The position numbers and the translations under genes are program-made. Under the pieces are notes generated by a model. The model ran no database searches. It worked only from the letters and a program-made list of their open reading frames with translations, and had not been told where the DNA came from. From contig NZ_SGWX01000001.1 of NCBI RefSeq assembly GCF_004216535.1, positions 3,534,001 through 3,598,000 of the forward strand: a stretch of DNA of 64,000 nucleotides. Direction: 5' to 3'. Below are positions 1 to 64,000 of the stretch, one piece after another (position 1 is the first letter of the stretch; each line of letters begins with the position of its first letter). Origin of the DNA: Xylanimonas ulmi (GTDB lineage Bacteria > Actinomycetota > Actinomycetes > Actinomycetales > Cellulomonadaceae).

Positions 1-2
1 AC

Positions 3-77
3 GTCCTCGAGGACGCGTGCGACGGCTTCGAGCGCGTCGCCACGCTGGTCGAGACCATCGCGCTCAAGGAGTCCTGA
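3..77 (+). CDS. DUF47/PhoU-like Pit accessory protein, C-terminal end only
   Basis: The window opens inside this gene; only the last 24 codons and the TGA are present. The visible peptide ends DGFERVATLVETIALKES, the typical C-terminal helix of DUF47 (PhoU-like) proteins, in which an acidic helix is followed by V-E-x-I-x-x-K-E-S. The stop lies 3 bp before the GTG of the phosphate transporter, so the two are almost certainly one transcription unit. DUF47 proteins are commonly encoded next to Pit-type transporters and are thought to modulate them. The N-terminal part cannot be judged here. Confidence 0.75.
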   Translation, partial: VLEDACDGFERVATLVETIALKES

Positions 78-80
78 CCG

Positions 81-1085
81 GTGGAGGTCGCACTCGTCAT
101 CCTCGTGGTGGCGCTCGCCCTCGGCTTCGACTACACCAACGGGTTCCACGACGCCGCGAACGCCATCGCCACCTCGGTCTCCACGCGCGCGCTGACCCCG
201 CGGGTCGCGCTCGCCATGGCCGCCGTCATGAACTTCACCGGCGCCCTGCTGGGCGTCGCCGTGGCCGAGACGATCGCCAAGTCGATCGTCGACCTCGGCC
301 ACACCTCGACCATCACCGAGCTGACGGTGGTCGTGTGCGCGCTCGTGGGAGCGATCACATGGAACCTGATCACCTGGTGGTTCGGGCTGCCGTCGTCGTC
401 GACGCACTCGCTCATCGGCGGCCTGGTGGGCGCCGGCTTGGCCGGCGGACTGCCGATCTTCTGGGACGCGATCGTCGACAAGGTCGTGCTGCCCATGGTC
501 ATCTCACCGCTGCTGGGCTTCGGGCTCGCGTTCGTGGCGATGATCGCCGTGCTGTGGATCTTCCGCAACGCCGCTCCCGCCCGCACCCACCGCCGGTTCC
601 GCATCGCGCAGACGGCCTCGGCCGCCGCGATGGCCCTGGGCCACGGCCTGCAGGACGCGCAGAAGACCATGGGCGTCATCTACCTCGCGCTGCTCGCCGT
701 CGGTTGGGCCAACCCCGACGACGGCATCCCGCTGTGGGTCAAGATCGCGGCGGCCGCCGCCATCTCGGCAGGCACCTACTCAGGCGGGTGGCGCATCATG
801 CGCACGCTCGGACGCCGCATCATCGAGCTCGACCCCGCGCGCGGGTTCGTCGCCGAGTCGGTCTCCGCCCTGGTGCTCTACGTCAACGCGTTCGTGCTGC
901 GCGCCCCCGTCTCCACGACGCACACCATCACCTCGGCGATCATGGGCGTCGGGGCCACGCGGCGGCTGTCGGCAGTGCGCTGGGGCGTCGCGAAGAACAT
1001 CGCGGTCGCCTGGGTCCTGACCATCCCCGCCGCGGCCCTCGTGGGCGCGCTCGTCACGTGGGCGCTGAGCCCGTTCCTCGGCTAG
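81..1085 (+). CDS. pit: Low-affinity inorganic phosphate transporter, PiT family
   Basis: A 334-residue integral membrane protein expected to import phosphate using the ion gradient. The PiT signature GFDYTNGFHDAANAIATSVS occupies residues 14-33, and a second copy of the family repeat appears near the C-terminus (PVSTTHTITSAIMGVGATRR). Many hydrophobic segments and the internal duplication fit the PiT fold. The GTG at 81 is 3 bp after the DUF47 stop. It sits near ppk1 and mutT1, which makes a phosphate uptake and polyphosphate neighbourhood. The length matches short actinobacterial PitA proteins. Confidence 0.93.
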   Translation: MEVALVILVVALALGFDYTNGFHDAANAIATSVSTRALTPRVALAMAAVMNFTGALLGVAVAETIAKSIVDLGHTSTITELTVVVCALVGAITWNLITWWFGLPSSSTHSLIGGLVGAGLAGGLPIFWDAIVDKVVLPMVISPLLGFGLAFVAMIAVLWIFRNAAPARTHRRFRIAQTASAAAMALGHGLQDAQKTMGVIYLALLAVGWANPDDGIPLWVKIAAAAAISAGTYSGGWRIMRTLGRRIIELDPARGFVAESVSALVLYVNAFVLRAPVSTTHTITSAIMGVGATRRLSAVRWGVAKNIAVAWVLTIPAAALVGALVTWALSPFLG

Positions 1086-1131
1086 CGGGCGAGCGGCGTG
1101 GCGCGAAGGACTGCCAGCGAGGTGGGCGGGG

Positions 1132-2106
1132 TCAGCTCAGCGGGGGAGTGACGTGCTCGACCGCGACCACGCGCGGGCCGCGGGGCGTCGTGGCCACGTG
1201 CGCGACGAGCAGTTCGCCGGGCTCGAGGAACGGGTCCTGGGGTGGGAGCAGATCGGCGACGTCGCGACGCGAGTGCTGGCCCAGCACGTCCAGCACCGTG
1301 GAGAGCACGGGCCGGTGCGTGCACAGCACCGACGACGCCGGGGACTCCAGGAGCTGGCGCACCGTGCGGGCGACGCGCGCAGGCGACTGCTCGTGGCGAG
1401 TCTCGGTCAGGTGCTCGCTGAACCAGGGGCGCACCGCCCCCGCCTTGACGTACGGGGCCACGGTCGCGGCGCACCGCTCCCAGCGTGAGGAGACCACCCG
1501 CCGCACGCCGTAGGCGGCCAGCACCGGCACGAGCGCGGCCGCGTGCGCGTGCCCGATCGGCGTCAGGGGCCGGTGCAGCTCCTCGCCGTGCCACTGGGCG
1601 CGCGGCAGGGCGCGGCCGTGCCGCGCGATGACGACGGCGTGCGTCGCCAAGCGCCCTTGTGCGTGCTCCTCGACGAGCGCGAGGAGCGGCTTGCGGTCGG
1701 TGCGCCGGGTCAGGCGCGCGGCGGCGTCGTCGACGTCGAGCCAGCGGACCTTGTCGATCTCCTCGGGCGACGCGGGCGGCACCGCGGGCCGCGCCGACAG
1801 CGCGCTGAGGTCGGACGACGGCTTGGCGCGCCGGGCGGCCCAGTAGGCGACCGTCTTCCAGCGCCCGTCGGGCATGCGGTAGCGCATGGCGGGCAGCGGC
1901 ACTCCGAGCACCACCGGCTTGGCCGTCTCCTCGGCGACCTCGCGCACGGCCGCGGCCTGGTGCGACTCGCCCGGCTCGAGTTTTCCCTTGGGCCACGACC
2001 AGTCGTCATAGCGCGGGCGGTGGACGAGCTGCACCTGCAGCCGGTCGTCGCGCACACGCCAGACCAGGCCGCCCGCCGTGCGGACGGCGGGCGTGCGCGT
2101 CGTCAC
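1132..2106 (-). CDS. mutT1: NUDIX hydrolase fused to histidine phosphatase (MutT1-like)
   Basis: A 324-residue two-domain protein. Residues about 5-135 are a NUDIX domain whose box begins GKLEPGE and continues [10 protein letters not shown]; the usual G after EExT is replaced by A. Residues about 150-300 form a histidine-phosphatase (SixA/phosphoglycerate mutase-like) domain starting ARHGRA. Mycobacterial MutT1 has the same architecture, cleans 8-oxo-dGTP and acts on diadenosine polyphosphates, and its gene also adjoins ppk1. The chosen GTG start (complement of 2104-2106) overlaps the ppk1 stop as GTGA, arguing for translational coupling. The open frame continues upstream of this GTG, but only as a shadow of ppk1. 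Confidence 0.88.
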
Positions 2107-4397
2107 CGGCCCTGCTCCCGCCGACGGCGGTGGCGGCGGACCAGGACCGCCTGAAGGTCGGCCAGCGGCTTGCCGTCGGCGTCCTTGTGGCGCCGGGTCC
2201 ACGCGCCGTCGGGGCCCAGGCGCCACGACGCGGTCGTGTCGGAGGCGGAGACCTCCAGCAGGTCCAGCAGTTCGGTGACGTGGCCCTCGTCGGTGATGCG
2301 CACGAGCGCCTCGACGCGGCGGTCGAGGTTGCGGTGCATGAGGTCGGCCGAGCCGATGAACACCTCGGGCCCGGTCTCGGGGCCCTCACCGATCGCGGGG
2401 CCCATGGCGTTGGCGAACGCGAAGATGCGCGAGTGCTCCAGGAAGCGCCCGAGGATCGAGTACACGTGGATGTTCTCGCTCAGGCCCGGCACGCCGGGGC
2501 GCAGCGCGCAGATGCCGCGCACGATCAGGTCGATCTGCACCCCGGCCTGCGACGCGCGGTACAGCGCGTCGATCGTGGCCTCGTCGACCGCCGAGTTGAC
2601 CTTGATCTTGACCCACGCCTCGTGGCCCGCGCGCGCCGCCGCGGCCTCACGATCGATGCGCTCGATGAGGCCCGAGCGGACGGTGCGCGGGGCGACCAGC
2701 AGCCGGTGGAAGCGCGACTGCGGCGCGTAGCCCGACAACTGGTTGAACAGGCGCGTCAGGTCCTGCCCGACGTCGGGGTCGCACGTCAGCAGTCCGTGGT
2801 CGGTGTACAGCCGCGCCGTCTTGGGGTGGTAGTTGCCCGTGCCCACATGGCAGTAGCGGCGCAGGCCGTCGGCCTCCTGCCGCACCACGAGCGAGAGCTT
2901 GGCGTGCGTCTTGAGGCCCACGATGCCGTAGACGACGTGCACGCCCGCCTCCTCAAGCTTGCGCGCCCAGGAGATGTTGGCCTGCTCGTCGAAGCGCGCC
3001 TTGATCTCGACCAGGGCGAGCACCTGCTTGCCCGCGTCGGCCGCGTCGATGAGCGCGTCGACGATGGGGGAGTCGCCCGACGTGCGGTACAGCGTCTGCT
3101 TGATGGCGAGCACCTTCGGGTCGGCCGCGGCCTGCTCCAGGAAGGTCTGCACCGACGTCGAGAACGAGTCGTACGGGTGGTGCAGCAGCACGTCGCGGCG
3201 CTTGATCGCCTCGAACACGTTGGTGGGGTTGGCCGACTCGACCTCGGCGAGCTGGCGGTGCGTCGTCGGGACGAACGACGGGTAGTGCAGCGCCGGGCGC
3301 TCGACGTCCGCGATGACGTTGAGGCCCGTCAGGTCGAGCGGCGCGGGCAGCTGATACACCTCGTCGTCGGGCACACCCAGCTCGCGCACCAGCAGGTCGC
3401 GGATACGGGGGCTGATGCCGTCGGCGAGCTCCAAGCGCACGGGAGGCCCGAAGCGGCGGCGCAACAACTCCTTCTCCATCGCCTTGAGGAGGTTCTCGGC
3501 GTCGTCCTCCTCGACCTCAAGGTCCTCGTTGCGCGTCACGCGGAAGGTGTGCGACTCGATCACGTCCATGCCCGGGAACAGGTGGTCGAGGTGCTGGGCG
3601 ATGACCTCCTCAAGCGGCACGAACGACGTCGGGCGCTGGCCCGTGCTGCCCGAGCCACCCGTCGTCGGGTTGCTCGGCCGGCCGCGCTCGTCGACGGCGA
3701 TGAACCGCGGCAGCAGCGGCGGAACCTTGACTCGCGCGAAGTGCTCTTTACCCGTCAAGGGGTTGCTGACCACCACCGCCAGGTTGAGCGAGAGGCCCGA
3801 GATGTAGGGGAAGGGGTGCGCCGGGTCGACCGCCAGCGGCGTGAGCACCGGGAAGATCTGCTTGCGGAAGAACTTGTGCAGGCGGTCCTGCTCGCGCGTC
3901 TCCAGGTCGTCCCAGTGGACGATCGTGATGCCCTCGGCCGCGAGGGCCGGCTGCACGTCGTGGGAGAACACACGCGCGTGGCGGGCCATGAGGCGGTGGG
4001 CGGCCTTGCCGATCCCGTCGAGCACCTCAAGCGGTGAGGACCCCGACGCCGACGTCACGGCGATGCCGATTGCGATGCGGCGCTTGAGGCCGGCGACGCG
4101 GACCATGAAGAACTCGTCGAGGTTCGAGGCGAAGATCGCCAGGAACCGCAGCCGCTCCAGCAGCGGCAGTTCGGTGTCCTCGGCGAGTTCGAGGACGCGC
4201 TCGTTGAACGCGAGCCAGCTCAGCTCGCGATCCGCGAAGCGGTCGTCGGGCAGGGGGGCGAGCGCGTCCGGGGCCGGGACGCCGTTGGTCTCGGAGTCCT
4301 CGGCGATGTGCTCGGCGATGTGGGCAGCCAGCTCGGGGTCGATCGTGCGGGCGAAGCGACCACGGTCGTCACGGACCCGCAGCTCGGGGTTGCTCAT
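2103..4397 (-). CDS. ppk1: Polyphosphate kinase 1
   Basis: A 764-residue enzyme that reversibly polymerises the ATP gamma-phosphate into polyphosphate. The N domain carries [19 protein letters not shown] and [16 protein letters not shown]. The head domain follows. The catalytic C1/C2 domains show [43 protein letters not shown] and a late R-R-V-E-A-L-V segment. Length is slightly above the common 690-720 residues because of a longer N-terminus and a Ser/Gly/Thr loop near residues 235-245. The ATG at 4397 overlaps the mshD stop as ATGA, and the 3' end overlaps mutT1 as GTGA, so mshD-ppk1-mutT1 looks like one coupled operon. Confidence 0.96.
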
Positions 4398-5455
4398 GGC
4401 TGAATCATGACATTGTTGTGACGTCCGTACTGGACGTCGACCGCGCTGTGCGTGAAGCCCGCGCGCCTGTAGACCGCGAGGGCCGCGGCGTTGTCGCCGT
4501 CGACATAAAGCACCGCGCGGCGGGCCCTGCCGGTCAGGTGCGCGAGCCCCGCGCGGGTCAGCGCCGAGCCGAGCCCGCGGCCCGCGTGGGCGGCGTCGAC
4601 GCCGACGGCGTAGATCTCGCCGTCGTCGGCCAGACCGCCGTGAGCGCCGCCCTCGACGAGCCCTTCGACCTTGGTCCAGATCGAGCCTGCGAGCGTGCCG
4701 TCGGGCGCCTCGGCGAGCAGGAGCCCGGCCGCGTCGAACCACGGCTCGGCCATGCGGTCGCGCAGGTCGGCGACCGTGAGCCGGCCCTGCTCGGGGTGCG
4801 CGGCGAAGGCGCGCGCGTTGAGCGCGACCCAGGCGGCGTCGTCGCGCCCGGGGACGAACGGCCGCAGGGTGTACCCGCCGGCGAGGGGGGTTGAGCCTGT
4901 CGAGACCCGGTCGGGGTGGGTGGTTTCGACGGGCTCAACCACCGGGGCGGGCTCCACCACCGGGGCGGGCTCAACCACCGGGGCGGGCTCAGGCGCCGGG
5001 AGGGGCATGGTGAGGAACAGCAGCTCGCGCACGACGACGTAGCCGGCGCTCGCCGCGAACGCGCGGGCGGGCGCCAGATCGCCGTGCGCCCACACCCGCA
5101 ACGCCTTGCCGCGCTGGCCGGGCGTGCCGCCGAACTGGGGCAGGGCGGCGTCGCGCTCGGCGGTGCGCAGCAGCAGCCGCCCGACGCCGCCGCGCCGGTG
5201 CTGCGGGTGCACGACCAGTTCGGCGCTCGCCTCGCCGCCGCCCCGGTCGATCTGCGCGTAGCCGATCGCCTGCCCGGACTTCGACCGCACCAGCGCGTGC
5301 GTCAGCCAGCCCTCGTCGGCGCGCAACCGCAACAACGGCTGCTCAGACAGCGGAGCGACGCCGTCGGCCCGGCTCGCGGCGTCGGCGAGGTCGCGCACGG
5401 CGTCGGCGTCGGCGGCAGAGAGCGGACCGATCTGCAGAGGAACGGGCAAGCGCAT
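4394..5455 (-). CDS. mshD: Mycothiol synthase (double GNAT) with repeat-derived linker
   Basis: A 353-residue protein with two GNAT acetyltransferase domains. It would acetylate Cys-GlcN-Ins with acetyl-CoA in the last step of mycothiol synthesis. The N-terminal GNAT covers about residues 5-145 ([19 protein letters not shown]). The C-terminal GNAT covers about 190-353 ([19 protein letters not shown]) and ends NNVMIQP. Between them, residues about 154-189 are a low-complexity linker built from the dispersed repeat (VVEPAP triplets, VEPVETT, VSTGST). Family members normally have a much shorter interdomain link. The ATG at 5455 is chosen because upstream in-frame residues resemble nothing. It overlaps ppk1 by 4 bp. 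Confidence 0.9.
4889..4994. repeat. Dispersed-repeat cluster A inside mshD
   Basis: Two 19-bp copies of the dispersed repeat face each other: GGTTGAGCCTGTCGAGACC at 4889-4907 and GGTTTCGACGGGCTCAACC at 4922-4940. They pair as inverted arms with two mismatches around a 14-nt spacer. They are followed to about 4994 by three copies of an 18-bp unit like ACCACCGGGGCGGGCTCA. The whole block keeps mshD open and encodes its interdomain linker. The 18-bp unit recurs, reverse-complemented, beside the copy in tmk. Confidence 0.9.
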
Positions 5456-5525
5456 GGCCCCATCGTCCCCCACGGCCGCCGGGATGAAGCCTGGGGTGAA
5501 AAGCCGGGCGCTGCGCCACGGCGGC

Positions 5526-5555
5526 TTGCCCGGCTGCCGACGATCGATCTGGTAA
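5526..5555 (+). promoter_or_regulatory. Possible promoter of the LPXTG surface-protein gene
   Basis: In the 225-bp divergent gap between mshD and the surface protein, TTGCCC (5526-5531) and TGGTAA (5550-5555, extended by T) are 18 bp apart in a locally less GC-rich stretch. This is weak evidence from base pattern only. The rest of the gap shows nothing clear except the ribosome-binding stretch AGGAAGGCGAGG just before the GTG at 5681. Confidence 0.25.
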
Positions 5556-5680
5556 TCGAGGCACGCCGAGGCTCGAAGTCCCTCGGCACTCTCGCCGGGA
5601 CGCCCTCGCCGGGCCGCAGCACCACCGCGGACCGAGGAGAGCGCGTCGCTCCGGGAGACCAGGAAGGCGAGGCATCTCCA

Positions 5681-8600
5681 GTGACCAGACAAGTCGTCAA
5701 CACCGACCGACGAGGCCACTGGAGCGCGGCCCGTCGGCGCCTGAGCGCGCCGCTCGCGCTCGCCGTCATGCTCGCGCTCGCCGTCGTCGCTGTGGCCGGA
5801 GGCCTCTTCGCCACACCCGAGCAGGCGCGGGCGGAGAGCGGCCCGGCCAACAGTTGGGTGCGAGGCGAGCAGACCTGGTACGCGTACGTCCAGGCGGGAG
5901 AGACCTTCTCCGCCGACTTCACCTTGACTGGTCAGGATGCGGGGGTGGGTTGGGGCGACAACTCCCGCGTTCAGGTGAAGGATCCCCAGGGCAACGTGGT
6001 CAAGACGTGCGACTTCACGTATAACTCCACGAGGGTGACGGAATGCAGGTACACGTCAGGCCCTCAGGCGACTGCGGGCGTCTTCAGTGTGTCGCTCGGG
6101 AAGCTCCCGGGGAACACATCTTCGAGCCCCCTTGGTCGGCCGATCCTCGCATGGGATGTCAGCGTGACGCACGGAGCGGAGCGAAAGTCTGGCCGCGTCT
6201 GGTCCGAGCAATTCGTGATGGAGGACTCGCCGTCGACGCCTGTCGACCTGACGCTCTTCTACCAGACGGTGTCAGGGTTCACCTATCGGGCGGATCATGT
6301 GGGCATGGTCGGGATCGCCTCGCGATACGTCTCCAGCGCCTTCGGGAACGTGCACGCTGAGGACGTCCCAGGAGAGGGTCAGCCGAAGAAGTGTGACTCG
6401 GCCTATCAGTCGATCCCCAACAACTCTCTGCGGGGGAGCAACAAAAACCTCGCGCCGGGGTACAGCGAGCTCGGGATTCCGGCCGACAAGACGGGATGCA
6501 AGTTCACGCCGTTCAAGATCTTCTTCGAGGAGCCGAGTAAGGATCTTCCTGCCGAAGCGACCCTGCCCGGAAGTGACTCGCCGGCCTGGCTTCGCGACGC
6601 GCCCATGGAAGCCGAAGACGTCCAGGTGACTGACTTCACGTTCGAGCCCGCGTCGCCGGGCTCCCGTGCCGGGACCATCTCCTTTCGGATCCCGCGGCAC
6701 GAGGGCGTCGCGCGCGTCCAGGTCGACGTCAACGACAACGGCGAGTTCGACGACGAGAACGACCGCGAGTTCCAGACGCGTGTCCTGGCCGGACAGGACG
6801 GCAAGGGCGAGCTGGTGACGATCGCGTTCAACGGCATGGACGCGAAGTCCGTTGCGATCGCGCCGACCACACCCCTTGCGGTGCGCGTCACCGTCGACAG
6901 GATCGGCGAGGTTCATTTCACGGCCATCGACCTCGAGGTGCTCGCAAACGGCCTGAAGGTCGAGCGCCTCAACGGATGGCAGCCCGGCCCAAGCGGCCTG
7001 TCCTGGGACGACTCGATGATCGAAGAGCAGCACAACGGCGCCGTCAAAAAGTGCTCCAGGACCGCCGCGACCACGGGAGATGGGGTGGACAGCAGCCAAG
7101 GAGTGCACGGCTGGAACGAGTGCGAATCCGGCACCAACGTCGAGCCGTGGACCTCTCCGAACCCTGGGCACATGGGCTCCTGGGGCAATCTCGCCGCGAT
7201 CGACAACTGGACGAGCATCCCGGTGGACCACGAGATCATCGTCGAGATCCCCGCGTTCAAGATCTCCAAGACGTCCAGCCCCGCGACGGGTGCTGCCGTC
7301 ACTCCGGCCGAGCGGATCGAATACTCGATCACGGCGGAGCCCGTGCAGTACTCGCATCCGGGTGACGTGAACGCCTCGAACCCCAGGTGGGTCCCGGCCA
7401 CCACGTGGAGCGGGCGGTACGTCGACTCCGCCGCCTCGGTCGCCGACGGCGCCACCATCGACTGGGATAGCCTCAAGAGCTCTCCCGCGGCGCACAGCAA
7501 GCTGGAGCCGAACACGACGTCGAACCAGTTCACATGGACCGGCGAGGACGTGCCGATCGGCCCGCCCGTCGTGACGAGCTACAGCGCGACGGTCAAACCG
7601 GTGGCCGAACAGGGCGAGTCGGGTCTGCTGCACAACCGGGCCGACATCCAGGCGTCGAACTTCGAGCAGCCCAAGGAGTGCATCAAGGATTTGTGCGGCG
7701 AGACGAGGCACGCCCTGCTGGAGGTCGAGAAGTCGTCGACGCCGACGGACGGGCAGGACGTCGCCCCCGGGCAAGAGGTCGCGTACACGATCACCTTCAC
7801 CAACCGAGGCTCACAGAGGGCGCCCGTCGACTATGAGGACCGCATCGCGGACGTCGTGGACGAGGCGGTGGTGAACGCCGCCTCCCTCACCGCGACGAAC
7901 GGACTGACGGCCGAGTGGAACGCTGAGGGGACGATCATCAGCGTGAAAGGCGGGCTGCCGGCGTCGAACGCCTCCGGGCCGGCGACGGGGACGGTCACCT
8001 ACACCGTGAAGGTCAAGGACGCAGGGTTCAAGAACGGCACGCTGCGCAACTACGTCGTCAGGCCCACTGCGGACACCCCCGAGGCGTGCGACCCGAAGGA
8101 CGTGCTGTGCACCGAGCATCCGATCACGGGCGGCTACACGGTCACCAAGACCTCCGATCCGGAGTCCGGCGTGTACGTCTCGCCTGGCAACGTGGTGAAG
8201 TACACCGTCACCGCGGTCGGGACGGGCACCGGCGCCACGGGCATCTCCCTGACCGACGACCTCACGAACGTCCTCAAGCACGCGAACTTCACCACGGAAT
8301 CGGCGTCCCTCAAGGTCGGGAAGGCTGACCCGGCGCCGGTCAGCGACCCGGGCACGGAGCAGAAGCTCGTCGCGGGCCCCTTCGACCTCGCGGAGGGCGA
8401 GACCGCGACTCTGACCTACGAGGTCGTCGTCAAGCTCGACGCCTGGTCGAAGGCCCTGGCCAACGTGGTGACCGGCGTCGACGAGAATGGCAAGCCGCCC
8501 GCGACGTGCGACCCGTGCGCCACGCGCACGCCGGTGACGGCGCGCATCGAGATCCTCAAGGTCGGCCGCGGGATCAACGGTGCGGGCCCGCTGGGAGGCT

Positions 8601-9052
8601 CGGCCTGGACGGTGCACAAGGACGTCGCCGGCGCGATGGGCGCCGAGTTGGAGTCACCGCGAGTGACGCCAATCTCCGTCGACGGGCAGGTGCAGGTCGG
8701 CAGGTTCGAGTTCACCGAAGCCCTCCCGGGCACGTATTGGTTGATGGAGACCCAGACGCAGGCCGGCTTCTCACTCCTGGCGGCGCCGGTGCGGTTCGTC
8801 ATCGGCGACGACGGCACTGTCAGCCTCCCGGACCAGCTCGCCCATGGCCAGGCCGTGTCCGTCGCGGGAAATAGTGGCGTGGCAGTCATCACGGTGGAGA
8901 ACACCGCGGCGGTCATCCTGCCCCGCACCGGCGACTCGACGGGCGACGGACCGCACGTGATGGTCGGCGCGAGCGTACTCGTGGTCGCGATGTCCGCCAT
9001 CGCGCTGCGCGAGCTGCGGCGCCGAGGCGCCGCAAGGACGCGGCGCGCATGA
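5681..9052 (+). CDS. LPXTG-anchored surface protein with DUF11-like and SpaA-like domains
   Basis: A 1123-residue secreted, cell-wall-anchored protein. The GTG start follows a purine-rich AGGAAGGCGAGG stretch and gives an Arg-rich n-region, a hydrophobic core ([20 protein letters not shown]) and a likely cleavage after ARA near residue 50. An N-terminal beta-rich region follows, including an acidic segment with Asp/Asn-Gly pairs ([17 protein letters not shown]). Three isopeptide or DUF11-like repeats come next, starting near [19 protein letters not shown] and [10 protein letters not shown] SpaA/prealbumin-like domain ([10 protein letters not shown] to [10 protein letters not shown]) precedes the sorting signal LPRTG, a hydrophobic helix and the tail [14 protein letters not shown]. 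It may be an adhesin or a pilus-tip-like protein. No sortase gene lies in the window. Confidence 0.85.
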
Positions 9053-9074
9053 GGCCGGACTGAGCGGCGCCGCA

Positions 9075-9118
9075 CGTCGGTCGAGCCTGTCGAGTGGTCT
9101 CGACAGGCTCGACCGACG
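9075..9118. terminator. Perfect 20-bp hairpin made of two repeat copies
   Basis: A perfect inverted repeat: left arm 9075-9094 (CGTCGGTCGAGCCTGTCGAG), loop TGGT, right arm 9099-9118. Each arm contains a variant of the dispersed repeat (GTCGAGCCTGTCGAG). It lies between the convergent 3' ends of the surface-protein gene and acsA, so a bidirectional terminator role is plausible. There is no U-tract on either side, so function is inferred from position and stem strength. Confidence 0.7.
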
Positions 9119-9140
9119 GGGGTGCGGCTCGTGCGGGGCG

Positions 9141-11141
<2,001 letters not shown>

Positions 11142-11214
11142 CGGAGAAACCTCCTGCGTCGTCGCGAACGACCCCGCTCCGTCGCGGTGCCGCGTTCGCG
11201 AGTGTAGACCGTTG

Positions 11215-11230
11215 AGTGACAAGCGTCACA
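11215..11230. promoter_or_regulatory. CRP/GlxR-like palindrome upstream of acsA
   Basis: AGTGACAAGCGTCACA reads TGTGA-N6-TCACT on the acsA strand, nine of ten matches to the CRP/GlxR consensus TGTGA-N6-TCACA. About 19 bp downstream toward acsA, TACACT (complement of 11201-11206) is a good -10 candidate. The site would then centre near -29, overlapping the -35 region. cAMP-type control of acs is known in several bacteria. Binding here is inferred. Confidence 0.55.
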
Positions 11231-11303
11231 AGCCCTTGGGCGATCGCAGGATGAGATCACACCGCCGAGCCGCACCCCTGAGGCCGCGCGGTTCCTAGGG
11301 TGG

Positions 11304-12374
11304 GTGGCCGTGAGCCTCCTGTTCGAGCCCCTGCGCCTGCGCGACCTGACCGTCACCAACCGTGTGTGGCTGGCGCCCATGTGCCAGTACTCCGCGCGCG
11401 ACGGCCTGCCCGGCGACTGGCACCTGGCGCACCTCGGCGCCCGCGCCGCGGGCGGGTTCGGGCTGCTGATCACCGAGGCCACCGCCGTCGTGCCCGAGGG
11501 GCGGATCACCGCCCACGACACGGGCCTGTGGGACGACGCCCAGATCGCCGCGTGGCGCCGCATCACCGGGTTCGTGCACGAGCAGGGCGCGGCGATCGGC
11601 GTGCAACTCGCCCATGCGGGCCGCAAGGCCTCGGTGCACCGGCCGTGGGCGCCCGTGCAGGGCACCGTGCCGGGGGCCGAGGGCGGATGGCCCACGCTCG
11701 GCCCGAGCGAGCAGCCCTTCCCCGGGTACGCGGCGCCTGCCGCGATGACGAGCGAGCAGGTCGCCGCCGTGCCCGAGCAGTTCGCCGCCGCGGCCCGCCG
11801 CGCGCACGCCGCGGGCTTCGACGCCGTCGAGCTGCACGCCGCGCACGGCTACCTGCTGCACCAGTTCCTCTCGCCGCTGACCAACGACCGCAGCGACCGG
11901 TACGGCGGCACGCCCGCCAACCGCGCGCGCCTGCTCATCGAGGTGGCCGACGCGGTGCGCGCCGTGTGGCCCGACGGCAAGCCACTGCTGGTGCGCGTGT
12001 CCGCGACCGACTGGGCCGACGGCGGACTCCAGGCCGACGACGTCGCGCAGGTCGTCAAGGAGCTGCGCGCGCACGGCGTCGACCTCGCCGACGTCTCGAC
12101 GGGCGGGTTGGTGCCCGCGACCGTCCCGACGGCGCCCGGGTACCAGGTGCCGCACGCGCGGACGGTCCGCGAGGTGGCCGGGATCACCACCGCCGCCGTC
12201 GGCCTCATCACCTCGGCCCACCAGGCCGAGCAGGTGCTCGTCGTCGGGGCCGCAGACGCCGTGCTGCTGGGACGCCCCGCGCTGCGCGACCCGCACTGGC
12301 CGTTGCGCGCCGCGCGCGAGCTGGGCGACGCCGTCGCGTGGCCGCCGCAGTACCAGCGCGCCGCGTGGCGGTGA
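11304..12374 (+). CDS. NADH:flavin oxidoreductase, old yellow enzyme (YqjM-like)
   Basis: A 356-residue FMN-dependent ene-reductase of the old-yellow-enzyme family. Landmarks are LAPMCQYSA (FMN-binding start), LAHAGRKAS typical of the YqjM/thermophilic-like class, HAAHGYLLHQFLSPLTNDRSDRYGG, RVSATDW and GLITSAHQAEQVL. The physiological substrate is unknown; such enzymes reduce activated C=C bonds with NAD(P)H. Two in-frame GTG codons (11304, 11310) could start translation, and the first is used here. It is divergent from acsA across about 160 bp. Confidence 0.9.
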   Translation: MAVSLLFEPLRLRDLTVTNRVWLAPMCQYSARDGLPGDWHLAHLGARAAGGFGLLITEATAVVPEGRITAHDTGLWDDAQIAAWRRITGFVHEQGAAIGVQLAHAGRKASVHRPWAPVQGTVPGAEGGWPTLGPSEQPFPGYAAPAAMTSEQVAAVPEQFAAAARRAHAAGFDAVELHAAHGYLLHQFLSPLTNDRSDRYGGTPANRARLLIEVADAVRAVWPDGKPLLVRVSATDWADGGLQADDVAQVVKELRAHGVDLADVSTGGLVPATVPTAPGYQVPHARTVREVAGITTAAVGLITSAHQAEQVLVVGAADAVLLGRPALRDPHWPLRAARELGDAVAWPPQYQRAAWR

Positions 12375-12687
12375 GGGTGCGCGATGCGGCGGTGAGCGGC
12401 GCGGGCGCGGTGTGGGCTTGTTGAGCGGGATGCGTGGCGAGACGCACGACTGCGGCACCCGGGAGTCGTAGTCGACCGGGTGCCGCCATCGCCGGTGGGC
12501 ACGGGTAGCAGGCGCCTGCGTCCTGCTCCGTTACGGGACCTGGCCCGCCGGAGTGTCCTCGAAGGGGACTACCTTGGCGTGGGTTCCGTGCCCTGCCGAT
12601 GTGTTGCTGTCCCTCAATCAGACGCCCGTTCAGGCCTTTCCGCAAGGCGGGCTGTCGCGCCGTGATCGACCTCTCGCCCGGAGCACC
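12375..12687. other. 313-bp gap between convergent genes
   Basis: No convincing reading frame. It holds one 11-bp hairpin (12452-12486, listed separately) and a short stem at 12683-12697 that overlaps the stop of the HAD gene (GCACC/GGTGC). Otherwise nothing recognisable is seen. Confidence 0.6.
12452..12486. terminator. Hairpin between convergent genes
   Basis: An 11-bp perfect stem GCGGCACCCGG / CCGGGTGCCGC with a 13-nt loop. It lies 78 bp after the oxidoreductase gene and 200 bp from the convergent HAD gene. The position suggests a terminator; there is no T-run. Confidence 0.45.
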
Positions 12688-13464
12688 TCAGCGGTGCCTC
12701 AGCGCCCGCCAGACCAAGAACCCGACCGCCGCGGCGGTCAGCACGCCCAGCACCCCGAGCACCGGCGTCGGCGGACGCAGGTTGGCGCGCAACGCCACGG
12801 GACGGGAGAACGTGAGCGCGCCCCAGCCGCGCTCGGCCGCCAGGCGGCGCAGGCTGCGGTCGGGGTTGACGACGAACCCGTGCCCGACCGCCTCGAGCAT
12901 GGGCGCGTCGGTGACCGAGTCGGTGTACGCGTACGAGCGCGTCAGGTCGTAGTCGTGCTGGGCGGCCAACTCGCGGATCGCGATCGCCTTGTTCTCGCCG
13001 TACGCGTAGAACTCCATGTCGCCGGTGTACTTGCCGTCCTCGACGCGCATGCGGGTCGCGATGACGTGGTCGGCGCCGAGCACCGCGGCGATCGGCTCGA
13101 CCAACTCGGCGCCCGACGCCGAGACGATGACCACGTCGTGCCCCAACTCGTGGTGCTCGGCGATGAGGTCGACGGCCTCGGCGTAGACGTACGGGTCGAT
13201 GACGTCGTGCACGGTCTCCGCCACGATCTGGCGGACCTTGTCGACGTCCCACCCGGCCGCGAGCTCCGACAGGTGCTTGCGCATGCGCTCGGTCTGGTCG
13301 GCGTCAGCGCTGCCCACCACGAACAGGAAGTGGGCGTAGGCGGTGCGCAGCACGTCGACCCGCGTGACCAGTCCACCCTCGTAGAACGGGCGGGACAGGG
13401 CCGCCGACGCGCTCGTGGCGATGATCGTCTTGTCGAGGTCGAAGAATGCGGCGGCTCGGCTCAC
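12688..13464 (-). CDS. HAD-IB family hydrolase (SerB-like) with C-terminal membrane segment
   Basis: A 258-residue HAD-superfamily phosphatase. Motif I is FFDLDKTII near residue 8, motif II is VIVSASG, and motif III/IV is the region AYTDSVTDAPMLEAVGHGFVVNPD. The last 30 residues (LGVLGVLTAAAVGFLVWRALRHR) form a probable membrane anchor. The family is annotated as SerB-like but true substrates are unclear. An M. tuberculosis HAD gene lies in the same position beside the Ssd/CpaF locus. The GTG at 13464 gives the motif I aspartate at the expected distance; the frame remains open far upstream only as antisense shadow. Confidence 0.88.
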   Translation of the reverse strand: MSRAAAFFDLDKTIIATSASAALSRPFYEGGLVTRVDVLRTAYAHFLFVVGSADADQTERMRKHLSELAAGWDVDKVRQIVAETVHDVIDPYVYAEAVDLIAEHHELGHDVVIVSASGAELVEPIAAVLGADHVIATRMRVEDGKYTGDMEFYAYGENKAIAIRELAAQHDYDLTRSYAYTDSVTDAPMLEAVGHGFVVNPDRSLRRLAAERGWGALTFSRPVALRANLRPPTPVLGVLGVLTAAAVGFLVWRALRHR

Positions 13465-13776
13465 GAGGCCGAGCCTATCCGCGCGTCCCGCGCGACGCGG
13501 TAGGCCGAGTGGGTCGGGGTCGATCCCGTCCGGCCGGGGGTCCCCCACGTCGCGCGGTGCGCCATGGGGGCCGACCCCGGCGTGGGCCCCGCAGGGCCCG
13601 CCGCCCGGGCTTTTTGCGCAGGCCTCTGCACGGGCCTCTGCGCCAGGCCGCTGCGCTGGTCGTGGCGAGGTGGCGGGTGGCGCAGGCGCGACCCCCAGGC
13701 AGTCGCCGCCGGAGGTTGTGCACAGACCGTCCGCGACGCCGCCCGCCGACCCGGCCGCCGAGGTCAGGGTGAGCGC
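13465..13776. other. 312-bp divergent gap before the tad operon
   Basis: Very GC-rich DNA between the divergent HAD and Ssd/TadZ genes. It must hold promoters for both, but no clear -35/-10 pair stands out. Short G/C palindromes occur near 13585-13605. A stretch TTGTGCACAG near 13715 resembles a degenerate DnaA box, but it is single and not called. Confidence 0.5.
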
Positions 13777-14541
13777 ATGGGACAGGGAACCACGGCGCTG
13801 GTGGCGGTCGTCGGCGCGTGCGGAGGGGCAGGCGCCTCCAGCGTCGCCGCGGCGCTGGCACACGGGCTGCGGAGAGCGCGCGGGCGTGCGGTGCTCGTCG
13901 ACCTCGACGCGGGCGGGCACGGAGTCGAGGTGCTGTTGGGCGTCGAGGACGAGCCCGGCGCCCGCTGGCCTGAGCTCGCCGGCGCGCGCGGCGACGTCGA
14001 CGGCCGCGACCTGCTCGCCGCCCTGCCCCGCTGGGGCGCGGTTCCGGTGCTGTCCGCGAGCCGCCTGAGCCCCACCACGCCCGGCGACGACGTCGTGCTC
14101 GACGTGTGCTCGGCGCTCCTGCGCGCGGGCGAGGCCGTGGTCGCGGACCTGCCGCGGCCGGGCGCGTGGACTTCCGCCGCGCGGGCGCTGCTCGCGGACG
14201 CCGACGACGTGATCGTCGTGGCGCCGTCGACGCTGCCGGGGGCGGCGGGCGCCGTGGCCGTCTCGCGTGCGCTGGCCGGTCTGCCCACCGACGCAGGCAT
14301 GGGGCGCACACGCCTCGTGCTGCGGGGGCGGGCGCCCGGACGGGTCGACGCCGCAGACGTCGAGGCCGTGACCGGGCTCGACGTCCTCGCCCGGGTGGGT
14401 GAGGACCGGGCGCTCGCCGCGGCCGTCGAACGCGGGCAGGGGCCGCGCGTCGGACGCGGCACCCGGCTCGGCAGGCTCGGCGCCCAACTCGCCGACGCGC
14501 TGACGTCACCGGGCGCCGACGCGCAGAGGCGACGGCGGTGA
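13777..14541 (+). CDS. Ssd/TadZ (CpaE-like) ParA-family localisation ATPase
   Basis: A 254-residue MinD/ParA-type protein heading the Tad/Flp pilus cluster. The P-loop is deviant: VVGACGGAGASSVAAALAHGL (residues about 10-30), with S in place of the K-T of the usual GKGGxGKT. It is followed by AVLVDLDAGGHGVEVLLG. TadZ/CpaE proteins place the secretion machine at the pole, and the mycobacterial homologue at this position is called Ssd (septum-site determining). The ATG at 13777 follows an AGGTCAGGGTGAGCGC stretch. Its stop overlaps the CpaF-like start by 4 bp. Confidence 0.85.
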   Translation: MGQGTTALVAVVGACGGAGASSVAAALAHGLRRARGRAVLVDLDAGGHGVEVLLGVEDEPGARWPELAGARGDVDGRDLLAALPRWGAVPVLSASRLSPTTPGDDVVLDVCSALLRAGEAVVADLPRPGAWTSAARALLADADDVIVVAPSTLPGAAGAVAVSRALAGLPTDAGMGRTRLVLRGRAPGRVDAADVEAVTGLDVLARVGEDRALAAAVERGQGPRVGRGTRLGRLGAQLADALTSPGADAQRRRR

Positions 14542-15728
14542 GCGGGCCGCTCCGGCCGGAACGGGGCCCCAGCGACGTCGCCGCCTTGGACCCGAGCCTG
14601 CTCGACGATGTGCGCGGACGGATCGGCTCGCGCGATGTGGACGACGCCGCGCTGGGCGCCGCGCTCACCGCGAGCGGACGGGTGCTCGGGTCGGACGCGC
14701 TGCGCGACCTGACCCGCGCGGCGCGCGCCGAGCTCACGGGGGCCGGCCCGCTCCAGCCGCTGCTGGAGCTGCCCGAGGTCACCGACGTGCTCGTCAACGG
14801 CCCACGCGACGTGTGGGTCGACCGCGGGCACGGCGTCGAGCGCGTCGACGTCGACCTCGGCACACCAGGCGCCGTGCGGGCGCTGGCGGTGCGGCTCGCC
14901 GCGCTCGCCGGGCAGCGGCTCGACGACGCGGCGCCCGTGTGCGACGGACGGCTTCCGGACGGCACTCGGCTGCACGCCGTCGTCGAGCCCATCGTGCCCA
15001 GCGGGGCGGCGGTCTCACTGCGCGTGCTGCGCCAGTCGACGCTCACCCTCGATGCGCTCGTGGCGCTGCGCGCGGTCCCCGCGGGCTGGGAGACGCTGCT
15101 GCACGGGCTCATCGCGCGGCGCGCCAACGTGCTGGTCTCGGGCGGGACGGGGACGGGCAAGACGACCCTGCTGGCCGCGCTGCTGGGACTGGCGCTGCAC
15201 GACGAACGGCTCGTGGTCGTCGAGGAGGCGCGCGAGCTCGCTCCCGCGCACCCGCACGTCGTGGCGCTCGTGACGCGCCGGGCGAACGTCGAGGGCGCCG
15301 GAGCCGTGGGCCTGACCGAGTTGGTGCGCGCCGCACTGCGCATGCGGCCCGACCGGATCGTCGTAGGCGAATGCCGCGGCGCCGAGGTGCGTGAGGTGCT
15401 GCTCGCCATGAACACCGGGCACGACGGCGGCCTGGCCACCTTGCACGCCAACGCCGTCGAGCACGTGCCCGCGCGCCTGGAGGCGCTCGCGGCGCTCGCG
15501 GGCATGCCCCGCGATGCGGTCGCCGCGCAGGCGGTCGCGGCCGTCGACGTCGTGCTGCATGTGCGGCGCGAGCGCGGCAGACGGTTCGTGGCGGCGCTCG
15601 GGGTCGTCGACCGCGCCGACGACGGCTTCCGTGTGCGGGCGGCGGCGCGCTGGGACGGGCAGGCCGCGCAGGCGTGCGTGGCCGACGCGACGGCCTGGGA
15701 GCAGGTCCTGGCGAGGTGGGGATCGTGA
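14538..15728 (+). CDS. tadA: CpaF/TadA pilus-assembly ATPase
   Basis: A 396-residue type II/IV secretion ATPase that would power Flp pilus assembly. The Walker A is SGGTGTGKTTLLAALLG (residues about 203-219). An Asp/Glu-rich Walker B region reads RLVVVEEARELAP, and the secretion-ATPase box is RMRPDRIVVGECRGAEVREVLLAMNTGHDGGLATLHAN. The N-terminal ITDVLVNGP-like segment (VTDVLVNGPRDVWVDR) is typical. Its GTG overlaps the preceding TGA. Its own stop lies inside the first copy of a 20-bp tandem duplication that precedes tadB. Confidence 0.94.
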   Translation: MSGPLRPERGPSDVAALDPSLLDDVRGRIGSRDVDDAALGAALTASGRVLGSDALRDLTRAARAELTGAGPLQPLLELPEVTDVLVNGPRDVWVDRGHGVERVDVDLGTPGAVRALAVRLAALAGQRLDDAAPVCDGRLPDGTRLHAVVEPIVPSGAAVSLRVLRQSTLTLDALVALRAVPAGWETLLHGLIARRANVLVSGGTGTGKTTLLAALLGLALHDERLVVVEEARELAPAHPHVVALVTRRANVEGAGAVGLTELVRAALRMRPDRIVVGECRGAEVREVLLAMNTGHDGGLATLHANAVEHVPARLEALAALAGMPRDAVAAQAVAAVDVVLHVRRERGRRFVAALGVVDRADDGFRVRAAARWDGQAAQACVADATAWEQVLARWGS

Positions 15729-15750
15729 CCGCGAGGTGGGGATCGTGACT
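15711..15750 (+). repeat. 20-bp tandem duplication at the tadA/tadB junction
   Basis: GCGAGGTGGGGATCGTGACC at 15711-15730 is repeated at 15731-15750 with one change (final C to T). Each copy contains GTGA. In the first copy GTGA carries the tadA stop; in the second it provides the tadB start. Collapsing one copy would restore a 4-bp GTGA overlap like those at neighbouring junctions. Confidence 0.9.
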
Positions 15751-16512
15751 GCGGCGGGTGGCGGCGCCCAGGCGGTCGTGCTCGGTGTCGCGGTCACCTT
15801 CGCGGTGTGGGTGGGCCTTGACGGCGGGGGACGGCGTGCGTGCGACGTGCTCGGGCGCGCGCCGGGTGGGCGCGGGCGACCCGACGGGCCCCGCGGTGCG
15901 GCCCGGGAGCCAGCGACGCCGCTGCGGACCGGGGACGCCAGCGGCCCGCAGGCGTGGCGGGCGACCGCGCTGCGCGTGGTCTCGGCGCGCCGAGGCGGCG
16001 CCAGCCGCGACGAGGGAGCGCGCGTACGCGTCGTCGTCGCGCAGGTCGTGGCGCTGCTGCGAGCCGGGGCGCCGCCCGGCGCCGCGTGGACGCGCGCCGC
16101 GGGCGTGCCGGTCGACGGCCTGGGCGTGCCCGAGGCCGCGGCGCTCGCGACCGTGGTCGGCGACGCGCCAGCCCGGGCCGTCGCGGCGGCGACGCGGCTG
16201 GCGCTGACCGTGGGGGCGCCGCTCGGGCGGGTGCTTGAGGCCGTCTCGGACACGCTTGCGGCACAGGCCGAGTCCGACGCCGAACGCGAGGCCGCGCTTG
16301 CCGGTCCGCGCGCGACGGCACGGGTGCTTCTGTGGCTCCCGGCCGTGGGCGCGCTGCTCGGCTGGGCTCTGGGAGCAGACCCGTGGGCCGCCGCCACCGA
16401 TGGGGGGCCAGGCACGGCCGCGGTGGCGGGTGGGCTCGTGCTGCTCGCCGTCGGGCACTGGTGGACCGGGCGCCTGGTCGAGACGGCGCGGCGCGTCGAG
16501 GAGGCGACGTGA
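15745..16512 (+). CDS. tadB: TadB-like type II secretion system F domain protein
   Basis: A 255-residue predicted inner-membrane platform protein. It has an N-terminal hydrophobic segment (AVVLGVAVTFAVWVGL), a basic and polar loop, a T2SSF-like helical region (VVVAQVVALLRAGAPPGAAW to DTLAAQAESDAEREAAL) and two C-terminal membrane helices. It would partner TadC in the pilus platform. The GTG at 15745 lies in the second copy of the duplicated 20-mer; the GTG at 15725 is out of frame for this protein. Its stop overlaps tadC by 4 bp. Confidence 0.82.
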   Translation: MTAAGGGAQAVVLGVAVTFAVWVGLDGGGRRACDVLGRAPGGRGRPDGPRGAAREPATPLRTGDASGPQAWRATALRVVSARRGGASRDEGARVRVVVAQVVALLRAGAPPGAAWTRAAGVPVDGLGVPEAAALATVVGDAPARAVAAATRLALTVGAPLGRVLEAVSDTLAAQAESDAEREAALAGPRATARVLLWLPAVGALLGWALGADPWAAATDGGPGTAAVAGGLVLLAVGHWWTGRLVETARRVEEAT

Positions 16513-17081
16513 CCGGCGCGGTCGCGGTCCTGGCGGGCGCGCTGGGTGGTCTGCTCGCCGCCTCGCCGTGGCTGCTCACGACCGCGGGAGTCCGGCGGCG
16601 GTGTGGCCTGCTCACCGTCGCGCCACCAGCCCGGCGCGACGACGACGTCGTCCCTGCCGACGTGCCGGTGACGCTGGAGTTGCTCGGCGCCGCGCTGCGC
16701 GCGGGGGCCGGAGTGCCGCGCGCCCTGGAGGCGGTGGGGGACGCCGTCGGCGGCGGTGACGGCGCCGCGCTGGGCGCCACGGGGGCGGCGCTGCGGCTGG
16801 GCGCGTCCTGGTCGCAGGCATGGGGCGCGGCGCCCGGCCGGCTCGACGTCGTCGCGCGGGCGCTGCGCCCGGCGTGGGAGGAGGGGGCCGCGCCAGCCGC
16901 GGCGTTGCGCGCGGCGGGCGAGGAGGTGCGGCGCTCACGTAGGGACGCGGCGCGGCAGGCCGCGGGCCGCCTCGCCGTGCGGCTCGTGCTGCCGCTCGGC
17001 GCGTGTTTCCTGCCCGCGTTCGTGCTGGTGGGGCTTGTGCCGGTGCTGCTGGCGTGGGGATCGGGGCTGGCGTCGGGATGA
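16509..17081 (+). CDS. tadC: TadC-like type II secretion system F domain protein
   Basis: A 190-residue membrane protein with an N-terminal helix (VAVLAGALGGLLAASPWLL), the T2SSF motif region (VTLELLGAALRAGAGVPRALEAVGDAV to EEVRRSRRDAARQAAGRL) and a C-terminal helix (LVLPLGACFLPAFVLVGLVPVLLAW). It pairs with TadB as the pilus-assembly platform. The GTG at 16509 overlaps the preceding stop as GTGA. Confidence 0.83.
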   Translation: MTGAVAVLAGALGGLLAASPWLLTTAGVRRRCGLLTVAPPARRDDDVVPADVPVTLELLGAALRAGAGVPRALEAVGDAVGGGDGAALGATGAALRLGASWSQAWGAAPGRLDVVARALRPAWEEGAAPAAALRAAGEEVRRSRRDAARQAAGRLAVRLVLPLGACFLPAFVLVGLVPVLLAWGSGLASG

Positions 17082-17167
17082 CGGCCGGCGCCCACGGGCG
17101 TCCCGGCGGCCGCCGGGACGAGGCAAGCGCGGAGGCGAGGGCCGCCGCGCGGACGAGAGGGGATGTC

Positions 17168-17413
17168 ATGGAGAGGGACACGATGGTCAGGACGAACGGG
17201 ATGAGCCGAATGAATAGGGCGAGCGGGACGGGCGGCACGGGCGGTGCCGACAGGGCCGTCGACGGGCCGGAGGCGGGTATGGCGACCGCGGAGTACGCCG
17301 TCGCGACGATCGGAGCCGTCGGGTTGGCGGGGCTGCTCATCGCGATCCTCAAGAGCGACATGGTGCGTGGCCTGCTGGAGGGCATCATCACGTCGGCGCT
17401 CTCGGTGGTGTGA
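17168..17413 (+). CDS. DUF4244 family Flp-type pilin
   Basis: An 81-residue protein whose C-terminal half, GMATAEYAVATIGAVGLAGL and on to SALSVV, is the DUF4244 signature found in actinobacterial Tad loci. The cleavage-type G-M-A-T-A-E motif with Glu at +5 is followed by a hydrophobic helix, as in type IVb pilins, so it is probably the major pilin. A long Gly/Thr/Asn-rich leader (residues 1-37) precedes it. The ATG at 17168 follows GAGAGGGGATGTC; other in-frame ATG codons lie downstream. Confidence 0.82.
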   Translation: MERDTMVRTNGMSRMNRASGTGGTGGADRAVDGPEAGMATAEYAVATIGAVGLAGLLIAILKSDMVRGLLEGIITSALSVV

Positions 17414-17420
17414 GGCCGAC

Positions 17421-17864
17421 GTGACGAGAGTGCGGGCTTGCGCGGCGTCGGCAGGATCGCCCGTGGGGGTGGGGCGGGTCTCACGGACGGCCGAGCGCGG
17501 CGCCGTGACGGACGCGCGCGGCGCCGTGACCGCTGAGCGCGGCGCCGTGACCGCCGAGCTCGCCGTCGGACTGCCCGTCGTCGCGCTGCTGCTCGTCGCG
17601 GTGCTGACCCTCGCGGCCGCGTCCGGCGCGCAGCTTCGCGCGACGGACGCGGCCCGCGCGGGGGCGCGGGCCGTCGCCATCGGGCAGGACGACACGCAGG
17701 TGCGCGAGGTGGTCGCCCGGGTCGGCGGCGCCGGGGCGACAGCGCAGTTGCAGCGCGACGGGCCGTGGGTCGTCGTCGAGGTGTCACGGCCTGTCGGCGA
17801 TGGATGGTTCGCCCACATGCCGCTGCGCGCGCGGGCGCAGGCGACGGCGTGGACCGAGCCGTGA
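17421..17864 (+). CDS. TadE-like minor pilin with triplicated leader motif
   Basis: A 147-residue TadE-family pseudopilin. The processing motif RGAVTAE and hydrophobic stretch ELAVGLPVVALLLVAVLTLAAA begin near residue 43. The seven-residue unit (E/A)RGAVT(D/A) occurs three times in a row just before the helix, encoded by three 21-bp tandem repeats at 17493-17555. Only the copy next to the hydrophobic helix should be a functional processing site. The GTG at 17421 is 7 bp after the pilin stop. Its stop overlaps the next gene as GTGA. Confidence 0.8.
   Translation: MTRVRACAASAGSPVGVGRVSRTAERGAVTDARGAVTAERGAVTAELAVGLPVVALLLVAVLTLAAASGAQLRATDAARAGARAVAIGQDDTQVREVVARVGGAGATAQLQRDGPWVVVEVSRPVGDGWFAHMPLRARAQATAWTEP
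17493..17555 (+). repeat. Three 21-bp in-frame tandem repeats in tadE-like gene
   Basis: Units at 17493-17513, 17514-17534 and 17535-17555 share the core CGCGGCGCCGTGAC and encode ERGAVTD, ARGAVTA and ERGAVTA. The phase matches the reading frame exactly. Confidence 0.9.
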
Positions 17865-17937
17865 CAGGGCGCGTGGACCGAGCGGTGACAGGGCGCGTGG
17901 ACGGAGCCGTGACAGGGCGCGTGGACCGAGCCGTGAC
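17847..17937 (+). repeat. 24-bp minisatellite at the start of the TadG-like gene
   Basis: Three full 24-bp units start at 17861, 17885 and 17909. Each begins GTGACAGGGCGCGTGGAC. A partial unit (17847-17860) lies in the preceding gene and a truncated one starts at 17933. The first GTGA is the overlap with the tadE-like stop. All copies keep GTG in the same frame, offering several alternative starts. Confidence 0.92.
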
Positions 17938-18745
17938 CGTACGCAGGGGCCGAGCCGCGCACGGCGCCGGGCGCGGCCCGGCGCCGTGGTCGGGGACGGT
18001 GGTCGTGCGCCGCCGCGAGTCGGGCTCCGAAGGCGGCGACACGGGCGCGGAGCGGGGCGCCGGGACGGTGCTCGTGCTCGGGTTGGCCGCTGTCGTGCTG
18101 ACGCTCGGTCTGGCGTTGGGCGCCCTCGGAGCGGCGCAGCGGGCGCGCAGCGCCGCACAGGCGGCCGCCGACCTGGGCGCGCTCGCCGCCGCGAGCGCCC
18201 TGCGTGCCGGGCTCGACCCGTGCGCCACCGCCCGGGACGCCGTCGAGCGCAACCACGGCCACCTCGAGTCATGCGAGCCCGAGCGCGGCGGCGTCGTCGG
18301 GATCACCGTCGGGCGGCAGGTCCCCGCGCTGCCGACCTGGGCGGGAGGCGTCGCCCGGGCGGAGGCCCGCGCCGGACCCCGCTCCGCGCCGGACCCCGCC
18401 TCGGACGCCGCGCGGTGGCGCGGGGTGGGGCAATCAGCTCGGGTTGACTCCGAACATCGCCGCGCGCTCGTGGATCAGGCGAGCCCGGCCCAGACGCGGC
18501 TTGTCGGAACCGTCGCGGATCACGCCGCCGGCGGCCTCGAACTCGGCGAGGAAGTCGACCGCCCACGCGACGTCCGCCGGGGACGGGCTGAAGCACTCGT
18601 TGACCACCGCGGGTTGATCGAGGTCGAGGCAGATCTTCCCCGTCATGCCGAGCGCGACGGCGTCGCCCGACTGCTCGCGGACCAGCGGGTGGCTCACGCC
18701 GACCGTCGGGCCGTCGATCGGGCCGGTGAGCCCGCCGATACGTGA
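17861..18745 (+). CDS. TadE/TadG-like secreted protein; frame runs on into the convergent gene
   Basis: From the GTG at 17861 the protein begins with three VTGRVD(R/G)A repeats from the minisatellite. An Arg-rich stretch and the segment RGAGTVLVLGLAAVVLTLGL follow, with an Ala-rich helix (AAQRARSAAQAAADLGALAAAS) and a Cys pair (LDPCATARDAV, LESCEPERGG), as in Rv3654c-type TadE-like proteins. Family members end soon after the equivalent of WAGGVARAEARAGP (about 18390). Here no in-frame stop occurs until 18745, so the last 100 codons are antisense to the CitE-like gene. Either the native stop is lost or there is a frameshift; another frame stops at 18447. The true 3' end is uncertain. Confidence 0.6.
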   Translation: MTGRVDRAVTGRVDGAVTGRVDRAVTVRRGRAAHGAGRGPAPWSGTVVVRRRESGSEGGDTGAERGAGTVLVLGLAAVVLTLGLALGALGAAQRARSAAQAAADLGALAAASALRAGLDPCATARDAVERNHGHLESCEPERGGVVGITVGRQVPALPTWAGGVARAEARAGPRSAPDPASDAARWRGVGQSARVDSEHRRALVDQASPAQTRLVGTVADHAAGGLELGEEVDRPRDVRRGRAEALVDHRGLIEVEADLPRHAERDGVARLLADQRVAHADRRAVDRAGEPADT

Positions 18746-19303
18746 CGCCGTCACGAGCCGCGAGCGGGGATAGGCCATCGCGAGCGGCTCGTTCGCGGCG
18801 CCCGTGTCGCGGCGGTAGTCGCCCGAGCCGAACGCGAGGCGGAACACCCCGGGAGCGCGGGCGATGGACACGGCCTCCTCGATCCCGAGGGCCGACTCGA
18901 CCAGCGCGATCACAGGCACCGTGCCGCCCAGGCGCTGCACCGTGTCGACCACCTGGTCGGCGCTCTCGGTCTTGGCGAGCATGACACCGCGCAGGCCGAC
19001 CGCGTCTCGCAGGGCGCGGACGTCGTCGGCCCAGGCGTCGCAGGCGCGCTCGTTGATGCGCACCCACGCGCGGCCACCACGGCCGAACCAGTCGAGCGCT
19101 TTGGCGCGGGCCACGTCCTTGAGCGAGACGTCTACGGCGTCCTCGCAGTCGAGCACCACCTGGTCGGCGCGAGAGAGCTGTGCCGCGTCGAACACGTCGT
19201 CGCGCAGGGCCGACAGCAGCAGCCAGGAGCGGGCGTGGGTGGGGCAGACGCGCGCGTCCTCGCGGGAACGGCGCCGTTCGTCGAGTGGGATGTCCACGGT
19301 CAC
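18434..19303 (-). CDS. CitE-like HpcH/HpaI aldolase/citrate lyase family protein
   Basis: A 289-residue TIM-barrel lyase of the CitE/HpcH family. Signature pieces are ADQVVLDCEDAVDVSLKDVAR, GGRAWVRINE (Arg for CoA/carboxylate), GVMLAKTESADQV, VIALVESALGIEEA and FGSGDYRRDTG. Stand-alone CitE-like proteins in actinobacteria act on malyl- or citramalyl-CoA-type substrates; the substrate here is unknown. Two in-frame GTG starts exist (19303, 19297). The gene converges on the tad operon, and its 3' 312 bp are antisense to the run-on TadG-like frame. Confidence 0.85.
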   Translation of the reverse strand: MTVDIPLDERRRSREDARVCPTHARSWLLLSALRDDVFDAAQLSRADQVVLDCEDAVDVSLKDVARAKALDWFGRGGRAWVRINERACDAWADDVRALRDAVGLRGVMLAKTESADQVVDTVQRLGGTVPVIALVESALGIEEAVSIARAPGVFRLAFGSGDYRRDTGAANEPLAMAYPRSRLVTASRIGGLTGPIDGPTVGVSHPLVREQSGDAVALGMTGKICLDLDQPAVVNECFSPSPADVAWAVDFLAEFEAAGGVIRDGSDKPRLGRARLIHERAAMFGVNPS

Positions 19304-19427
19304 GGACGGACAGTACGCCTCGGGCCGGTCGCCGGGCGGCAAGACCCGAGATGGGGGGCGAGGGGTCGATCCCACGTCCGCGGTTCTGGTCGGGGTCGGC
19401 TTCGGTCTGCCCTCGGTCTGCCCTCGG

Positions 19428-22046
19428 TCAGCTCGGCGCGTGCGCGAGCACGGCGTCGAGGAGCGTGACCGCCGCGGCCTTGTCGAGCGGGCTGTTGTAG
19501 GTGCCGCACTTGGGCGACTGCACGCACGCTGGGCAGCCGTGATCGCACGGGCACGCGGCGATGGCGTCGCGGGTGGCCCGCAGCCACACCGCGCCAAGGT
19601 GGTAGCCGCGCTCGGCGAACCCGGCCCCGCCCGGATAGGCGTCGTAGACGAACACGGTCGCCTGGCCGGTGTCGGCGTGCAGGTCGGTCGAGATGCCGCC
19701 CAGGTCCCACCGGTCGCACGTCGCGAGCAGGGGAAGCAGGCCGATCGACGCATGCTCGGCGGCGTGCAGGGCGCCCGGGACGACGTCGGGGTCGAGGCCC
19801 GCGGCGCGCAGCACGAAGTCGGGCGCCGACCACCAGACGGCCGTGGTCGGCAGCGAACGCTCGGGCAGGTCGAGCGGCTCGGTGCCGAGCACCTGCAGAT
19901 CGGGCAGGCGGCGGCGCTCGAAGCTGACGACCTGGCTCGTGACCTCGACCGGGCCCAGACCCCACGTGATCGGGCCCCAGGCGCGGGTGACCGTGGAGCC
20001 CGCGGTGGTGGAGTCCGCGGTGGTTGAGCCTGTCGAAACCACGCCGGCGGATGAGGTGGTTTCGACAGGCTCAACCGCCGGGGGTGGGGGTGGGGTGGTT
20101 TCGACGGGCTCAACCACCGTCGGATCCACCATCGGGGCGTCCTCGATGGCGATCGTCATGACCTCGCGCGACCACGTGCCGTGGTCGACGTCGCGGCGCA
20201 CCACGAGCGCGACCCGGTCGGTCAGGTCGAGGTGGTCGACGACGAACGTCGCGCCCTGGTGCACGTACACCGCGCCGTCGTGCACCTGACCGTCGGCAGA
20301 CCCGGCGTCGACCGTCCCGAGCAGTCGGCCCGTGGGCGCCTCGACCACGCGCACCGGTCGCCCGCCCGACCCGCGCAGGTCGGCCATCGAGGCCGCGGGC
20401 TGCGCGTGCGTCCAGTACCAGCCCGATGGCCGGCGGCGCAGCGCCCCGCCCTCGACGAGCTCGTCGAGCACCGCCCGCACGTGCCCCGGCTCGCCGAAGC
20501 GGGCCAGGTCCTCGGTGCGCAGGGGGACCTCCTGCGCGGCGGCGCACAGTTGTGGGGCCAGCACGTATCGGTTGGCCGGATCGAACACGGTCGCCTCGAG
20601 CGGCGCGTCGAACACCGCCTCGGGATGGGTCACCAAGTAGGTGTCGAGCGGGTCCTCGCGCGCGACGAACGCGACCAGCCCGTCGGCCCCGGCCCGCCCG
20701 GCGCGCCCCGCCTGCTGCCACAGCGACATGCGGGTGCCCGGCCAGCCAGCGATGAGCACCGCGTCGAGTCCCGAGATGTCGACGCCGAGCTCCAGCGCGT
20801 TGGTCGTGGCCAGGCCCAGCAGCGCGCCCGTGCGGATCGCCTGCTCCAACTCGCGGCGCTCCTCGGGCAGGTACCCGCCGCGGTAGGCGGCCACCCGCCG
20901 GGACAGGTCCGTGGACACCGGCCGCAGATGGTCGCGCGCGGCCTGCGCCACCGATTCGGCGCCGCGGCGCGAGCGGGTGAAGGCGAGGGTGCGCGCCCCA
21001 TGCGCGGCCAGGTCGGCCAGCAGGTCGGCGACCTCGGCGGTCGCCGTGCGGCGCGGGTGGTCGGACCCACCCTCCACCGTGACGACAGGCGCCTGCTCAC
21101 CCTCGGCGTGGCCGGGGTCGAGCGGGTCGGGCAGCAGCCACGGGTCGTCGTCACCCACGCCCGCCCCGGCGCCCGCCCCGGCGCCCGAGCGCGTGAACCC
21201 CGACGACGCCACCTCGGGCGGCTGCCACAGCGCGACGGTCCTCCGCCCCGACGGCGAGGCGTCCGCGACCACGGCCGCGACGTCGTCGGCCCCCACCCCG
21301 AGCAGGCGCGCGGCGCTCGCGGCGGGCTCGGCCGACGTCGCGCTCGCGACGACGAAGGTGAGCGTGCCGCCGCGGTGATGCTCCACGAGCCGGGCCAGGC
21401 GCCGCAGCACCAGCGACACGTGCGCGCCGAACACGCCGCGGTAGGTGTGCCCCTCGTCGACGACGACGTAGCGCAGCGCCCGCAGGAGCCGCGCCCACCG
21501 GCGGTGGTTCGGCAGCAGCGAGAAGTGCAGGAAGTCGGGGTTGGTCAGGACGACGTCGGCGTAGTCCTGCGTCCAGCGGCGCTCCTCGGTGGGGGTGTCG
21601 CCGTCGCACGTCGCCACGCGCAGGCCGCGGCCCGCGCCGTCGGGCATGGCGGCCAGCACGCGTTCGAGAGCGGCGAGCTGGTCGGCCGCGAGCGCCTTGG
21701 TCGGCGACAGGTAGAGCACGGCGCCGCGCCGCTGCGCGGGCAGGTCACGCCCGACGGCGGTCAGGGCGGGCAGCCAGAACGCGAGCGACTTGCCCGAGCC
21801 GGTCGACGTCGCCAGCGCGACGTGCCTGCCCTCCCACGCCGCCGACGCGGCGACCGCCTGGTGCGCCCAGGGGCGTTCGACGCCGAGCGACCGATACGCC
21901 GCGACCAGCGCCGGGTCGGCCCACGCGGGCCAGTCGGCGCTGACGCCGGGGCGTGCCGGCAGCGTGCGCACGTGCGTCAGCCGGTCGGCGCGCGCGCCGC
22001 CCGCGAGCAGCACGTCGAGCAGCGGGTGGGCGGCGACGTCGGACAC
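19428..22046 (-). CDS. MrfA/YprA-like DEAD/DEAH-box helicase with C-terminal zinc-binding domain
   Basis: An 872-residue superfamily 2 helicase. Q/Walker A region: ALATSTGSGKSLAFWLPAL (residues about 80-98). Motif Ib region: VVLTNPDFLHFSLLP. Walker B: VVVDEGHTYRG. Second RecA domain: TLAFTRSRRGAESVA and WQQAGRAGRAGADG. The C-terminal DUF1998/MZB domain has a four-cysteine cluster in CPCDHGCPACVQSPKCGTYN. B. subtilis MrfA with this domain repairs mitomycin crosslinks. The dispersed repeat supplies a linker at residues about 644-675. The GTG at 22046 puts the first conserved block at the usual distance. A homologue lies at the equivalent place in mycobacteria. Confidence 0.9.
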   Translation of the reverse strand: MSDVAAHPLLDVLLAGGARADRLTHVRTLPARPGVSADWPAWADPALVAAYRSLGVERPWAHQAVAASAAWEGRHVALATSTGSGKSLAFWLPALTAVGRDLPAQRRGAVLYLSPTKALAADQLAALERVLAAMPDGAGRGLRVATCDGDTPTEERRWTQDYADVVLTNPDFLHFSLLPNHRRWARLLRALRYVVVDEGHTYRGVFGAHVSLVLRRLARLVEHHRGGTLTFVVASATSAEPAASAARLLGVGADDVAAVVADASPSGRRTVALWQPPEVASSGFTRSGAGAGAGAGVGDDDPWLLPDPLDPGHAEGEQAPVVTVEGGSDHPRRTATAEVADLLADLAAHGARTLAFTRSRRGAESVAQAARDHLRPVSTDLSRRVAAYRGGYLPEERRELEQAIRTGALLGLATTNALELGVDISGLDAVLIAGWPGTRMSLWQQAGRAGRAGADGLVAFVAREDPLDTYLVTHPEAVFDAPLEATVFDPANRYVLAPQLCAAAQEVPLRTEDLARFGEPGHVRAVLDELVEGGALRRRPSGWYWTHAQPAASMADLRGSGGRPVRVVEAPTGRLLGTVDAGSADGQVHDGAVYVHQGATFVVDHLDLTDRVALVVRRDVDHGTWSREVMTIAIEDAPMVDPTVVEPVETTPPPPPAVEPVETTSSAGVVSTGSTTADSTTAGSTVTRAWGPITWGLGPVEVTSQVVSFERRRLPDLQVLGTEPLDLPERSLPTTAVWWSAPDFVLRAAGLDPDVVPGALHAAEHASIGLLPLLATCDRWDLGGISTDLHADTGQATVFVYDAYPGGAGFAERGYHLGAVWLRATRDAIAACPCDHGCPACVQSPKCGTYNSPLDKAAAVTLLDAVLAHAPS
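20022..20115. repeat. Dispersed-repeat cluster C inside the helicase gene
   Basis: Three 19-bp copies: GGTTGAGCCTGTCGAAACC at 20022-20040, the exact reverse complement at 20058-20076, and GGTTTCGACGGGCTCAACC at 20097-20115. The first two form a perfect 19-bp inverted pair with a 17-nt spacer. In the helicase frame they read VEPVETT (twice) and VSTGST, separated by a Pro run. Confidence 0.92.
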
Positions 22047-22132
22047 CGGGCCATCCTCGCAGGGTCGGGGTCGGCGTCGGGACTGGGGTGGGGCCGTTCG
22101 GGTGGAGCCGGATCGGTGGCTGACGCCGCGGC

Positions 22133-22906
22133 TCAGCGCGTGGGCGATCCGGCCTCGGCTGTGAGGTGGCCCGCGACGAACGGGTCGACGACGGCGTGGT
22201 ACGCGTCCGGAGCGTCGCGCCGGACGCAGTGCCCGGCGCCGTCGACGAACGCCGTCGTGATCAGCGGGTTGCGCGCGTGGGCGACGAACGGCGACAGCGC
22301 GCCGTGTGTGGGCGCCACGCACAGCGTCGGGACCGCGACCTGCTCCAGCAGCGCCGGCCAATCGCGCTCGGGCAGCTCCAAGCGGTCGATCATCGCCCGC
22401 TCGACGAGTGGCTTGCACGCGGCCCAGGCCACGACCTCACGCTGCGACCACGGCGTCTCGGCGCGCATCCGGGCGACCTCGGCGTCGATCCCGTCGGTGA
22501 AGGCGTCCAGGAGTCGGTGCTGCTCGGCGCGGAACTCGGGCAGCGTGTCGTTCTCGTCCACCTGCGGCAGCGGCGGGTCCTCCAGCACGGCGGCGCGCAC
22601 CAGGCCGGGGGTGTCGAGCACCGCGCGCAGCGCGAGGTGGGCGCCGAGGGAGTGCCCGACCAGCACGGGCCGGGATGGGAGCGAGCGCAGCAGATCGAGC
22701 AGGTCGCCCAGCCACACGTCGGTCACGCGCGGCGCCCGTGGGCCGAACCGCGGCGAGGAGCCGTGCCCACGCAGGTCGACGGCCAGCAGGCGCCAGCGCT
22801 CGTGCCAGCGCTCGACCGCGTCGGGCCAGGTTGTGCCCGCGTCGGTCAGGCCGTGGACGAGCACCACGCAGGGCGCGTCGGGCGGGCCGGACGCGTGGAC
22901 CGTCAT
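22133..22906 (-). CDS. Alpha/beta-hydrolase fold protein
   Basis: A 257-residue serine hydrolase. The oxyanion-hole region is VLVHGLTDAGTTW, the nucleophile elbow is LVGHSLGAHLAL (Ser near residue 96) and the catalytic His is in VDGAGHCVRR near the end. A cap region lies between. The substrate cannot be deduced. ATG 22906 is used, but a GTG at 22915 preceded by GGGAGGCACC is equally plausible. It runs in the same direction as the helicase and is about 87 bp upstream of it, so they may be cotranscribed. Confidence 0.8.
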   Translation of the reverse strand: MTVHASGPPDAPCVVLVHGLTDAGTTWPDAVERWHERWRLLAVDLRGHGSSPRFGPRAPRVTDVWLGDLLDLLRSLPSRPVLVGHSLGAHLALRAVLDTPGLVRAAVLEDPPLPQVDENDTLPEFRAEQHRLLDAFTDGIDAEVARMRAETPWSQREVVAWAACKPLVERAMIDRLELPERDWPALLEQVAVPTLCVAPTHGALSPFVAHARNPLITTAFVDGAGHCVRRDAPDAYHAVVDPFVAGHLTAEAGSPTR

Positions 22907-23114
22907 CGGTGACACGGTGCCTCCCGGAGTCTGCATGAGTCCCGGGGGTCGGTGGATCCGGGATCGGACAAATCGCTCGGCGAGCGCCTCGCTCGGGCCA
23001 GTGTGGCCGAGGTGGTGGCGATCCGCGGCGCGCAACGTCGGTCCGATGGCGGTGATTGGCGTCGAAGGACCTCCGTCCCTGGCGTCCGGGCCACCGGACG
23101 ACGACCATCGACCC

Positions 23115-23744
23115 ATGGCAACCACAGCCCGCACCGCCGGCCTCGTCGCGACCGGAGTCCTCGGCCTCGGCGCCGCTCTGCTCACCCGGCGCATGACCCA
23201 GACGTGGGGGACGCTCGCGGGCGAGGCCGACGGGCCGCTGCCGGGTGACGACGTCGTGCCCGCCGCCAGCGTCGTGGCGACGCGCGGCGTGGGGATCGCG
23301 GCGCCTCCGCGCGCGGTGTGGCCGTGGATCGTGCAGCTCGGCTACGGGCGCGGCGGGTTCTACTCGCACGACTGGCTCGAACGGCTGGTCGGCCTCGACA
23401 TCCACTCGGCCGACCAGGTCGAGGAGCGCTGGCAGGACCTCACGCTGGGCGACGCCGTCCACCTGGCTCCGCAGGTCACGCTGCGCGTCGCGCGGATCGA
23501 GCCGCTGCGCCACCTCGTGCTGGTCGGCGACACCCTGCCCGGGGAGGGCGCGGCCCCGTACGAGTTCACCTGGGCGTTCGTGCTGCGCGCGACGGGGGCG
23601 GGCACGCGTCTGCTGGTGCGCGAGCGCTATCGGCCGCTCAGCCCGGCCGGTCGGGTGCTGGCCGAGGCCGTGCAGCCGGTCAGCTTTGTCATGAGCGCTG
23701 CGATGCTGCGCGGCGTGCGCGGTCGGGCGCTCGCGCTGGCCTGA
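23115..23744 (+). CDS. SRPBCC-fold hypothetical membrane-associated protein
   Basis: A 209-residue protein with an N-terminal hydrophobic segment (GLVATGVLGLGAALLTRR). A START/SRPBCC-like ligand-binding region follows: VGIAAPPRAVWPWIVQLGYGRGGFYSHDWLERL, then YEFTWAFVLRATGAGTRLLVRERY. Similar proteins are widespread in actinobacteria without assigned function. It is convergent with the aminopeptidase gene, with only 11 bp between the stops and no visible terminator. Confidence 0.7.
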   Translation: MATTARTAGLVATGVLGLGAALLTRRMTQTWGTLAGEADGPLPGDDVVPAASVVATRGVGIAAPPRAVWPWIVQLGYGRGGFYSHDWLERLVGLDIHSADQVEERWQDLTLGDAVHLAPQVTLRVARIEPLRHLVLVGDTLPGEGAAPYEFTWAFVLRATGAGTRLLVRERYRPLSPAGRVLAEAVQPVSFVMSAAMLRGVRGRALALA

Positions 23745-23755
23745 GCGCCTCAGCC

Positions 23756-25162
23756 TCAGCCCGCGAGCACCTGCGCCATCGCGCGCGACAGGTACCAGGG
23801 GTCGACGACGGCGGTCAGTTCGCGCGCCGAGTGCATCGACAGAATCGGCACGCCGACGTCGACGGTGCGGATGCCCAGCCGGGTCGCCGTGATGGGGCCG
23901 ATGGTCGAGCCGCACGGGAGCGCGTTGTTGGACACGAACTCCTGGCTCGGCACGCCCGCCGCGGCGCACGCCGCCTGCCAGCGCGCGGCGCCCTGCGCGT
24001 CGGTCGCGTAGCGCTGGTTGGCGTTGATCTTGAGGATCGGGCCGCCGCCCGCGACCGGCTGGTTGGCCGGGTCGTGCCGCTCGGGATAGTTGGGGTGCAC
24101 GGCGTGACCGACGTCGGAGGAGACCACGAACGAGGCCGCGAAGGCCCGCGCGCGGTCCTCGGGTCCGGCGCCGAGCGCGGCGCCCACGCGCGTGAGCACG
24201 TCGGCCAGCAGCGGTCCGGCCGCGCCCGAGCGTGACTCGGACCCGATCTCCTCGTGGTCGAAGGCTGCGACGACGGCGATGGTCGACGCCCGGTCGCCCG
24301 CGAGGCCGCCCGCTGCGAGGTCGCCTGCCGCAACCCGCAGCAGCGCGGTCAGCGCGGCGTGCGTCGACAGCAGGTTGTCCAGGCGCCCCGACGCCCACAG
24401 CGCGCCGTCGGCCCCGAAGGCGCGCGGGGCCTGGGTGTCGGCCACGACGACGTCGTAGCCGCCGATCTGCGCCGGGTCGACGCCGACCGGGCCACCCGCG
24501 CCATCGTCGCTCGCGCCGCCGCCGCCCGCGCCGCCGCCGCCCGCGCCGCCGTCGGCCGGGATCGCGGTCGCCGCGAGCGCCGCCAGCACGTCGGCGTCGC
24601 CCACGGCGCCGAGGCCCCACACGGGCTGGGTGTGGCGCTGCTTGTCGAGCGCGAGGCCGTCGTTCGCGCTGCGGTCCAGGTGGATGGCGAGCTGGGGCAG
24701 GCGCAGGAGCGGACCGGTGCGCACCAGGTGCTCACTGCCGTCGAGCAGCACCACGCGCCCGGCGAGCTCCAGCTCGCGGTCGAGCCACGAGTTGAGCAGC
24801 GGGCCGCCGTAGACCTCGACGCCGGCCTGCCAGAACCCGTGCCCGCCCGTGGTGGGGCGCGGCTTGAGCTTGAACCCGGGCGAGTCGGTGTGCGTGCCGA
24901 CGACGGTGAACGCCGTCGTCGGGCCCGCGTCCGCGGGCAGGGCGAACGCGAGCGCCGAGCCGTCGCGCACGACGACGTAGCGCCCGCCCGGGGTCAGCTC
25001 CCAGGCGTCGGCCTCACGCAGCCGCGTGAACCCGGCCGCCTCGGCACGCCGCGCGATCTCGGCCGCGGCGTGGAACGACGACGGCGAGGCGGTGACGAAC
25101 GCGCCGAGGTCCTCGGCGTGGGCTCGGGCCTCGTGGGGGACGGGGACGGTGCTGGCGGCCAT
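23756..25162 (-). CDS. M18 family metalloaminopeptidase with glycine-rich insertion
   Basis: A 468-residue aspartyl/leucyl-type aminopeptidase. Metal and active-site motifs are VVGTHTDSPGFKLKP, AAFDHEEIGSESRSGAAG, SSDVGHAVHPNYPERHD and the final MHSARE. Length is slightly above the usual 420-440. The excess is an insertion around residues 200-225 (GGAGGGGAGGGGASDDGAGG) encoded by CGCCGCCGCC-type repeats near 24515-24550. It is probably a flexible surface loop. ATG 25162 is taken because no conserved sequence lies upstream. It lies 8 bp downstream of the end of the sigma-partner gene and could be in that operon. Confidence 0.92.
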   Translation of the reverse strand: MAASTVPVPHEARAHAEDLGAFVTASPSSFHAAAEIARRAEAAGFTRLREADAWELTPGGRYVVVRDGSALAFALPADAGPTTAFTVVGTHTDSPGFKLKPRPTTGGHGFWQAGVEVYGGPLLNSWLDRELELAGRVVLLDGSEHLVRTGPLLRLPQLAIHLDRSANDGLALDKQRHTQPVWGLGAVGDADVLAALAATAIPADGGAGGGGAGGGGASDDGAGGPVGVDPAQIGGYDVVVADTQAPRAFGADGALWASGRLDNLLSTHAALTALLRVAAGDLAAGGLAGDRASTIAVVAAFDHEEIGSESRSGAAGPLLADVLTRVGAALGAGPEDRARAFAASFVVSSDVGHAVHPNYPERHDPANQPVAGGGPILKINANQRYATDAQGAARWQAACAAAGVPSQEFVSNNALPCGSTIGPITATRLGIRTVDVGVPILSMHSARELTAVVDPWYLSRAMAQVLAG

Positions 25163-25170
25163 GCCCGCAG

Positions 25171-26445
25171 TCAACCACGCGGCGCGACGACGGCCGAGGC
25201 CAGCGCGACGCCGTCCGGCGCGGTCAGGCGCACCTGGATCCGTCCGCCGGCCGGCGCGCCGACGTCGACCGTGCGCGTGACCGGCTCGCCGCACGCCGCC
25301 GTGCCGCTCGCGACGCTCGCCCACGTGCCGTCGCGGTCGACGCGCACCTCGTAGCCCACGGGCTCCTGCCCCGTCGCGGAGCAGCGCACGGTGAGCTCGT
25401 ACGGCTGGGCGGTCTCGACGTACCCGACGCTGGAGCGGGCCCGACGGTCCCACGCACCCGTGCGGTCGACGGTCGCCTGGGCCACGGCTCCGCCCTCGGG
25501 GGCCGTCGACGGCGGATCGGGCAGCGCGAACGGCTCGGGGGCCGGCGTCGGGGCGCCGGGGCTGAACACGCTGCCGCCGTCGATCACCACCGAGACGGCC
25601 TCGCCCACGACGAGGCGCCGCCCCGCGCCGCCGCCGGGGTCCGCCTCGATCCAGGGGCGCACGGTGTAGGCGCCCTCGGGCAGGCGGACGCCGCCGTCGG
25701 CGACGCACGAGCTGAGCGTGTCGAGCGAGCCGTCGAGCAGCGCCTGGCCAGCGGCGAGCGCGGCCGACAGGTCGAGCGGCTCCGGGTCGGTGAGCCCGGC
25801 GCCGAGGCTGACCAGGCGCCCGCCCGAGAACCACGCGAACGTCGGGGCGCTGAACGTCGTCGTGCCGTCGGAGCCCGCGCCCGCGGCTGGCGCGAGCGTG
25901 AGCGGGGCTGAGGGCATGATGACCCACTCACCGTCGTCGCCGGGCGCCGCGTCGTTGACCACGGCGCCGGTGGCGGCGAGGGTGAACGCGGTGTCGCTCG
26001 CCGTGAAGTCCGCCTCGGGCATGCCGCACACGATGTCGGTGCCCGCGAAGTAGGCGGGCTGGTAGCCCTCGTCGAGCGGCACGTCGGTCGGCGTGGGCGC
26101 GGTGCCGTCCCAGGCGCCGTCGGTGGGCGTGGGGTCGGACGGCGTCGGCGACTCGGACGGGATCGGGGACTCGGACGGGATCGGCGTGGCGGGCGCGACG
26201 GGGCCCGGCGCGAGGTGGTCGGCCACGCGCAACGCTCCGACCACGAGCGCGCCGCCGACGGCGAGCGTGGTGACGCCGATCCCGGCCTGCTTGGCGGCCC
26301 GACGCCGGCGCACCCGCCCGCGGACGGTGGCCAGCAGTGCGCTGGGCTCGGGCGCGGCGGCGGCGCCCGCGCCCGCCAGCCGCTCCAGGGCGTATTCGAG
26401 CTCGGCCCCGAAGCGGGCCTCGTACCGGTCGTCCTGGGCGCTCAT
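25171..26445 (-). CDS. Membrane partner of the sigma factor (putative anti-sigma-type protein)
   Basis: A 424-residue single-pass protein. Residues 1-50 are cytoplasmic with an Arg cluster (VRGRVRRRRAAKQ), the membrane helix is GIGVTTLAVGGALVVGALRVA, and a Pro/Ser/Thr spacer (PSESPIPSESPTPSDPTPTDG) follows. The rest is an extracellular region with paired cysteines (VRCSAT and TAACGEP, DIVCGMP and SSCVAD). No recognised anti-sigma motif is evident. The role is inferred from position, since its ATG overlaps the sigma-factor stop as ATGA. Confidence 0.65.
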   Translation of the reverse strand: MSAQDDRYEARFGAELEYALERLAGAGAAAAPEPSALLATVRGRVRRRRAAKQAGIGVTTLAVGGALVVGALRVADHLAPGPVAPATPIPSESPIPSESPTPSDPTPTDGAWDGTAPTPTDVPLDEGYQPAYFAGTDIVCGMPEADFTASDTAFTLAATGAVVNDAAPGDDGEWVIMPSAPLTLAPAAGAGSDGTTTFSAPTFAWFSGGRLVSLGAGLTDPEPLDLSAALAAGQALLDGSLDTLSSCVADGGVRLPEGAYTVRPWIEADPGGGAGRRLVVGEAVSVVIDGGSVFSPGAPTPAPEPFALPDPPSTAPEGGAVAQATVDRTGAWDRRARSSVGYVETAQPYELTVRCSATGQEPVGYEVRVDRDGTWASVASGTAACGEPVTRTVDVGAPAGGRIQVRLTAPDGVALASAVVAPRG

Positions 26446-27062
26446 CGTCCGGCCCTCCTGCCGTCAGTCGTCTCGGTGGCGTTCGTCCCCGCCGCGGTGG
26501 TGGGCGCGGCGGCGTCGTCGGGCACGCTCAGCACGGCGCGCAGGGTGACCGTGGCGTCCGACAGGTACCGCTTGACGGTGCCGGGCGCCAGGCCCATGGC
26601 GTCGGCGACCTGCGGCACCGTCAGGTCCTCGAAGTAGCGCAGGACGACGGCGGCGCGCTCGCGCGGGGCGAGGCGGGCCAGTGCGGCGGCCACGTCGGCC
26701 CGTGCGGTGGCGCCGGACTCCGGGCCGCGGCCCGTCTCGGCGCTCGCGACGAGAGGGACCACCTGGCGCCACCGGCGCTGGCGGCGCCAGGAGTCGAGGT
26801 AGAGCGTGAGGATCGTGCGGCGCACGTAGGCCTCGGTCAGCGTCGGCCCCCCGCGGGTGTCCGCGCCGTCCACGAGGGGGTGCGCGGTCGCGTGCGCCGT
26901 CGGCGGCGCGGGGGTGCGCAGGCGCGCGAACACTTTGACCAGGGCGTCCTGCAGCAGGTCCTCGGCCTGCCGCGCGTCGCCGCACAGCAGATATGCGTAT
27001 CCCACCAGCGCTCGGTGCCGGCGCGTGACCAGCTCTTCGAGCACCGCCTCCCAGCGGGCCAT
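26442..27062 (-). CDS. RNA polymerase ECF sigma factor (SigE family)
   Basis: A 206-residue extracytoplasmic-function sigma factor. Region 2 is LVGYAYLLCGDARQAEDLLQDALVKVFARL; region 4 is LARLAPRERAAVVLRYFEDLTVPQVADAMGLAPGTVKRYLSDA, with a clear helix-turn-helix. An unusual Pro/Ala/His-rich insertion (TPAPPTAHATAHPLVDGADT) lengthens the linker after region 2. ATG 27062 is chosen as the first start before region 2. It is translationally coupled to the membrane protein downstream, which suggests a regulated pair. Confidence 0.88.
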   Translation of the reverse strand: MARWEAVLEELVTRRHRALVGYAYLLCGDARQAEDLLQDALVKVFARLRTPAPPTAHATAHPLVDGADTRGGPTLTEAYVRRTILTLYLDSWRRQRRWRQVVPLVASAETGRGPESGATARADVAAALARLAPRERAAVVLRYFEDLTVPQVADAMGLAPGTVKRYLSDATVTLRAVLSVPDDAAAPTTAAGTNATETTDGRRAGR

Positions 27063-27204
27063 CGGCGACCTCCCCGTCCGTGCTCCTGACCCACTCAACG
27101 CCTGGTGGCCGCGAAACGTTGGGTCGGGCGAGCGCGCGCTGGCGCGGGACGAGCGGGACGAGCGGGTCAAGCGGGGGAGGACATCTGGTGACACGCGGAG
27201 CACG

Positions 27205-27235
27205 GTGACCGACATCACCTCGTGACGGACGTCAC
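27205..27235. promoter_or_regulatory. Two tandem CRP/GlxR-like palindromes before hppA
   Basis: GTGACCGACATCAC (27205-27218) and GTGACGGACGTCAC (27222-27235) both match GTGA-N6-TCAC perfectly and lie 17 bp apart centre to centre. TAGACT at 27244-27249 is a good -10 for hppA. The sites would then centre near -27 and -44 from a start around 27256, leaving a leader of about 65 nt with AAGGAGG before the ATG. Identification as CRP/GlxR sites is by consensus only. Confidence 0.55.
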
Positions 27236-27321
27236 GTTCCAGGTAGACTCCCGGAATCCCGTCGTCAACGGCGCCGGCGGGGCCTTTCCACGCCTCTGCG
27301 AGGCGTCGTCAAGGAGGACGG

Positions 27322-29703
27322 ATGCTCACACTCGGTACCGAGTCCATCGTGATCGTCGGGGTGATCACGGTCATCGGCCTCGCGGCTCTGGCCTGCGCCT
27401 TCGTGCTCAGAAGGCAAGTGTTGGCGGCCGGCGAGGGCACAGTCGCCATGCGCGACATCGCGCGCGCGGTGCAAGAGGGCGCGGCGGCCTACCTCAACCG
27501 GCAGTTCCGCACGCTCGCCCTGTTCGCCGTCGTCGTCTTCGCGCTCCTCTTCCTGCTGCCCGGCGACGGCGGGGTGCGCCTGGGCCGGTCGGTCGCGTTC
27601 CTCGTGGGCGCCGCGTTCTCGGCCGCCATCGGCTACCTCGGCATGTGGCTGGCGGTGCGCGCGAACGTGCGCGTGGCCGCCGCGGCCTCGCAGGCCGGCG
27701 GGCGCAGCCAGGGCGCGCAGATCGCGTTCCGCACCGGCGGCGTCGTCGGCATGTCGGTCGTGGGCCTCGGCCTGCTCGGCGCCGGCCTCGTGGTGCTCGT
27801 CTACCGCGAGAACGCGCCCGTGGTGCTGGAGGGCTTCGGCTTCGGCGCCGCGCTGCTGGCCATGTTCATGCGCGTCGGTGGCGGCATCTTCACCAAAGCG
27901 GCCGACGTCGGCGCGGACCTGGTGGGCAAGGTCGAGCAGGGCATCCCCGAGGACGACCCCCGCAACGCCGCCACCATCGCCGACAACGTGGGCGACAACG
28001 TCGGCGACTGCGCCGGCATGGCGGCCGACCTGTTCGAGTCCTACGCGGTGACCCTGGTCGCCGCGCTCATCCTGGGCCGCGCGGCGATGGGCGAGCAGGG
28101 CATGGTCTTCCCGCTCATGGTCACCGCGATCGGCGCGTTCGTCGCACTGCTCGGCGTCCTGGTCACGCGCGTGCGCGGCGACGAGAGCGGGCTCACGGCG
28201 ATCAACCGCGGCTTCTACATCTCGGCCGTCGTGGGCGCGGCGCTCGCCGCCATCGCGGCGTTCGTCTACCTGCCGGCGTCGTTCGACGACCTGCACGGCA
28301 CGGCCGACCTCGGCGTCATGCACGGGCTGTCGGCCGACCCGCGCGTGGACGCCGCCGCGGCCGTCGCCGTCGGCGTCGTGCTCGCGGGCGTGATCCTGTG
28401 GCTGACCGGGTACTTCACGGGCACGACGTCGAAGCCCACGCTGCACGTCGCCGCGACCTCGCGCACGGGCGCAGCGACCGTGGTGCTCGCGGGCATCGGC
28501 GTCGGCTTCGAGTCGGCCGTGTACACCGCGGGCCTCATCGCCGCCGCGATCTGCGCGGCGTTCCTGCTGGCCGGCGGCTCGGTGTGGCTCGCGTTGTTCC
28601 TCATCGCGCTGGCCGGCTGCGGCCTGCTCACCACGGTCGGGGTCATCGTCGCGATGGACACCTTCGGCCCCGTCAGCGACAACGCGCAGGGCATCGCCGA
28701 GATGTCCGGCGACGTCGACGAGGCCGGCGCGCAGGCGCTGACCGACCTCGACGCCGTCGGCAACACCACCAAGGCCATCACCAAGGGCATCGCTATCGCG
28801 ACCGCCGTGCTCGCGGCGACCGCGCTGTTCGGCTCCTACGCCGAGGCCGTCAAGCGCGCGCTGGACGACGTCACCGAGCACGGGACCGGACTGGTCACCT
28901 CGATGCTGAGCTACGAGATCATCTCGCCCGTGACGCTCGTGGGCGTGATCCTCGGCGGCGCGACCGTGTTCCTGTTCTCGGGCCTGGCCGTCGACGCCGT
29001 CACGCGCGCGGCCGGCGCCATCGTCTACGAGGTGCGCCGCCAGTTCCGCGAGCACCCCGGGATCATGACGTTCGAGGAGCGGCCCGAATACGGCAGGGTC
29101 GTCGACATCTGCACGCGCGACTCGCTGCGTGAGCTCGCGACCCCCGGACTGCTGGCGGCGTTCGCGCCCATCGCCGTGGGCTTCGGCCTCGGCGTCGGAC
29201 CGCTGGCGGGGTTCCTCGCCGGTGCCATCGGCACGGGCGTGCTCATGGCGGTCTTCCTGGCCAACTCGGGCGGCGCCTGGGACAACGCCAAGAAGATCGT
29301 CGAGGACGGCGCATACGGCGGCAAGGGCTCCGAGGCCCACGCGGCCACCGTCATCGGCGACACCGTGGGCGACCCGTTCAAGGACACCGCCGGCCCGGCC
29401 ATCAACCCGCTCATCAAGGTCATGAACCTGGTCGCGGTGCTCATCGCGCCCGCCGTGGTCGCGATGAGCGTGCCCGCCGACGCCAACCACGTGCTGCGCG
29501 TCACCCTGGCCAGCGTCGCCGCCCTCATCGCCTTCTGCGCCGTCGTCACCTCGCGGGTGCGCGCGGCGCGGGCCGACAAGGCGTCGGCGGCCGAGGAGGC
29601 CGCGGCCGCCCAGGCCGCCACGGCGGCCGAGGCGCTGGTCCAGGCGGACCGAGCCGAGCGCGACAGGCCGGACGACGTCGACGCACCGGCCCCCCGCCGG
29701 TAG
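27322..29703 (+). CDS. hppA: Membrane-bound proton-pumping pyrophosphatase, K+-independent type
   Basis: A 793-residue integral membrane enzyme that hydrolyses pyrophosphate and pumps protons. The catalytic signature DNVGDNVGDCAGMAADLFESY occurs around residue 225, and the second acidic site reads VIGDTVGDPFKDTAGPAINPL near the C-terminus. The diagnostic GNTTKAITKG has Lys at residue 484. In this family Lys rather than Ala there marks K+-independent H+-PPases. The C-terminal tail is Ala/Glu-rich and cytoplasmic. AAGGAGG precedes the ATG. The product recycles pyrophosphate released by biosynthesis. Confidence 0.96.
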   Translation: MLTLGTESIVIVGVITVIGLAALACAFVLRRQVLAAGEGTVAMRDIARAVQEGAAAYLNRQFRTLALFAVVVFALLFLLPGDGGVRLGRSVAFLVGAAFSAAIGYLGMWLAVRANVRVAAAASQAGGRSQGAQIAFRTGGVVGMSVVGLGLLGAGLVVLVYRENAPVVLEGFGFGAALLAMFMRVGGGIFTKAADVGADLVGKVEQGIPEDDPRNAATIADNVGDNVGDCAGMAADLFESYAVTLVAALILGRAAMGEQGMVFPLMVTAIGAFVALLGVLVTRVRGDESGLTAINRGFYISAVVGAALAAIAAFVYLPASFDDLHGTADLGVMHGLSADPRVDAAAAVAVGVVLAGVILWLTGYFTGTTSKPTLHVAATSRTGAATVVLAGIGVGFESAVYTAGLIAAAICAAFLLAGGSVWLALFLIALAGCGLLTTVGVIVAMDTFGPVSDNAQGIAEMSGDVDEAGAQALTDLDAVGNTTKAITKGIAIATAVLAATALFGSYAEAVKRALDDVTEHGTGLVTSMLSYEIISPVTLVGVILGGATVFLFSGLAVDAVTRAAGAIVYEVRRQFREHPGIMTFEERPEYGRVVDICTRDSLRELATPGLLAAFAPIAVGFGLGVGPLAGFLAGAIGTGVLMAVFLANSGGAWDNAKKIVEDGAYGGKGSEAHAATVIGDTVGDPFKDTAGPAINPLIKVMNLVAVLIAPAVVAMSVPADANHVLRVTLASVAALIAFCAVVTSRVRAARADKASAAEEAAAAQAATAAEALVQADRAERDRPDDVDAPAPRR

Positions 29704-29758
29704 TCGCGGGCGCCCTCGGGACGGGACTTTTCGCCCCCTCCCGAGGGTTGCCCACGTC

Positions 29759-30652
29759 GTGGACGACCTCCTCCCCCCGGGCACCGCCATGCGCGCGGTG
29801 ACCCTCCACGTCGAGAACCTCGACGTCATGACGGCCTACTACCGCGACGGGCTGCTGCTCGACGAGATCGACGTGCCCGACACGCTCGCCCTCAGCCCAG
29901 CCGAGCGAGCGCAGACCGCGGTGCTCGGCCGCGACGAGGCCCCCGTCGTCGTGCTGCGCCGCACGCCCGGCCTGCCACGGCCGCGCCGGGGCGAGGCCGG
30001 GCTGTTCCACACGGCCGTGGTGTACGACGGCGCGGCCCAACTCGCGACGGCGCTCGCCTCGGTCGCCGCGCACGCGCCGGGCACCTACGTCGGCAGCGCC
30101 GACCACCTGGTCTCCGAGGCCTTCTACTTCACCGACCCCGAGGGCAACGGCGTCGAGCTCTACCACGACCGCCCACGCGAGACGTGGGCGTGGGACGACG
30201 GCCAGATCCGCATGGACACGCTGTGGCTCGACCCGAACGGGTTCCTCACCGAGCATCTGCCGCGCGACGCGCAGGAGCGCGCCGCGGCCGCCGCGACGCC
30301 CGCCGTCGTCGGGCATGTGCACCTGCAGGTGGGCGACCTCGCCGCGGCCCGCGCCTTCTACGTCGACACGCTCGGGTTCGAGCCCACCGCGACGGCGCCC
30401 GGGGCGCTGTTCGTCTCCGCCGGCGGGTACCACCACCACCTCGCCGTCAACACCTGGGCCTCGCGGGGAGCGGGGCCGCGCGCGTCGACGCTCGGGCTGG
30501 CGACCATCGGCGTCGAGGCGCCCACCGCCGACGCCGCCGCCGCATTGCGCGACCGGCTGCGGCACGCGGGCGTCGCCGTGGCCGACGACGGCGCAACGCT
30601 GCGGTTCGACGACCCGTGGCGCAACCACCTGGAGGTGGTCGTCGCGGCATAG
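29759..30652 (+). CDS. VOC family protein (two glyoxalase/dioxygenase-like modules)
   Basis: A 297-residue protein with two vicinal-oxygen-chelate modules: residues about 10-125 (VTLHVENLDVMTAYYRDGL to YFTDPEGNGVELYHDRP) and about 175-295 (VGHVHLQVGDLAAARAFYVDTLGFEP to DPWRNHLEVVV). It resembles CatE-type catechol 2,3-dioxygenase-like proteins. Metal-ligand candidates are the His residues in LFHTAVVY, VHLQVG and YHHHLA. Substrate unknown. The start may be GTG 29759 or ATG 29789. The gene stands alone after hppA and is convergent with the DinB-like gene. Confidence 0.85.
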   Translation: MDDLLPPGTAMRAVTLHVENLDVMTAYYRDGLLLDEIDVPDTLALSPAERAQTAVLGRDEAPVVVLRRTPGLPRPRRGEAGLFHTAVVYDGAAQLATALASVAAHAPGTYVGSADHLVSEAFYFTDPEGNGVELYHDRPRETWAWDDGQIRMDTLWLDPNGFLTEHLPRDAQERAAAAATPAVVGHVHLQVGDLAAARAFYVDTLGFEPTATAPGALFVSAGGYHHHLAVNTWASRGAGPRASTLGLATIGVEAPTADAAAALRDRLRHAGVAVADDGATLRFDDPWRNHLEVVVAA

Positions 30653-30688
30653 GCCGCCGCCCACGCCGCTCGCGCTCCGCGGCGCCCC

Positions 30689-30759
30689 GCGAGTTCGAGC
30701 ATTCGGGTCGTGTTCGAGCCCCCGGGCGCTCGAACAACTCACCGAATGCTCGAACTCGC
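30689..30759. repeat. Nested double hairpin between convergent genes (element 1)
   Basis: The outer arms are an 18-bp perfect inverted repeat, 30689-30706 (GCGAGTTCGAGCATTCGG) and 30742-30759. Inside, a second 9-bp perfect stem pairs 30711-30719 (TGTTCGAGC) with 30728-30736 around the 8-nt loop CCCCGGGC. Arms of both stems share GTTCGAGC. It sits 36 bp after the VOC gene and 51 bp before the convergent DinB stop. It probably terminates both, but the architecture is shared with the element at 44473-44528. Confidence 0.9.
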
Positions 30760-30810
30760 AGGGTGACTCGGGTTGCCGTCACCGGCAACCGGTCACCGTG
30801 GGCGCGGGGG

Positions 30811-31353
30811 TCAGAGGCCGGTGCGGCCGTCGAGGCACTCGCGCAGCAGGTCCACGTGCCCCATGTGCCGCGCGTACTCCTCGACCATGTGGATCAGCAC
30901 GTCGCGCGCCTCGACCGTGCCGTCGCCCACGGGGACCTCGCGGTCCATCTCCTCCGACCAGAACACGTCGTCAGCCGCCTCGACCGCCTGGTGCCACTCG
31001 CCCCACGCCTCGGTCACGCAGGCGTCGGTCGGCGAGGCGCCGTCGAAGTCGTGGTCGGCGACATCGGGCAGCTCGAACGGGCCCGGCGTGCTCCTGCCTG
31101 CCAGCACGCGCTGGAACCAGTGGTGCTCGACGTTGGCCAGGTGCCGCACGACGCCCAGCAGTGACAGCGTCGACGGCGGCACGGAACGGCGCGCGAGCTG
31201 TTCGGCGTCGAGTCCCTCGCACTTCATGACCAGCGTCATGCGGTAACGGCACAGGTACTCCCAGACCGTCTCCTTCTCGCCCACGGGGTCGGAGCCCGTC
31301 GTGCGGGGGTCGTTCTCGGGGTCGACCCACAGGCCTGTCGTCGCGGACGTCAC
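30811..31353 (-). CDS. DinB family protein (DUF664)
   Basis: A 180-residue four-helix-bundle protein of the DinB/DUF664 type. The first helix region is LCRYRMTLVMKCEGLDAEQLARR, followed by LLGVVRHLANVEHHWFQRVLAG and HMVEEYARHMGHVDLLRECLDG. The three metal-site histidines (LANVEHHW, MVEEYARHMGH) are present. Some relatives are thiol (mycothiol or bacillithiol) S-transferases, which is possible here given mshD. The GTG at 31353 is preferred over in-frame upstream starts, because residues before it look random. Confidence 0.8.
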   Translation of the reverse strand: MTSATTGLWVDPENDPRTTGSDPVGEKETVWEYLCRYRMTLVMKCEGLDAEQLARRSVPPSTLSLLGVVRHLANVEHHWFQRVLAGRSTPGPFELPDVADHDFDGASPTDACVTEAWGEWHQAVEAADDVFWSEEMDREVPVGDGTVEARDVLIHMVEEYARHMGHVDLLRECLDGRTGL

Positions 31354-31441
31354 GCGCGGAGGATGACCCGCGCCGGGCGCCGCGGTCAAGTGGCGCTGGG
31401 CGGCCCTTCTACCTGCTGGGACAGCGCGCTACGCTCCGAGC

Positions 31442-32539
31442 GTGAAACGGTCCACGACGTCACCCGCGCCCGAGGGGCGCGCGCGGCGTGCGGTCCGCCG
31501 ACCCGCGGCCCCCGCCGCGCCGTGGGCGCCGACCGGGGCGGGAGCGCCCACGCCGTCGGCCCTGAGCCTGACTCCCACGCCTCGCCCGTCGCCGGGCAAG
31601 ACGGCGACGCCGGTCTTCTCGCCCGTCCTCGATCAGGCGGGTGCGCAGGCCCCGCGCCTGGCGCCTGAGCAACTCTTCACGCTGGAGCGGCGCCCGCCAC
31701 AGCCCGCGGCGGCCCAGAGCCGCTCCGAGCCTCAGCGCCTTCCGGAGTCCCAGCGCCTTCCGGAGTCCCAGCGCCCTGCTGAGTCCCCGAGCGTTCTGAA
31801 GTCCGAGCGACCTGAGCAGTCCGAGCGTCGTGCGGAATCCCGGCGTCGTGCGGAGCCCGGGCGCCCTGCGCGGTCCCAGCGGTCGCAGGGCGCGCTGCTG
31901 CTGGAGTCCAGCGAGTCGCCCGACCCGCTTCGTCCCGCGACCGCCGAAACGCCCTCGCGGCGCAGCCCGGCCGCCGAGGCGCCTCCGCGGCGGACCCAGG
32001 CCGTCGAGGCGCCCTCGCGGCGGCGACCCGCGGGCTGGCCCCGCGTCCGCTCTTCGGTGCGCGGCAGGCTCGCGGTTCCCCGCCTGCTCGACCACCGCGT
32101 CGCGCTCGTCGCGGCGGCCGCGGTCGCGCTGGGCGCGGGACTGGCCACGGGCGCGGCGCGTGCGGGCTCGCCGGCCGACGACGCCGACGCCCTGCCCGCG
32201 TCGCCCGAGCAGTGCGCCGCCGCGCAGGTCGCGTGGGCGCAGTCGGCGTCGAGCCAGGTCGGCATGACGGCCGACAACCCGGCGACGCTGCGGACCGGGT
32301 TCCGGGGTGCGAGCGAGGCGCTCGCCGAGGCCGTCCCGCCCCCGGCGGTCGCCGCCGACTGGGACGCCGTCAAGGACTATGTGGACACGGTCGCCCAGGC
32401 CGTCGACAAGGTTGACGCGGGCGACGGCGACGCGATCACCGCCGCCGTCGGGGCGGCGCTCTCGACGCTCGACACCACCGCCACGACCGCCGCGTCGGCA
32501 CGCGTGACGGCGTATCTGCGAGGCGACTGCGCCGACTGA
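31442..32539 (+). CDS. Membrane protein with long disordered N-terminus and Cys-bracketed extracellular domain
   Basis: A 365-residue protein from GTG 31442. Residues 1-215 are Pro/Arg/Ser-rich and repetitive, with hexapeptide-like repeats (LPESQR twice, then PAESPS, and later RRAESR, RRAEPG). An 18-bp tandem repeat at about 31737-31790 underlies part of this. A single membrane helix follows (VALVAAAAVALGAGLATGAARA). The last 110 residues form a helical domain that starts with Cys (QCAAAQVAWAQ) and ends with Cys (RGDCAD). The domain is clearly related to that of the next gene. No known family is recognised. Function unknown. Confidence 0.7.
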   Translation: MKRSTTSPAPEGRARRAVRRPAAPAAPWAPTGAGAPTPSALSLTPTPRPSPGKTATPVFSPVLDQAGAQAPRLAPEQLFTLERRPPQPAAAQSRSEPQRLPESQRLPESQRPAESPSVLKSERPEQSERRAESRRRAEPGRPARSQRSQGALLLESSESPDPLRPATAETPSRRSPAAEAPPRRTQAVEAPSRRRPAGWPRVRSSVRGRLAVPRLLDHRVALVAAAAVALGAGLATGAARAGSPADDADALPASPEQCAAAQVAWAQSASSQVGMTADNPATLRTGFRGASEALAEAVPPPAVAADWDAVKDYVDTVAQAVDKVDAGDGDAITAAVGAALSTLDTTATTAASARVTAYLRGDCAD

Positions 32540-32678
32540 GGCCGCCCGAGCCCGGTCGTCGCGGGAGCGTTCTGCGCGCCCGACGACGCCGGGAGGCCCG
32601 CCGCGCTCGGCGCCGGCCGGTCCCGCCGCCAGCGCCCACGATTTCGCCTCGCGCGCCCGGGTGGGCGACCATGGAACG

Positions 32679-33251
32679 GTGCGACCTGCCCGAACGACCC
32701 CGATCCGATGCGCCCGCCATGCGCGCGCCGCAGCGGCGCGTGTCGCGGTGGGGGCGCTCGCCGCAGCCCTGTTCGCCGGTTGCGGCGGACCCACCGACGC
32801 GCCCGACCCGACGCCCGCCCCGGAGCCGTCGGCCGTCGTGGTGGCGCCCGACGCCGTCGTGCCCGAGTCGGACGGGGGCGCACAGGAGCCGGACGAGCAG
32901 GAGGACACCGGCGACGGCGTCGACTGCCCCGCGCTGCAGGCCACGTGGAACCAGGCCAACCAAGCCCTGGTGAACCTCAGCGCGGACCACCCGCGCGCGC
33001 TGGTCAACAGCTTCCGTGTCGCAGCCGACGCGATGTCCGGCGTCGAGGTCCCCGACGCGATCGCGGACTCGTGGGCGACCATGTCGCGCTACCTCGACCG
33101 GGTCAACGCCGCGTTGGAGGACGTCGACGCGTCCGACGCCGACGCCGTCTCCGCCGCGATGTCACGCACCGTCTCGGCCGAGGACACCCAGGAGGCGACC
33201 GCGGCGGGCGAGCGGATCACCGACTTCTTCAAGTCGGGCTGCGCCGGCTGA
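32679..33251 (+). CDS. Putative lipoprotein, paralogous domain to the upstream gene
   Basis: A 190-residue protein. GTG 32679 gives an Arg-rich n-region, a hydrophobic core (VAVGALAAALFAGC) and a lipobox LFAGC, so it is a probable lipoprotein. An acidic Pro/Asp/Glu linker follows. The C-terminal domain begins CPALQATWNQANQALVNLS and ends FFKSGCAG. It aligns with the upstream protein's domain (A-D-N/H-P, then L-x-x-x-F-R, then A-x-D/S-W, and the final Cys). An alternative GTG lies at 32661. Together the two genes look like a tandem duplication with different membrane anchors. Confidence 0.72.
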   Translation: MRPARTTPIRCARHARAAAARVAVGALAAALFAGCGGPTDAPDPTPAPEPSAVVVAPDAVVPESDGGAQEPDEQEDTGDGVDCPALQATWNQANQALVNLSADHPRALVNSFRVAADAMSGVEVPDAIADSWATMSRYLDRVNAALEDVDASDADAVSAAMSRTVSAEDTQEATAAGERITDFFKSGCAG

Positions 33252-33264
33252 TGGGCCTCGGCCG

Positions 33265-35034
33265 ATGAGCGCCGCCCCCGCCGCCGACGAGGCTGCCCTC
33301 GCCGCGCTGCGCGCCGACCTGGAGTCCGCGGCCTTCACGGTCGACGGCGTCGCCGACCTCGTGGGCGAGCTCGGCGCGGCCGCGCTGCGCCGCGAGCAGG
33401 CACTGCCCGCCCGACGCGCTGTCGAGGCCGCCGTCGCGGGCCGGGCGCCGCGCGCGTGGGACCCGCGCGCCACGCTCACCCGCCTGTTCCTGCTCGGTGG
33501 TCACACGCCGCGCGCCGCGCTCGACGCCGCGCTGCCCGCCACGGGCGCCGAGGGTCTGGTGCGCGCCGGGCTCGCCGTCGCGGCCGGTCAGGGCGACGAC
33601 GACGCGGTGCGCGCCGCCGTCGACCTCGCGCCCTACGCGGCCACCGACGCCGCGGGCGACGTGCGCTGGTGGCTCGCCTCCGACCTGGGCGAGCTCGCGC
33701 GCGGCGGCGCCATCGCCAACGACCATGTGCTCGGCGCGGGTGGCGCGTCGCTCACGCTCGGGCAGGTCACCGTGCGCGAGCGGGTCGGGCGGGTGCTCGA
33801 CCTGGGCACGGGCTGCGGCATCCAGGCGTTGCACGCCTCGCGGCACGCCGACACCGTGGTGGGCACCGACATCTCGGCGCGGGCGCTGGCGTTCGCGCGG
33901 TTCAACGCGGGGCTCAATCTCGGTGACGCTGACGCGTTCGACCTGCGGCTCGGCTCGATGCTCGAACCCGTGGCGGGCGAGGAGTTCGACCTGGTCGTCT
34001 CCAACCCGCCGTTCGTCATCACGCCGCACGCGGGCGCCGCGGGACTCGCGATGCGCGAGGCTCTGGGCGACTTCGAGTACCGCGACGGCGGGCGTGCGGG
34101 CGACGACCTGGTGCGCGACCTGATCGTGGCGGTCGGCTCGGTGCTCGCGCCCGGCGGCACGGCCCAGCTGCTGGGCAACTGGGAGCACCGGCGCGGCCAG
34201 GAGTGGACCGAGCGCGTGGGCTCGTGGCTCGACGCGTCAGGGCTCGACGGCTGGGTCATCCAGCGTGAGGTGCTCGACCCGGCCGAGTACGCCGAGACCT
34301 GGATCCGCGACGGGGGGACCACCCCGGAGCGCGACCCCGACGCGTGGGCCGGCGCGTACGGCGCGTGGCTCGACGACTTCGCCTCACGCGACGTCGAGGC
34401 GATCGGGTTCGGGATCGTCACACTGCGCCGCCCGGGCGGGCCGGAGGGTGAGACTGTCGCGCCCAGGGGTGGGGTTTCGACAGGCTCAACCAGCGGTGGG
34501 GTGGGTGGGGTTTCGACAGGCTCAACCAGCGGTGGGGTGGGCGGGGTTTCGACAGGCTCAACCAGCGGTGGGGTGGGCGGGGTTTCGACAGGCTCAACCA
34601 GCGGTCGGGTTCGGCTGCGGCGCCTGGAGGAGCACACGGGCGCGGTGCGCCAGCCGCTCGGCCCGCACCTGGCGGCGTCGCTTGCGGCCCACGAGTGGCT
34701 CGCCACCCGCACCGACGACGCGCTCGTGGCCGCCCGCCTCGTGGTGGCGCCCGATGTGACCGAGGAGCGGTACCTCACGCCCGGGATGCCCGACCCGAAC
34801 GTCGTCGTCATCCGGCAGGGCGACGGACTGGGGCGCGGGGTGCACGCCTCGACGGCGCTGGCCGCACTGGTCGGCGCGTGCGACGGCGAACTCACCGTCG
34901 GGCAGATCATCGGGGCGCTCGCGGCCCTGTTCGAGCAGGCCGGGGCGTTGGGCGCGACGCCAACTGCGCTGCGCGACGAACTGCTTCCCGCGGTGCGCGG
35001 CCTGGTGCGCGACGGGTTCCTGCGCCCCGCGTGA
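33265..35034 (+). CDS. SAM-dependent methyltransferase (N-terminal DUF7059-like) with repeat-derived linker
   Basis: A 589-residue class I methyltransferase. The N-terminal 135 residues are an all-helical domain. The SAM-binding motif is VLDLGTGCGIQALHAS (about residues 177-192), and the catalytic motif LVVSNPPFVI is of the N-methyltransferase (PrmC/RsmC-like) type. A C-terminal domain (residues about 446-589) follows a linker of four 12-residue VSTGSTSGGVGG-type repeats (residues about 403-445) made by the dispersed repeat. The target is unknown. ATG 33265 lies 13 bp after the lipoprotein stop, so the genes may be cotranscribed. Confidence 0.85.
   Translation: MSAAPAADEAALAALRADLESAAFTVDGVADLVGELGAAALRREQALPARRAVEAAVAGRAPRAWDPRATLTRLFLLGGHTPRAALDAALPATGAEGLVRAGLAVAAGQGDDDAVRAAVDLAPYAATDAAGDVRWWLASDLGELARGGAIANDHVLGAGGASLTLGQVTVRERVGRVLDLGTGCGIQALHASRHADTVVGTDISARALAFARFNAGLNLGDADAFDLRLGSMLEPVAGEEFDLVVSNPPFVITPHAGAAGLAMREALGDFEYRDGGRAGDDLVRDLIVAVGSVLAPGGTAQLLGNWEHRRGQEWTERVGSWLDASGLDGWVIQREVLDPAEYAETWIRDGGTTPERDPDAWAGAYGAWLDDFASRDVEAIGFGIVTLRRPGGPEGETVAPRGGVSTGSTSGGVGGVSTGSTSGGVGGVSTGSTSGGVGGVSTGSTSGRVRLRRLEEHTGAVRQPLGPHLAASLAAHEWLATRTDDALVAARLVVAPDVTEERYLTPGMPDPNVVVIRQGDGLGRGVHASTALAALVGACDGELTVGQIIGALAALFEQAGALGATPTALRDELLPAVRGLVRDGFLRPA
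34473..34599 (+). repeat. Dispersed-repeat cluster D: four copies at exact 36-bp spacing
   Basis: GGTTTCGACAGGCTCAACC occurs at 34473-34491, 34509-34527, 34545-34563 and 34581-34599, identical in all four and spaced exactly 36 bp. The intervening 17 bp (AGCGGTGGGGTGGGNGG type) is nearly identical too. All copies have the same orientation, unlike cluster C. Confidence 0.95.
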
Positions 35035-35184
35035 CCTGACGCCGACCCGGCGCCGCCACCTGCGTCGTGACCTCGCGTCGTGACCCGGCGCCCAGCCGGG
35101 CCGAGTGACCTCGCGCGCCGACTTGTCGCGCGGTGCGTCCCGGAGGATCACAGGCTCGTCACAACCGTTGGCTACGGTCAGGGC

Positions 35185-36102
35185 ATGCTCGACGCCACCC
35201 GCACCGCACCCCGGTACCCTGTGCCGGTGCAGCGACCCGTGCCTCGCCTGTGGCCGCGGGTGCTGGCTTTGGCCGTCGCCCTCGTGGCCGCCGCCGGCGT
35301 CCACCTGACCTGGCGGATCTTCGTCGCGAGCGAGGCCGGTCAGCGCGTGGACGGGCTCGCGCTCGCCGGCGCCGAGCACGGCCAGTACCGGCTGTGGACG
35401 GTCGCCGAGCCGGTGCTCGACGTCGTCTCGGTCGCCTTCGTCGTCGCGGGCATCGCCGCAGCCATGACGGTCGCCCTCGTCCGACGGCGGTGGGCGCTCG
35501 CACTGCAGGTCGCCGTCCTCGTCGGCGGCGCCAACCTCACCACCCAGGTGCTCAAGTACGCGGTCTACGACCGCCCCCACCTGCTGCCCGGCTGGTCCGG
35601 CCCCAACACGCTGCCGAGCGGGCACACGACCGTGGCCGCGTCCGTCGCGCTCGCGCTGCTGCTCGCGGCGCCGCGCGCCTGGCGCCCCGCCGTGGCGGCG
35701 CTCGGCGCGATCTGGACGGCGGCGACCGGGGTCTCCACACTCGTCGGCCAGTGGCACCGCCCGTCCGACGTCGTCGCCGGCGTGCTGGTCGTGCTCGCGT
35801 GGGGTGGCGCGGTGTGCGCGTTCGGCTCACGGTCCTCGCTCGACGTGCTGGAGGGGCCCGGGGGCCGCCGGTCCGGGTCGGTCGTCGTCGCGACGCTGCT
35901 GGCGGCGGTCGGCGCGGCCACGGGCTTCGTCGCGTTCGGCGCGCTCGACGGGGCGCGCGGCGGGGCGTGGAGCGACCTGCCGCTGGCGGGTGATGTCACG
36001 GCGTACGCGGGGGGCGTGGCGGGTGTGGTCGCGGTGACGGCGGTCGCGTTCGCGGTCATCTTGGTCGTCCGGCAGGCGACGGCTCGGCCCGAGCCCGACT
36101 GA
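35185..36102 (+). CDS. PAP2-family phosphatase, membrane-bound
   Basis: A 305-residue multi-pass membrane protein. The three phosphatase motifs are visible: K-x6-R-P in KYAVYDRPHLL, PSGH in LPSGHTTVAAS, and the third as VGQWHRPSDVVAG. At least five hydrophobic segments flank them. Likely substrates are lipid phosphates such as phosphatidate or undecaprenyl pyrophosphate. ATG 35185 is preceded by a -10-like TACGGT; other upstream starts would add unlikely residues. Confidence 0.88.
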   Translation: MLDATRTAPRYPVPVQRPVPRLWPRVLALAVALVAAAGVHLTWRIFVASEAGQRVDGLALAGAEHGQYRLWTVAEPVLDVVSVAFVVAGIAAAMTVALVRRRWALALQVAVLVGGANLTTQVLKYAVYDRPHLLPGWSGPNTLPSGHTTVAASVALALLLAAPRAWRPAVAALGAIWTAATGVSTLVGQWHRPSDVVAGVLVVLAWGGAVCAFGSRSSLDVLEGPGGRRSGSVVVATLLAAVGAATGFVAFGALDGARGGAWSDLPLAGDVTAYAGGVAGVVAVTAVAFAVILVVRQATARPEPD

Positions 36103-36300
36103 GCGCTCGTGGGCCTGAGGGCGGCCTGATCACGGGCCTGTCGGGGCGTTCGCACGGCCCCGCCGGCCGCGTCGCAGGGCGGCGATCACGGGCGGCGTTC
36201 GGCGGCCACGGGTATGGTGCCCCGACGGTGAGGGCGTACCGTGAACACCCGCGGCACGCCGAAGGGTCGCGCAAGGGAACTCTCCGGAGAGCAGGAACGG

Positions 36301-39096
36301 ATGCCACGCAAGCTTGTGATCGTCGAGTCGCCGACCAAGGCTCGCAAGATCGCCGGCTACCTCGGGAACGATTTCGAGGTGGAGGCCAGCGTCGGCCACA
36401 TCCGGGACCTTCCGCAGCCCTCCGAGATGCCGGCGGAGATGAAGAAGGGCCCCTTCGGCAAGTTCGCCGTCGACGTCACGAACGGGTTCGAGCCCTACTA
36501 CGAGGTCTACGCGGACAAGAAGGCCAAGGTCCGCGAGCTCAAGAAGGCGCTCAAGGAGGCCGACGAGCTCTTCCTCGCCACCGATGAGGACCGCGAGGGC
36601 GAGGCCATCGCCTGGCACCTCATCCAGGAGCTCAAGCCCAAGGTGCCCGTGCGGCGCATGGTGTTCCACGAGATCACCCGCGAGGCGATCCTGCGGGCGC
36701 TGGAGAGCACGCGCGAGCTCGACACCGACCTGGTCGACGCCCAGGAGACGCGGCGCATCCTCGACCGCCTCTACGGCTACGAGGTCTCGCCGGTGCTGTG
36801 GCGCAAGGTGCGTCAGGGCCTGTCGGCAGGCCGCGTGCAGTCCGTGGCCACGCGCCTGGTCGTCGAGCGCGAGCGCGAGCGCATGGCGTTCGTGCCGGCG
36901 TCGTACTGGGACGTGACGGGCGCGTTCGCCCCGACGTCGGGGCAGGACGCCGGCACGCAGTTCACCGCGCGGCTGTCGGCGATCGCGGGCGACCGCGTCG
37001 CCTCGGGCCGCGACTTCGACGACAAGGGGCGGCTCAAGGTCCGCACCGGCGTCGTGCACGTGGACGAGGCGACGGCGCACGCCGTCGTCGCGGGGCTCGG
37101 CGGACAGCGGGCCGAGGGCGCGGACTTCGCGGTGCGCTCGCTGGAGACCAAGCCGTACACGCGCAAGCCCGCCGCGCCGTTCACCACCTCGACGCTGCAG
37201 CAGGAGGCCGGGCGCAAGCTGCGCATGAACGCGCGCGCCACGATGCGCACCGCGCAGTCGCTGTACGAGAACGGCTACATCACCTATATGCGTACGGACT
37301 CCCCGACGCTGAGCGCCGAGGCGATCGACGCCGCGCGGCGCCAGGCCGCCGAGCTGTACGGCCCCGAGTACGTGCCGGGCGCGCCGCGGCTGTACCAGTC
37401 GAAGTCGGCGGGAGCGCAGGAGGCGCACGAGGCCATCCGCCCCGCGGGCGACTCGTTCCGCACCCCCGCCCAGGTGGCGCGAGAGCTCAGCGGCGACCAG
37501 TTCCGGCTGTACGAGCTCATCTGGAAGCGCACCGTCGCCTCGCAGATGGCGGACGCCAAGGGCTCGACGGCGTCGGTGCGGCTGGCCGCCGTCCTGTCCG
37601 ACGCGGCGGGCGAGCTCGCCGGGCGTGACGCGGTGTTCGCGGCGTCGGGCACGGTCATCACGTTCCGCGGATTCCTCGCGGCCTACGAGGAGGGCACCGA
37701 CACCGAGCAGGCCGACGCCGCCACCGCCTCGGGCAAGGACGCGCGCCTGCCGCGCATGGCCGAGGGCGACGCGCTCGACGGACGCGACCTGACGGCCGAC
37801 GGGCACAGCACCACCCCGCCCGCGCGGTTCACCGAGGCGTCGCTGGTCAAGGCGCTCGAAGAGCTCGGCATCGGGCGCCCGTCGACCTACGCCGCGACGA
37901 TCTCGACCATCCAGGACCGCGGCTACGTGCGCACCTCGGGTCAGGCGCTCATCCCCACCTGGCTCGCGTTCGCGGTGACCAAGCTGCTGGAGGACCACTT
38001 CGGGTCGCTCGTCGACTACCGCTTCACCGCGGCGATGGAGGCCGACCTCGACGAGATCGCGGCGGGCGAGCGGGAGCGCGTGGCGTGGCTCACCGAGTTC
38101 TACTTCGGCCCCGGCGCCGACCCCAATCGCGATGACCCCGATGCCCCCAACGCTCCCGATGCCCCCGGCGCCGCGAAGGGCCTGAGGTACCTCGTCGAGA
38201 ACCTCGGCGAGATCGACCCCGTGAGCATCAACTCGGTCGAGATCGGCGACGGCGTGCGCCTGCGCGTGGGCCGCTACGGCCCGTACATCGAGGACCTGTC
38301 GGCGCCCGTCGCCGAGGGCCAGAACCCGCCGCGCGCCTCGGTGCCCGACGACCTGGCGCCCGACGAGCTGACGATCGCCAAGGCGCGCGAGCTGCTCGCC
38401 GCGGGCGGCGACGACGGCCGCGTGCTGGGGACCGACCCGGTCAGCGGGCACGAGATCATCGCCAAGGCGGGGCGCTACGGGCCCTACGTGACCGAGGTGC
38501 TGCCCGAGCCGCAGCTCGACCCGGGGCTGTCGGCCGCGGCCAAGAAGAAGGCGCTCGCCGCGCTGCCCAAGCCGCGCACGGCGTCGCTGTTCAAGGACAT
38601 GGCCCTGGACACGGCGACGCTCGACGACGCACTCAAGCTGCTGTCGCTGCCGCGCGTGGTGGGCGCCGACCCCGAGTCGGGCGAGGAGATCACCGCGCAG
38701 AACGGCCGCTACGGCCCGTACCTGAAGAAGGGGACCGACTCCCGCACGCTCGCGAGCGAGGCCATGCTGTTCACGGTCACGCTGGATGAGGCGCTGAAGA
38801 TCTACGCCGAGCCCAAGCGGGGTCGCGGCGCGCGGGGGGCGGCCGCCCCGCCGCTGCGCGAACTGGGCGACGACCCGACGTCGGGCAAGCCGATCGTGGT
38901 CAAGGACGGCCGTTTCGGGGCCTACGTGACCGACGGCGAGACCAACCGCACGCTGCCGCGTGACCTGACCCCCGAGACGATCACGCCCGAGCGCGCCATC
39001 GAGCTGCTGGCCGAGAAGCGTGCGGCGGGCCCCGCCAAGCGCAAGCCGGCCGCGCGCAAGCCGGCCACGACGCGGAAGCGCGCCACGGCGAAGTAG
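36301..39096 (+). CDS. topA: DNA topoisomerase I
   Basis: A 931-residue type IA topoisomerase that relaxes negative supercoils. The Toprim domain begins KLVIVESPTKARKIAGYL and includes DREGEAIAWHL. The DNA gate shows QSVATRLVVERERER. The active-site Tyr lies in GYITYMRTDS (residue near 330). The C-terminus has four short repeats with GRYGPY or GRFGAY motifs, and a Lys/Arg/Ala/Pro tail (KRKPAARKPATTRKRATAK), as in mycobacterial TopA; there are no zinc-finger cysteines. ATG 36301 follows GCAGGAACGG; a GTG at 36241 is an alternative in-frame start. In related genomes tmk and holB lie close by; here they are 13 kb away. Confidence 0.96.
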   Translation: MPRKLVIVESPTKARKIAGYLGNDFEVEASVGHIRDLPQPSEMPAEMKKGPFGKFAVDVTNGFEPYYEVYADKKAKVRELKKALKEADELFLATDEDREGEAIAWHLIQELKPKVPVRRMVFHEITREAILRALESTRELDTDLVDAQETRRILDRLYGYEVSPVLWRKVRQGLSAGRVQSVATRLVVERERERMAFVPASYWDVTGAFAPTSGQDAGTQFTARLSAIAGDRVASGRDFDDKGRLKVRTGVVHVDEATAHAVVAGLGGQRAEGADFAVRSLETKPYTRKPAAPFTTSTLQQEAGRKLRMNARATMRTAQSLYENGYITYMRTDSPTLSAEAIDAARRQAAELYGPEYVPGAPRLYQSKSAGAQEAHEAIRPAGDSFRTPAQVARELSGDQFRLYELIWKRTVASQMADAKGSTASVRLAAVLSDAAGELAGRDAVFAASGTVITFRGFLAAYEEGTDTEQADAATASGKDARLPRMAEGDALDGRDLTADGHSTTPPARFTEASLVKALEELGIGRPSTYAATISTIQDRGYVRTSGQALIPTWLAFAVTKLLEDHFGSLVDYRFTAAMEADLDEIAAGERERVAWLTEFYFGPGADPNRDDPDAPNAPDAPGAAKGLRYLVENLGEIDPVSINSVEIGDGVRLRVGRYGPYIEDLSAPVAEGQNPPRASVPDDLAPDELTIAKARELLAAGGDDGRVLGTDPVSGHEIIAKAGRYGPYVTEVLPEPQLDPGLSAAAKKKALAALPKPRTASLFKDMALDTATLDDALKLLSLPRVVGADPESGEEITAQNGRYGPYLKKGTDSRTLASEAMLFTVTLDEALKIYAEPKRGRGARGAAAPPLRELGDDPTSGKPIVVKDGRFGAYVTDGETNRTLPRDLTPETITPERAIELLAEKRAAGPAKRKPAARKPATTRKRATAK

Positions 39097-39138
39097 CGAG
39101 CGCGCGGCGCGGCGGCGCCCGTTCGAGCCGTCACCCGG

Positions 39139-41751
39139 TCACTCGACCGTCACGGCCTCCAGCACGGGCAGCCGGGCCGCGCGCAGCGCGGGGCCGACGC
39201 TCGCCACGAGCCCGATGACGACGGCGACGCCCAGCACCGCGAGCACCTGCCCCCACGGGACCGCCAGGCGGCTGAGCCCCTCGTCGGCCAGCACGCCGGG
39301 CAGGGCCGCGCTCACGGCGATGCCCGTGGCCACGCCCAGCACGGTGCCGTAGACGGCGATCAGCACCGACTCGAGCGCGATGACCCCGGCGAGCTGGAGG
39401 CGCCCCAGCCCGACGGCGCGCAGCAGCCCGATCTCGCGGGTGCGCTCGATGACGCTCAGCGCGAGCGTGTTGACGATGCCTAGCAGCGCGATGACGATCG
39501 ACAGCGCGAGCAGCGCGTAGAGGATCGCGATCGCCTGGTCGACCTGGTCGGCCACCGCCGACGCCGTCTCGTCGCGGTCGCGCACCGTGAGCACCAGGAA
39601 CGGCGTGACGGCCTCGCGCAGGTCGGTGCGCAGCGTGGGGACGTCGGTCCCGTCCGCAGGAGTGACGTACGCGGCCCGCACGCGTGCCTGCGCGGCCGGG
39701 ATGACGCCGTCGAACACGTCGTCGCGCACGACGACGCCGACGGCGACCACCTGGGAGTCGAAGACCGCCCCGACGCGCACCGCCGTCGTGCCGGCGCCGA
39801 GGCCCAGCCGCACCTGGTCACCCACCTGCAGGCCGAGCGTGCGGGCCGTGCGCCGCGCCACGGCCGCCTCGCCGTCGGCGAGCGCCGCCGACGGGTCGCC
39901 CTGCAGCGGCTCGACCCGCAGCGCCGAGCGGAAGAACGCGTCCGAGACGCCCGCGAGCTCGACCGCCTGCGCGTCGCCGTCCCCGACGGCCGCGCCCGTC
40001 GAGCCCAGCCGCACGACGTCGAGGCGACCCACCCCGGGCACGGCGCGCACCGCGTCGACGGCGCCCGTGGGCAGTTGGAGCGTGGCCGAGTCGACCAGCA
40101 GCGGAGCGCGCAGCTCGGTGTGCACCACGGTCGCGACCGACGCCTCGGTCGAGGCCGCGATGACGCCCGTGCAGGCCACCAGGGCCATGCCGATGAGCAG
40201 CGCCCCCGCCGTGGCGGCCGTGCGGCGCGGGTTGCGCGTCACGTTGCCGCGCGCCAGGCCGCCGAGCGGCTTGAGCGCGAACGCCGCCGGGGCGCCCAAC
40301 GCGCGCAGCACCCAGCGCGCCATCGCGGGCGAGCCGACCAGCACGCCGAGCAGCAGCAGACCCGCGCCCACACCCAGCACCACGCGCGGGTTCGCGCCGT
40401 CGAGCCACGCCCACCCCGTGACCGCGGCGTCTAGCGCCGAGCCGAGGCGCGAGGCCAGCGCCAGGGTCCCGGCGCCGACGACGGCGAGCGCCGCCCCCAC
40501 CAGCGCGCGCCGGCCCGTGCCGCGCTCGGGCGCGACGTCCTCGCGCATCGCCTGCACGGGAGGCACGAGCGCGGCCCGGCGCGCGGGCAGCGCGGCGGCG
40601 ACCAGGCACAGGACCGTGCCGAGGGCCACGGCCAGCGCGACCTGGCCGCCCGACAGCGGCACGTCGCCGCCCAGCGCCATGCCGAACCGGGCCAGCACCG
40701 CGCGGATGGCGTGCACCAGCAGGACTCCGCCGCCCACCCCGAGCGCCGCGCCCACCAACCCCACGGCGAGCGCCTGTGCGAGCACCGTCGCGAACACCTG
40801 CGCGGGCGAGGCGCCGATCGCGCGCAGCAGCGCGTTCTCGCGCTGGCGCTCGCGCACCGCCATCGCGAACGCGTTGGCGATGATGAACGCGCCGACCACC
40901 AGCGCGATCGCCGCGAAGATCAGCAGGAACGTCTGCAGGAACCCGAGCACCTCCTGGATCGACTCGCGGGCCTGCGCGCGCACCTGCGCGCCCGTGACGG
41001 CCTGTGCGTCGGCGCTCGCGGGCAGCGCGGCGGCCACACGTGCGGCGAGCGCGGACTCCTTGACGCCGGGGTCGGCGTACACCGAGATCTGCGCCACCAG
41101 GCCGTCGGGGGCGAACGCCGCCTGCGCGGTCGCGGTGTCGAAGCCGACCAGCACCGCCCCGGCCGCCGAGGCGTCGATCGCGAAGGTTCCCGAGACGGTG
41201 ACCTCGCGCGGCGCGTCGCCGAGCACCACCGTGGTCACGTCGCCCGTGCGCAGCCCCGACGCCTCGACCGCGCCCGTCTCCAGCACGATCTGGCCGTCTG
41301 CGGGCCACGCGCCCTCGGTGAGGTGGGCGGTCGGGTACTCGGGGTCGATCGCGAAGCCCAGCGACGGCGGCCCCGACGTGACGACGGCGGTGCCGTCCGC
41401 GCCTACCAGCACCACCGGGCCCGAGAAGTCGGGCACGGCGCGCTGGACGCCATCGACCGACGCGACGTCGTCGGCGAGCGTGGCGGGGACGGGGTTGCGC
41501 TGCGGGCCGAACCCGGCGGTCGACGTCGGCCCCGTCCCGGGGTGGGTGAGGTCGGCGGTGACCTCGTCGGCGCCGTGGACGTAGACGTCGGCGTTGACCG
41601 AGGTGGTGATGATGGCGTCGAACGTCGAGGAGAGCATGCCGCGGAACGCGAACGTGCCGACGACGAACGCGACGCCGAGCGTGACCGCGAGCACCGACAG
41701 GCTGAAGCGCACCAGGTGCTCGCGGACTCCGCGCAGCGCGACCCGGATCAC
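39139..41751 (-). CDS. ABC transporter permease, MacB/FtsX type (two FtsX domains)
   Basis: An 870-residue permease with two FtsX domains. It has an N-terminal helix (FSLSVLAVTLGVAFVVGTFAF), a MacB-PCD-like extracellular region, FtsX domain 1 (LLIFAAIALVVGAFIIANAFAMAVRERQRENALLRAIGAS), a second core after GNVTRNPRRTAATAGALLIGMAL, and FtsX domain 2 (LALSIVIALLGIVNTLALSVIERTREIGLLRAVGLGR). Such two-domain permeases export lipids, peptides or act in signalling rather than import. The GTG at 41751 overlaps the ATPase stop as GTGA, immediately beside cluster E. Confidence 0.9.
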   Translation of the reverse strand: MIRVALRGVREHLVRFSLSVLAVTLGVAFVVGTFAFRGMLSSTFDAIITTSVNADVYVHGADEVTADLTHPGTGPTSTAGFGPQRNPVPATLADDVASVDGVQRAVPDFSGPVVLVGADGTAVVTSGPPSLGFAIDPEYPTAHLTEGAWPADGQIVLETGAVEASGLRTGDVTTVVLGDAPREVTVSGTFAIDASAAGAVLVGFDTATAQAAFAPDGLVAQISVYADPGVKESALAARVAAALPASADAQAVTGAQVRAQARESIQEVLGFLQTFLLIFAAIALVVGAFIIANAFAMAVRERQRENALLRAIGASPAQVFATVLAQALAVGLVGAALGVGGGVLLVHAIRAVLARFGMALGGDVPLSGGQVALAVALGTVLCLVAAALPARRAALVPPVQAMREDVAPERGTGRRALVGAALAVVGAGTLALASRLGSALDAAVTGWAWLDGANPRVVLGVGAGLLLLGVLVGSPAMARWVLRALGAPAAFALKPLGGLARGNVTRNPRRTAATAGALLIGMALVACTGVIAASTEASVATVVHTELRAPLLVDSATLQLPTGAVDAVRAVPGVGRLDVVRLGSTGAAVGDGDAQAVELAGVSDAFFRSALRVEPLQGDPSAALADGEAAVARRTARTLGLQVGDQVRLGLGAGTTAVRVGAVFDSQVVAVGVVVRDDVFDGVIPAAQARVRAAYVTPADGTDVPTLRTDLREAVTPFLVLTVRDRDETASAVADQVDQAIAILYALLALSIVIALLGIVNTLALSVIERTREIGLLRAVGLGRLQLAGVIALESVLIAVYGTVLGVATGIAVSAALPGVLADEGLSRLAVPWGQVLAVLGVAVVIGLVASVGPALRAARLPVLEAVTVE

Positions 41752-42695
41752 TGACCCGACCCCCCGCTGGTTGAGCCCGTCGAAACCCCGGTGGTTGAGC
41801 CTGTCGAAACCCCGCCGGTGGTTGAGCCTGTCGAAACCGCCCCCGGCGCGGGCACCGCCGCGTGCCGTCCCGTGAGCGGCCCGCTCGTCGTCGCGCCGTC
41901 GCGCGGGTCGTCGGCCTCGTCGTCGGCGCCGACCGCCGCGAGGATCTGCTCGCGCGTCGGCGCGTCGAGGTCGGCGGTGATGCGCCCGTCCCCGAGCAGC
42001 AGCACGCGGTGGGCGTAGGTGGCCGCGCGCGGGTCGTGCGTGACCATGACGACGGTCTGGCCCAGCTCGTCGACGCTGCGGCGCAGAAACGTGAGCACCT
42101 CCCGTGAGGAGCGCGAGTCGAGGTTGCCCGTGGGCTCGTCGGCGAACACCACCGACGGGCGGCCCACCAGCGCCCGCGCGCACGCGACGCGCTGCTGCTC
42201 GCCGCCCGACAGCGCGTTCGGCCGGTGGTGGAGGCGGGCGCGCATGCCGACGGCGTCGACCACCTCGTCGAACCAGGCGCGGTCGACCGGTGTGCGGGCG
42301 ATGTCGAGCGGCAGCGTGATGTTCTCGGCCGCCGTGAGCGTGGGCACGAGGTTGTAGGCCTGGAACACGAACCCGATGCGGGTGCGGCGCAGCCGCGTGA
42401 GCTGGCGCTGCGACAGCGCCGAGACCTCGACGCCGTCGACGACGACGGCGCCGCTCGTCGGCTGGTCGAGGCCGGCCATGCAGTGCATGAGCGTCGACTT
42501 GCCTGAGCCGGAGGGGCCCATGATGGCCGTCAGCCGCCCCTGCGCGAAGTCGACCGAGACGCCGTCGAGCGCCCGCACCTGGGTCGGCCCGGTCCCGTAG
42601 GTGCGCACGAGGTCGCGTGCGTATGCCCGAGCGGGCGGATCGGTGGCCGCCTGTTCGTCCTGCGCCGCGCGATGCCGTCCCCGAGCCAGATCCAT
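41748..42695 (-). CDS. ABC transporter ATP-binding protein (MacB/LolD type) with repeat-derived tail
   Basis: A 315-residue ATPase pairing with the downstream permease. Walker A is GPSGSGKSTLMHCMAG, the Q-loop FQAYNLVPTLTAAEN, the signature NALSGGEQQRVACARAL, Walker B VVFADEPTGNLDSR and the switch His MVTHDPR. The C-terminal residues about 286-315 are a low-complexity tail with VSTGST three times, supplied by the dispersed repeat. LolD-type ATPases normally end about 40 residues earlier. ATG 42695 is the first plausible start. It is divergent from the sigma-factor gene at 42840. Confidence 0.92.
   Translation of the reverse strand: MDLARGRHRAAQDEQAATDPPARAYARDLVRTYGTGPTQVRALDGVSVDFAQGRLTAIMGPSGSGKSTLMHCMAGLDQPTSGAVVVDGVEVSALSQRQLTRLRRTRIGFVFQAYNLVPTLTAAENITLPLDIARTPVDRAWFDEVVDAVGMRARLHHRPNALSGGEQQRVACARALVGRPSVVFADEPTGNLDSRSSREVLTFLRRSVDELGQTVVMVTHDPRAATYAHRVLLLGDGRITADLDAPTREQILAAVGADDEADDPRDGATTSGPLTGRHAAVPAPGAVSTGSTTGGVSTGSTTGVSTGSTSGGSGQ
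41769..41838 (-). repeat. Dispersed-repeat cluster E at the 3' end of the ABC ATPase gene
   Basis: Three direct copies on the plus strand: GGTTGAGCCCGTCGAAACC (41769-41787), GGTTGAGCCTGTCGAAACC (41793-41811) and the same at 41820-41838. Spacings are 24 and 27 bp. Read on the minus strand they encode VSTGST three times. The cluster ends 18 bp before the GTGA overlap with the permease gene. Confidence 0.94.
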
Positions 42696-42839
42696 ACCCC
42701 CATGCTGACCGGCCCCACCCCGACCCGCGAGGGCGAGACGCGTCCGCGAGGACGAGGCGTGTGGCGCGTGTCTCTGTCTGAGCCTGTTGCACCTCGCCCC
42801 TGACGGACCATGTACGGGTATGAGACCAAGGAACCGATC

Positions 42840-43421
42840 GTGAGCACCGGGGCGCCCGCGCCGGACTTCGGCGCCGTCTTCCGCGCCCACTACCCGGGCG
42901 TGCTCGCCTACCTCCGACGACGCGTGCCGCCGTCGGACGCCGAGGACCTCGCGGCTGAGGTCTTCGCCATCGCGTGGGACCGCTGGGACGCCGTGCCGCA
43001 CGAGGTGCGCCCGTGGCTGTTCGGCGTCGCGCGCAATGTCGCAGCAGGCCACGCCCGCGCCACCGGGCGACGGCAGCGCCTGGAGTTGCGGGCGCAGCGC
43101 GAGCGCGACCTGCCCGACGACGGCGGTCACGGCTTGGCGACCGTGTCCCTCGACCTGCGCCTGGCGTGGTCACGTCTGAGCGACGCCGACCGTGAGGCCA
43201 TCGCGCTGGTCGCCTGGGACGGGCTCACCGGCGCCGAGGCCGCCGCGGTGCTCGGCTGCACGCGCGCCGCGTTCTCGGTGCGTCTGTCACGCGCCCGACG
43301 GCGGCTGTCCCGCCTGCTCGACGACGTCGACCTCGACCCCGACGCGGAGCCCGCCTCGTGCCCGGCGCCGTCGCCCTTCCCGTCCACCGCACCCGTGTTC
43401 TCCCCCGGAGGGCTGTCATGA
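42840..43421 (+). CDS. RNA polymerase ECF sigma factor
   Basis: A 193-residue ECF sigma factor. Region 2: FGAVFRAHYPGVLAYLRRRV, DAEDLAAEVFAIAWDRWDAV and VRPWLFGVARNVAAGHAR. Region 4: LRLAWSRLSDADREAIALVAWDGLTGAEAAAVLGCTRAAFSVRLSRARRRL. A short Pro/Asp tail follows. GTG 42840 is chosen because AAGGAA lies 7 nt upstream; an in-frame ATG at 42810 would extend the N-terminus by 10 residues. It is followed at once (ATGA overlap) by a membrane protein and is divergent from the ABC exporter, which could be its target. Confidence 0.9.
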   Translation: MSTGAPAPDFGAVFRAHYPGVLAYLRRRVPPSDAEDLAAEVFAIAWDRWDAVPHEVRPWLFGVARNVAAGHARATGRRQRLELRAQRERDLPDDGGHGLATVSLDLRLAWSRLSDADREAIALVAWDGLTGAEAAAVLGCTRAAFSVRLSRARRRLSRLLDDVDLDPDAEPASCPAPSPFPSTAPVFSPGGLS

Positions 43422-44446
43422 ACGCCTCGCTCACCGACCCGCAACTGCGCGACCCGCTCCTGCGCCGTGTCGCCGACGCGGACCCGGCCCCGCGCCTCGA
43501 CCTCACCGCGGCCGAGGCCGCGCGCGCGCAGGCCCTGCTGTCCCGGCTGGAGGCGACGCCGCGCGGCGTCGCCGCGGCCGCGGAGCCGAGGCGGCGGCGC
43601 CTGCCCCGGGCCAAGGCCCGCCTCGCCGCGGCCGGCGCCGCCGTGCTCGCCGTGGTCGCAGCGGCGGTGCTGGCGCCGAGCACCGCGTCGGCCGACGTCG
43701 TGCTGCTGCAGGCGGCCGACGCGGCGGCGTTGCAGCCGCAGGCGACCGGGGAGTACTGGTACTTGCGCTGGCAGGTTCAGGACCAGATTCCGGTGGGCGC
43801 CGCCGGCGCGGCCACGCCGATGACCTATCAGCGCGAGGACTGGCTCTCGCGCGAGCGCGGCGTCGCCCGGGACGAGGTCTCGGGCGCATTCCGGGCGGTT
43901 GAGGCTGGGACGACGACGATCAACCCGGACGACGTGCGCGTGTCCGACTACGGTCTCGACGAGGACGGTCACCCGGCCGTTCCCACCTTCGGCGGGCTGA
44001 CGTGGGACGAGGTCGACGCGCTGCCGACGGAGCAGGTCGCGCTGCGCGCCGCGCTGCTCGACGCGACGCCCGACTCGGGTCATGGGCGTGACTACGACCT
44101 GTGGGACATCACCTCACAGCTCCTCCTGGGCAGCCCCGCCGAGCCGACGCTGCGCCGCGCCCTGTGGCAGGTGCTCGCAGGGATCCCCGAGGTGAGGTTG
44201 CTGGGCTCCGAGACTGACGCGGTCGGGCGCGAGGGCACCGCCGTCGAGGCGCGGTTCGCGGACTGGTACGTGATCGTGTTGGTGCTCGACCCGAGGACGG
44301 GCGCGCTGCTCGAACGGCGGTCCACGCTGCCCGACGGGACGTGGCCGCTCGTCTCGACCCTCGTCGAGCAGGGGCCGCGCGACTCCGCCCCTGAGCCGCA
44401 GCCCCCGCTGTGCGGTCCTGGCTCAGACCCATACATGAGCTGCTGA
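43418..44446 (+). CDS. Membrane partner of the second sigma factor (CU044_5270-like)
   Basis: A 342-residue single-pass protein. The cytoplasmic N-terminus (residues 1-65) ends RRRRLPRAKARLAAAG. The membrane helix is AAVLAVVAAAVLAPSTASA. The extracellular part contains EYWYLRWQVQDQIPVG and LTWDEVDALP, features of the actinobacterial CU044_5270 family, which is often encoded beside ECF sigma genes. It ends CGPGSDPYMSC with two Cys. The ATG overlaps the sigma stop as ATGA, so coordinate translation is expected. A regulatory role is inferred from context. Confidence 0.75.
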   Translation: MNASLTDPQLRDPLLRRVADADPAPRLDLTAAEAARAQALLSRLEATPRGVAAAAEPRRRRLPRAKARLAAAGAAVLAVVAAAVLAPSTASADVVLLQAADAAALQPQATGEYWYLRWQVQDQIPVGAAGAATPMTYQREDWLSRERGVARDEVSGAFRAVEAGTTTINPDDVRVSDYGLDEDGHPAVPTFGGLTWDEVDALPTEQVALRAALLDATPDSGHGRDYDLWDITSQLLLGSPAEPTLRRALWQVLAGIPEVRLLGSETDAVGREGTAVEARFADWYVIVLVLDPRTGALLERRSTLPDGTWPLVSTLVEQGPRDSAPEPQPPLCGPGSDPYMSC

Positions 44447-44472
44447 GCGGCCACCACTGATCAAGGTCAGCG

Positions 44473-44528
44473 CGGCAGTTTGTCGTCGACTCGTGCCCCC
44501 GAGCGCACGAGCCGACGACAAACTGCCG
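44473..44528. repeat. Nested double hairpin between convergent genes (element 2)
   Basis: The outer arms are a 16-bp perfect inverted repeat, 44473-44488 (CGGCAGTTTGTCGTCG) and 44513-44528. An inner 7-bp stem pairs 44490-44496 (CTCGTGC) with 44505-44511 around the 8-nt loop CCCCGAGC. One unpaired base on each side separates the stems. It lies 26 bp after the sigma-partner gene and 22 bp before the convergent cysteine desulfurase stop. The loop matches element 1 (30689-30759) in seven of eight bases, while the stems differ. Confidence 0.9.
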
Positions 44529-44550
44529 AGTGGAGGGGGAGCGGCCCGGC

Positions 44551-45756
44551 TCAGGAGCCCAGGCGGCCCACCGCCGTCGTCGCGGCGACGACGGCGGCCA
44601 CCACGGCGTCGGCGTCGAACGGCGCGTCCACGGTCAGGCGCACCGACGTCTGGGCGACCTCGGGCGCGAGGCCCAGGGCGAGCAGCACGTGTGACGGCTC
44701 GTCGCGGCCCGCCGCGCACGCCGACCCGCTCGACGTTGTCACCCCGGCCCGCTCCAGCTCCAGCAGCACGGCCTCACCACTCGTGCCAGGGAAGCAGAAG
44801 CTCGCGTGGCCGGGCAGGCGGCGCGCGGTCCCCGGCTCCTGCGCAGTTCCGGGCGCCGCCGCCTTCGCCGTGCCGGGCGCCGCCGGCGCCGTGGGCCGCG
44901 GGTCCGGACCCGTGAGCAGCGCCCCCGGCACGCGCGCGAGCACGCCGTCGATGAGGGCGTCGCGTGACGCCGCGACCTCGCCCGCCCGGGCGCGCAGGGC
45001 CGGCAGCGCGCGCGCCGCGGCCGCGAGTCCGACGGCGAACGCCACGTTCTCGGTGCCCGACCGGCGCCCGCGCTCCTGGCCGCCGCCGTGCAGCACGGGC
45101 TCCAGGGGCAGTCCGGCGCGCACGAGCAGCGCGCCCACGCCCTTGGGCGCGCCGATCTTGTGCCCGGAGACCGACAGCGCGTCGACGCCCAGCCCGGCGA
45201 GCGAGACGTCGAGCCAGCCCGCCGACTGCACCGCGTCGGTGTGGAACGGTGCGCCGGCCTCGTGCGCGACGGCGGCCAGCGCGGCGACGTCCTGCACCGT
45301 GCCGACCTCGTTGTTCGCGTGGTGGATGGTCACGAGCGTGGTGTCCGGGCGCAGCGCCGCGCGCAGCGCCTCGGGGGTCACGACGCCGTCGGGCTGCGGG
45401 GTGAGCACGGTGACCGTGAAGCCGTGGAGGCGCGCGAGGGCGTCGACCGACTGGCCGACCGCCTCGTGCTCGATCGCCGAGGTGACCACGTGCCGGCCGC
45501 GCGGGGTCGCCAGCGCCAGCCCCTTGACCGCGAGGTTGTCGGCCTCGGTGCCGCCCGAGGTGAACACGACCTCGCCGGGCCGCGCTCCGAACGCGGCGGC
45601 GACGTCGGCGCGCGCGGACGCCAGCGCGCTCGCGGCGCGGTGGCCGAGGTCATGGGTCGAGGACGGGTTGCCGAACTCGCCCGTCAGGTACGGCCACATG
45701 GCCTCGAGCACCTCCCGGCGCACCGGGGTCGTCGCGGAGGCGTCGGCGTAGAGCAC
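44551..45756 (-). CDS. Cysteine desulfurase (NifS/IscS type), last gene of the NAD operon
   Basis: A 401-residue PLP enzyme. The start is YADASATTPVRREVLEAM, the PLP lysine is in VSGHKIGAPKGVGALLV, and the catalytic Cys in SSGSACAAGRDEPSH. An unusual Pro/Ala/Gly-rich insertion (three APGTA or EPGTA units, residues about 284-310) lies before the C-terminal subdomain. It starts at GTG 45756, 3 bp after the nadC stop. Co-location with nadA suggests it supplies sulfur for the [4Fe-4S] cluster of quinolinate synthase, as inferred for other NAD-linked NifS homologues. Confidence 0.92.
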   Translation of the reverse strand: MLYADASATTPVRREVLEAMWPYLTGEFGNPSSTHDLGHRAASALASARADVAAAFGARPGEVVFTSGGTEADNLAVKGLALATPRGRHVVTSAIEHEAVGQSVDALARLHGFTVTVLTPQPDGVVTPEALRAALRPDTTLVTIHHANNEVGTVQDVAALAAVAHEAGAPFHTDAVQSAGWLDVSLAGLGVDALSVSGHKIGAPKGVGALLVRAGLPLEPVLHGGGQERGRRSGTENVAFAVGLAAAARALPALRARAGEVAASRDALIDGVLARVPGALLTGPDPRPTAPAAPGTAKAAAPGTAQEPGTARRLPGHASFCFPGTSGEAVLLELERAGVTTSSGSACAAGRDEPSHVLLALGLAPEVAQTSVRLTVDAPFDADAVVAAVVAATTAVGRLGS

Positions 45757-45759
45757 GGG

Positions 45760-46623
45760 TCAGACCGCGTCGGTCGCGATGTCGAGGCCCAGGTCCAGGC
45801 TGCGGACCCCGTGCGTGAGCGCGCCGACCGAGATGACGTCGACGCCCGTGCGCGCGACCTCGCCGACCGTGTCGAGTGTGATGCCGCCCGACGCCTCGAC
45901 GATGGCCCGCCCCGCGACCTGTGCGACACCGGCCCGCAGGTCGGCGAGCGAGAAGTTGTCGAGCATGATCGTGGTGACCCCCGCCGCGACGACCTCCTCG
46001 ACCTGGTCCAGGCGGTCGACCTCGACCTCGATGGTCGCGGTGTGGGGCAGCCGTGCGCGGGCGGCGCGGATCGCGTCGCCCACCGAGACGCCCTGCGCGG
46101 CGAGCACCGCGAGGTGGTTGTCCTTGGCCAGCACCGCGTCCGAGAGCGAGTAGCGGTGGTTGTGCCCCCCGCCGTCGCGCACCGCGGCGCGCTCCAGCAC
46201 CCGCAGGCCCGGCGTCGTCTTGCGGGTGTCGACCACGCGCGCCCGCGTCCCGGTGACCGCCTCGACGTAGCGGGCGGTCGCCGTGGCGACGCCCGACAGA
46301 CGCTGGACGAGGTTGAGCCCCACGCGCTCGGCGCGCAGCACCGCGCGGGCGTCCCCGTCGACGACGGCGAGCACGTCGCCCCCGGCGAACCGGTCGCCGT
46401 CGGCGGCGTGCGGGTCGACGACGGCGGCGGGGTCGAGCAGGGTGAACGTCCGCGCGAAGACGGTCAGGCCCGACGCGACGCCCGGCTCGCGGGCGACGAG
46501 CGCCGCGCGCGCCCGCGCGCCCTCGGGCAGGAACGCCTCGCTGGTGAGGTCGCCCCAGGGCGCGTCCTCGGCGAGGGCGCGCGTGAGGATGTCGTCGACG
46601 GCGGCGGCGGGGGTCAGGCTCAT
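45760..46623 (-). CDS. nadC: Nicotinate-nucleotide pyrophosphorylase (carboxylating)
   Basis: A 287-residue quinolinate phosphoribosyltransferase converting quinolinate and PRPP to nicotinate mononucleotide. Motifs: EDAPWGDLTSEAF, LNLVQRLSGVATATARYVEAV, VVDTRKTTPGLRVLERAAVRDGG followed by HNHRYSLSDAVLAKDNH, IEVEVDRLDQ, IMLDNFS and EASGGITLDTV. All signature residues are present. Its ATG overlaps the nadB stop as ATGA. Confidence 0.96.
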   Translation of the reverse strand: MSLTPAAAVDDILTRALAEDAPWGDLTSEAFLPEGARARAALVAREPGVASGLTVFARTFTLLDPAAVVDPHAADGDRFAGGDVLAVVDGDARAVLRAERVGLNLVQRLSGVATATARYVEAVTGTRARVVDTRKTTPGLRVLERAAVRDGGGHNHRYSLSDAVLAKDNHLAVLAAQGVSVGDAIRAARARLPHTATIEVEVDRLDQVEEVVAAGVTTIMLDNFSLADLRAGVAQVAGRAIVEASGGITLDTVGEVARTGVDVISVGALTHGVRSLDLGLDIATDAV

Positions 46624-48242
46624 GCGAGGGCTCCGGTCGTGGGCGCGGCGACGGGGACGAGCGCGGCGGCCGGCAGTCGCCACGTCGTCGAGACGGCCTG
46701 GGCGGGGTCGGCGGCCGGGTGGTCGGAGCGGGCGTGCCCGCCGCGCGACTCGGTGCGCGCGAGCGCGGCGGCGACGACGGCGCGGCCCAGGTCGATGAGG
46801 TTGCGGTCCTCCAGCTCGCGCAGCGGATCGCCGCTGGCGGCGGGGCGGGCGTCGGCGAGCGCGTCGGCCGCGCGCCGCAGCCCGGCGGCGTCGCGCACGA
46901 GCCCGGCGTCGGCCCACAGCAGCGCCTGCAGCGCCTCGCGCGAGAGCGCGCCATTTGGCCGGGAGACCTTCCGGCCTCGCGAGGCGGCCACGGGGAGCGT
47001 GCGCGCCGCGGGCGGCGTCGGCCAGTCCTGCGTGTCGAGCGCCTCGGCCGCGCGCCAGCCGAAGACCAGCGCCTCCAACAGCGAGTTCGACGCGAGGCGG
47101 TTGGCGCCGTGCACGCCCGTGCACGCCGCCTCGCCCACCGCGAACAGGCCCGGCAGGGAGGTGCGGCCCGACAGGTCGGTGCGCACCCCGCCCATCCAGT
47201 AGTGCGCGGCCGGGGTCACGGGCACCTGCTCGGCGCCCCAGTCGAACCCGTGCGTCTGCAGGGTCGCCGTGATGCCCGGGAACCGCCGCGCCAGGCGCTG
47301 CCCGCCCAGCGCCGTCGCGTCGAGGTAGACGGGCGCGCCGCCCTGCGCGGCCATCGCCGCGGCGATCCCGCGGGCGACGACGTCGCGCGGCGCCAGCTCA
47401 GCGTCGGGGTGCACGTCGAGCATGAACCGCCGCCCAGCGCCGTCGCGCAGCACCGCGCCCTCGCCGCGCACCGCCTCCGAGATGAGCGGCGTGCCCGGCA
47501 CGGCCAGCGCCGTGGGGTGGAACTGGTAGAACTCCAGGTCGGCGACGACGGCGCCCGCCCGCAGCGCGGCGGCCACGCCGTCGCCCGTGGTGACCTCGGG
47601 GTTGGTGGTGTGGCGGAAGAGCTGCCCGGCGCCGCCGGTGGCGAGCACGACGGCGTCGGCCCGCAGCGTCGCCGACGTCCCATCGGCGCGCACGACATCG
47701 ACGCCGACGACGCGGCGGCCTGTCCCGCGCCCGTCCCCGCCGCGCGAGTCGGCCTCGACGACCAGGTCGCGCAGCATGGTGTGCTCGTGCACCTCGAGCG
47801 GCACGGTGCGCACCGCCCCGATGAGGGCGATCTCGATCGACAGGCCGGTCGAGTCGCCGTGCGAGTGCAGCACGCGCGCCGCCGAGTGGGCGGCCTCGCG
47901 GCCGCGCGCGAGCGCGCTGCCCGGGCCGTCGACACGGTCGAGGTCCAGGCCGAGCGCGAGCAGGTCGCGCACCCGCTCGGGGCCCTGCGCGCACAGCAGG
48001 CGCACCGCCTCGACGTCGCACAGGCCCGCGCCGGCGACGAGGGTGTCGGCGACGTGCGCCTCGACCGAGTCGTCCCCAGCATCGGCCTCGGGCATGACGG
48101 CGGCGACGCCCCCCTGGGCGTAGCGCGTGTTCGACTCGGGCAGGTCGGCCTTGGTGACCAGGGCGACCTCGTGCCCGAGCGTGGCCGCGCGGTAGGCGGC
48201 GAGCAGTCCGGCGGCGCCGGATCCGACGACGACGACGCGCAT
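46620..48242 (-). CDS. nadB: L-aspartate oxidase
   Basis: A 540-residue FAD enzyme oxidising L-aspartate to iminoaspartate, the first step of de novo NAD synthesis. The dinucleotide motif is VVVGSGAAGLLAAYRAA. Further hallmarks are SNTRYAQGGVAAV, GREAAHSAARVLHSHGDSTG, QFHPTAL, SEAVRGEGAVLRD, AAHYWMGGVRTDLSGRTS and GANRLASNSLLEALVFG. The ATG at 48242 overlaps the nadA stop by one base (TGATG). The C-terminal 60 residues are Ala/Pro-rich. Confidence 0.96.
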   Translation of the reverse strand: MRVVVVGSGAAGLLAAYRAATLGHEVALVTKADLPESNTRYAQGGVAAVMPEADAGDDSVEAHVADTLVAGAGLCDVEAVRLLCAQGPERVRDLLALGLDLDRVDGPGSALARGREAAHSAARVLHSHGDSTGLSIEIALIGAVRTVPLEVHEHTMLRDLVVEADSRGGDGRGTGRRVVGVDVVRADGTSATLRADAVVLATGGAGQLFRHTTNPEVTTGDGVAAALRAGAVVADLEFYQFHPTALAVPGTPLISEAVRGEGAVLRDGAGRRFMLDVHPDAELAPRDVVARGIAAAMAAQGGAPVYLDATALGGQRLARRFPGITATLQTHGFDWGAEQVPVTPAAHYWMGGVRTDLSGRTSLPGLFAVGEAACTGVHGANRLASNSLLEALVFGWRAAEALDTQDWPTPPAARTLPVAASRGRKVSRPNGALSREALQALLWADAGLVRDAAGLRRAADALADARPAASGDPLRELEDRNLIDLGRAVVAAALARTESRGGHARSDHPAADPAQAVSTTWRLPAAALVPVAAPTTGALA

Positions 48243-49543
48243 CAGCGGACCGCCCCCTTCGTCTCGGGGCCGGCGGTGGTCGGGGTGGGCTTGGGGCGGG
48301 CCGCGAGCATGCGCTCCAGGGCCACGCGGGCGTCGGCGGCGACGTCGTCGGGCACCGTGACCTGGTTGACGGTGCGGCCGGCCACGAGCTCCTCCAGGAC
48401 CCAGGCGAGGTAGCCCGGGTGGATGCGGTACATGGTCGAGCAGGGGCACACGACGGGGTCGAGGCAGAAGATCGTGTGTTGCGGGAACTCGGCGGCGAGC
48501 CGGTTGACCATGTTGATCTCGGTGCCGATCGCGAAGGTCGTCGGCTCGGTCGCGCCCGCCACGGCCTTGCGGATGTAGTCGGTCGACCCGGCCTCGTCGG
48601 CGGCGTCGACCACCGGCATGGGGCACTCGGGGTGCACGATGACGCGCACGCCGGGGTGCGCGGCCCGTGCGCGGTCGATCTGGTCGACCGTGAAGCGCTT
48701 GTGCACCGAGCAGAACCCGTGCCAGAGGATGACGCGGGCGTCCAGCAGGTCGTCGCCCGTCGAGCCGCCGAGCGGCTTGCGCGGGTTCCACATCGGCATC
48801 CGCTCGATCGGCACGCCCATCTTCTTGGCGGTGTTGCGGCCCAGGTGCTGGTCGGGGAAGAACAGCACGCGCTGGGCGCGCTCGAACGCCCACTCCAGCA
48901 CCGTCTCGGCGTTCGAGGACGTACACACGATGCCGCCGTGGCGCCCGCAGAAGGCCTTGAGGTCGGCGGCCGAGTTCATGTACGTCACGGGGATCACGGG
49001 CACGCGGCCGTCGGCGTCGGGCTCGGTCCCGTACAGCGCCTCGAGCTGGGCCCAGGCGTCCTCGACCGAATCGATGTCGGCCATGTCGGCCATCGAGCAC
49101 CCCGCGGCGAGGTTGGGCAGGATCACCGCCTGGCCGGGCTTGGCGAGCACGTCGGCCGTCTCGGCCATGAAGTGCACGCCGCAGAAGACGATCGCCTCCG
49201 CGTCGGGCACGGTCTGTGCGGCGTTCGCGAGCTGGAACGAGTCTCCGAGGAAGTCGGCGTGCGCCACGATCTCGTCGCGCTGGTAGAAGTGGCCGAGCAC
49301 GACGACGCGCGAGCCCAGCGCCTCGCGCGCGGCCGTGATGCGCGCGCGCAGCTCGTCGTCGGACGACTCGCGGTACTCGGCCGGCAGGGCGCCCTGGCGG
49401 GGGGCCGACGGCGGTGCGACGTCGCCGAGCGAGGCGCCCGGGCCGTAGCCGGGCACGGTGTCGAAGTCCCACGGACCCTGCGCGAGGTCGGGCGCGCAGG
49501 TGGCGGCCGGCTCGGACTGGACGAGGAGGTTGACCGAGTTCAT
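48242..49543 (-). CDS. nadA: Quinolinate synthase
   Basis: A 433-residue [4Fe-4S] enzyme condensing iminoaspartate with dihydroxyacetone phosphate. Motifs: VVLGHFYQRDEIV, DSFQLANAA, IVFCGVHFMAETADVL, LAAGCSMADM, VTYMNSAADLKAFCG, VCTSSNAE, FFPDQHLGRNTA, VHPECPMPV, STDYI and a late CPCSTM. The cluster-ligating Cys candidates are in FCGVHF, CTSSN and CPCSTM. An N-terminal extension of about 70 residues precedes the core. The ATG overlaps the nrtR-like stop as ATGA. Confidence 0.96.
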   Translation of the reverse strand: MNSVNLLVQSEPAATCAPDLAQGPWDFDTVPGYGPGASLGDVAPPSAPRQGALPAEYRESSDDELRARITAAREALGSRVVVLGHFYQRDEIVAHADFLGDSFQLANAAQTVPDAEAIVFCGVHFMAETADVLAKPGQAVILPNLAAGCSMADMADIDSVEDAWAQLEALYGTEPDADGRVPVIPVTYMNSAADLKAFCGRHGGIVCTSSNAETVLEWAFERAQRVLFFPDQHLGRNTAKKMGVPIERMPMWNPRKPLGGSTGDDLLDARVILWHGFCSVHKRFTVDQIDRARAAHPGVRVIVHPECPMPVVDAADEAGSTDYIRKAVAGATEPTTFAIGTEINMVNRLAAEFPQHTIFCLDPVVCPCSTMYRIHPGYLAWVLEELVAGRTVNQVTVPDDVAADARVALERMLAARPKPTPTTAGPETKGAVR

Positions 49544-50259
49544 TGCTCTTCTCCTGAGGGAGGGAACGGGTCGTCGGCGCCCAGCGGACCGTTGTCCGCG
49601 AGGGCGGCCGACGTGTCGAAGCGGTACAGGCGGGGCGGCCGGTGTCGGCCGCCGGTCAGGCGCTCGCCGGTGGGGACGACGGCGCCGGAGGCCTCCGCCT
49701 GGCGGCGGAAGTTCGCGGGGTCGAGCTCGCGGTCCAGCACGGCCTCGTGGACCTGGCGCAGCTCGCTGAGGGTGAAGGTCTCGCCCAGGAGGCCCTGCGC
49801 GATGGCGGTGTACTCGACCTTGGTGCGCAGGCGCCACAGGGAGTACTCGACGATGCGGTCGTGGTCGAACGCCAGGTGGGGGATGTCGTCGGCGACGAAC
49901 CAGCGGACGTTGACCGAGTCGAACGCGGCGTCGGTGCGCTCGCCGATCTGCTCGGGCCGCACCAGCGCCCAGTAGACGACGCTGACCACGCGGCCGGTGG
50001 GGGAGCGGTCGGGGGCGCCGAAGGTGTAGAGCTGCTCCAGGTAGGAGGGGCGCACGCCCGTGGTCTCCACGAGCGTGCGGCCCGCCGACGCGGCGAGCGA
50101 CTCGTCGGGGTCGACCCAGCCGCCGGGCAGCGCCCATCGTCCGGCGTAGGGCTCGCGCGTGCGCCGGACCAGCGGGATCGACAGCGCCGGGCGCTGGGTG
50201 GCGGGGTGTGGGCGTAGCGCGAAGATGACCGTGGACACGGCGAGGCCGATGGCGCGCAT
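49540..50259 (-). CDS. nrtR: NrtR-like regulator of NAD synthesis (degenerate NUDIX plus winged helix)
   Basis: A 239-residue protein. Residues 1-135 are a NUDIX domain whose box is broken (LPGGWVDPDESLAASAGRTLVETTGV: the catalytic R-E-x-x-E-E pattern reads R-T-L-V-E-T), so hydrolysis is unlikely. The C-terminal winged helix (YTAIAQGLLGETFTLSELRQVHEAVL to RPPRLYRFD) is typical of NrtR, a repressor sensing NAD metabolites such as ADP-ribose. It heads the nadABC-nifS operon, with ATGA overlap to nadA. It may bind the AT-rich inverted repeat in the upstream gap, acting as its own repressor. Confidence 0.85.
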   Translation of the reverse strand: MRAIGLAVSTVIFALRPHPATQRPALSIPLVRRTREPYAGRWALPGGWVDPDESLAASAGRTLVETTGVRPSYLEQLYTFGAPDRSPTGRVVSVVYWALVRPEQIGERTDAAFDSVNVRWFVADDIPHLAFDHDRIVEYSLWRLRTKVEYTAIAQGLLGETFTLSELRQVHEAVLDRELDPANFRRQAEASGAVVPTGERLTGGRHRPPRLYRFDTSAALADNGPLGADDPFPPSGEEQ

Positions 50260-50286
50260 GCACCCCCCTGGGGATGGCTTTGGTGG

Positions 50287-50337
50287 TCTGACCTAAGTAA
50301 GTGTCAGGGTGACTAGAACAAATCTTACACTTCAGGT
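50287..50337. promoter_or_regulatory. Candidate NAD-operon promoter and operator
   Basis: A locally AT-rich island in the 134-bp divergent gap. On the minus strand TTGTTC (complement of 50316-50321), a 16-bp spacer and TACTTA (complement of 50294-50299) form a reasonable promoter for nrtR-nadABC. Inverted 6-mers AAGTGT (50299-50304) and ACACTT (50327-50332), flanked by ACCT and AGGT, bracket the -35 region. They are the best operator candidate for the NrtR-like protein. Confidence 0.45.
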
Positions 50338-50393
50338 CGGAGCGACTACAACGCCGTCCGTCACGTGGACGCGCCGCGGGTTACCGTCGGGGC

Positions 50394-51449
50394 ATGCCCG
50401 AACCCCGCTCCTTCGCACCCCGCCTGACCGCCGCCGACCTCGACGGCGCCGTGCCCGACCTGCTCGACGCCCCCGCGATCGGCTGGGGCGTGCTCGGCGC
50501 CGGGTCGATCGCCGCCTCGTTCAGCGACGGCGTGCGCGAGCGCACCCGCGCCCGCGTGAGCGCCGTCGGCTCGCGCTCGGCGGCCAAGGCTCAGGAGTTC
50601 GCCGCGGCGCACGCGCCAGGCGCCCGCGCGCACGGTTCGTACGAGGACCTGGTCGCCGACTCCGACGTCGACGTCGTCTACATCGCCACCCCGCACTCGC
50701 ACCACCTGGAGCACGCGCTGCTCGCCGTGCGCGCGGGCAAGCACGTGCTGGTCGAGAAGCCGCTGACGCGCTCGGCCGCCGAGTCGCGCGTCCTGCTCGA
50801 CGCCGCGCGCGAGGCAGGCGTGTTCCTCATGGAGGCGATGTGGACGCGGTTCCTGCCGCACGTCGCCGCGCTGCGCGGCGCCATCGCGCGCGGCGAGATC
50901 GGCGAGGTCGTCACGGTCGAGGCCGAGTTCGACGTGTTCTTCCGCTACGACCCCGCCCACCGGCTGTTCGCGCCCGAGCTCGCGGGCGGCGCGCTGCTCG
51001 ACCTGGGCGTCTACCCGGTCGCGTTCGCGCACGACCTGCTCGGGGCGCCGTCGTCGGTCACCGCCCGTGGGACGCGCGCGGCGACCGGGGTCGACGACCA
51101 CGTCGCGATCGTCCTGGAGTGGGACGGCGGGCGCCACGCCGTGCTGCACACGTCGTCGCGCGCCGCAGGCCCGCACGCCGCGACCATCATCGGCACGCGC
51201 GGACGCATCGAGGTGCCGCGCGAGTTCTTCACGCCCGCCGACATCGTGGTGACGCGCGAGGACGGCACGTCCTGGACGTTCACCTCCCCGCGCGGGGAGG
51301 GCAAGGCCTACGAGGCGGCCGAGGTCGCGCGGCTGGTGACGGCGGGCGCGACGGCGTCGCCGCGGCACTCCTGGCAGGACACGCTGGAGGTCATGGCGAT
51401 CCTCGACGAGGCGCGCCGCCAGGTGGGCGTGGTCTACCCCGGCGAGTGA
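50394..51449 (+). CDS. Gfo/Idh/MocA family oxidoreductase
   Basis: A 351-residue NAD(P)-dependent dehydrogenase. Rossmann motif IGWGVLGAGSIAASFSDGV near residue 25. The family motif with catalytic Lys is GKHVLVEKPLTRSAAES, and MEAMWTRFLPHVAALR and GGALLDLGVYPVAFAHDLLG are typical of dihydrodiol or sugar dehydrogenases. Substrate unknown. ATG 50394 has no strong ribosome site. It is divergent from the NAD operon and convergent with the PPOX gene. Confidence 0.9.
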   Translation: MPEPRSFAPRLTAADLDGAVPDLLDAPAIGWGVLGAGSIAASFSDGVRERTRARVSAVGSRSAAKAQEFAAAHAPGARAHGSYEDLVADSDVDVVYIATPHSHHLEHALLAVRAGKHVLVEKPLTRSAAESRVLLDAAREAGVFLMEAMWTRFLPHVAALRGAIARGEIGEVVTVEAEFDVFFRYDPAHRLFAPELAGGALLDLGVYPVAFAHDLLGAPSSVTARGTRAATGVDDHVAIVLEWDGGRHAVLHTSSRAAGPHAATIIGTRGRIEVPREFFTPADIVVTREDGTSWTFTSPRGEGKAYEAAEVARLVTAGATASPRHSWQDTLEVMAILDEARRQVGVVYPGE

Positions 51450-51461
51450 CTCGCGCAGGTG

Positions 51462-51860
51462 TCAGCGGGTGAAGCGGCGGCCCGACATGGCCGTCGGCGT
51501 GATGCGCAGCCAGACGGGCTTGTGCGTGTCGAGGAACGTCAGCAGGCCGGTGGCCTCGGCGTCGGTGATGTCGTCGTCGTGCTCGAGGATCTCGGCCGCG
51601 CCCTTGAGCACGACGCTGTAGGCGAGGTCCGCGCCGACCTCGTCGACCTCGAAGGCGACGTGCCCGTTGACCGCGATCTCGGCGAGCTTCGAGCCCGGGG
51701 CGGTGCGCACGAAGATGCGGCGGTTGGTGGCCGCGAAGTTCACCGGGAAGATCTCGACATCGCCGCCGACGGCGGTGGCGAGCCGCCCGATCTGATGCTT
51801 GCCGAGGATCTCCCACGTCTCGTCCTCGGTGAGCTCTCTGATGTTCGGCTGATCCGACAT
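51462..51860 (-). CDS. Pyridoxamine 5'-phosphate oxidase-fold protein (PPOX class)
   Basis: A 132-residue split-barrel flavin/F420-binding protein. The core is LGKHQIGRLATAVGGDVEIFPVNFAATNRRIFVRTAPGSKL, followed by HVAFEVDEVG and AYSVVLKGAAEILEHDDD. This is the common actinobacterial short PPOX family, which may bind FMN or F420 or be a heme-utilisation-like relative; no substrate can be named. ATG 51860 follows GGGGAGGACGT. The gene ends 12 bp from the convergent oxidoreductase stop. Confidence 0.87.
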   Translation of the reverse strand: MSDQPNIRELTEDETWEILGKHQIGRLATAVGGDVEIFPVNFAATNRRIFVRTAPGSKLAEIAVNGHVAFEVDEVGADLAYSVVLKGAAEILEHDDDITDAEATGLLTFLDTHKPVWLRITPTAMSGRRFTR

Positions 51861-52039
51861 ACGTCCTCCCCGGCGATTTGGGCGTTGCGCCTCGATGGGC
51901 GCGACCTGGTGCGCTATCGCCTCCAGTGTGGACCGACCACAACGGCCGAGCGACCCCCGCGGCGCATACGAGAACGTGAGGTGGACCACTGCCCGCCTGG
52001 CCGCAGGCCGTGTCGTCGGCCCCGGCTAGGGTGTCCGGA

Positions 52040-52771
52040 GTGAGGACACCCGGGTACTTCGTGTCGTTCGAGGGCGGCGACGGCGGCGGCAAGACGACGC
52101 AGGCGCGCCTCCTGGGCGACTGGCTCGCAGAGCGCACCGGCCGCGAGGTCGTGGTCACCCGCGAGCCCGGCGGCACCGCGCTGGGCGCCGAGTTGCGCCA
52201 GGCGATCCTGCACGGCCAGGACATGGACCCGCGCACCGAGGCGCTGCTGTACGCCGCCGACCGCGCGCACCACGTCGCCTCGCTCGTGCGACCCGCGCTC
52301 GACCGTGGCGCCGTCGTGGTCACCGACCGGTACCTCGACTCCTCGGTCGCCTACCAGTCGGGTGGGCGCGAGCTGTCGGCCGACGAGGTGGAGCGGCTGT
52401 CACTGTGGGCCGTCGAGGGCCTGCTGCCCGACGTGACGGTGCTGCTCGACGTCGACCCCGCGACGTCGGCGGCTCGCATGACCGGCGACCCCGACCGGCT
52501 CGAACGCGCCGGCGACGACTTCCACCGCCGCACCCGCGAGGCGTACCTGCGCCGCGCCGCCGCGGACCCCGAGCGGTGGGTCGTCGTCGACGCCGCGGGC
52601 TCGGTCGAGCAGGTCCACGCCCAGGTGCGGGACGCGGTCGCCACCCGCCTGCGCCTTGCGGTGGTTGACCCCGCCCCGGTGGCTGACCCCGCCCCGGTGG
52701 TTGACCCCGCCCCGGTGGTTGAGCCTGTCGAAACCACCACCCCCGCCCCGAGCCTGGACGCCGCGCCATGA
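52040..52771 (+). CDS. tmk: Thymidylate kinase with repeat-derived C-terminal tail
   Basis: A 243-residue dTMP kinase. P-loop [16 protein letters not shown] at residues 9-24, then VTREPGG, the DRY motif [16 protein letters not shown], and a lid region ([20 protein letters not shown]). The catalytic core ends near residue 205. The final 38 residues are a Pro/Val/Asp tail ([27 protein letters not shown]) derived from an 18-bp tandem repeat and one copy of the dispersed repeat. GTG 52040 is preferred over GTG 52031 because GTG 52040 sits 6 nt after AGGGTG. The stop overlaps holB as ATGA. Confidence 0.94.
52660..52735 (+). repeat. Dispersed-repeat cluster F in the tail of tmk
   Basis: About three and a half copies of an 18-bp unit (GGTGGTTGACCCCGCCCC and variants) run into one perfect GGTTGAGCCTGTCGAAACC at 52717-52735. 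The 18-bp unit matches, reverse-complemented, the one beside cluster A in mshD. Both read as V-x-P-A-P type hexapeptides. Confidence 0.9.
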
Positions 52772-53928
52772 GCGTCTGGGACGACGTCGTCGGCCAGGAC
52801 GCCGCCGTCGCTGTCCTACGCCAGGCCGTCGCCGACCCGCGCTCGATGACGCACGCCTGGCTGCTGACCGGGCCGCCCGGCTCGGGCCGCTCGGTCGCGG
52901 CCCGCGCCTTCGCCGCCGCGCTGCAGTGCTCCGGGACCGACGGCGAGGCCGGCGGGTGCGGGCGCTGCCGCCAGTGCACGACCACGCTCGCGGGCAGCCA
53001 CCCGGACCTCACCGTCGCCGCGACCGACCAGGTCACCATCCGCATCGACGAGGTGCGCGACCTGATCGGCACGGCGTCGCGCACCCCGTCGATGGGCCGC
53101 TTCCGCGTCATCGTCGTCGAGGACGCCGACCGCATGCTGGAGCGCACCACCAACGTGCTGCTCAAGGCCATCGAGGAGCCGCCGCCGCACACCGTGTGGG
53201 TGCTGTGCGCGCCCAGCCCGCAGGACGTGCTGCCCACCATCCGATCGCGCACCCGGGCCGTCGCGCTGCGCGTGCCGCCGCCCGAGGCGGTCGCCGAGCT
53301 CGTCGTGCGGCGCGACGGCGTCGAGGCCGACCTGGCGCTCGCGGCGGCTCGCGCGGCGCAGTCGCACGTCGGCCTCGCTCGCCGCCTCGCGCGCGACCCC
53401 GAGGCCCGACGACGGCGCTCGGCCGTGCTGTCGGTCGCCCGCCGCATCCGCGGGGTCGGCGACGCCGTGCTCGCCGCGGGCGAGCTGGTCGAGGTCGCCA
53501 AGGCCGAGGCGACGTCGTCGACGCAGGAGCGCGACGCCGTCGAGCGCGCCGAACTGCTGCGCGCGCTCGGGGTGGGCGACGGCGACACGCTGCCGCCCCG
53601 GCTGCGCAGCCAGGTCAAGCAACTGGAGGACGACCAGAAGCGGCGGGCGACCCGCCGCCAGCGCGACGTGCTCGATCGCTCGATGGTCGACCTGCTCTCG
53701 CTGTACCGGGACGTGCTGGTGCTGCAGCTCGGCGCCGACGTCGACCTGGTCAACGGGCTCGACCCGGGCGACCTCGCCGTCGTGCGGGCGCTCGCAGCCG
53801 ACTCGACGCCCGAGCAGACCGTGCGGCGCATGGACGCGATCGGCGTGGCGCGCGAGCGCCTGGAGGGAAACGTCGCGCCGCTGCTCGCGCTCGAGGCGAT
53901 GGCGATCGCGCTGCGGCCACAGGGCTGA
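52768..53928 (+). CDS. holB: DNA polymerase III delta' subunit (clamp loader)
   Basis: A 386-residue AAA+ clamp-loader subunit. N-terminus [18 protein letters not shown]. The Walker A has Arg in place of Lys ([14 protein letters not shown]), consistent with delta' lacking ATPase activity. Zinc-binding cysteines lie in [17 protein letters not shown], and the sensor regions show [29 protein letters not shown] and [10 protein letters not shown]-terminal collar domain follows. The start overlaps the tmk stop by 4 bp, a common actinobacterial arrangement. Confidence 0.94.
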
Positions 53929-54026
53929 GCGCCGGCGGCGCCGAGGCGGTGATCATTCGATCCGCCCACGCCAGCGGTTCTCGGCGTTTGCCGGGGTGGC
54001 CCATCCGGGGCGGGTAGGTTGGCCGC

Positions 54027-55580
54027 GTGCGCCTGCCGTCTGTCACCGCAAAGACCGCCGTCTCGGGCCTCACGGTCCTCGCCCTCGCCGTTCTCGCCGG
54101 CTGCTCCCGCGCGTCCGACGAGGCCGTCTCGCCGTCCCCGTCTCCGACGGGCGCGGCCTCGACCGTGGCGCCCGACATGTCCGGGGCGCCCGAGGGGTTC
54201 GAGCAGTACTACGGCCAGGCCGTCGACTGGTCGGGCTGCGACAACGGGTTCGAGTGCGCCACGATCACGGCGCCGCTGTCGTGGCACGACGCCGACGGCG
54301 GAGCGATCGACCTCGCGCTCAAACGCCACCCGGCCACGGGCACGCGGCAGGGCGCGGTGCTCGTCAACCCCGGTGGGCCCGGCGGCTCGGGCGTCGACTA
54401 CGTCACGTCCGCCTGGCAGGGGCTCGGTGAGCGCCTGCGCGCCGCCTACGACGTCGTCGGCTTCGACCCGCGCGGCGTCGGCCAGTCGACTCCCGTGCGG
54501 TGCTTCGACGACGCGCGCAAGGACCTGTCCCTCAGCAAGGACTTCGACGACGACGACGCCGGACTCGCGGCGATGGCCGCCGAGTTCACCGCGTGGGCCG
54601 ACGCCTGCGGGCAGAACACCGGCGCGCTGCTCGGCAACGTCGACACCCAGTCGGCCGCACGCGACATGGACCTGATCCGGGCCGTCCTCGGCGAGCCGAA
54701 GCTCGACTACCTCGGCTTCTCCTACGGCACGCAGCTCGGCGCGACGTACGCGGGCCTGTTCCCGGACCGGGTCGGCGCCATGGTGCTCGACGGCGCCATC
54801 GACATCACGCTCGACGCCGACCAGACCTCCGCGCAGCAGGCCGTCGGGTTCGAGCAGGCGCTGCGCAACTACGTGGCCGACTGCCAGGGCGGCGCCGACT
54901 GCCCGCTGACCGGCGACGTCGACGCCGGGATGCGCCAGATCCGCGGCATCCTCGACCGCGCGCTCACCGACCCGTACCCGACCCAGACCAACCGCCGCGT
55001 CACCCAGACGCTCGCGTTCTACGGCGTGGCGGTCACGCTGTACGACCAGCAGTCGTGGCCAGCGCTGACCCAGGCGCTGAGCGAGGTGGTCAACCGGGGC
55101 ACGGGGAACACGCTGCTCTACCTCGCCGACTTCTACAACGACCGCAACGACGACGGGACCTTCGAGAACAACTCGGCCGAAGCGTTCCGCGCGGTGGGCT
55201 GCCTCGACTCGCGCGGCGCCACCGACCTGGCGCAGATGCGCGCCGAAGCCGCCGCGATCGACGAGGCCGCGCCCACGGTCGGACGCTTCTTCGCCTACAC
55301 CGGCCTGGTGTGCTCCGACTGGCCGTACCCGGTCGTGGCCCAGGAGTTCGACGTGCACGCGACGGGCGCGCCGCCCATCGTCGTCATCGGCACCACGCAC
55401 GACCCGGCGACGCCGTACGCGTGGGCGCAGGCCCTCGCCCAGACGCTCGACTCGGGTGTGCTGGTGACCTACGAGGGCGAGGGGCACACGGCGTACGGGC
55501 GCTCGAACCAGTGCGTCGTCGACGCCGTCGACGCCTACTTCGTCGACGGGACGACGCCGCAGGACGGCCTGCGCTGCTGA
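54027..55580 (+). CDS. Secreted lipoprotein alpha/beta hydrolase, tripeptidyl aminopeptidase (Tap/SlpE-like)
   Basis: A 517-residue lipoprotein. The lipobox LAVLAGC (Cys near residue 26) is followed by a Ser/Pro linker. The hydrolase domain shows VLVNPGGPGGSG (oxyanion hole), VGFDPRGVGQSTPVRC, the nucleophile elbow LGFSYGTQLGATYA and C-terminal VVIGTTHDPATPYAWA (Asp) with YEGEGHTAYG (His). Paired cysteines (GCDNGFEC, ADCQGGADC, GCLDS with LVCSDW) fit an extracytoplasmic enzyme. Family members release tripeptides from proteins. In other actinobacteria this gene also lies between holB and tRNA-Thr. Confidence 0.9.
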   Translation: MRLPSVTAKTAVSGLTVLALAVLAGCSRASDEAVSPSPSPTGAASTVAPDMSGAPEGFEQYYGQAVDWSGCDNGFECATITAPLSWHDADGGAIDLALKRHPATGTRQGAVLVNPGGPGGSGVDYVTSAWQGLGERLRAAYDVVGFDPRGVGQSTPVRCFDDARKDLSLSKDFDDDDAGLAAMAAEFTAWADACGQNTGALLGNVDTQSAARDMDLIRAVLGEPKLDYLGFSYGTQLGATYAGLFPDRVGAMVLDGAIDITLDADQTSAQQAVGFEQALRNYVADCQGGADCPLTGDVDAGMRQIRGILDRALTDPYPTQTNRRVTQTLAFYGVAVTLYDQQSWPALTQALSEVVNRGTGNTLLYLADFYNDRNDDGTFENNSAEAFRAVGCLDSRGATDLAQMRAEAAAIDEAAPTVGRFFAYTGLVCSDWPYPVVAQEFDVHATGAPPIVVIGTTHDPATPYAWAQALAQTLDSGVLVTYEGEGHTAYGRSNQCVVDAVDAYFVDGTTPQDGLRC

Positions 55581-55653
55581 CGGGTTTGGGCTCGGGCACG
55601 CTCGTCGGGTACTGTAGGCGCGCTCGCCGATCCGCACGGAGATGGCGCAGCAC

Positions 55654-55726
55654 GCCGCCCTAGCTCAGTCGGCAGAGCGATTCACTCGTAATGAATAGGT
55701 CGCGGGTTCGATTCCCGCGGGCGGCT
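55654..55726 (+). tRNA. tRNA-Thr (anticodon CGT)
   Basis: A complete cloverleaf: acceptor GCCGCCC (55654-55660) pairs with GGGCGGC (55719-55725). The D-arm is GCTCAGTCGGCAGAGC. The anticodon stem ATTCA/TGAAT encloses loop CTCGTAA with anticodon CGT at 55687-55689, and the T-arm is GCGGGTTCGATTCCCGC. CCA is not fully encoded (TCA follows). A strong terminator follows at 55742. Confidence 0.96.
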
Positions 55727-55741
55727 CAGACGGAGAAACAA

Positions 55742-55769
55742 CCCCTCACCTGCGCAGACAGGTGGGGGG
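55742..55769 (+). terminator. Terminator of tRNA-Thr
   Basis: An 11-bp stem CCCCTCACCTG / CAGGTGGGGGG (one G-T pair) with loop CGCAGA, followed by CTTCGTCGTT. It lies 15 bp after the tRNA. Confidence 0.75.
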
Positions 55770-55793
55770 GCTTCGTCGTTCCCGGGGCCGGGC

Positions 55794-56042
55794 TCAACCG
55801 CAACGACGGCGCAGCAGCAGCGCGCACCCGGTCGCGCTGGCCGCAAGGGCGAGCAGGGCGAGCCCGCGCTGTCCCGCCGCGGCGGCTTGGCCGGCCAGCG
55901 ACGTCGCGAAGTCCTGGGCGCCCGATTGCCCGAACCGCATCGAGACATACGCGCGGTTGCCCCAGCGCAGGGCGTCGGCCACCGCCAACGCGGCGAACAC
56001 GACCGCGAGCACGGTCAGGGCGGTGGCGGCGCGGCGGACCAT
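55794..56042 (-). CDS. Small membrane protein, two predicted helices
   Basis: An 82-residue hypothetical protein. Helix 1 is ATALTVLAVVFAALAVADAL, helix 2 GLALLALAASATGCALLL, with a loop of about 30 residues (YVSMRFGQSGAQDFATSLAG) and a basic end RRRCG. No family is recognised. The hydropathy pattern and positive ends suggest it is real, but no ribosome site is obvious. Confidence 0.5.
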   Translation of the reverse strand: MVRRAATALTVLAVVFAALAVADALRWGNRAYVSMRFGQSGAQDFATSLAGQAAAAGQRGLALLALAASATGCALLLRRRCG

Positions 56043-56368
56043 GTGCCGCAGGCTAGTAGGGGCCGCGCCGCCGCGCCATGGAGCGGCCGCTGACGTCGCG
56101 GCGACCGCGCGACGGGCGTACCGTCACGGCGACCGGTGACGCGCCGGCCGCGCGCGGGGGTGACAGGGGTGGGCCTACTCGTGGCCGTCTCGCCCGGGTC
56201 GTCGGGAGGTCGGCGTGTGCGAGCATCCGACGTCGGGGTGTCCGCCGGTGTCGCGGCAGGGGTTGATGGCCCAGACGTCACCAGCCGGACCCCGCACCGT
56301 GCGCGCTACGCCGACTGGAGTCACGGTCGCGCGCCGACCGGTCCGCCCCGCCCCCACTTCCCCCGACG
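56043..56368. other. 326-bp gap between divergent small genes
   Basis: No persuasive reading frame. A 6-bp-arm palindrome CGTCAC-N8-GTGACG lies at 56122-56141; its purpose is unclear. Otherwise nothing is recognised. Confidence 0.5.
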
Positions 56369-57211
56369 ATGGTTCGTGTGACCGTCCGACTCCGACTCCG
56401 ACTCCGCCGCCGCACCGCCGCGCTGACGCTAGCGGCCGCGATGACCGCGACCCTCTCCGCCTGCGTCCTGGACCCAGGCGCCGCCGCCGAGACCTCCGTG
56501 ACAGAGACCGCCGACGCCGAGCGCGAGGCGATCTGCGACACCGGGACTGTCGTCGCGTGGGACGACATCGAGGCCGTGCGCGCGACCATCCCGGATGGCT
56601 GCGACGTCTGGTTGCTCGCCCCGGAGCCGGAGCCGGAGCCCGCGGGCGAGAGGCACCAGCGCCTGTTCGAGTGGTCCCTGGCGGGCAACGACCTGGACGA
56701 CTTCCCGGAGATCGAGATGGTCTACCCCGACGGTGTGATCGTGGACACGACGCGGGACTTCTCCGCCGAGGTGGGCGAGAGCGTCTCCTTCCACTACATC
56801 GAAGCCGTGCGAGCGACCGGAGCCTCCGTGTACGTCTCGCCACGTGGTGATGGAGGCGGCCTTGTGGTCGACCCGGACGGGCCACTGCCCGACCAAGTCC
56901 GCGCTGACATCGAGGCGGTTCCCCAGCGGGCGGTCGGGACCGACGAGGTGAACGTGGCGTCCAGCCAACTGACCGCGCTGGTCGAGGCCATGCGCGACTG
57001 CGGAGTGCGTGCGTTCCGCGTCGCCTACTTCAACCTCCAACCGCACTTTGGAGCGGGGTCGTGGTCGGTGGGTCGTCTTGGGTGGGAGCCAGCGGAGCCT
57101 TCGAATGTGCCGCTGTTCGACACCACGTCGCCAACCCGTGAGGGCGCCCTGGCGCGCGCAGCGGCCGAGTTCGCTGAGATCGGCTGGGGCAGGTACGAGG
57201 TCATCGGGTAA
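56369..57211 (+). CDS. Hypothetical lipoprotein
   Basis: A 280-residue protein. An Arg-rich start is followed by AALTLAAAMTATLSAC, a lipoprotein signal with lipobox LSAC near residue 32. The mature part is acidic, with an EPEPEP stretch and aromatic motifs (LFEWSLAGNDLDDFPEIEMVYPDG, VAYFNLQPHFGAGSW). No known domain is recognised. It is convergent with the MFS gene across 148 bp. Confidence 0.65.
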   Translation: MVRVTVRLRLRLRRRTAALTLAAAMTATLSACVLDPGAAAETSVTETADAEREAICDTGTVVAWDDIEAVRATIPDGCDVWLLAPEPEPEPAGERHQRLFEWSLAGNDLDDFPEIEMVYPDGVIVDTTRDFSAEVGESVSFHYIEAVRATGASVYVSPRGDGGGLVVDPDGPLPDQVRADIEAVPQRAVGTDEVNVASSQLTALVEAMRDCGVRAFRVAYFNLQPHFGAGSWSVGRLGWEPAEPSNVPLFDTTSPTREGALARAAAEFAEIGWGRYEVIG

Positions 57212-57358
57212 CCGCACCGGCCTCAGCGCCCGCGCACCTCGCGCGGTTTCGACGCGAGCGGCGCCGTCCATGACGTGCACCAGTTTCACGGCGTGGAACA
57301 CCGCGCGCAGCATCGGCAGGTTCCGATCGCCGCGACGGGGATCACGCCGACATCCATC

Positions 57359-58807
57359 TCACCTGTGCTCGGCGGCGAGGTGTTCGCCGTTGCGGGCGGC
57401 GGTGTTCTTGGCCCATCGGCTGGTGGAGACCAGTGCGAGGGCAAGCGCGGCGAGGCCGGCCACGGGCAGGACGGCCCAGGCGGTGTGGCTGGATTCGATG
57501 AAGCCTGCTCCGGTGGTGGCGACGAGGGATCCGGTGACGGCGACGCCGATGGCGGAGCCGAACTGCCGGGCGCTGGCGGCGATGGCGCCGGCGACGCCGG
57601 TCTGGTCGGCGGGCAGGCCGGAGATGGCGGTGTGACTGACGGGCGGGCCGATGAGGCCCACACCGAACCCGAAGGCGGCGTAGGCGGCCAGCACGGAGAC
57701 GATGGTGGTGTCCACAGTCAGGAAGACGAGCCCGAAGGATCCGAGGGTGATCAGGCCGCCACCGAGGGCGAGGGCGAGCCGGTCCTGATGAGTGGCGACG
57801 AGTCGGCCGGAGACGTTGGCGGCGATGGCTTGGGCGGCGGCGAGCGGGATGATCGTGAGTCCGGCCTGCATGGGCGTGAAGTGCCGGGCGTCTTGGAGGT
57901 AGAGGGTGCTGAGGAACAGCAGGCCGGCGAGGCTCGCGGTCATCAGGAGGGAGATGGCGTTCGCGCCGGAGAAGGGCGGGCTGCGGAAGAAGCGCAGCTC
58001 GATCAGCGGCTCGCGGCGGCGCGGCTCGACCAGAAGGATCGCGGCCAGCGCGAGGGCGGTGAGGACGACCAGGGCGATGATCCAGCCGTCGCCCCAGCCG
58101 CGGCGGGGTCCCTCGATCGTCGCGGCGATGACGGAGGCGAACAGCACGACGATGAGGACCTGTCCGGGCAGGTCGAAGCGGCGGGCGCGGGCGGCCTTGG
58201 ACTCGGGGACGAAGACGCCGGTGAGGATCAGGGCGAGGGCGGCGATGGGGACGCTGATCCAGAACACGGAGCGCCAGCCGATGCCGTCGACAAGCAGGCC
58301 GCCCAGGACCGGGCCGACGGCGATGGTGATGCCGATGACGGACCCCCACACGCCGATGGCCTTGGCTCGTTCGGCGCGGTCGGTGAACACCCCCGCGATG
58401 ATGGACATGGCGACCGGGTTGAGCATCGAGCCGCCGACGGCCTGGATGGCGACGAAGCCGATCAGCCATCCCACGCTGGGCGCGAGGCCGCACAGCAGGG
58501 AGCCGGCGGCGAACAGCACCAGGCCGGTCTGGAAGATGCGCTTGCGGCCGACGCGGTCGGCCATCGACCCGGAGAGCATCAGAAGGCAGGCCATGACCAG
58601 CGAGTAGGTGGAGGCGACCCATTGCAGGCTGGTGACCTCGGCGTGCAGCTCCCGCCCGATGGAGGGGAGGGCGACGTTGACGATGCTGAGGTTGATGCCC
58701 GTGACCCCAACGCTCAGGCAGCAGATCGCCAGCACCAGCCAGCGGCGGAGGGGCTGGCCGGTCGTGCCGATTGGAGGGGCGGGCGTGAGTGCGGTTGCGT
58801 GGCTCAT
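57359..58807 (-). CDS. MFS multidrug efflux transporter (EmrB/QacA, DHA2 type)
   Basis: A 482-residue transporter with about 14 hydrophobic segments. Motif A-like GSMADRVGRKRIFQTGL lies after helix 2 and motif C-like VIGITIAVGPVLGGLLVDGIGWRSVFWI after helix 4-5. Early residues NLSIVNVALPSIGREL are typical of the DHA2 family. It would export drugs or toxic compounds with proton exchange. ATG 58807 is chosen; the divergent TetR regulator starts 97 bp away. Codon style is somewhat unlike neighbours (many GCG and GTG runs), hinting at transfer. Confidence 0.9.
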   Translation of the reverse strand: MSHATALTPAPPIGTTGQPLRRWLVLAICCLSVGVTGINLSIVNVALPSIGRELHAEVTSLQWVASTYSLVMACLLMLSGSMADRVGRKRIFQTGLVLFAAGSLLCGLAPSVGWLIGFVAIQAVGGSMLNPVAMSIIAGVFTDRAERAKAIGVWGSVIGITIAVGPVLGGLLVDGIGWRSVFWISVPIAALALILTGVFVPESKAARARRFDLPGQVLIVVLFASVIAATIEGPRRGWGDGWIIALVVLTALALAAILLVEPRRREPLIELRFFRSPPFSGANAISLLMTASLAGLLFLSTLYLQDARHFTPMQAGLTIIPLAAAQAIAANVSGRLVATHQDRLALALGGGLITLGSFGLVFLTVDTTIVSVLAAYAAFGFGVGLIGPPVSHTAISGLPADQTGVAGAIAASARQFGSAIGVAVTGSLVATTGAGFIESSHTAWAVLPVAGLAALALALVSTSRWAKNTAARNGEHLAAEHR

Positions 58808-58835
58808 GGCATTCCTCGGACCAGGTGGGTAGAGT

Positions 58836-58852
58836 CTCCGAAAGAAACGGAG
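58836..58852. promoter_or_regulatory. Possible TetR operator
   Basis: Inverted 5-mers CTCCG (58836-58840) and CGGAG (58848-58852) with 7 nt between lie in the divergent gap between the MFS and TetR genes. CATAAT (58863-58868) downstream is a -10 candidate for tetR. Short arms, so only suggestive. Confidence 0.35.
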
Positions 58853-58903
58853 TGGGTGTTCACATAATACGGACAGCCTGCCCACTTAGCAAAGGACGCG
58901 CTC

Positions 58904-59461
58904 ATGCCTGACCATCCGGCCGCCAAGCGAGCCGATGCCGCCCGCAACCGGGAACGGATTCTCGACGCCGCCCGTGAGGCGTTCGCCGAGGCTGATGCAG
59001 AGGTCTCGATGGTCGAGGTGGCACGCCGCGCCGGGGTGGGGTCCGCCACGCTGTACCGCAACTTCGCGACCCGCCGCGAACTGCTGGAGGCGCTGCTGGC
59101 CGGGGAGGTCGACGAGGTCTGCGCGGCCGCCGAGACCGCAGAGGGTGACAGCCCCGCCGGCCGGCTGGAGGACTGGCTGCGACGGTTCTTCCGGTATGTG
59201 ACCGAGAAGCGGCCGGTGGTCATCGCCCTGGTGGAGGACACCGATCGGACCAATCCGATCTTCGACACCCGCGGCCGGATGCTCACTGCCGGCCAGCCCC
59301 TGCTCTCGGGTGCGCAGGCCGCCGGCCAGATCGCCGCCGGGATCGAGCTCGGGCAGGTCCTCGACCTGGTGGTCGCTATCGCGAAGATCCCCGGCACGAC
59401 CGAGTACCGTCAGCCGATCCTCGACGCGGCACTCGCCGGGCTGCGTCGGTCAGCCGGCTGA
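58904..59461 (+). CDS. TetR/AcrR family transcriptional repressor
   Basis: A 185-residue regulator. The N-terminal HTH runs RERILDAAREAFAEADAEVSMVEVARRAGVGSATLYRNFATRRELLEALL, a canonical TetR signature. The ligand-binding half includes RFFRYVTEKRPVVIALVEDTDRTNP. ATG 58904 has AAAGGA 7 nt upstream. It is divergent from the MFS exporter, which it most likely represses. Confidence 0.9.
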   Translation: MPDHPAAKRADAARNRERILDAAREAFAEADAEVSMVEVARRAGVGSATLYRNFATRRELLEALLAGEVDEVCAAAETAEGDSPAGRLEDWLRRFFRYVTEKRPVVIALVEDTDRTNPIFDTRGRMLTAGQPLLSGAQAAGQIAAGIELGQVLDLVVAIAKIPGTTEYRQPILDAALAGLRRSAG

Positions 59462-59469
59462 CGGGTGGC

Positions 59470-59660
59470 GTGGGTCTCGGCGCGAGCCGGGCCCTCACGC
59501 TCGACTACCGGGCCGCCACCGAGAGCGAGGCCGAGGAGCGGTTCTTGGAGTTCGCCGAGGGCGCCTCAGCCAACCTCCGCTGGCCAGCGACAACAACCGC
59601 GGATACGCCCGTGATTTGGAGAGATTCGTCAGAGCCGACATCGCGGGGCGCTCACCCGTG
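59470..59660 (+). pseudogene. Possible mobile-element relics
   Basis: Between tetR and the DeoR gene (319 bp without intact genes) two short peptides look like enzyme fragments. Frame at 59470: ALTLDYRAATESEAEERFLEFAEG resembles the IS256-type transposase segment with Y-x-A-x-T-E-x-x-A. A different frame around 59580-59640: LASDNNRGYARDLERFV resembles the N-terminal SAM-like part of tyrosine recombinases. Neither is complete. Both identifications are tentative. Confidence 0.35.
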
Positions 59661-59780
59661 TCGGAGTGGTTGAGAGCGGACAGGTCGGCAGACGGGCACG
59701 GATCGAGTGGCGGGGATCGGCGGCGAGAGGCCCGCGGGCTCGACCCGGGGCGGCGTGCGGGTGCGCGCCGCCAACCCGGG

Positions 59781-60569
59781 TCAGGCCACGACGACGGTGT
59801 GCCCGGCCGCGCGGAAGGCGTCGACGGCCTGCCGCTCCGGCTCGGTCACGGGCGACTCGACGATCAGACCGAGCGTCTGCGGAGTGGGCGCCCAGAAGCG
59901 GTGGCGCCGCGGGGCGGTGAGCTTCGAGCGGTCGAGCAGGACCCACACCTGGTCGGAGACCTCGATGGCGCGGCTCTTGAGCCCGGCCAGCTCGGCGTCC
60001 GGGCAGTTGATCCCGCGTGCGACGTCGAACATGTCGGCGCCGACGAACGCGATGTCCGGCGACAGGGAGTCCAGGAGCAGGTGGGTCCACGCGCCGACGA
60101 ACCGCCCGCCTCGCTGGTGCAGGCGCCCGCCGATGACCAGGACGTCGGCCGCGCCGTCGGCGGCGTTCTCGAGGCTCGGCAGGCCGAAGGTCGCCAGGGT
60201 GAGCCCCGCGCGGGCCGCCAGCACCTGGGCGACCGCGGCGACGGACGTCCCGGCGTCGAGCAGGACGACGCTGCCCGGCGCCACCAGCTCTCCCGCGCGG
60301 ACCGCGATCCGTCGTTTGGCCTCGGCGTTGGTGCGCTCCTTCTGCCGCCAGGAGGGGTCGCCGCCCTTCGCGACGGCGCCGCCGAGCACGCGCAGCACCT
60401 GCCCGTCCCTCTCGAGCCCGGCCAGGTCGCGGCGCACCGTCGACTCGCTGATGCCGAGCCGCTCGGCGAGCGCCGGGATCTCGACGGGGTCGGTCGGCGA
60501 CAGGTGCGCCAGGAGCGTCCGGCGGCGTGCGCGGGTCGCCGCGCGGGGTGTGCGATCGGGCGCTGTCAT
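59781..60569 (-). CDS. DeoR/GlpR family transcriptional regulator
   Basis: A 262-residue sugar-responsive repressor. The HTH LAERLGISESTVRRDLAGLERDG lies near residues 36-58. The DeoR sensor domain has LLDAGTSVAAVAQVLA, LATFGLPSLENA, VIGGRLHQRGGRFVG and DIAFVGADMFDVARGINCPD. A phosphorylated sugar acid is the expected effector. ATG 60569 is used. It is divergent from the kinase-pdxA2-MFS operon, with a TGCGCA-N3-TGCGCA site in the gap. Confidence 0.9.
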   Translation of the reverse strand: MTAPDRTPRAATRARRRTLLAHLSPTDPVEIPALAERLGISESTVRRDLAGLERDGQVLRVLGGAVAKGGDPSWRQKERTNAEAKRRIAVRAGELVAPGSVVLLDAGTSVAAVAQVLAARAGLTLATFGLPSLENAADGAADVLVIGGRLHQRGGRFVGAWTHLLLDSLSPDIAFVGADMFDVARGINCPDAELAGLKSRAIEVSDQVWVLLDRSKLTAPRRHRFWAPTPQTLGLIVESPVTEPERQAVDAFRAAGHTVVVA

Positions 60570-60671
60570 CGTCGGTCCTCCCGTCCGTGTTGTGGCGGTC
60601 TTGCGGTCGCGCTCACCTTGCCATGAACTCGCTCCGCCTCCGCGGAGGTCCGCGAGCAAGCGTCGGATAGA

Positions 60672-60712
60672 TGCGCAACATGCGCAAGTTCAAGCCTGGA
60701 GTTGACTAGAAT
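60672..60712. promoter_or_regulatory. DeoR operator candidate and promoter of the threonate operon
   Basis: TGCGCA occurs twice (60672-60677, 60681-60686) separated by ACA, a site both direct and inverted. TAGAAT (60707-60712) just downstream is a strong -10 for dtnK. The start would then be near 60719, with GAAGGAG before the ATG at 60771. Binding by the divergent DeoR protein is inferred. Confidence 0.45.
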
Positions 60713-60770
60713 CGGCAACTAATGCGAGGGTTCTTCCGCGTCACCGCCCCCGTTGTCGAAGGAGACAGAC

Positions 60771-62054
60771 ATGGCCGACGTCCTTGTGATCGGCGACGAC
60801 CTGACTGGGTCGAACGCCACCGGAGCCCTCTACGCCAAGGTCGGCATGAGCGCCGTGACCGTGACCTCGCTCGCCGCCGCCGAGCAGATCCACGACGACG
60901 TCGACGTCCTCGTGTTCAACTCCGAGACACGGCACGAGGACGGCGACGTCGCCGCCGGGCGCGTGCGCGAGGTCGTCGAGCGCGCCGCAGACTGGGGCGC
61001 CCAGGTCGTCAAGCGCGTCGACACCACGTTGCGCGGCAACCTCGGCGCCGAGACCGCCGCGGCGCTCGCCGGACTCCGCGCGAGCACGTCGGGGCGCTGC
61101 GCGGCGCTGGTGGTGCCCGCCTTCCCCGCCTCCGAGCGTGTGACCGTCGGCGGCCACCAGCTCGTGGCAGGTGTGCCCGTGCACCGCTCGTGGGCCGCCA
61201 AAGACCCCTTCACGCCCGTCCCGCACTCGCGCGTGGCGAGCCGGCTCGCCCACGCGTGCGACCTCACGGTCGCGGAGGTGGGGCTCGACGACGTCAGCGG
61301 CGGCCTCGACCTCCGGCTCGCCGAGGCCGCCGGCGCCGCGGACGCCGTCGTCGTCGACGCGATGACCGACGACGACCTGGCCGCCATCGCGGAGGCGGCC
61401 GACCGCGTCAGCGCGAGCACCGGGCAGCGGTGGCTCGTCGTCGACAGCGGACCCTTCGGCGTCGCGCTCGCCTCGCGCCGCGGCGTGCGCCGCCCCCAGC
61501 CCCACGTCCCCGAGCCGCTCGTGCTCGTCGTCGCCGGCAGCCTCACCGAGCGGACCGGCGTGCAGCTCGGCCACATGGTGGGCGCGCTCGGCGCACGGCT
61601 CATCGCCATCTCGCCCGGCGACGACCCCGACGCCGTCGTCGACCGGCTCGTCGAGCTGCGCGCGCAGGGCGGCCGGGTGATCGGCGTGCGCACCTGCGGT
61701 CCCAAGACCACCCCGTCGTCGGGCGAGATGCGCAGCACGCTCGACCTGATCACCGAGGTCTCGCGCCGGGCCGTGGCGAGGCTGCGGCCCGCCGGGGTCT
61801 ACGCCACGGGCGGCGACGTCGCGATGACCGTCCTGGAGTCGCTCGGCGGCCGCGGCTTCCGTATCACCCATGAGGTGCTGCCCCTGGCCGTGATGGGCGC
61901 GATCAGCGGGGGGCCCCACTCGGGCACCGGCTTCGCGACCAAGGGCGGGCTCGTGGGCGACGACGACTCGGCGACTCTCTGCGTCGCCGCCCTCCAGCAA
62001 GCAGCACGGCAAGCGTCGAGCGTCCCGCTCGTCGACGTCTTCGAGAAGGAGTGA
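60771..62054 (+). CDS. dtnK: Four-carbon acid sugar kinase, probably D-threonate kinase
   Basis: A 427-residue DUF1537 (four-carbon acid sugar kinase) protein. The N-terminal substrate domain shows VIGDDLTGSNATGALYAK (DD-TG motif), KRVDTTLRGNLGAE and VVPAFPASERVTVGGHQLVAG. The C-terminal nucleotide domain shows VVAGSLTERTGVQL, YATGGDVAMTVLESL and GAISGGPHSGTGFATKGGLVGDDD. Pairing with pdxA2, rather than with the OtnI/OtnC isomerase and decarboxylase, points to D-threonate, since DtnK plus PdxA2 suffice to make dihydroxyacetone phosphate. ATG 60771 follows GAAGGAG. Confidence 0.85.
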   Translation: MADVLVIGDDLTGSNATGALYAKVGMSAVTVTSLAAAEQIHDDVDVLVFNSETRHEDGDVAAGRVREVVERAADWGAQVVKRVDTTLRGNLGAETAAALAGLRASTSGRCAALVVPAFPASERVTVGGHQLVAGVPVHRSWAAKDPFTPVPHSRVASRLAHACDLTVAEVGLDDVSGGLDLRLAEAAGAADAVVVDAMTDDDLAAIAEAADRVSASTGQRWLVVDSGPFGVALASRRGVRRPQPHVPEPLVLVVAGSLTERTGVQLGHMVGALGARLIAISPGDDPDAVVDRLVELRAQGGRVIGVRTCGPKTTPSSGEMRSTLDLITEVSRRAVARLRPAGVYATGGDVAMTVLESLGGRGFRITHEVLPLAVMGAISGGPHSGTGFATKGGLVGDDDSATLCVAALQQAARQASSVPLVDVFEKE

Positions 62055-62059
62055 CGACC

Positions 62060-63097
62060 ATGACCACCTCCACCCCCGTCCTCGGTATCACCGTCGGGGA
62101 CCCCGCCGGCATCGGCCCCGAGATCTGCCTCGCCACCGTGACGCGGCCGGAGCTGCGCGCGGCCGCGCGCAGCGTGCTGTACGCCGACCCCTCGGTCCTG
62201 CGCCGCGCCGCCGACGTCCTCGGCCTCGACGTCGAGATCCGCGCCGTCGCGGATCCGGCGGACGCGTCGAGCGACCCGCGTGTCGTCGATGTCGTCGACA
62301 TCGGCGTCGTCGCCGACGCCGCGGACGTCGAGCTCGGCAAGGTGCAGGAGCTCGCGGGCCGGGCGGCGGTCACCGCCATCGAGCGCGCCGTGGAGGACGC
62401 CGTCGCCGGACGCACCGCGGGCATCGTCACCGGGCCGATCAACAAGGAGGCGATCTGGGCCACCGGGTCGACGTTCCTGGGCCACACCGAGATGCTGCAG
62501 GACCTCACGGGCGCCGCCGCGACCGACACCATGTTCGTCGTCGACGACCTGTGCGTCTTCTTCGCGACGCGCCACATGTCGCTGCTGCGGGCGGTCCAGT
62601 CGATCAAGGCCGACCTCATCGAGGGCTCACTCCTGAGGGCGCTGGAGGCGCTACGGGTCTTCGGCTACGACGAGCCACGCCTCGCCGTCGCCGCGCTCAA
62701 CCCCCACGGCGGAGAGAACGGGCACTTCGGGCGTGAGGAGATCGAGGAGATCACCCCCGCGATCGAGCGCGTCAACGCCGCCACCGACGCGCGCGTCGCC
62801 GGCCCCATCCCGGCGGACTCGGTCTTCCACCTCGGCACCAAGGGCGTCTTCGACGCGATCCTCTCGCTCTACCACGACCAGGGGCACATCGCGACGAAGA
62901 CCTACGACTTCGACGGCACGGTCTCGGTCACCGTCGGGCTGCCCATCCTGCGCACCTCGGTCGACCACGGCACCGCGTTCGACATCGCCGGGACCGGCAA
63001 GGCCAACCCCGCGACCATGGTCTCCGCGTTCAAGGCGGCCGTGAGATTCAGCTCGGCCAACGCCCGCATCGCCCAGACCTACGCCGCGCGTCCCTGA
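62060..63097 (+). CDS. pdxA2: 4-phospho-D-threonate dehydrogenase (PdxA2)
   Basis: A 345-residue PdxA-family NAD-dependent dehydrogenase. Motifs: GITVGDPAGIGPEICL, IVTGPINKEAIWATGSTFLGHTEML, FFATRHMSLLRAVQSI, ALNPHGGENGHFGREE, GPIPADSVF, SLYHDQGHIATKTYDFDGTVSVTVGLPILRTSVDHGTAFDIAG. Metal-ligand histidines are in GHTEM, DQGHI and DHGTA. Context with the kinase marks it as PdxA2, oxidatively decarboxylating phosphothreonate, rather than vitamin B6 synthesis. ATG 62060 has AAGGAG 9-10 nt upstream; it starts 5 bp after the kinase stop. Confidence 0.9.
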   Translation: MTTSTPVLGITVGDPAGIGPEICLATVTRPELRAAARSVLYADPSVLRRAADVLGLDVEIRAVADPADASSDPRVVDVVDIGVVADAADVELGKVQELAGRAAVTAIERAVEDAVAGRTAGIVTGPINKEAIWATGSTFLGHTEMLQDLTGAAATDTMFVVDDLCVFFATRHMSLLRAVQSIKADLIEGSLLRALEALRVFGYDEPRLAVAALNPHGGENGHFGREEIEEITPAIERVNAATDARVAGPIPADSVFHLGTKGVFDAILSLYHDQGHIATKTYDFDGTVSVTVGLPILRTSVDHGTAFDIAGTGKANPATMVSAFKAAVRFSSANARIAQTYAARP

Positions 63098-63130
63098 CGC
63101 CGTCGCTCACAGAGAGGCACGGTCACCACC

Positions 63131-64000
63131 ATGTCGAACCCTGTCGCAGGCGCGTCCGCGGCGATCCCTCAGAAGCGCTGGGTCTATGTCATCCCGGTCG
63201 CCGCGATCATGTACATGCTCGCCTACCTCGACCGCAACAACGTCGCCGTCATCCTGCCGTTCATCGACCAGGACGGCGGGATGACCCTCTCGGTGGCCGA
63301 CAAGGGCCTGGTCACCGGCATCTTCTTCGTCGGCTACATGGTCCTGCAGATCCCGGGGGCCGTGCTCGCGCAGAAGTGGAGCGCGAAGAAGACCGTCCTG
63401 ATCCTCATGATCCTGTGGGGCCTGGCGGCGATCTCCTGCGGCCTGGTCAACACCCGGGGCCAGTTCCTCGTCGCGCGGTTCTTCCTCGGCGTGTTCGAGG
63501 GCGGCGTGTGGCCGGCGGTCCTGGTGCTGCTCGCAAGCTGGTTCCCGCTCAAGGAGCGGGCGCGGGCCAACGCCCTGTGGATGGCCTGCCTGCCGATCTC
63601 GTCGGTCATCATGGCCCCGCTGTCGGGCATCCTGCTCGACTTCTTCTCCTGGCGCGCCGTGCTCATGATCGAGGGCGTGCCCCCGCTCGTCTGGGCCGTG
63701 GTGTGGTGGTTCGCGATGTCCGACAACCCGGCGCAGGCGCGTTGGGTCTCGGCCGCCGAGCGCGCGCACGTCGAGTCCGCGCTGGCCGAGGACGAGGCCG
63801 CCAAGCCCTACGTCAACCCGAAGGGCGGCTACCGCCGTGCCCTGAGGAACTCGCGCGTCTGGCTGCTCATTCTCATCTACTTCTGCTGGATGAGCGGCTT
63901 CTACGGGTTCAGCCTGTGGCTGCCGACCGTGCTCAAGGAGCTCACCGGAGGGTCGCCGACGCTCGTCGGATGGCTGACGGCGATCCCGTTCGGGCTGGCG
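63131..64000 (+). CDS. MFS transporter, anion:cation symporter family (partial)
   Basis: The first 290 residues of a major facilitator; the gene runs off the window. VIPVAAIMYMLAYLDRNNVAVILPFI is the helix-1 signature of the ACS family (D-galactonate and phthalate permeases). GIFFVGYMVLQIPGAVLAQKWSAKKT is motif A, and ARFFLGVFEGGVWPAVLVLLASWFP is typical. It is the third gene of the operon after dtnK and pdxA2, so it most likely imports the four-carbon sugar acid. Confidence 0.9.
   Translation, partial: MSNPVAGASAAIPQKRWVYVIPVAAIMYMLAYLDRNNVAVILPFIDQDGGMTLSVADKGLVTGIFFVGYMVLQIPGAVLAQKWSAKKTVLILMILWGLAAISCGLVNTRGQFLVARFFLGVFEGGVWPAVLVLLASWFPLKERARANALWMACLPISSVIMAPLSGILLDFFSWRAVLMIEGVPPLVWAVVWWFAMSDNPAQARWVSAAERAHVESALAEDEAAKPYVNPKGGYRRALRNSRVWLLILIYFCWMSGFYGFSLWLPTVLKELTGGSPTLVGWLTAIPFGLA

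What the first reader, a model, noticed from the sequence alone, without database searches (positions are those of the whole stretch)
4889..52735. A 19-bp dispersed repeat family colonises coding sequences in frame
GGTTGAGCCTGTCGAAACC or close variants appear about 15 times in six clusters: mshD, the 9075 hairpin, the helicase, the methyltransferase, the ABC ATPase and tmk. Five of six clusters lie inside essential or housekeeping genes and never break them. Of six reading frames one contains TGA; in the genes only VEPVET and VSTGST readings are used, always as interdomain linkers or C-terminal tails. Similar VEPVETT peptides are common in actinobacterial proteins (recalled, not searched). How the repeat spreads is unknown to me, and no mobile-element ends or transposase lie beside it.
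Basis: partly seen in the sequence, partly recalled or inferred. Interest (0 to 1): 0.75.

Follow-up and report, generated by a model that had tools for sequence, protein, structure and literature searches.

The report
Gene-invading hairpin repeat shared across phyla
A 25-base hairpin-forming DNA repeat has multiplied to hundreds of copies in this bacterium, and the same letters occur in very distant bacteria; here most copies lie between genes, but many sit inside genes in reading frames that add a soft linker, and no REP-type transposase was found to go with it.

Summary
The 19-mer occurs 14 times in the window (0.03 expected) and 253 times genome-wide. The unit is larger: (C)GGTGGTT-GAGCCTGTCGA-AACCACC, an imperfect hairpin whose arms covary around the core TGAGCYTGTCGAA. 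Copy number within the genus runs from 0 to 555. The window inserts are missing from low-copy congeners; one high-copy congener carries different arrays in three of the same genes. The exact 25-mer also occurs in Spirochaetes, Bacteroidota and Lentisphaerae. Of the copies examined in two genomes 61-65% are intergenic, enriched between convergent genes. In-gene copies read mostly VEPVET or VSTGST, in Actinobacteria and in low-GC loci alike. In one congener 22 of 39 inverted pairs share their spacer with another pair in unrelated flanks, so REPIN-like units move whole. In two genomes truncated copies are left halves (60 versus 1), mostly ending at the loop just upstream of full copies; elsewhere the asymmetry is weaker (16 versus 8). 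Y1/RAYT transposases are absent from the actinobacterial carriers tested and do not track copy number in Treponema; other transposase families were not tested. I read it as a new REP-like superfamily of selfish hairpins, kept in genes only where benign. The mobilising enzyme is unknown.

The parts
4889..4907 (+). full element core (1 mismatch) in mshD linker, reads VSTGST in the gene
   Evidence: gene 4394-5398 (-)
4922..4940 (-). full element core (1 mismatch) in mshD linker, reads VEPVET
4941..4980 (-). two half-element units ([12 protein letters not shown]) upstream, in gene sense, of the full copy at 4922-4940
4885..4990 (-). repeat block in mshD between the two GNAT domains; ordinary short linker in G004, G005, G008; a different array in G010
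9075..9118 (.). intergenic inverted pair (perfect hairpin) of a diverged copy between convergent genes; scored half at 9096-9114 (-)
20022..20040 (+). full exact core in helicase linker, VSTGST
20058..20076 (-). full exact core in helicase linker, VEPVET; inverted pair with 20022-20040
20097..20115 (-). full core (1 mismatch) in helicase linker, VEPVET
34473..34491 (-). full exact core, array copy in methyltransferase, VSTGST
34509..34527 (-). full exact core, array copy in methyltransferase, VSTGST
34545..34563 (-). full exact core, array copy in methyltransferase, VSTGST
34581..34599 (-). full exact core, array copy in methyltransferase, VSTGST
34465..34605 (+). four-copy 36-nt-period block between MTS and DUF7782 domains; absent from all 5 congeners compared
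41769..41787 (+). full core (1 mismatch), C-terminal tail of ABC ATPase, VSTGST
41793..41811 (+). full exact core, C-terminal tail of ABC ATPase, VSTGST
41820..41838 (+). full exact core, C-terminal tail of ABC ATPase, VSTGST
52660..52713 (+). three diverged half-element-like units, 18-nt period, upstream of the full copy in the tmk tail
52717..52735 (+). full exact core, C-terminal tail of thymidylate kinase, VEPVET; tail absent from G001, G004, G005, G008; own array in G010

Best explanation
It is a non-autonomous, REP-like mobile element: a 25-26-nt DNA hairpin with complementary arms and the conserved core TGAGCYTGTCGAA. It is carried singly, in arrays, and as inverted pairs of about 70 bp that can be copied to new sites as one unit. 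Inferred: a trans-acting enzyme recognises the single-stranded top-strand hairpin and breaks it in the loop (GAGC|C|TGT). A free 3' end there can slip back and re-copy, which would make the half-element arrays and may be part of spread. Selection then keeps copies between genes (above all convergent ones, seldom divergent ones) and, inside genes, mainly those in linkers or tails in the two frames that give soft hydrophilic peptides. Shown here: presence/absence among congeners, patchy copy number, hairpin covariation, shared pairs in unrelated flanks, one-sided truncation in two genomes, frame bias, absence of Y1 transposase in the actinobacterial carriers tested. Not shown: the enzyme and the insertion chemistry.
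For: Copy number within one genus 0-555. Window inserts missing from congeners, with different arrays in three of the same genes of G010. Exact 25-mer in Spirochaetes, Actinobacteria, Bacteroidota and Lentisphaerae. Arms covary: pairs 1-3 are Watson-Crick in 98, 96 and 89% of 133 distinct arm pairs against shuffle maxima of 84, 65 and 67%. In G010 22 of 39 inverted pairs share their spacer with another pair, and their flanks are no more alike (32% identity, maximum 43%) than those of all pairs (32%). Left halves 60, right halves 1; 38 of 60 intergenic. Among partial copies of 8 nt or more beside a full copy, 51 of 68 left ones stop at nt 11-12 and only 1 is a right one. Frames 50 of 51, 85 of 94, 40 of 46. 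Same-strand in-gene spacings divisible by three 12 of 12 and 40 of 44, opposite-strand 10 of 11 and 13 of 15; intergenic 20 of 63 and 41 of 111.
Against: No mobilising enzyme was found, and only the Y1 family was tested. Insertion ends and target duplications could not be read, because relatives are about 80-93% identical and the linkers are hypervariable. Stretches were picked by exact or dense copies, so counts are not a random sample. Left-half arrays may be plain replication slippage that says nothing about transposition, and the asymmetry is weaker outside the two genomes (16 left, 8 right). In the own genome few pairs share spacers (6 of 33, several only because the spacer is short). Shuffles do not correct for relatedness of the loci.
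Confidence: 0.72

Rival explanations
1. Ordinary GTAG-type REP/REPIN mobilised by a RAYT (Y1 transposase), present or recently lost.
For: Inverted pairs, arrays, convergent-gene preference and patchy spread are REP/REPIN traits (PMC3733652 sections seen). A GTGG lies in the 5' arm. 5 of the 12 non-actinobacterial carriers do have a Y1 gene over the cut-off.
Against: No Y1_Tnp in 11 of 11 genus, family and order genomes, including the 555-copy one (two of them under 80% complete), nor in the 6 other actinobacterial carriers. In 118 Treponema genomes Y1 is in 2 of 15 with at least 10 copies and 26 of 103 others; at 5 copies or more it is 8 of 28 against 20 of 90. None of 22 fetched Y1 loci holds the core. 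GTGG is paired and replaced in other arms.
Confidence: 0.15
2. Protein-level origin: linker peptides VEPVETT and VSTGSTT expand as coding tandem repeats under selection.
For: Strong frame preference and arrays in linkers.
Against: 101 of 156 and 159 of 259 copies are intergenic, both strands are used, arms covary as DNA, and the 25-mer keeps its exact letters in hosts of 39% and 74% GC.
Confidence: 0.04
3. A functional host signal such as a DNA-uptake sequence or bidirectional terminator, maintained by selection.
For: High identity of the core and enrichment between convergent genes; uptake sequences also occur as inverted pairs and with frame bias in genes (recalled, not searched).
Against: 0-555 copies within a genus, extra sequence rather than point changes relative to congeners, shared spacers of pairs, and different arms for the same core.
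Confidence: 0.07

Closest known systems
REP / REPIN elements (GTAG superfamily) with RAYT/TnpAREP
   Same: Short imperfect hairpins, hundreds of copies, inverted pairs moving as units, arrays, preference for gaps between convergent genes, occasional in-frame intragenic copies.
   Different: No unpaired GTAG/GTGG foot, the conserved part is the loop-side core, no Y1 transposase in the actinobacterial carriers tested, same 25-mer in several phyla.
CGTC-tagged REPs (Di Nocera et al. 2013, PMC3733652)
   Same: Multi-phylum including Spirochaetes, no dedicated transposase, intragenic copies.
   Different: CGTC tag, AT-starting 8-9 bp stem, 4-5 nt loop and CCA tail are lacking; clusters are frequent here, rare there.
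Rickettsia palindromic elements (RPE)
   Same: Palindromic DNA found in frame in unrelated housekeeping genes and tolerated.
   Different: RPEs are described as about 150 bp and rickettsial (review PMC10969869, passages seen); this is 25 nt, with a defined core and two favoured frames, in several phyla.

Membership tests
GTAG REP | unpaired GT[AG]G foot at the 5' end of a hairpin | tested here: not met
   GTGG present but paired, and replaced in other arms (GGTCAT, GGTCCT, GTAGGT); feature as in PMC6006769 section 12
GTAG REP | association with a RAYT / Y1 transposase gene | tested here: not met
   0 of 11 genomes; 0 of 6 further actinobacterial carriers but 5 of 12 others over cut-off; no correlation in 118 Treponema; core absent from 22 Y1 loci
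CGTC REP | CGTC/TGTC/CCTC tag, AT-starting 8-9 bp stem, CCA tail | tested here: not met
   consensus compared by eye with the text description; the paper's figure was not available
REPIN | two hairpins in inverted orientation copied as one unit | tested here: met
   33 and 41 plus-minus pairs against 7 and 13 minus-plus pairs; shared spacers 22 of 39 in G010 with unrelated flanks; weak in the own genome, 6 of 33
RPE-like protein-invading palindrome | in-frame insertion in unrelated housekeeping genes, absent from orthologues | tested here: met
RPE | sequence membership in a rickettsial RPE family | not tested
   no RPE sequence was compared; described lengths differ
MITE of a DDE transposon | terminal inverted repeats plus target-site duplication | tested here: inconclusive
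   ends fairly sharp in low-GC loci, duplications not readable
Known structured RNA (Rfam) | match at gathering score | tested here: not met
   only one tRNA in the window

The most novel reading that the evidence does not exclude
A third superfamily of bacterial REP-like hairpins, defined by the loop-side core TGAGCYTGTCGAA with free, covarying arms, that moves between phyla and is driven by an undescribed strand-specific hairpin-loop nuclease not related to Y1 transposases. Its insertions have repeatedly lengthened linkers of housekeeping enzymes in Actinobacteria and Spirochaetes.
Probability: 0.35. Interest if true: 0.8.

Novelty: new variant of a known kind. Interest (0 to 1): 0.63.

Why it matters
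If right, a REP-like hairpin family spreads in high-GC Actinobacteria, whose Actinobacteridae one survey (PMC6006769, section 10 seen) reports to carry only the IS200-type subclass of Y1 genes, and is found letter for letter in several phyla. It would suggest that REP-like spread does not need RAYTs, give an in vivo mark of where the hairpin is broken, and be a natural experiment in how short DNA parasites lengthen protein linkers. The enzyme becomes searchable, because high- and low-copy members of the same genus are known.

Tried and rejected
Strand bias: the first 50 listed places in G010 were all forward. Searches showed this to be listing order (163 forward, 180 reverse for a 24-nt form), so replication-strand bias was dropped.

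REPtron search: ORFs within 1.5 kb of the core in fetched loci were clustered all against all (the 25 widest clusters were looked at). Recurrent clusters seemed to be repeat-bearing ORFs or ordinary proteins. One with five loci looks from its sequence like chemotaxis receptors; its Pfam check failed and was not repeated. No candidate enzyme. No transposase family other than Y1 was searched.

Phage or plasmid carrier: the 71-nt pair gave no match in 50,697 phage records and a 38% match in one plasmid record (Arthrobacter). The exact 19-mer is in 6 stretches of viral contigs.

Clean empty sites: T. bryantii against G436 and G070 (83% mean identity over the longer aligned pieces of T. bryantii and G436) and 30 ABC-F rows show presence/absence but no readable junction.

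Floor effect: the left-half search needs 11 matching bases, so shorter breaks could not show. One search repeated it from 7 bases. Matches of exactly 7 are swamped by reverse-complement copies; from 8 up, 51 of 68 left partials beside a full copy still stop at 11-12.

Literature: searches for the element letters and the peptide and for related wording showed no description of this family in the listings seen; figures and most subscription papers are not searched. Papers: PMC3733652 (abstract; sections 4 part 1, 15, 17 part 1), PMC6006769 (abstract; sections 10, 12), PMC10969869 (passages); others only as listings and abstract starts.
Full report
Observation. One search finds 14 matches at up to 3 mismatches in 64,000 bases (expected 0.03). 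The genome holds 253 at up to 2 mismatches and 190 at up to 1, with none for the reversed control. Five window clusters lie inside called genes with Pfam-supported products and one is an intergenic hairpin.

What the unit is. I examined 156 of the 253 copies of the own genome and 259 copies in 520 kb of congener G010, in stretches chosen by exact or dense copies. The conserved stretch is (C)GGTGGTTGAGCCTGTCGAAACCACC, near invariant in the 19-nt core apart from one T/C position, and fading outside. In 97 exact copies from low-GC loci the strongest outside preferences are C or T just before it (92%), C almost absent just after it (2%), and T three bases before it (58%). As single-stranded DNA the 27-mer folds into an 8-bp stem on either strand. 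Scanning for TGAGCYTGTCGAA alone in loci L113-L289 gave 133 distinct arm pairs, 57 of them not GGTGGT. The three innermost positions pair as TA/CG, GC/CG/AT and GC/CG/TA in 98, 96 and 89% of cases, above all 1,000 shuffles; pair 4 is only slightly above (83 against at most 78%), pairs 5-8 not. These loci were mostly brought in by the GGTGGT form, so other arms are under-sampled, and relatedness is not corrected for. On the top strand GA/GA would face each other as tandem mismatches above a G-C pair and a 5-nt loop (inference).

Spread. Of 59 genomes of the genus, family and order (own included) 13 have a copy at up to 1 mismatch. In the genus: 555 in G010, 190 in the own genome, 178 in G009 (65% complete), then 58, 47, 18, 4, 3, 2, 0, 0 (the two zeros are 72 and 77% complete). 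Outside it: 43 in one other genus of the family, 36 in another family, and single copies in two more. Of 296 genomes of the class 10 have the 15-nt core at all. Of the 80 with titles shown, 63 are Spirochaetes (mostly Treponema), 14 Actinobacteria (Cellulomonadaceae, Promicromonosporaceae, Propionicicella, Paraoerskovia, Micrococcaceae, Microbacteriaceae), 2 Bacteroidota and 1 Lentisphaerae; these are stretches, several from one genome. In 118 genomes of the genus of T. bryantii 55 have the GGTT-core-AACC form, from 1 to 84 copies. Because arms are free to change, identical arms in several phyla suggest transfer rather than constraint (inference).

Insertions. The methyltransferase block is absent from 5 of 5 congeners. 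The tmk tail is absent from 4 of 5, and G010 has a different array there. The mshD linker is short in 3 of 4, with an own array in G010. The helicase linker lacks the repeat in 3 of 4, with other copies in G010. The ABC tail lacks it in 5 of 5, with a G010 copy just after the stop codon. The junctions fall in sequence that differs between all congeners, so no clean ends can be read. In Treponema, an ABC-F linker carries VVEPVETT in T. bryantii (with VVSTGSTT behind it) and in one close relative, VVSTGSTT in a more distant one, and other linkers in the remaining rows of the 30 aligned. Two of those hold VPEPVEG, one also GPSTSSG, which fit the same core with other arms (inference).

Where copies are kept. 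A home-made codon-score gene caller (repeats masked from scoring) puts 101 of 156 copies of the own genome between genes, 51 in genes and 4 across ends; in G010 159, 94 and 6 of 259. The stretches are 88% coding. Gaps between convergent genes are favoured (71 of 97 copies against 39 of 125 gaps; G010 77 of 159 against 68 of 322) and divergent ones hold few (4 and 6). In genes the frames are VEPVET 26, VSTGST 24, GFDRLN 1 (own); VEPVET 57, VSTGST 28, GFDRLN 6, LSLSK 2, FRQAQ 1 (G010). By gene, 27 of 28 and 26 of 32 use only the first two. In low-GC loci the balance differs: 46 of 67 exact copies lie in frames open for 150 codons or more (an upper bound, as no gene calling was done there): VVEPVETT 21, VVSTGSTT 19, GGFDRLNH 5, WLSLSKP 1. 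Copies within an array are not independent, so the binomial values overstate certainty. Spacings tell the same story: in genes nearly all are multiples of three, between genes about a third. Of 10 proteins from low-GC loci four have the insert between recognised domains (TrpC-TrpF fusion, DEAD helicase before DbpA, ABC-F before its C-terminal domain, HsdR), three outside recognised domains, two inside one (PheT B5, pseudouridine synthase), and one has no recognised domain.

Pairs and halves. Plus-minus pairs outnumber minus-plus pairs (33 to 7; 41 to 13), peaking at 39 and 42 nt. In G010 the spacer of 22 of 39 pairs matches, with at most 3 mismatches in either orientation, that of a pair over 500 nt away. 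The 23 matches span 634 nt to 2.3 Mb, and the flanks of the matching pairs are 32% identical, no more than all pairs. In the own genome it is 6 of 33, several only because the spacer is short. Half-elements are one-sided: left halves without a right half 16 and 44, right halves without a left 0 and 1; 51 of 60 lie within 60 nt upstream of a full copy, 6 have one upstream. With another right-half pattern it was 0 and 2. Dropping the length floor, 51 of 68 left partials of 8 nt or more beside a full copy stop at nucleotide 11 or 12, the loop boundary, against 1 right partial. Eleven of 16 and 27 of 44 are intergenic, so coding selection does not explain the asymmetry. In a looser list 10 of 18, 15 of 49 and 6 of 16 are perfect tandem duplications of flank plus half. 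Among the other loci the asymmetry was weaker (16 left, 8 right). I infer a top-strand break in the loop whose 3' end slips back and re-copies; plain slippage is not excluded.

Mobiliser. Pfam Y1_Tnp is absent from the own genome and the ten relatives tested with it (control genomes ring in 10 of 14). In 18 other carriers 5 pass the cut-off (two Treponema, two Bacteroidota, the Lentisphaerae) and none of the 6 Actinobacteria does. In 118 Treponema genomes 28 have Y1 at E up to 0.001 (controls 5 of 14), and presence does not follow copy number (Spearman 0.03; 2 of 15 high-copy genomes against 26 of 103). None of the 22 Y1 loci fetched, each up to 3.4 kb, holds the core. Other enzyme families were not tested.

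Placement. It works like a REP/REPIN and, inside genes, like a Rickettsia palindromic element. It fails the tag and transposase tests of GTAG REPs and the tag, stem and tail of CGTC REPs as described in the text of PMC3733652, whose figures I could not see. I rate it a new variant of a known kind.

Noticed in passing
L289 (G070:C25:40001-60000), also L176 and L184: Related hairpins with the same outer arm and GAG but a longer inner part (GGTGGTTGAGTAGGCC...GGCCGTATCGGAACCACC type), so the core may itself be one of several loop forms.
   Followed up: no
L315, L317 (Treponema ABC-F linkers): Peptides VPEPVEG and GPSTSSG fit the same core with GGTCCC-type arms, suggesting sister families use the same linker.
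   Followed up: partly
L293, L296, L297, L299, L302-L304, L307 (ABC-F linker): A second recurrent linker sequence (SLPLA..KPSSATPS type) that looks like another DNA repeat family in Treponema.
   Followed up: no
L040 (G005): Helicase and methyltransferase orthologues of G005 split into pieces in tblastn, possible frameshifts or sequencing errors.
   Followed up: no
55654-55726: A tRNA gene on the + strand (Rfam RF00005).
   Followed up: no
G010 inverted pairs listed: Spacers of inverted pairs fall into a few families (GATCG-, GCTGGGA- and CGTCGG-like), some present in both orientations.
   Followed up: partly
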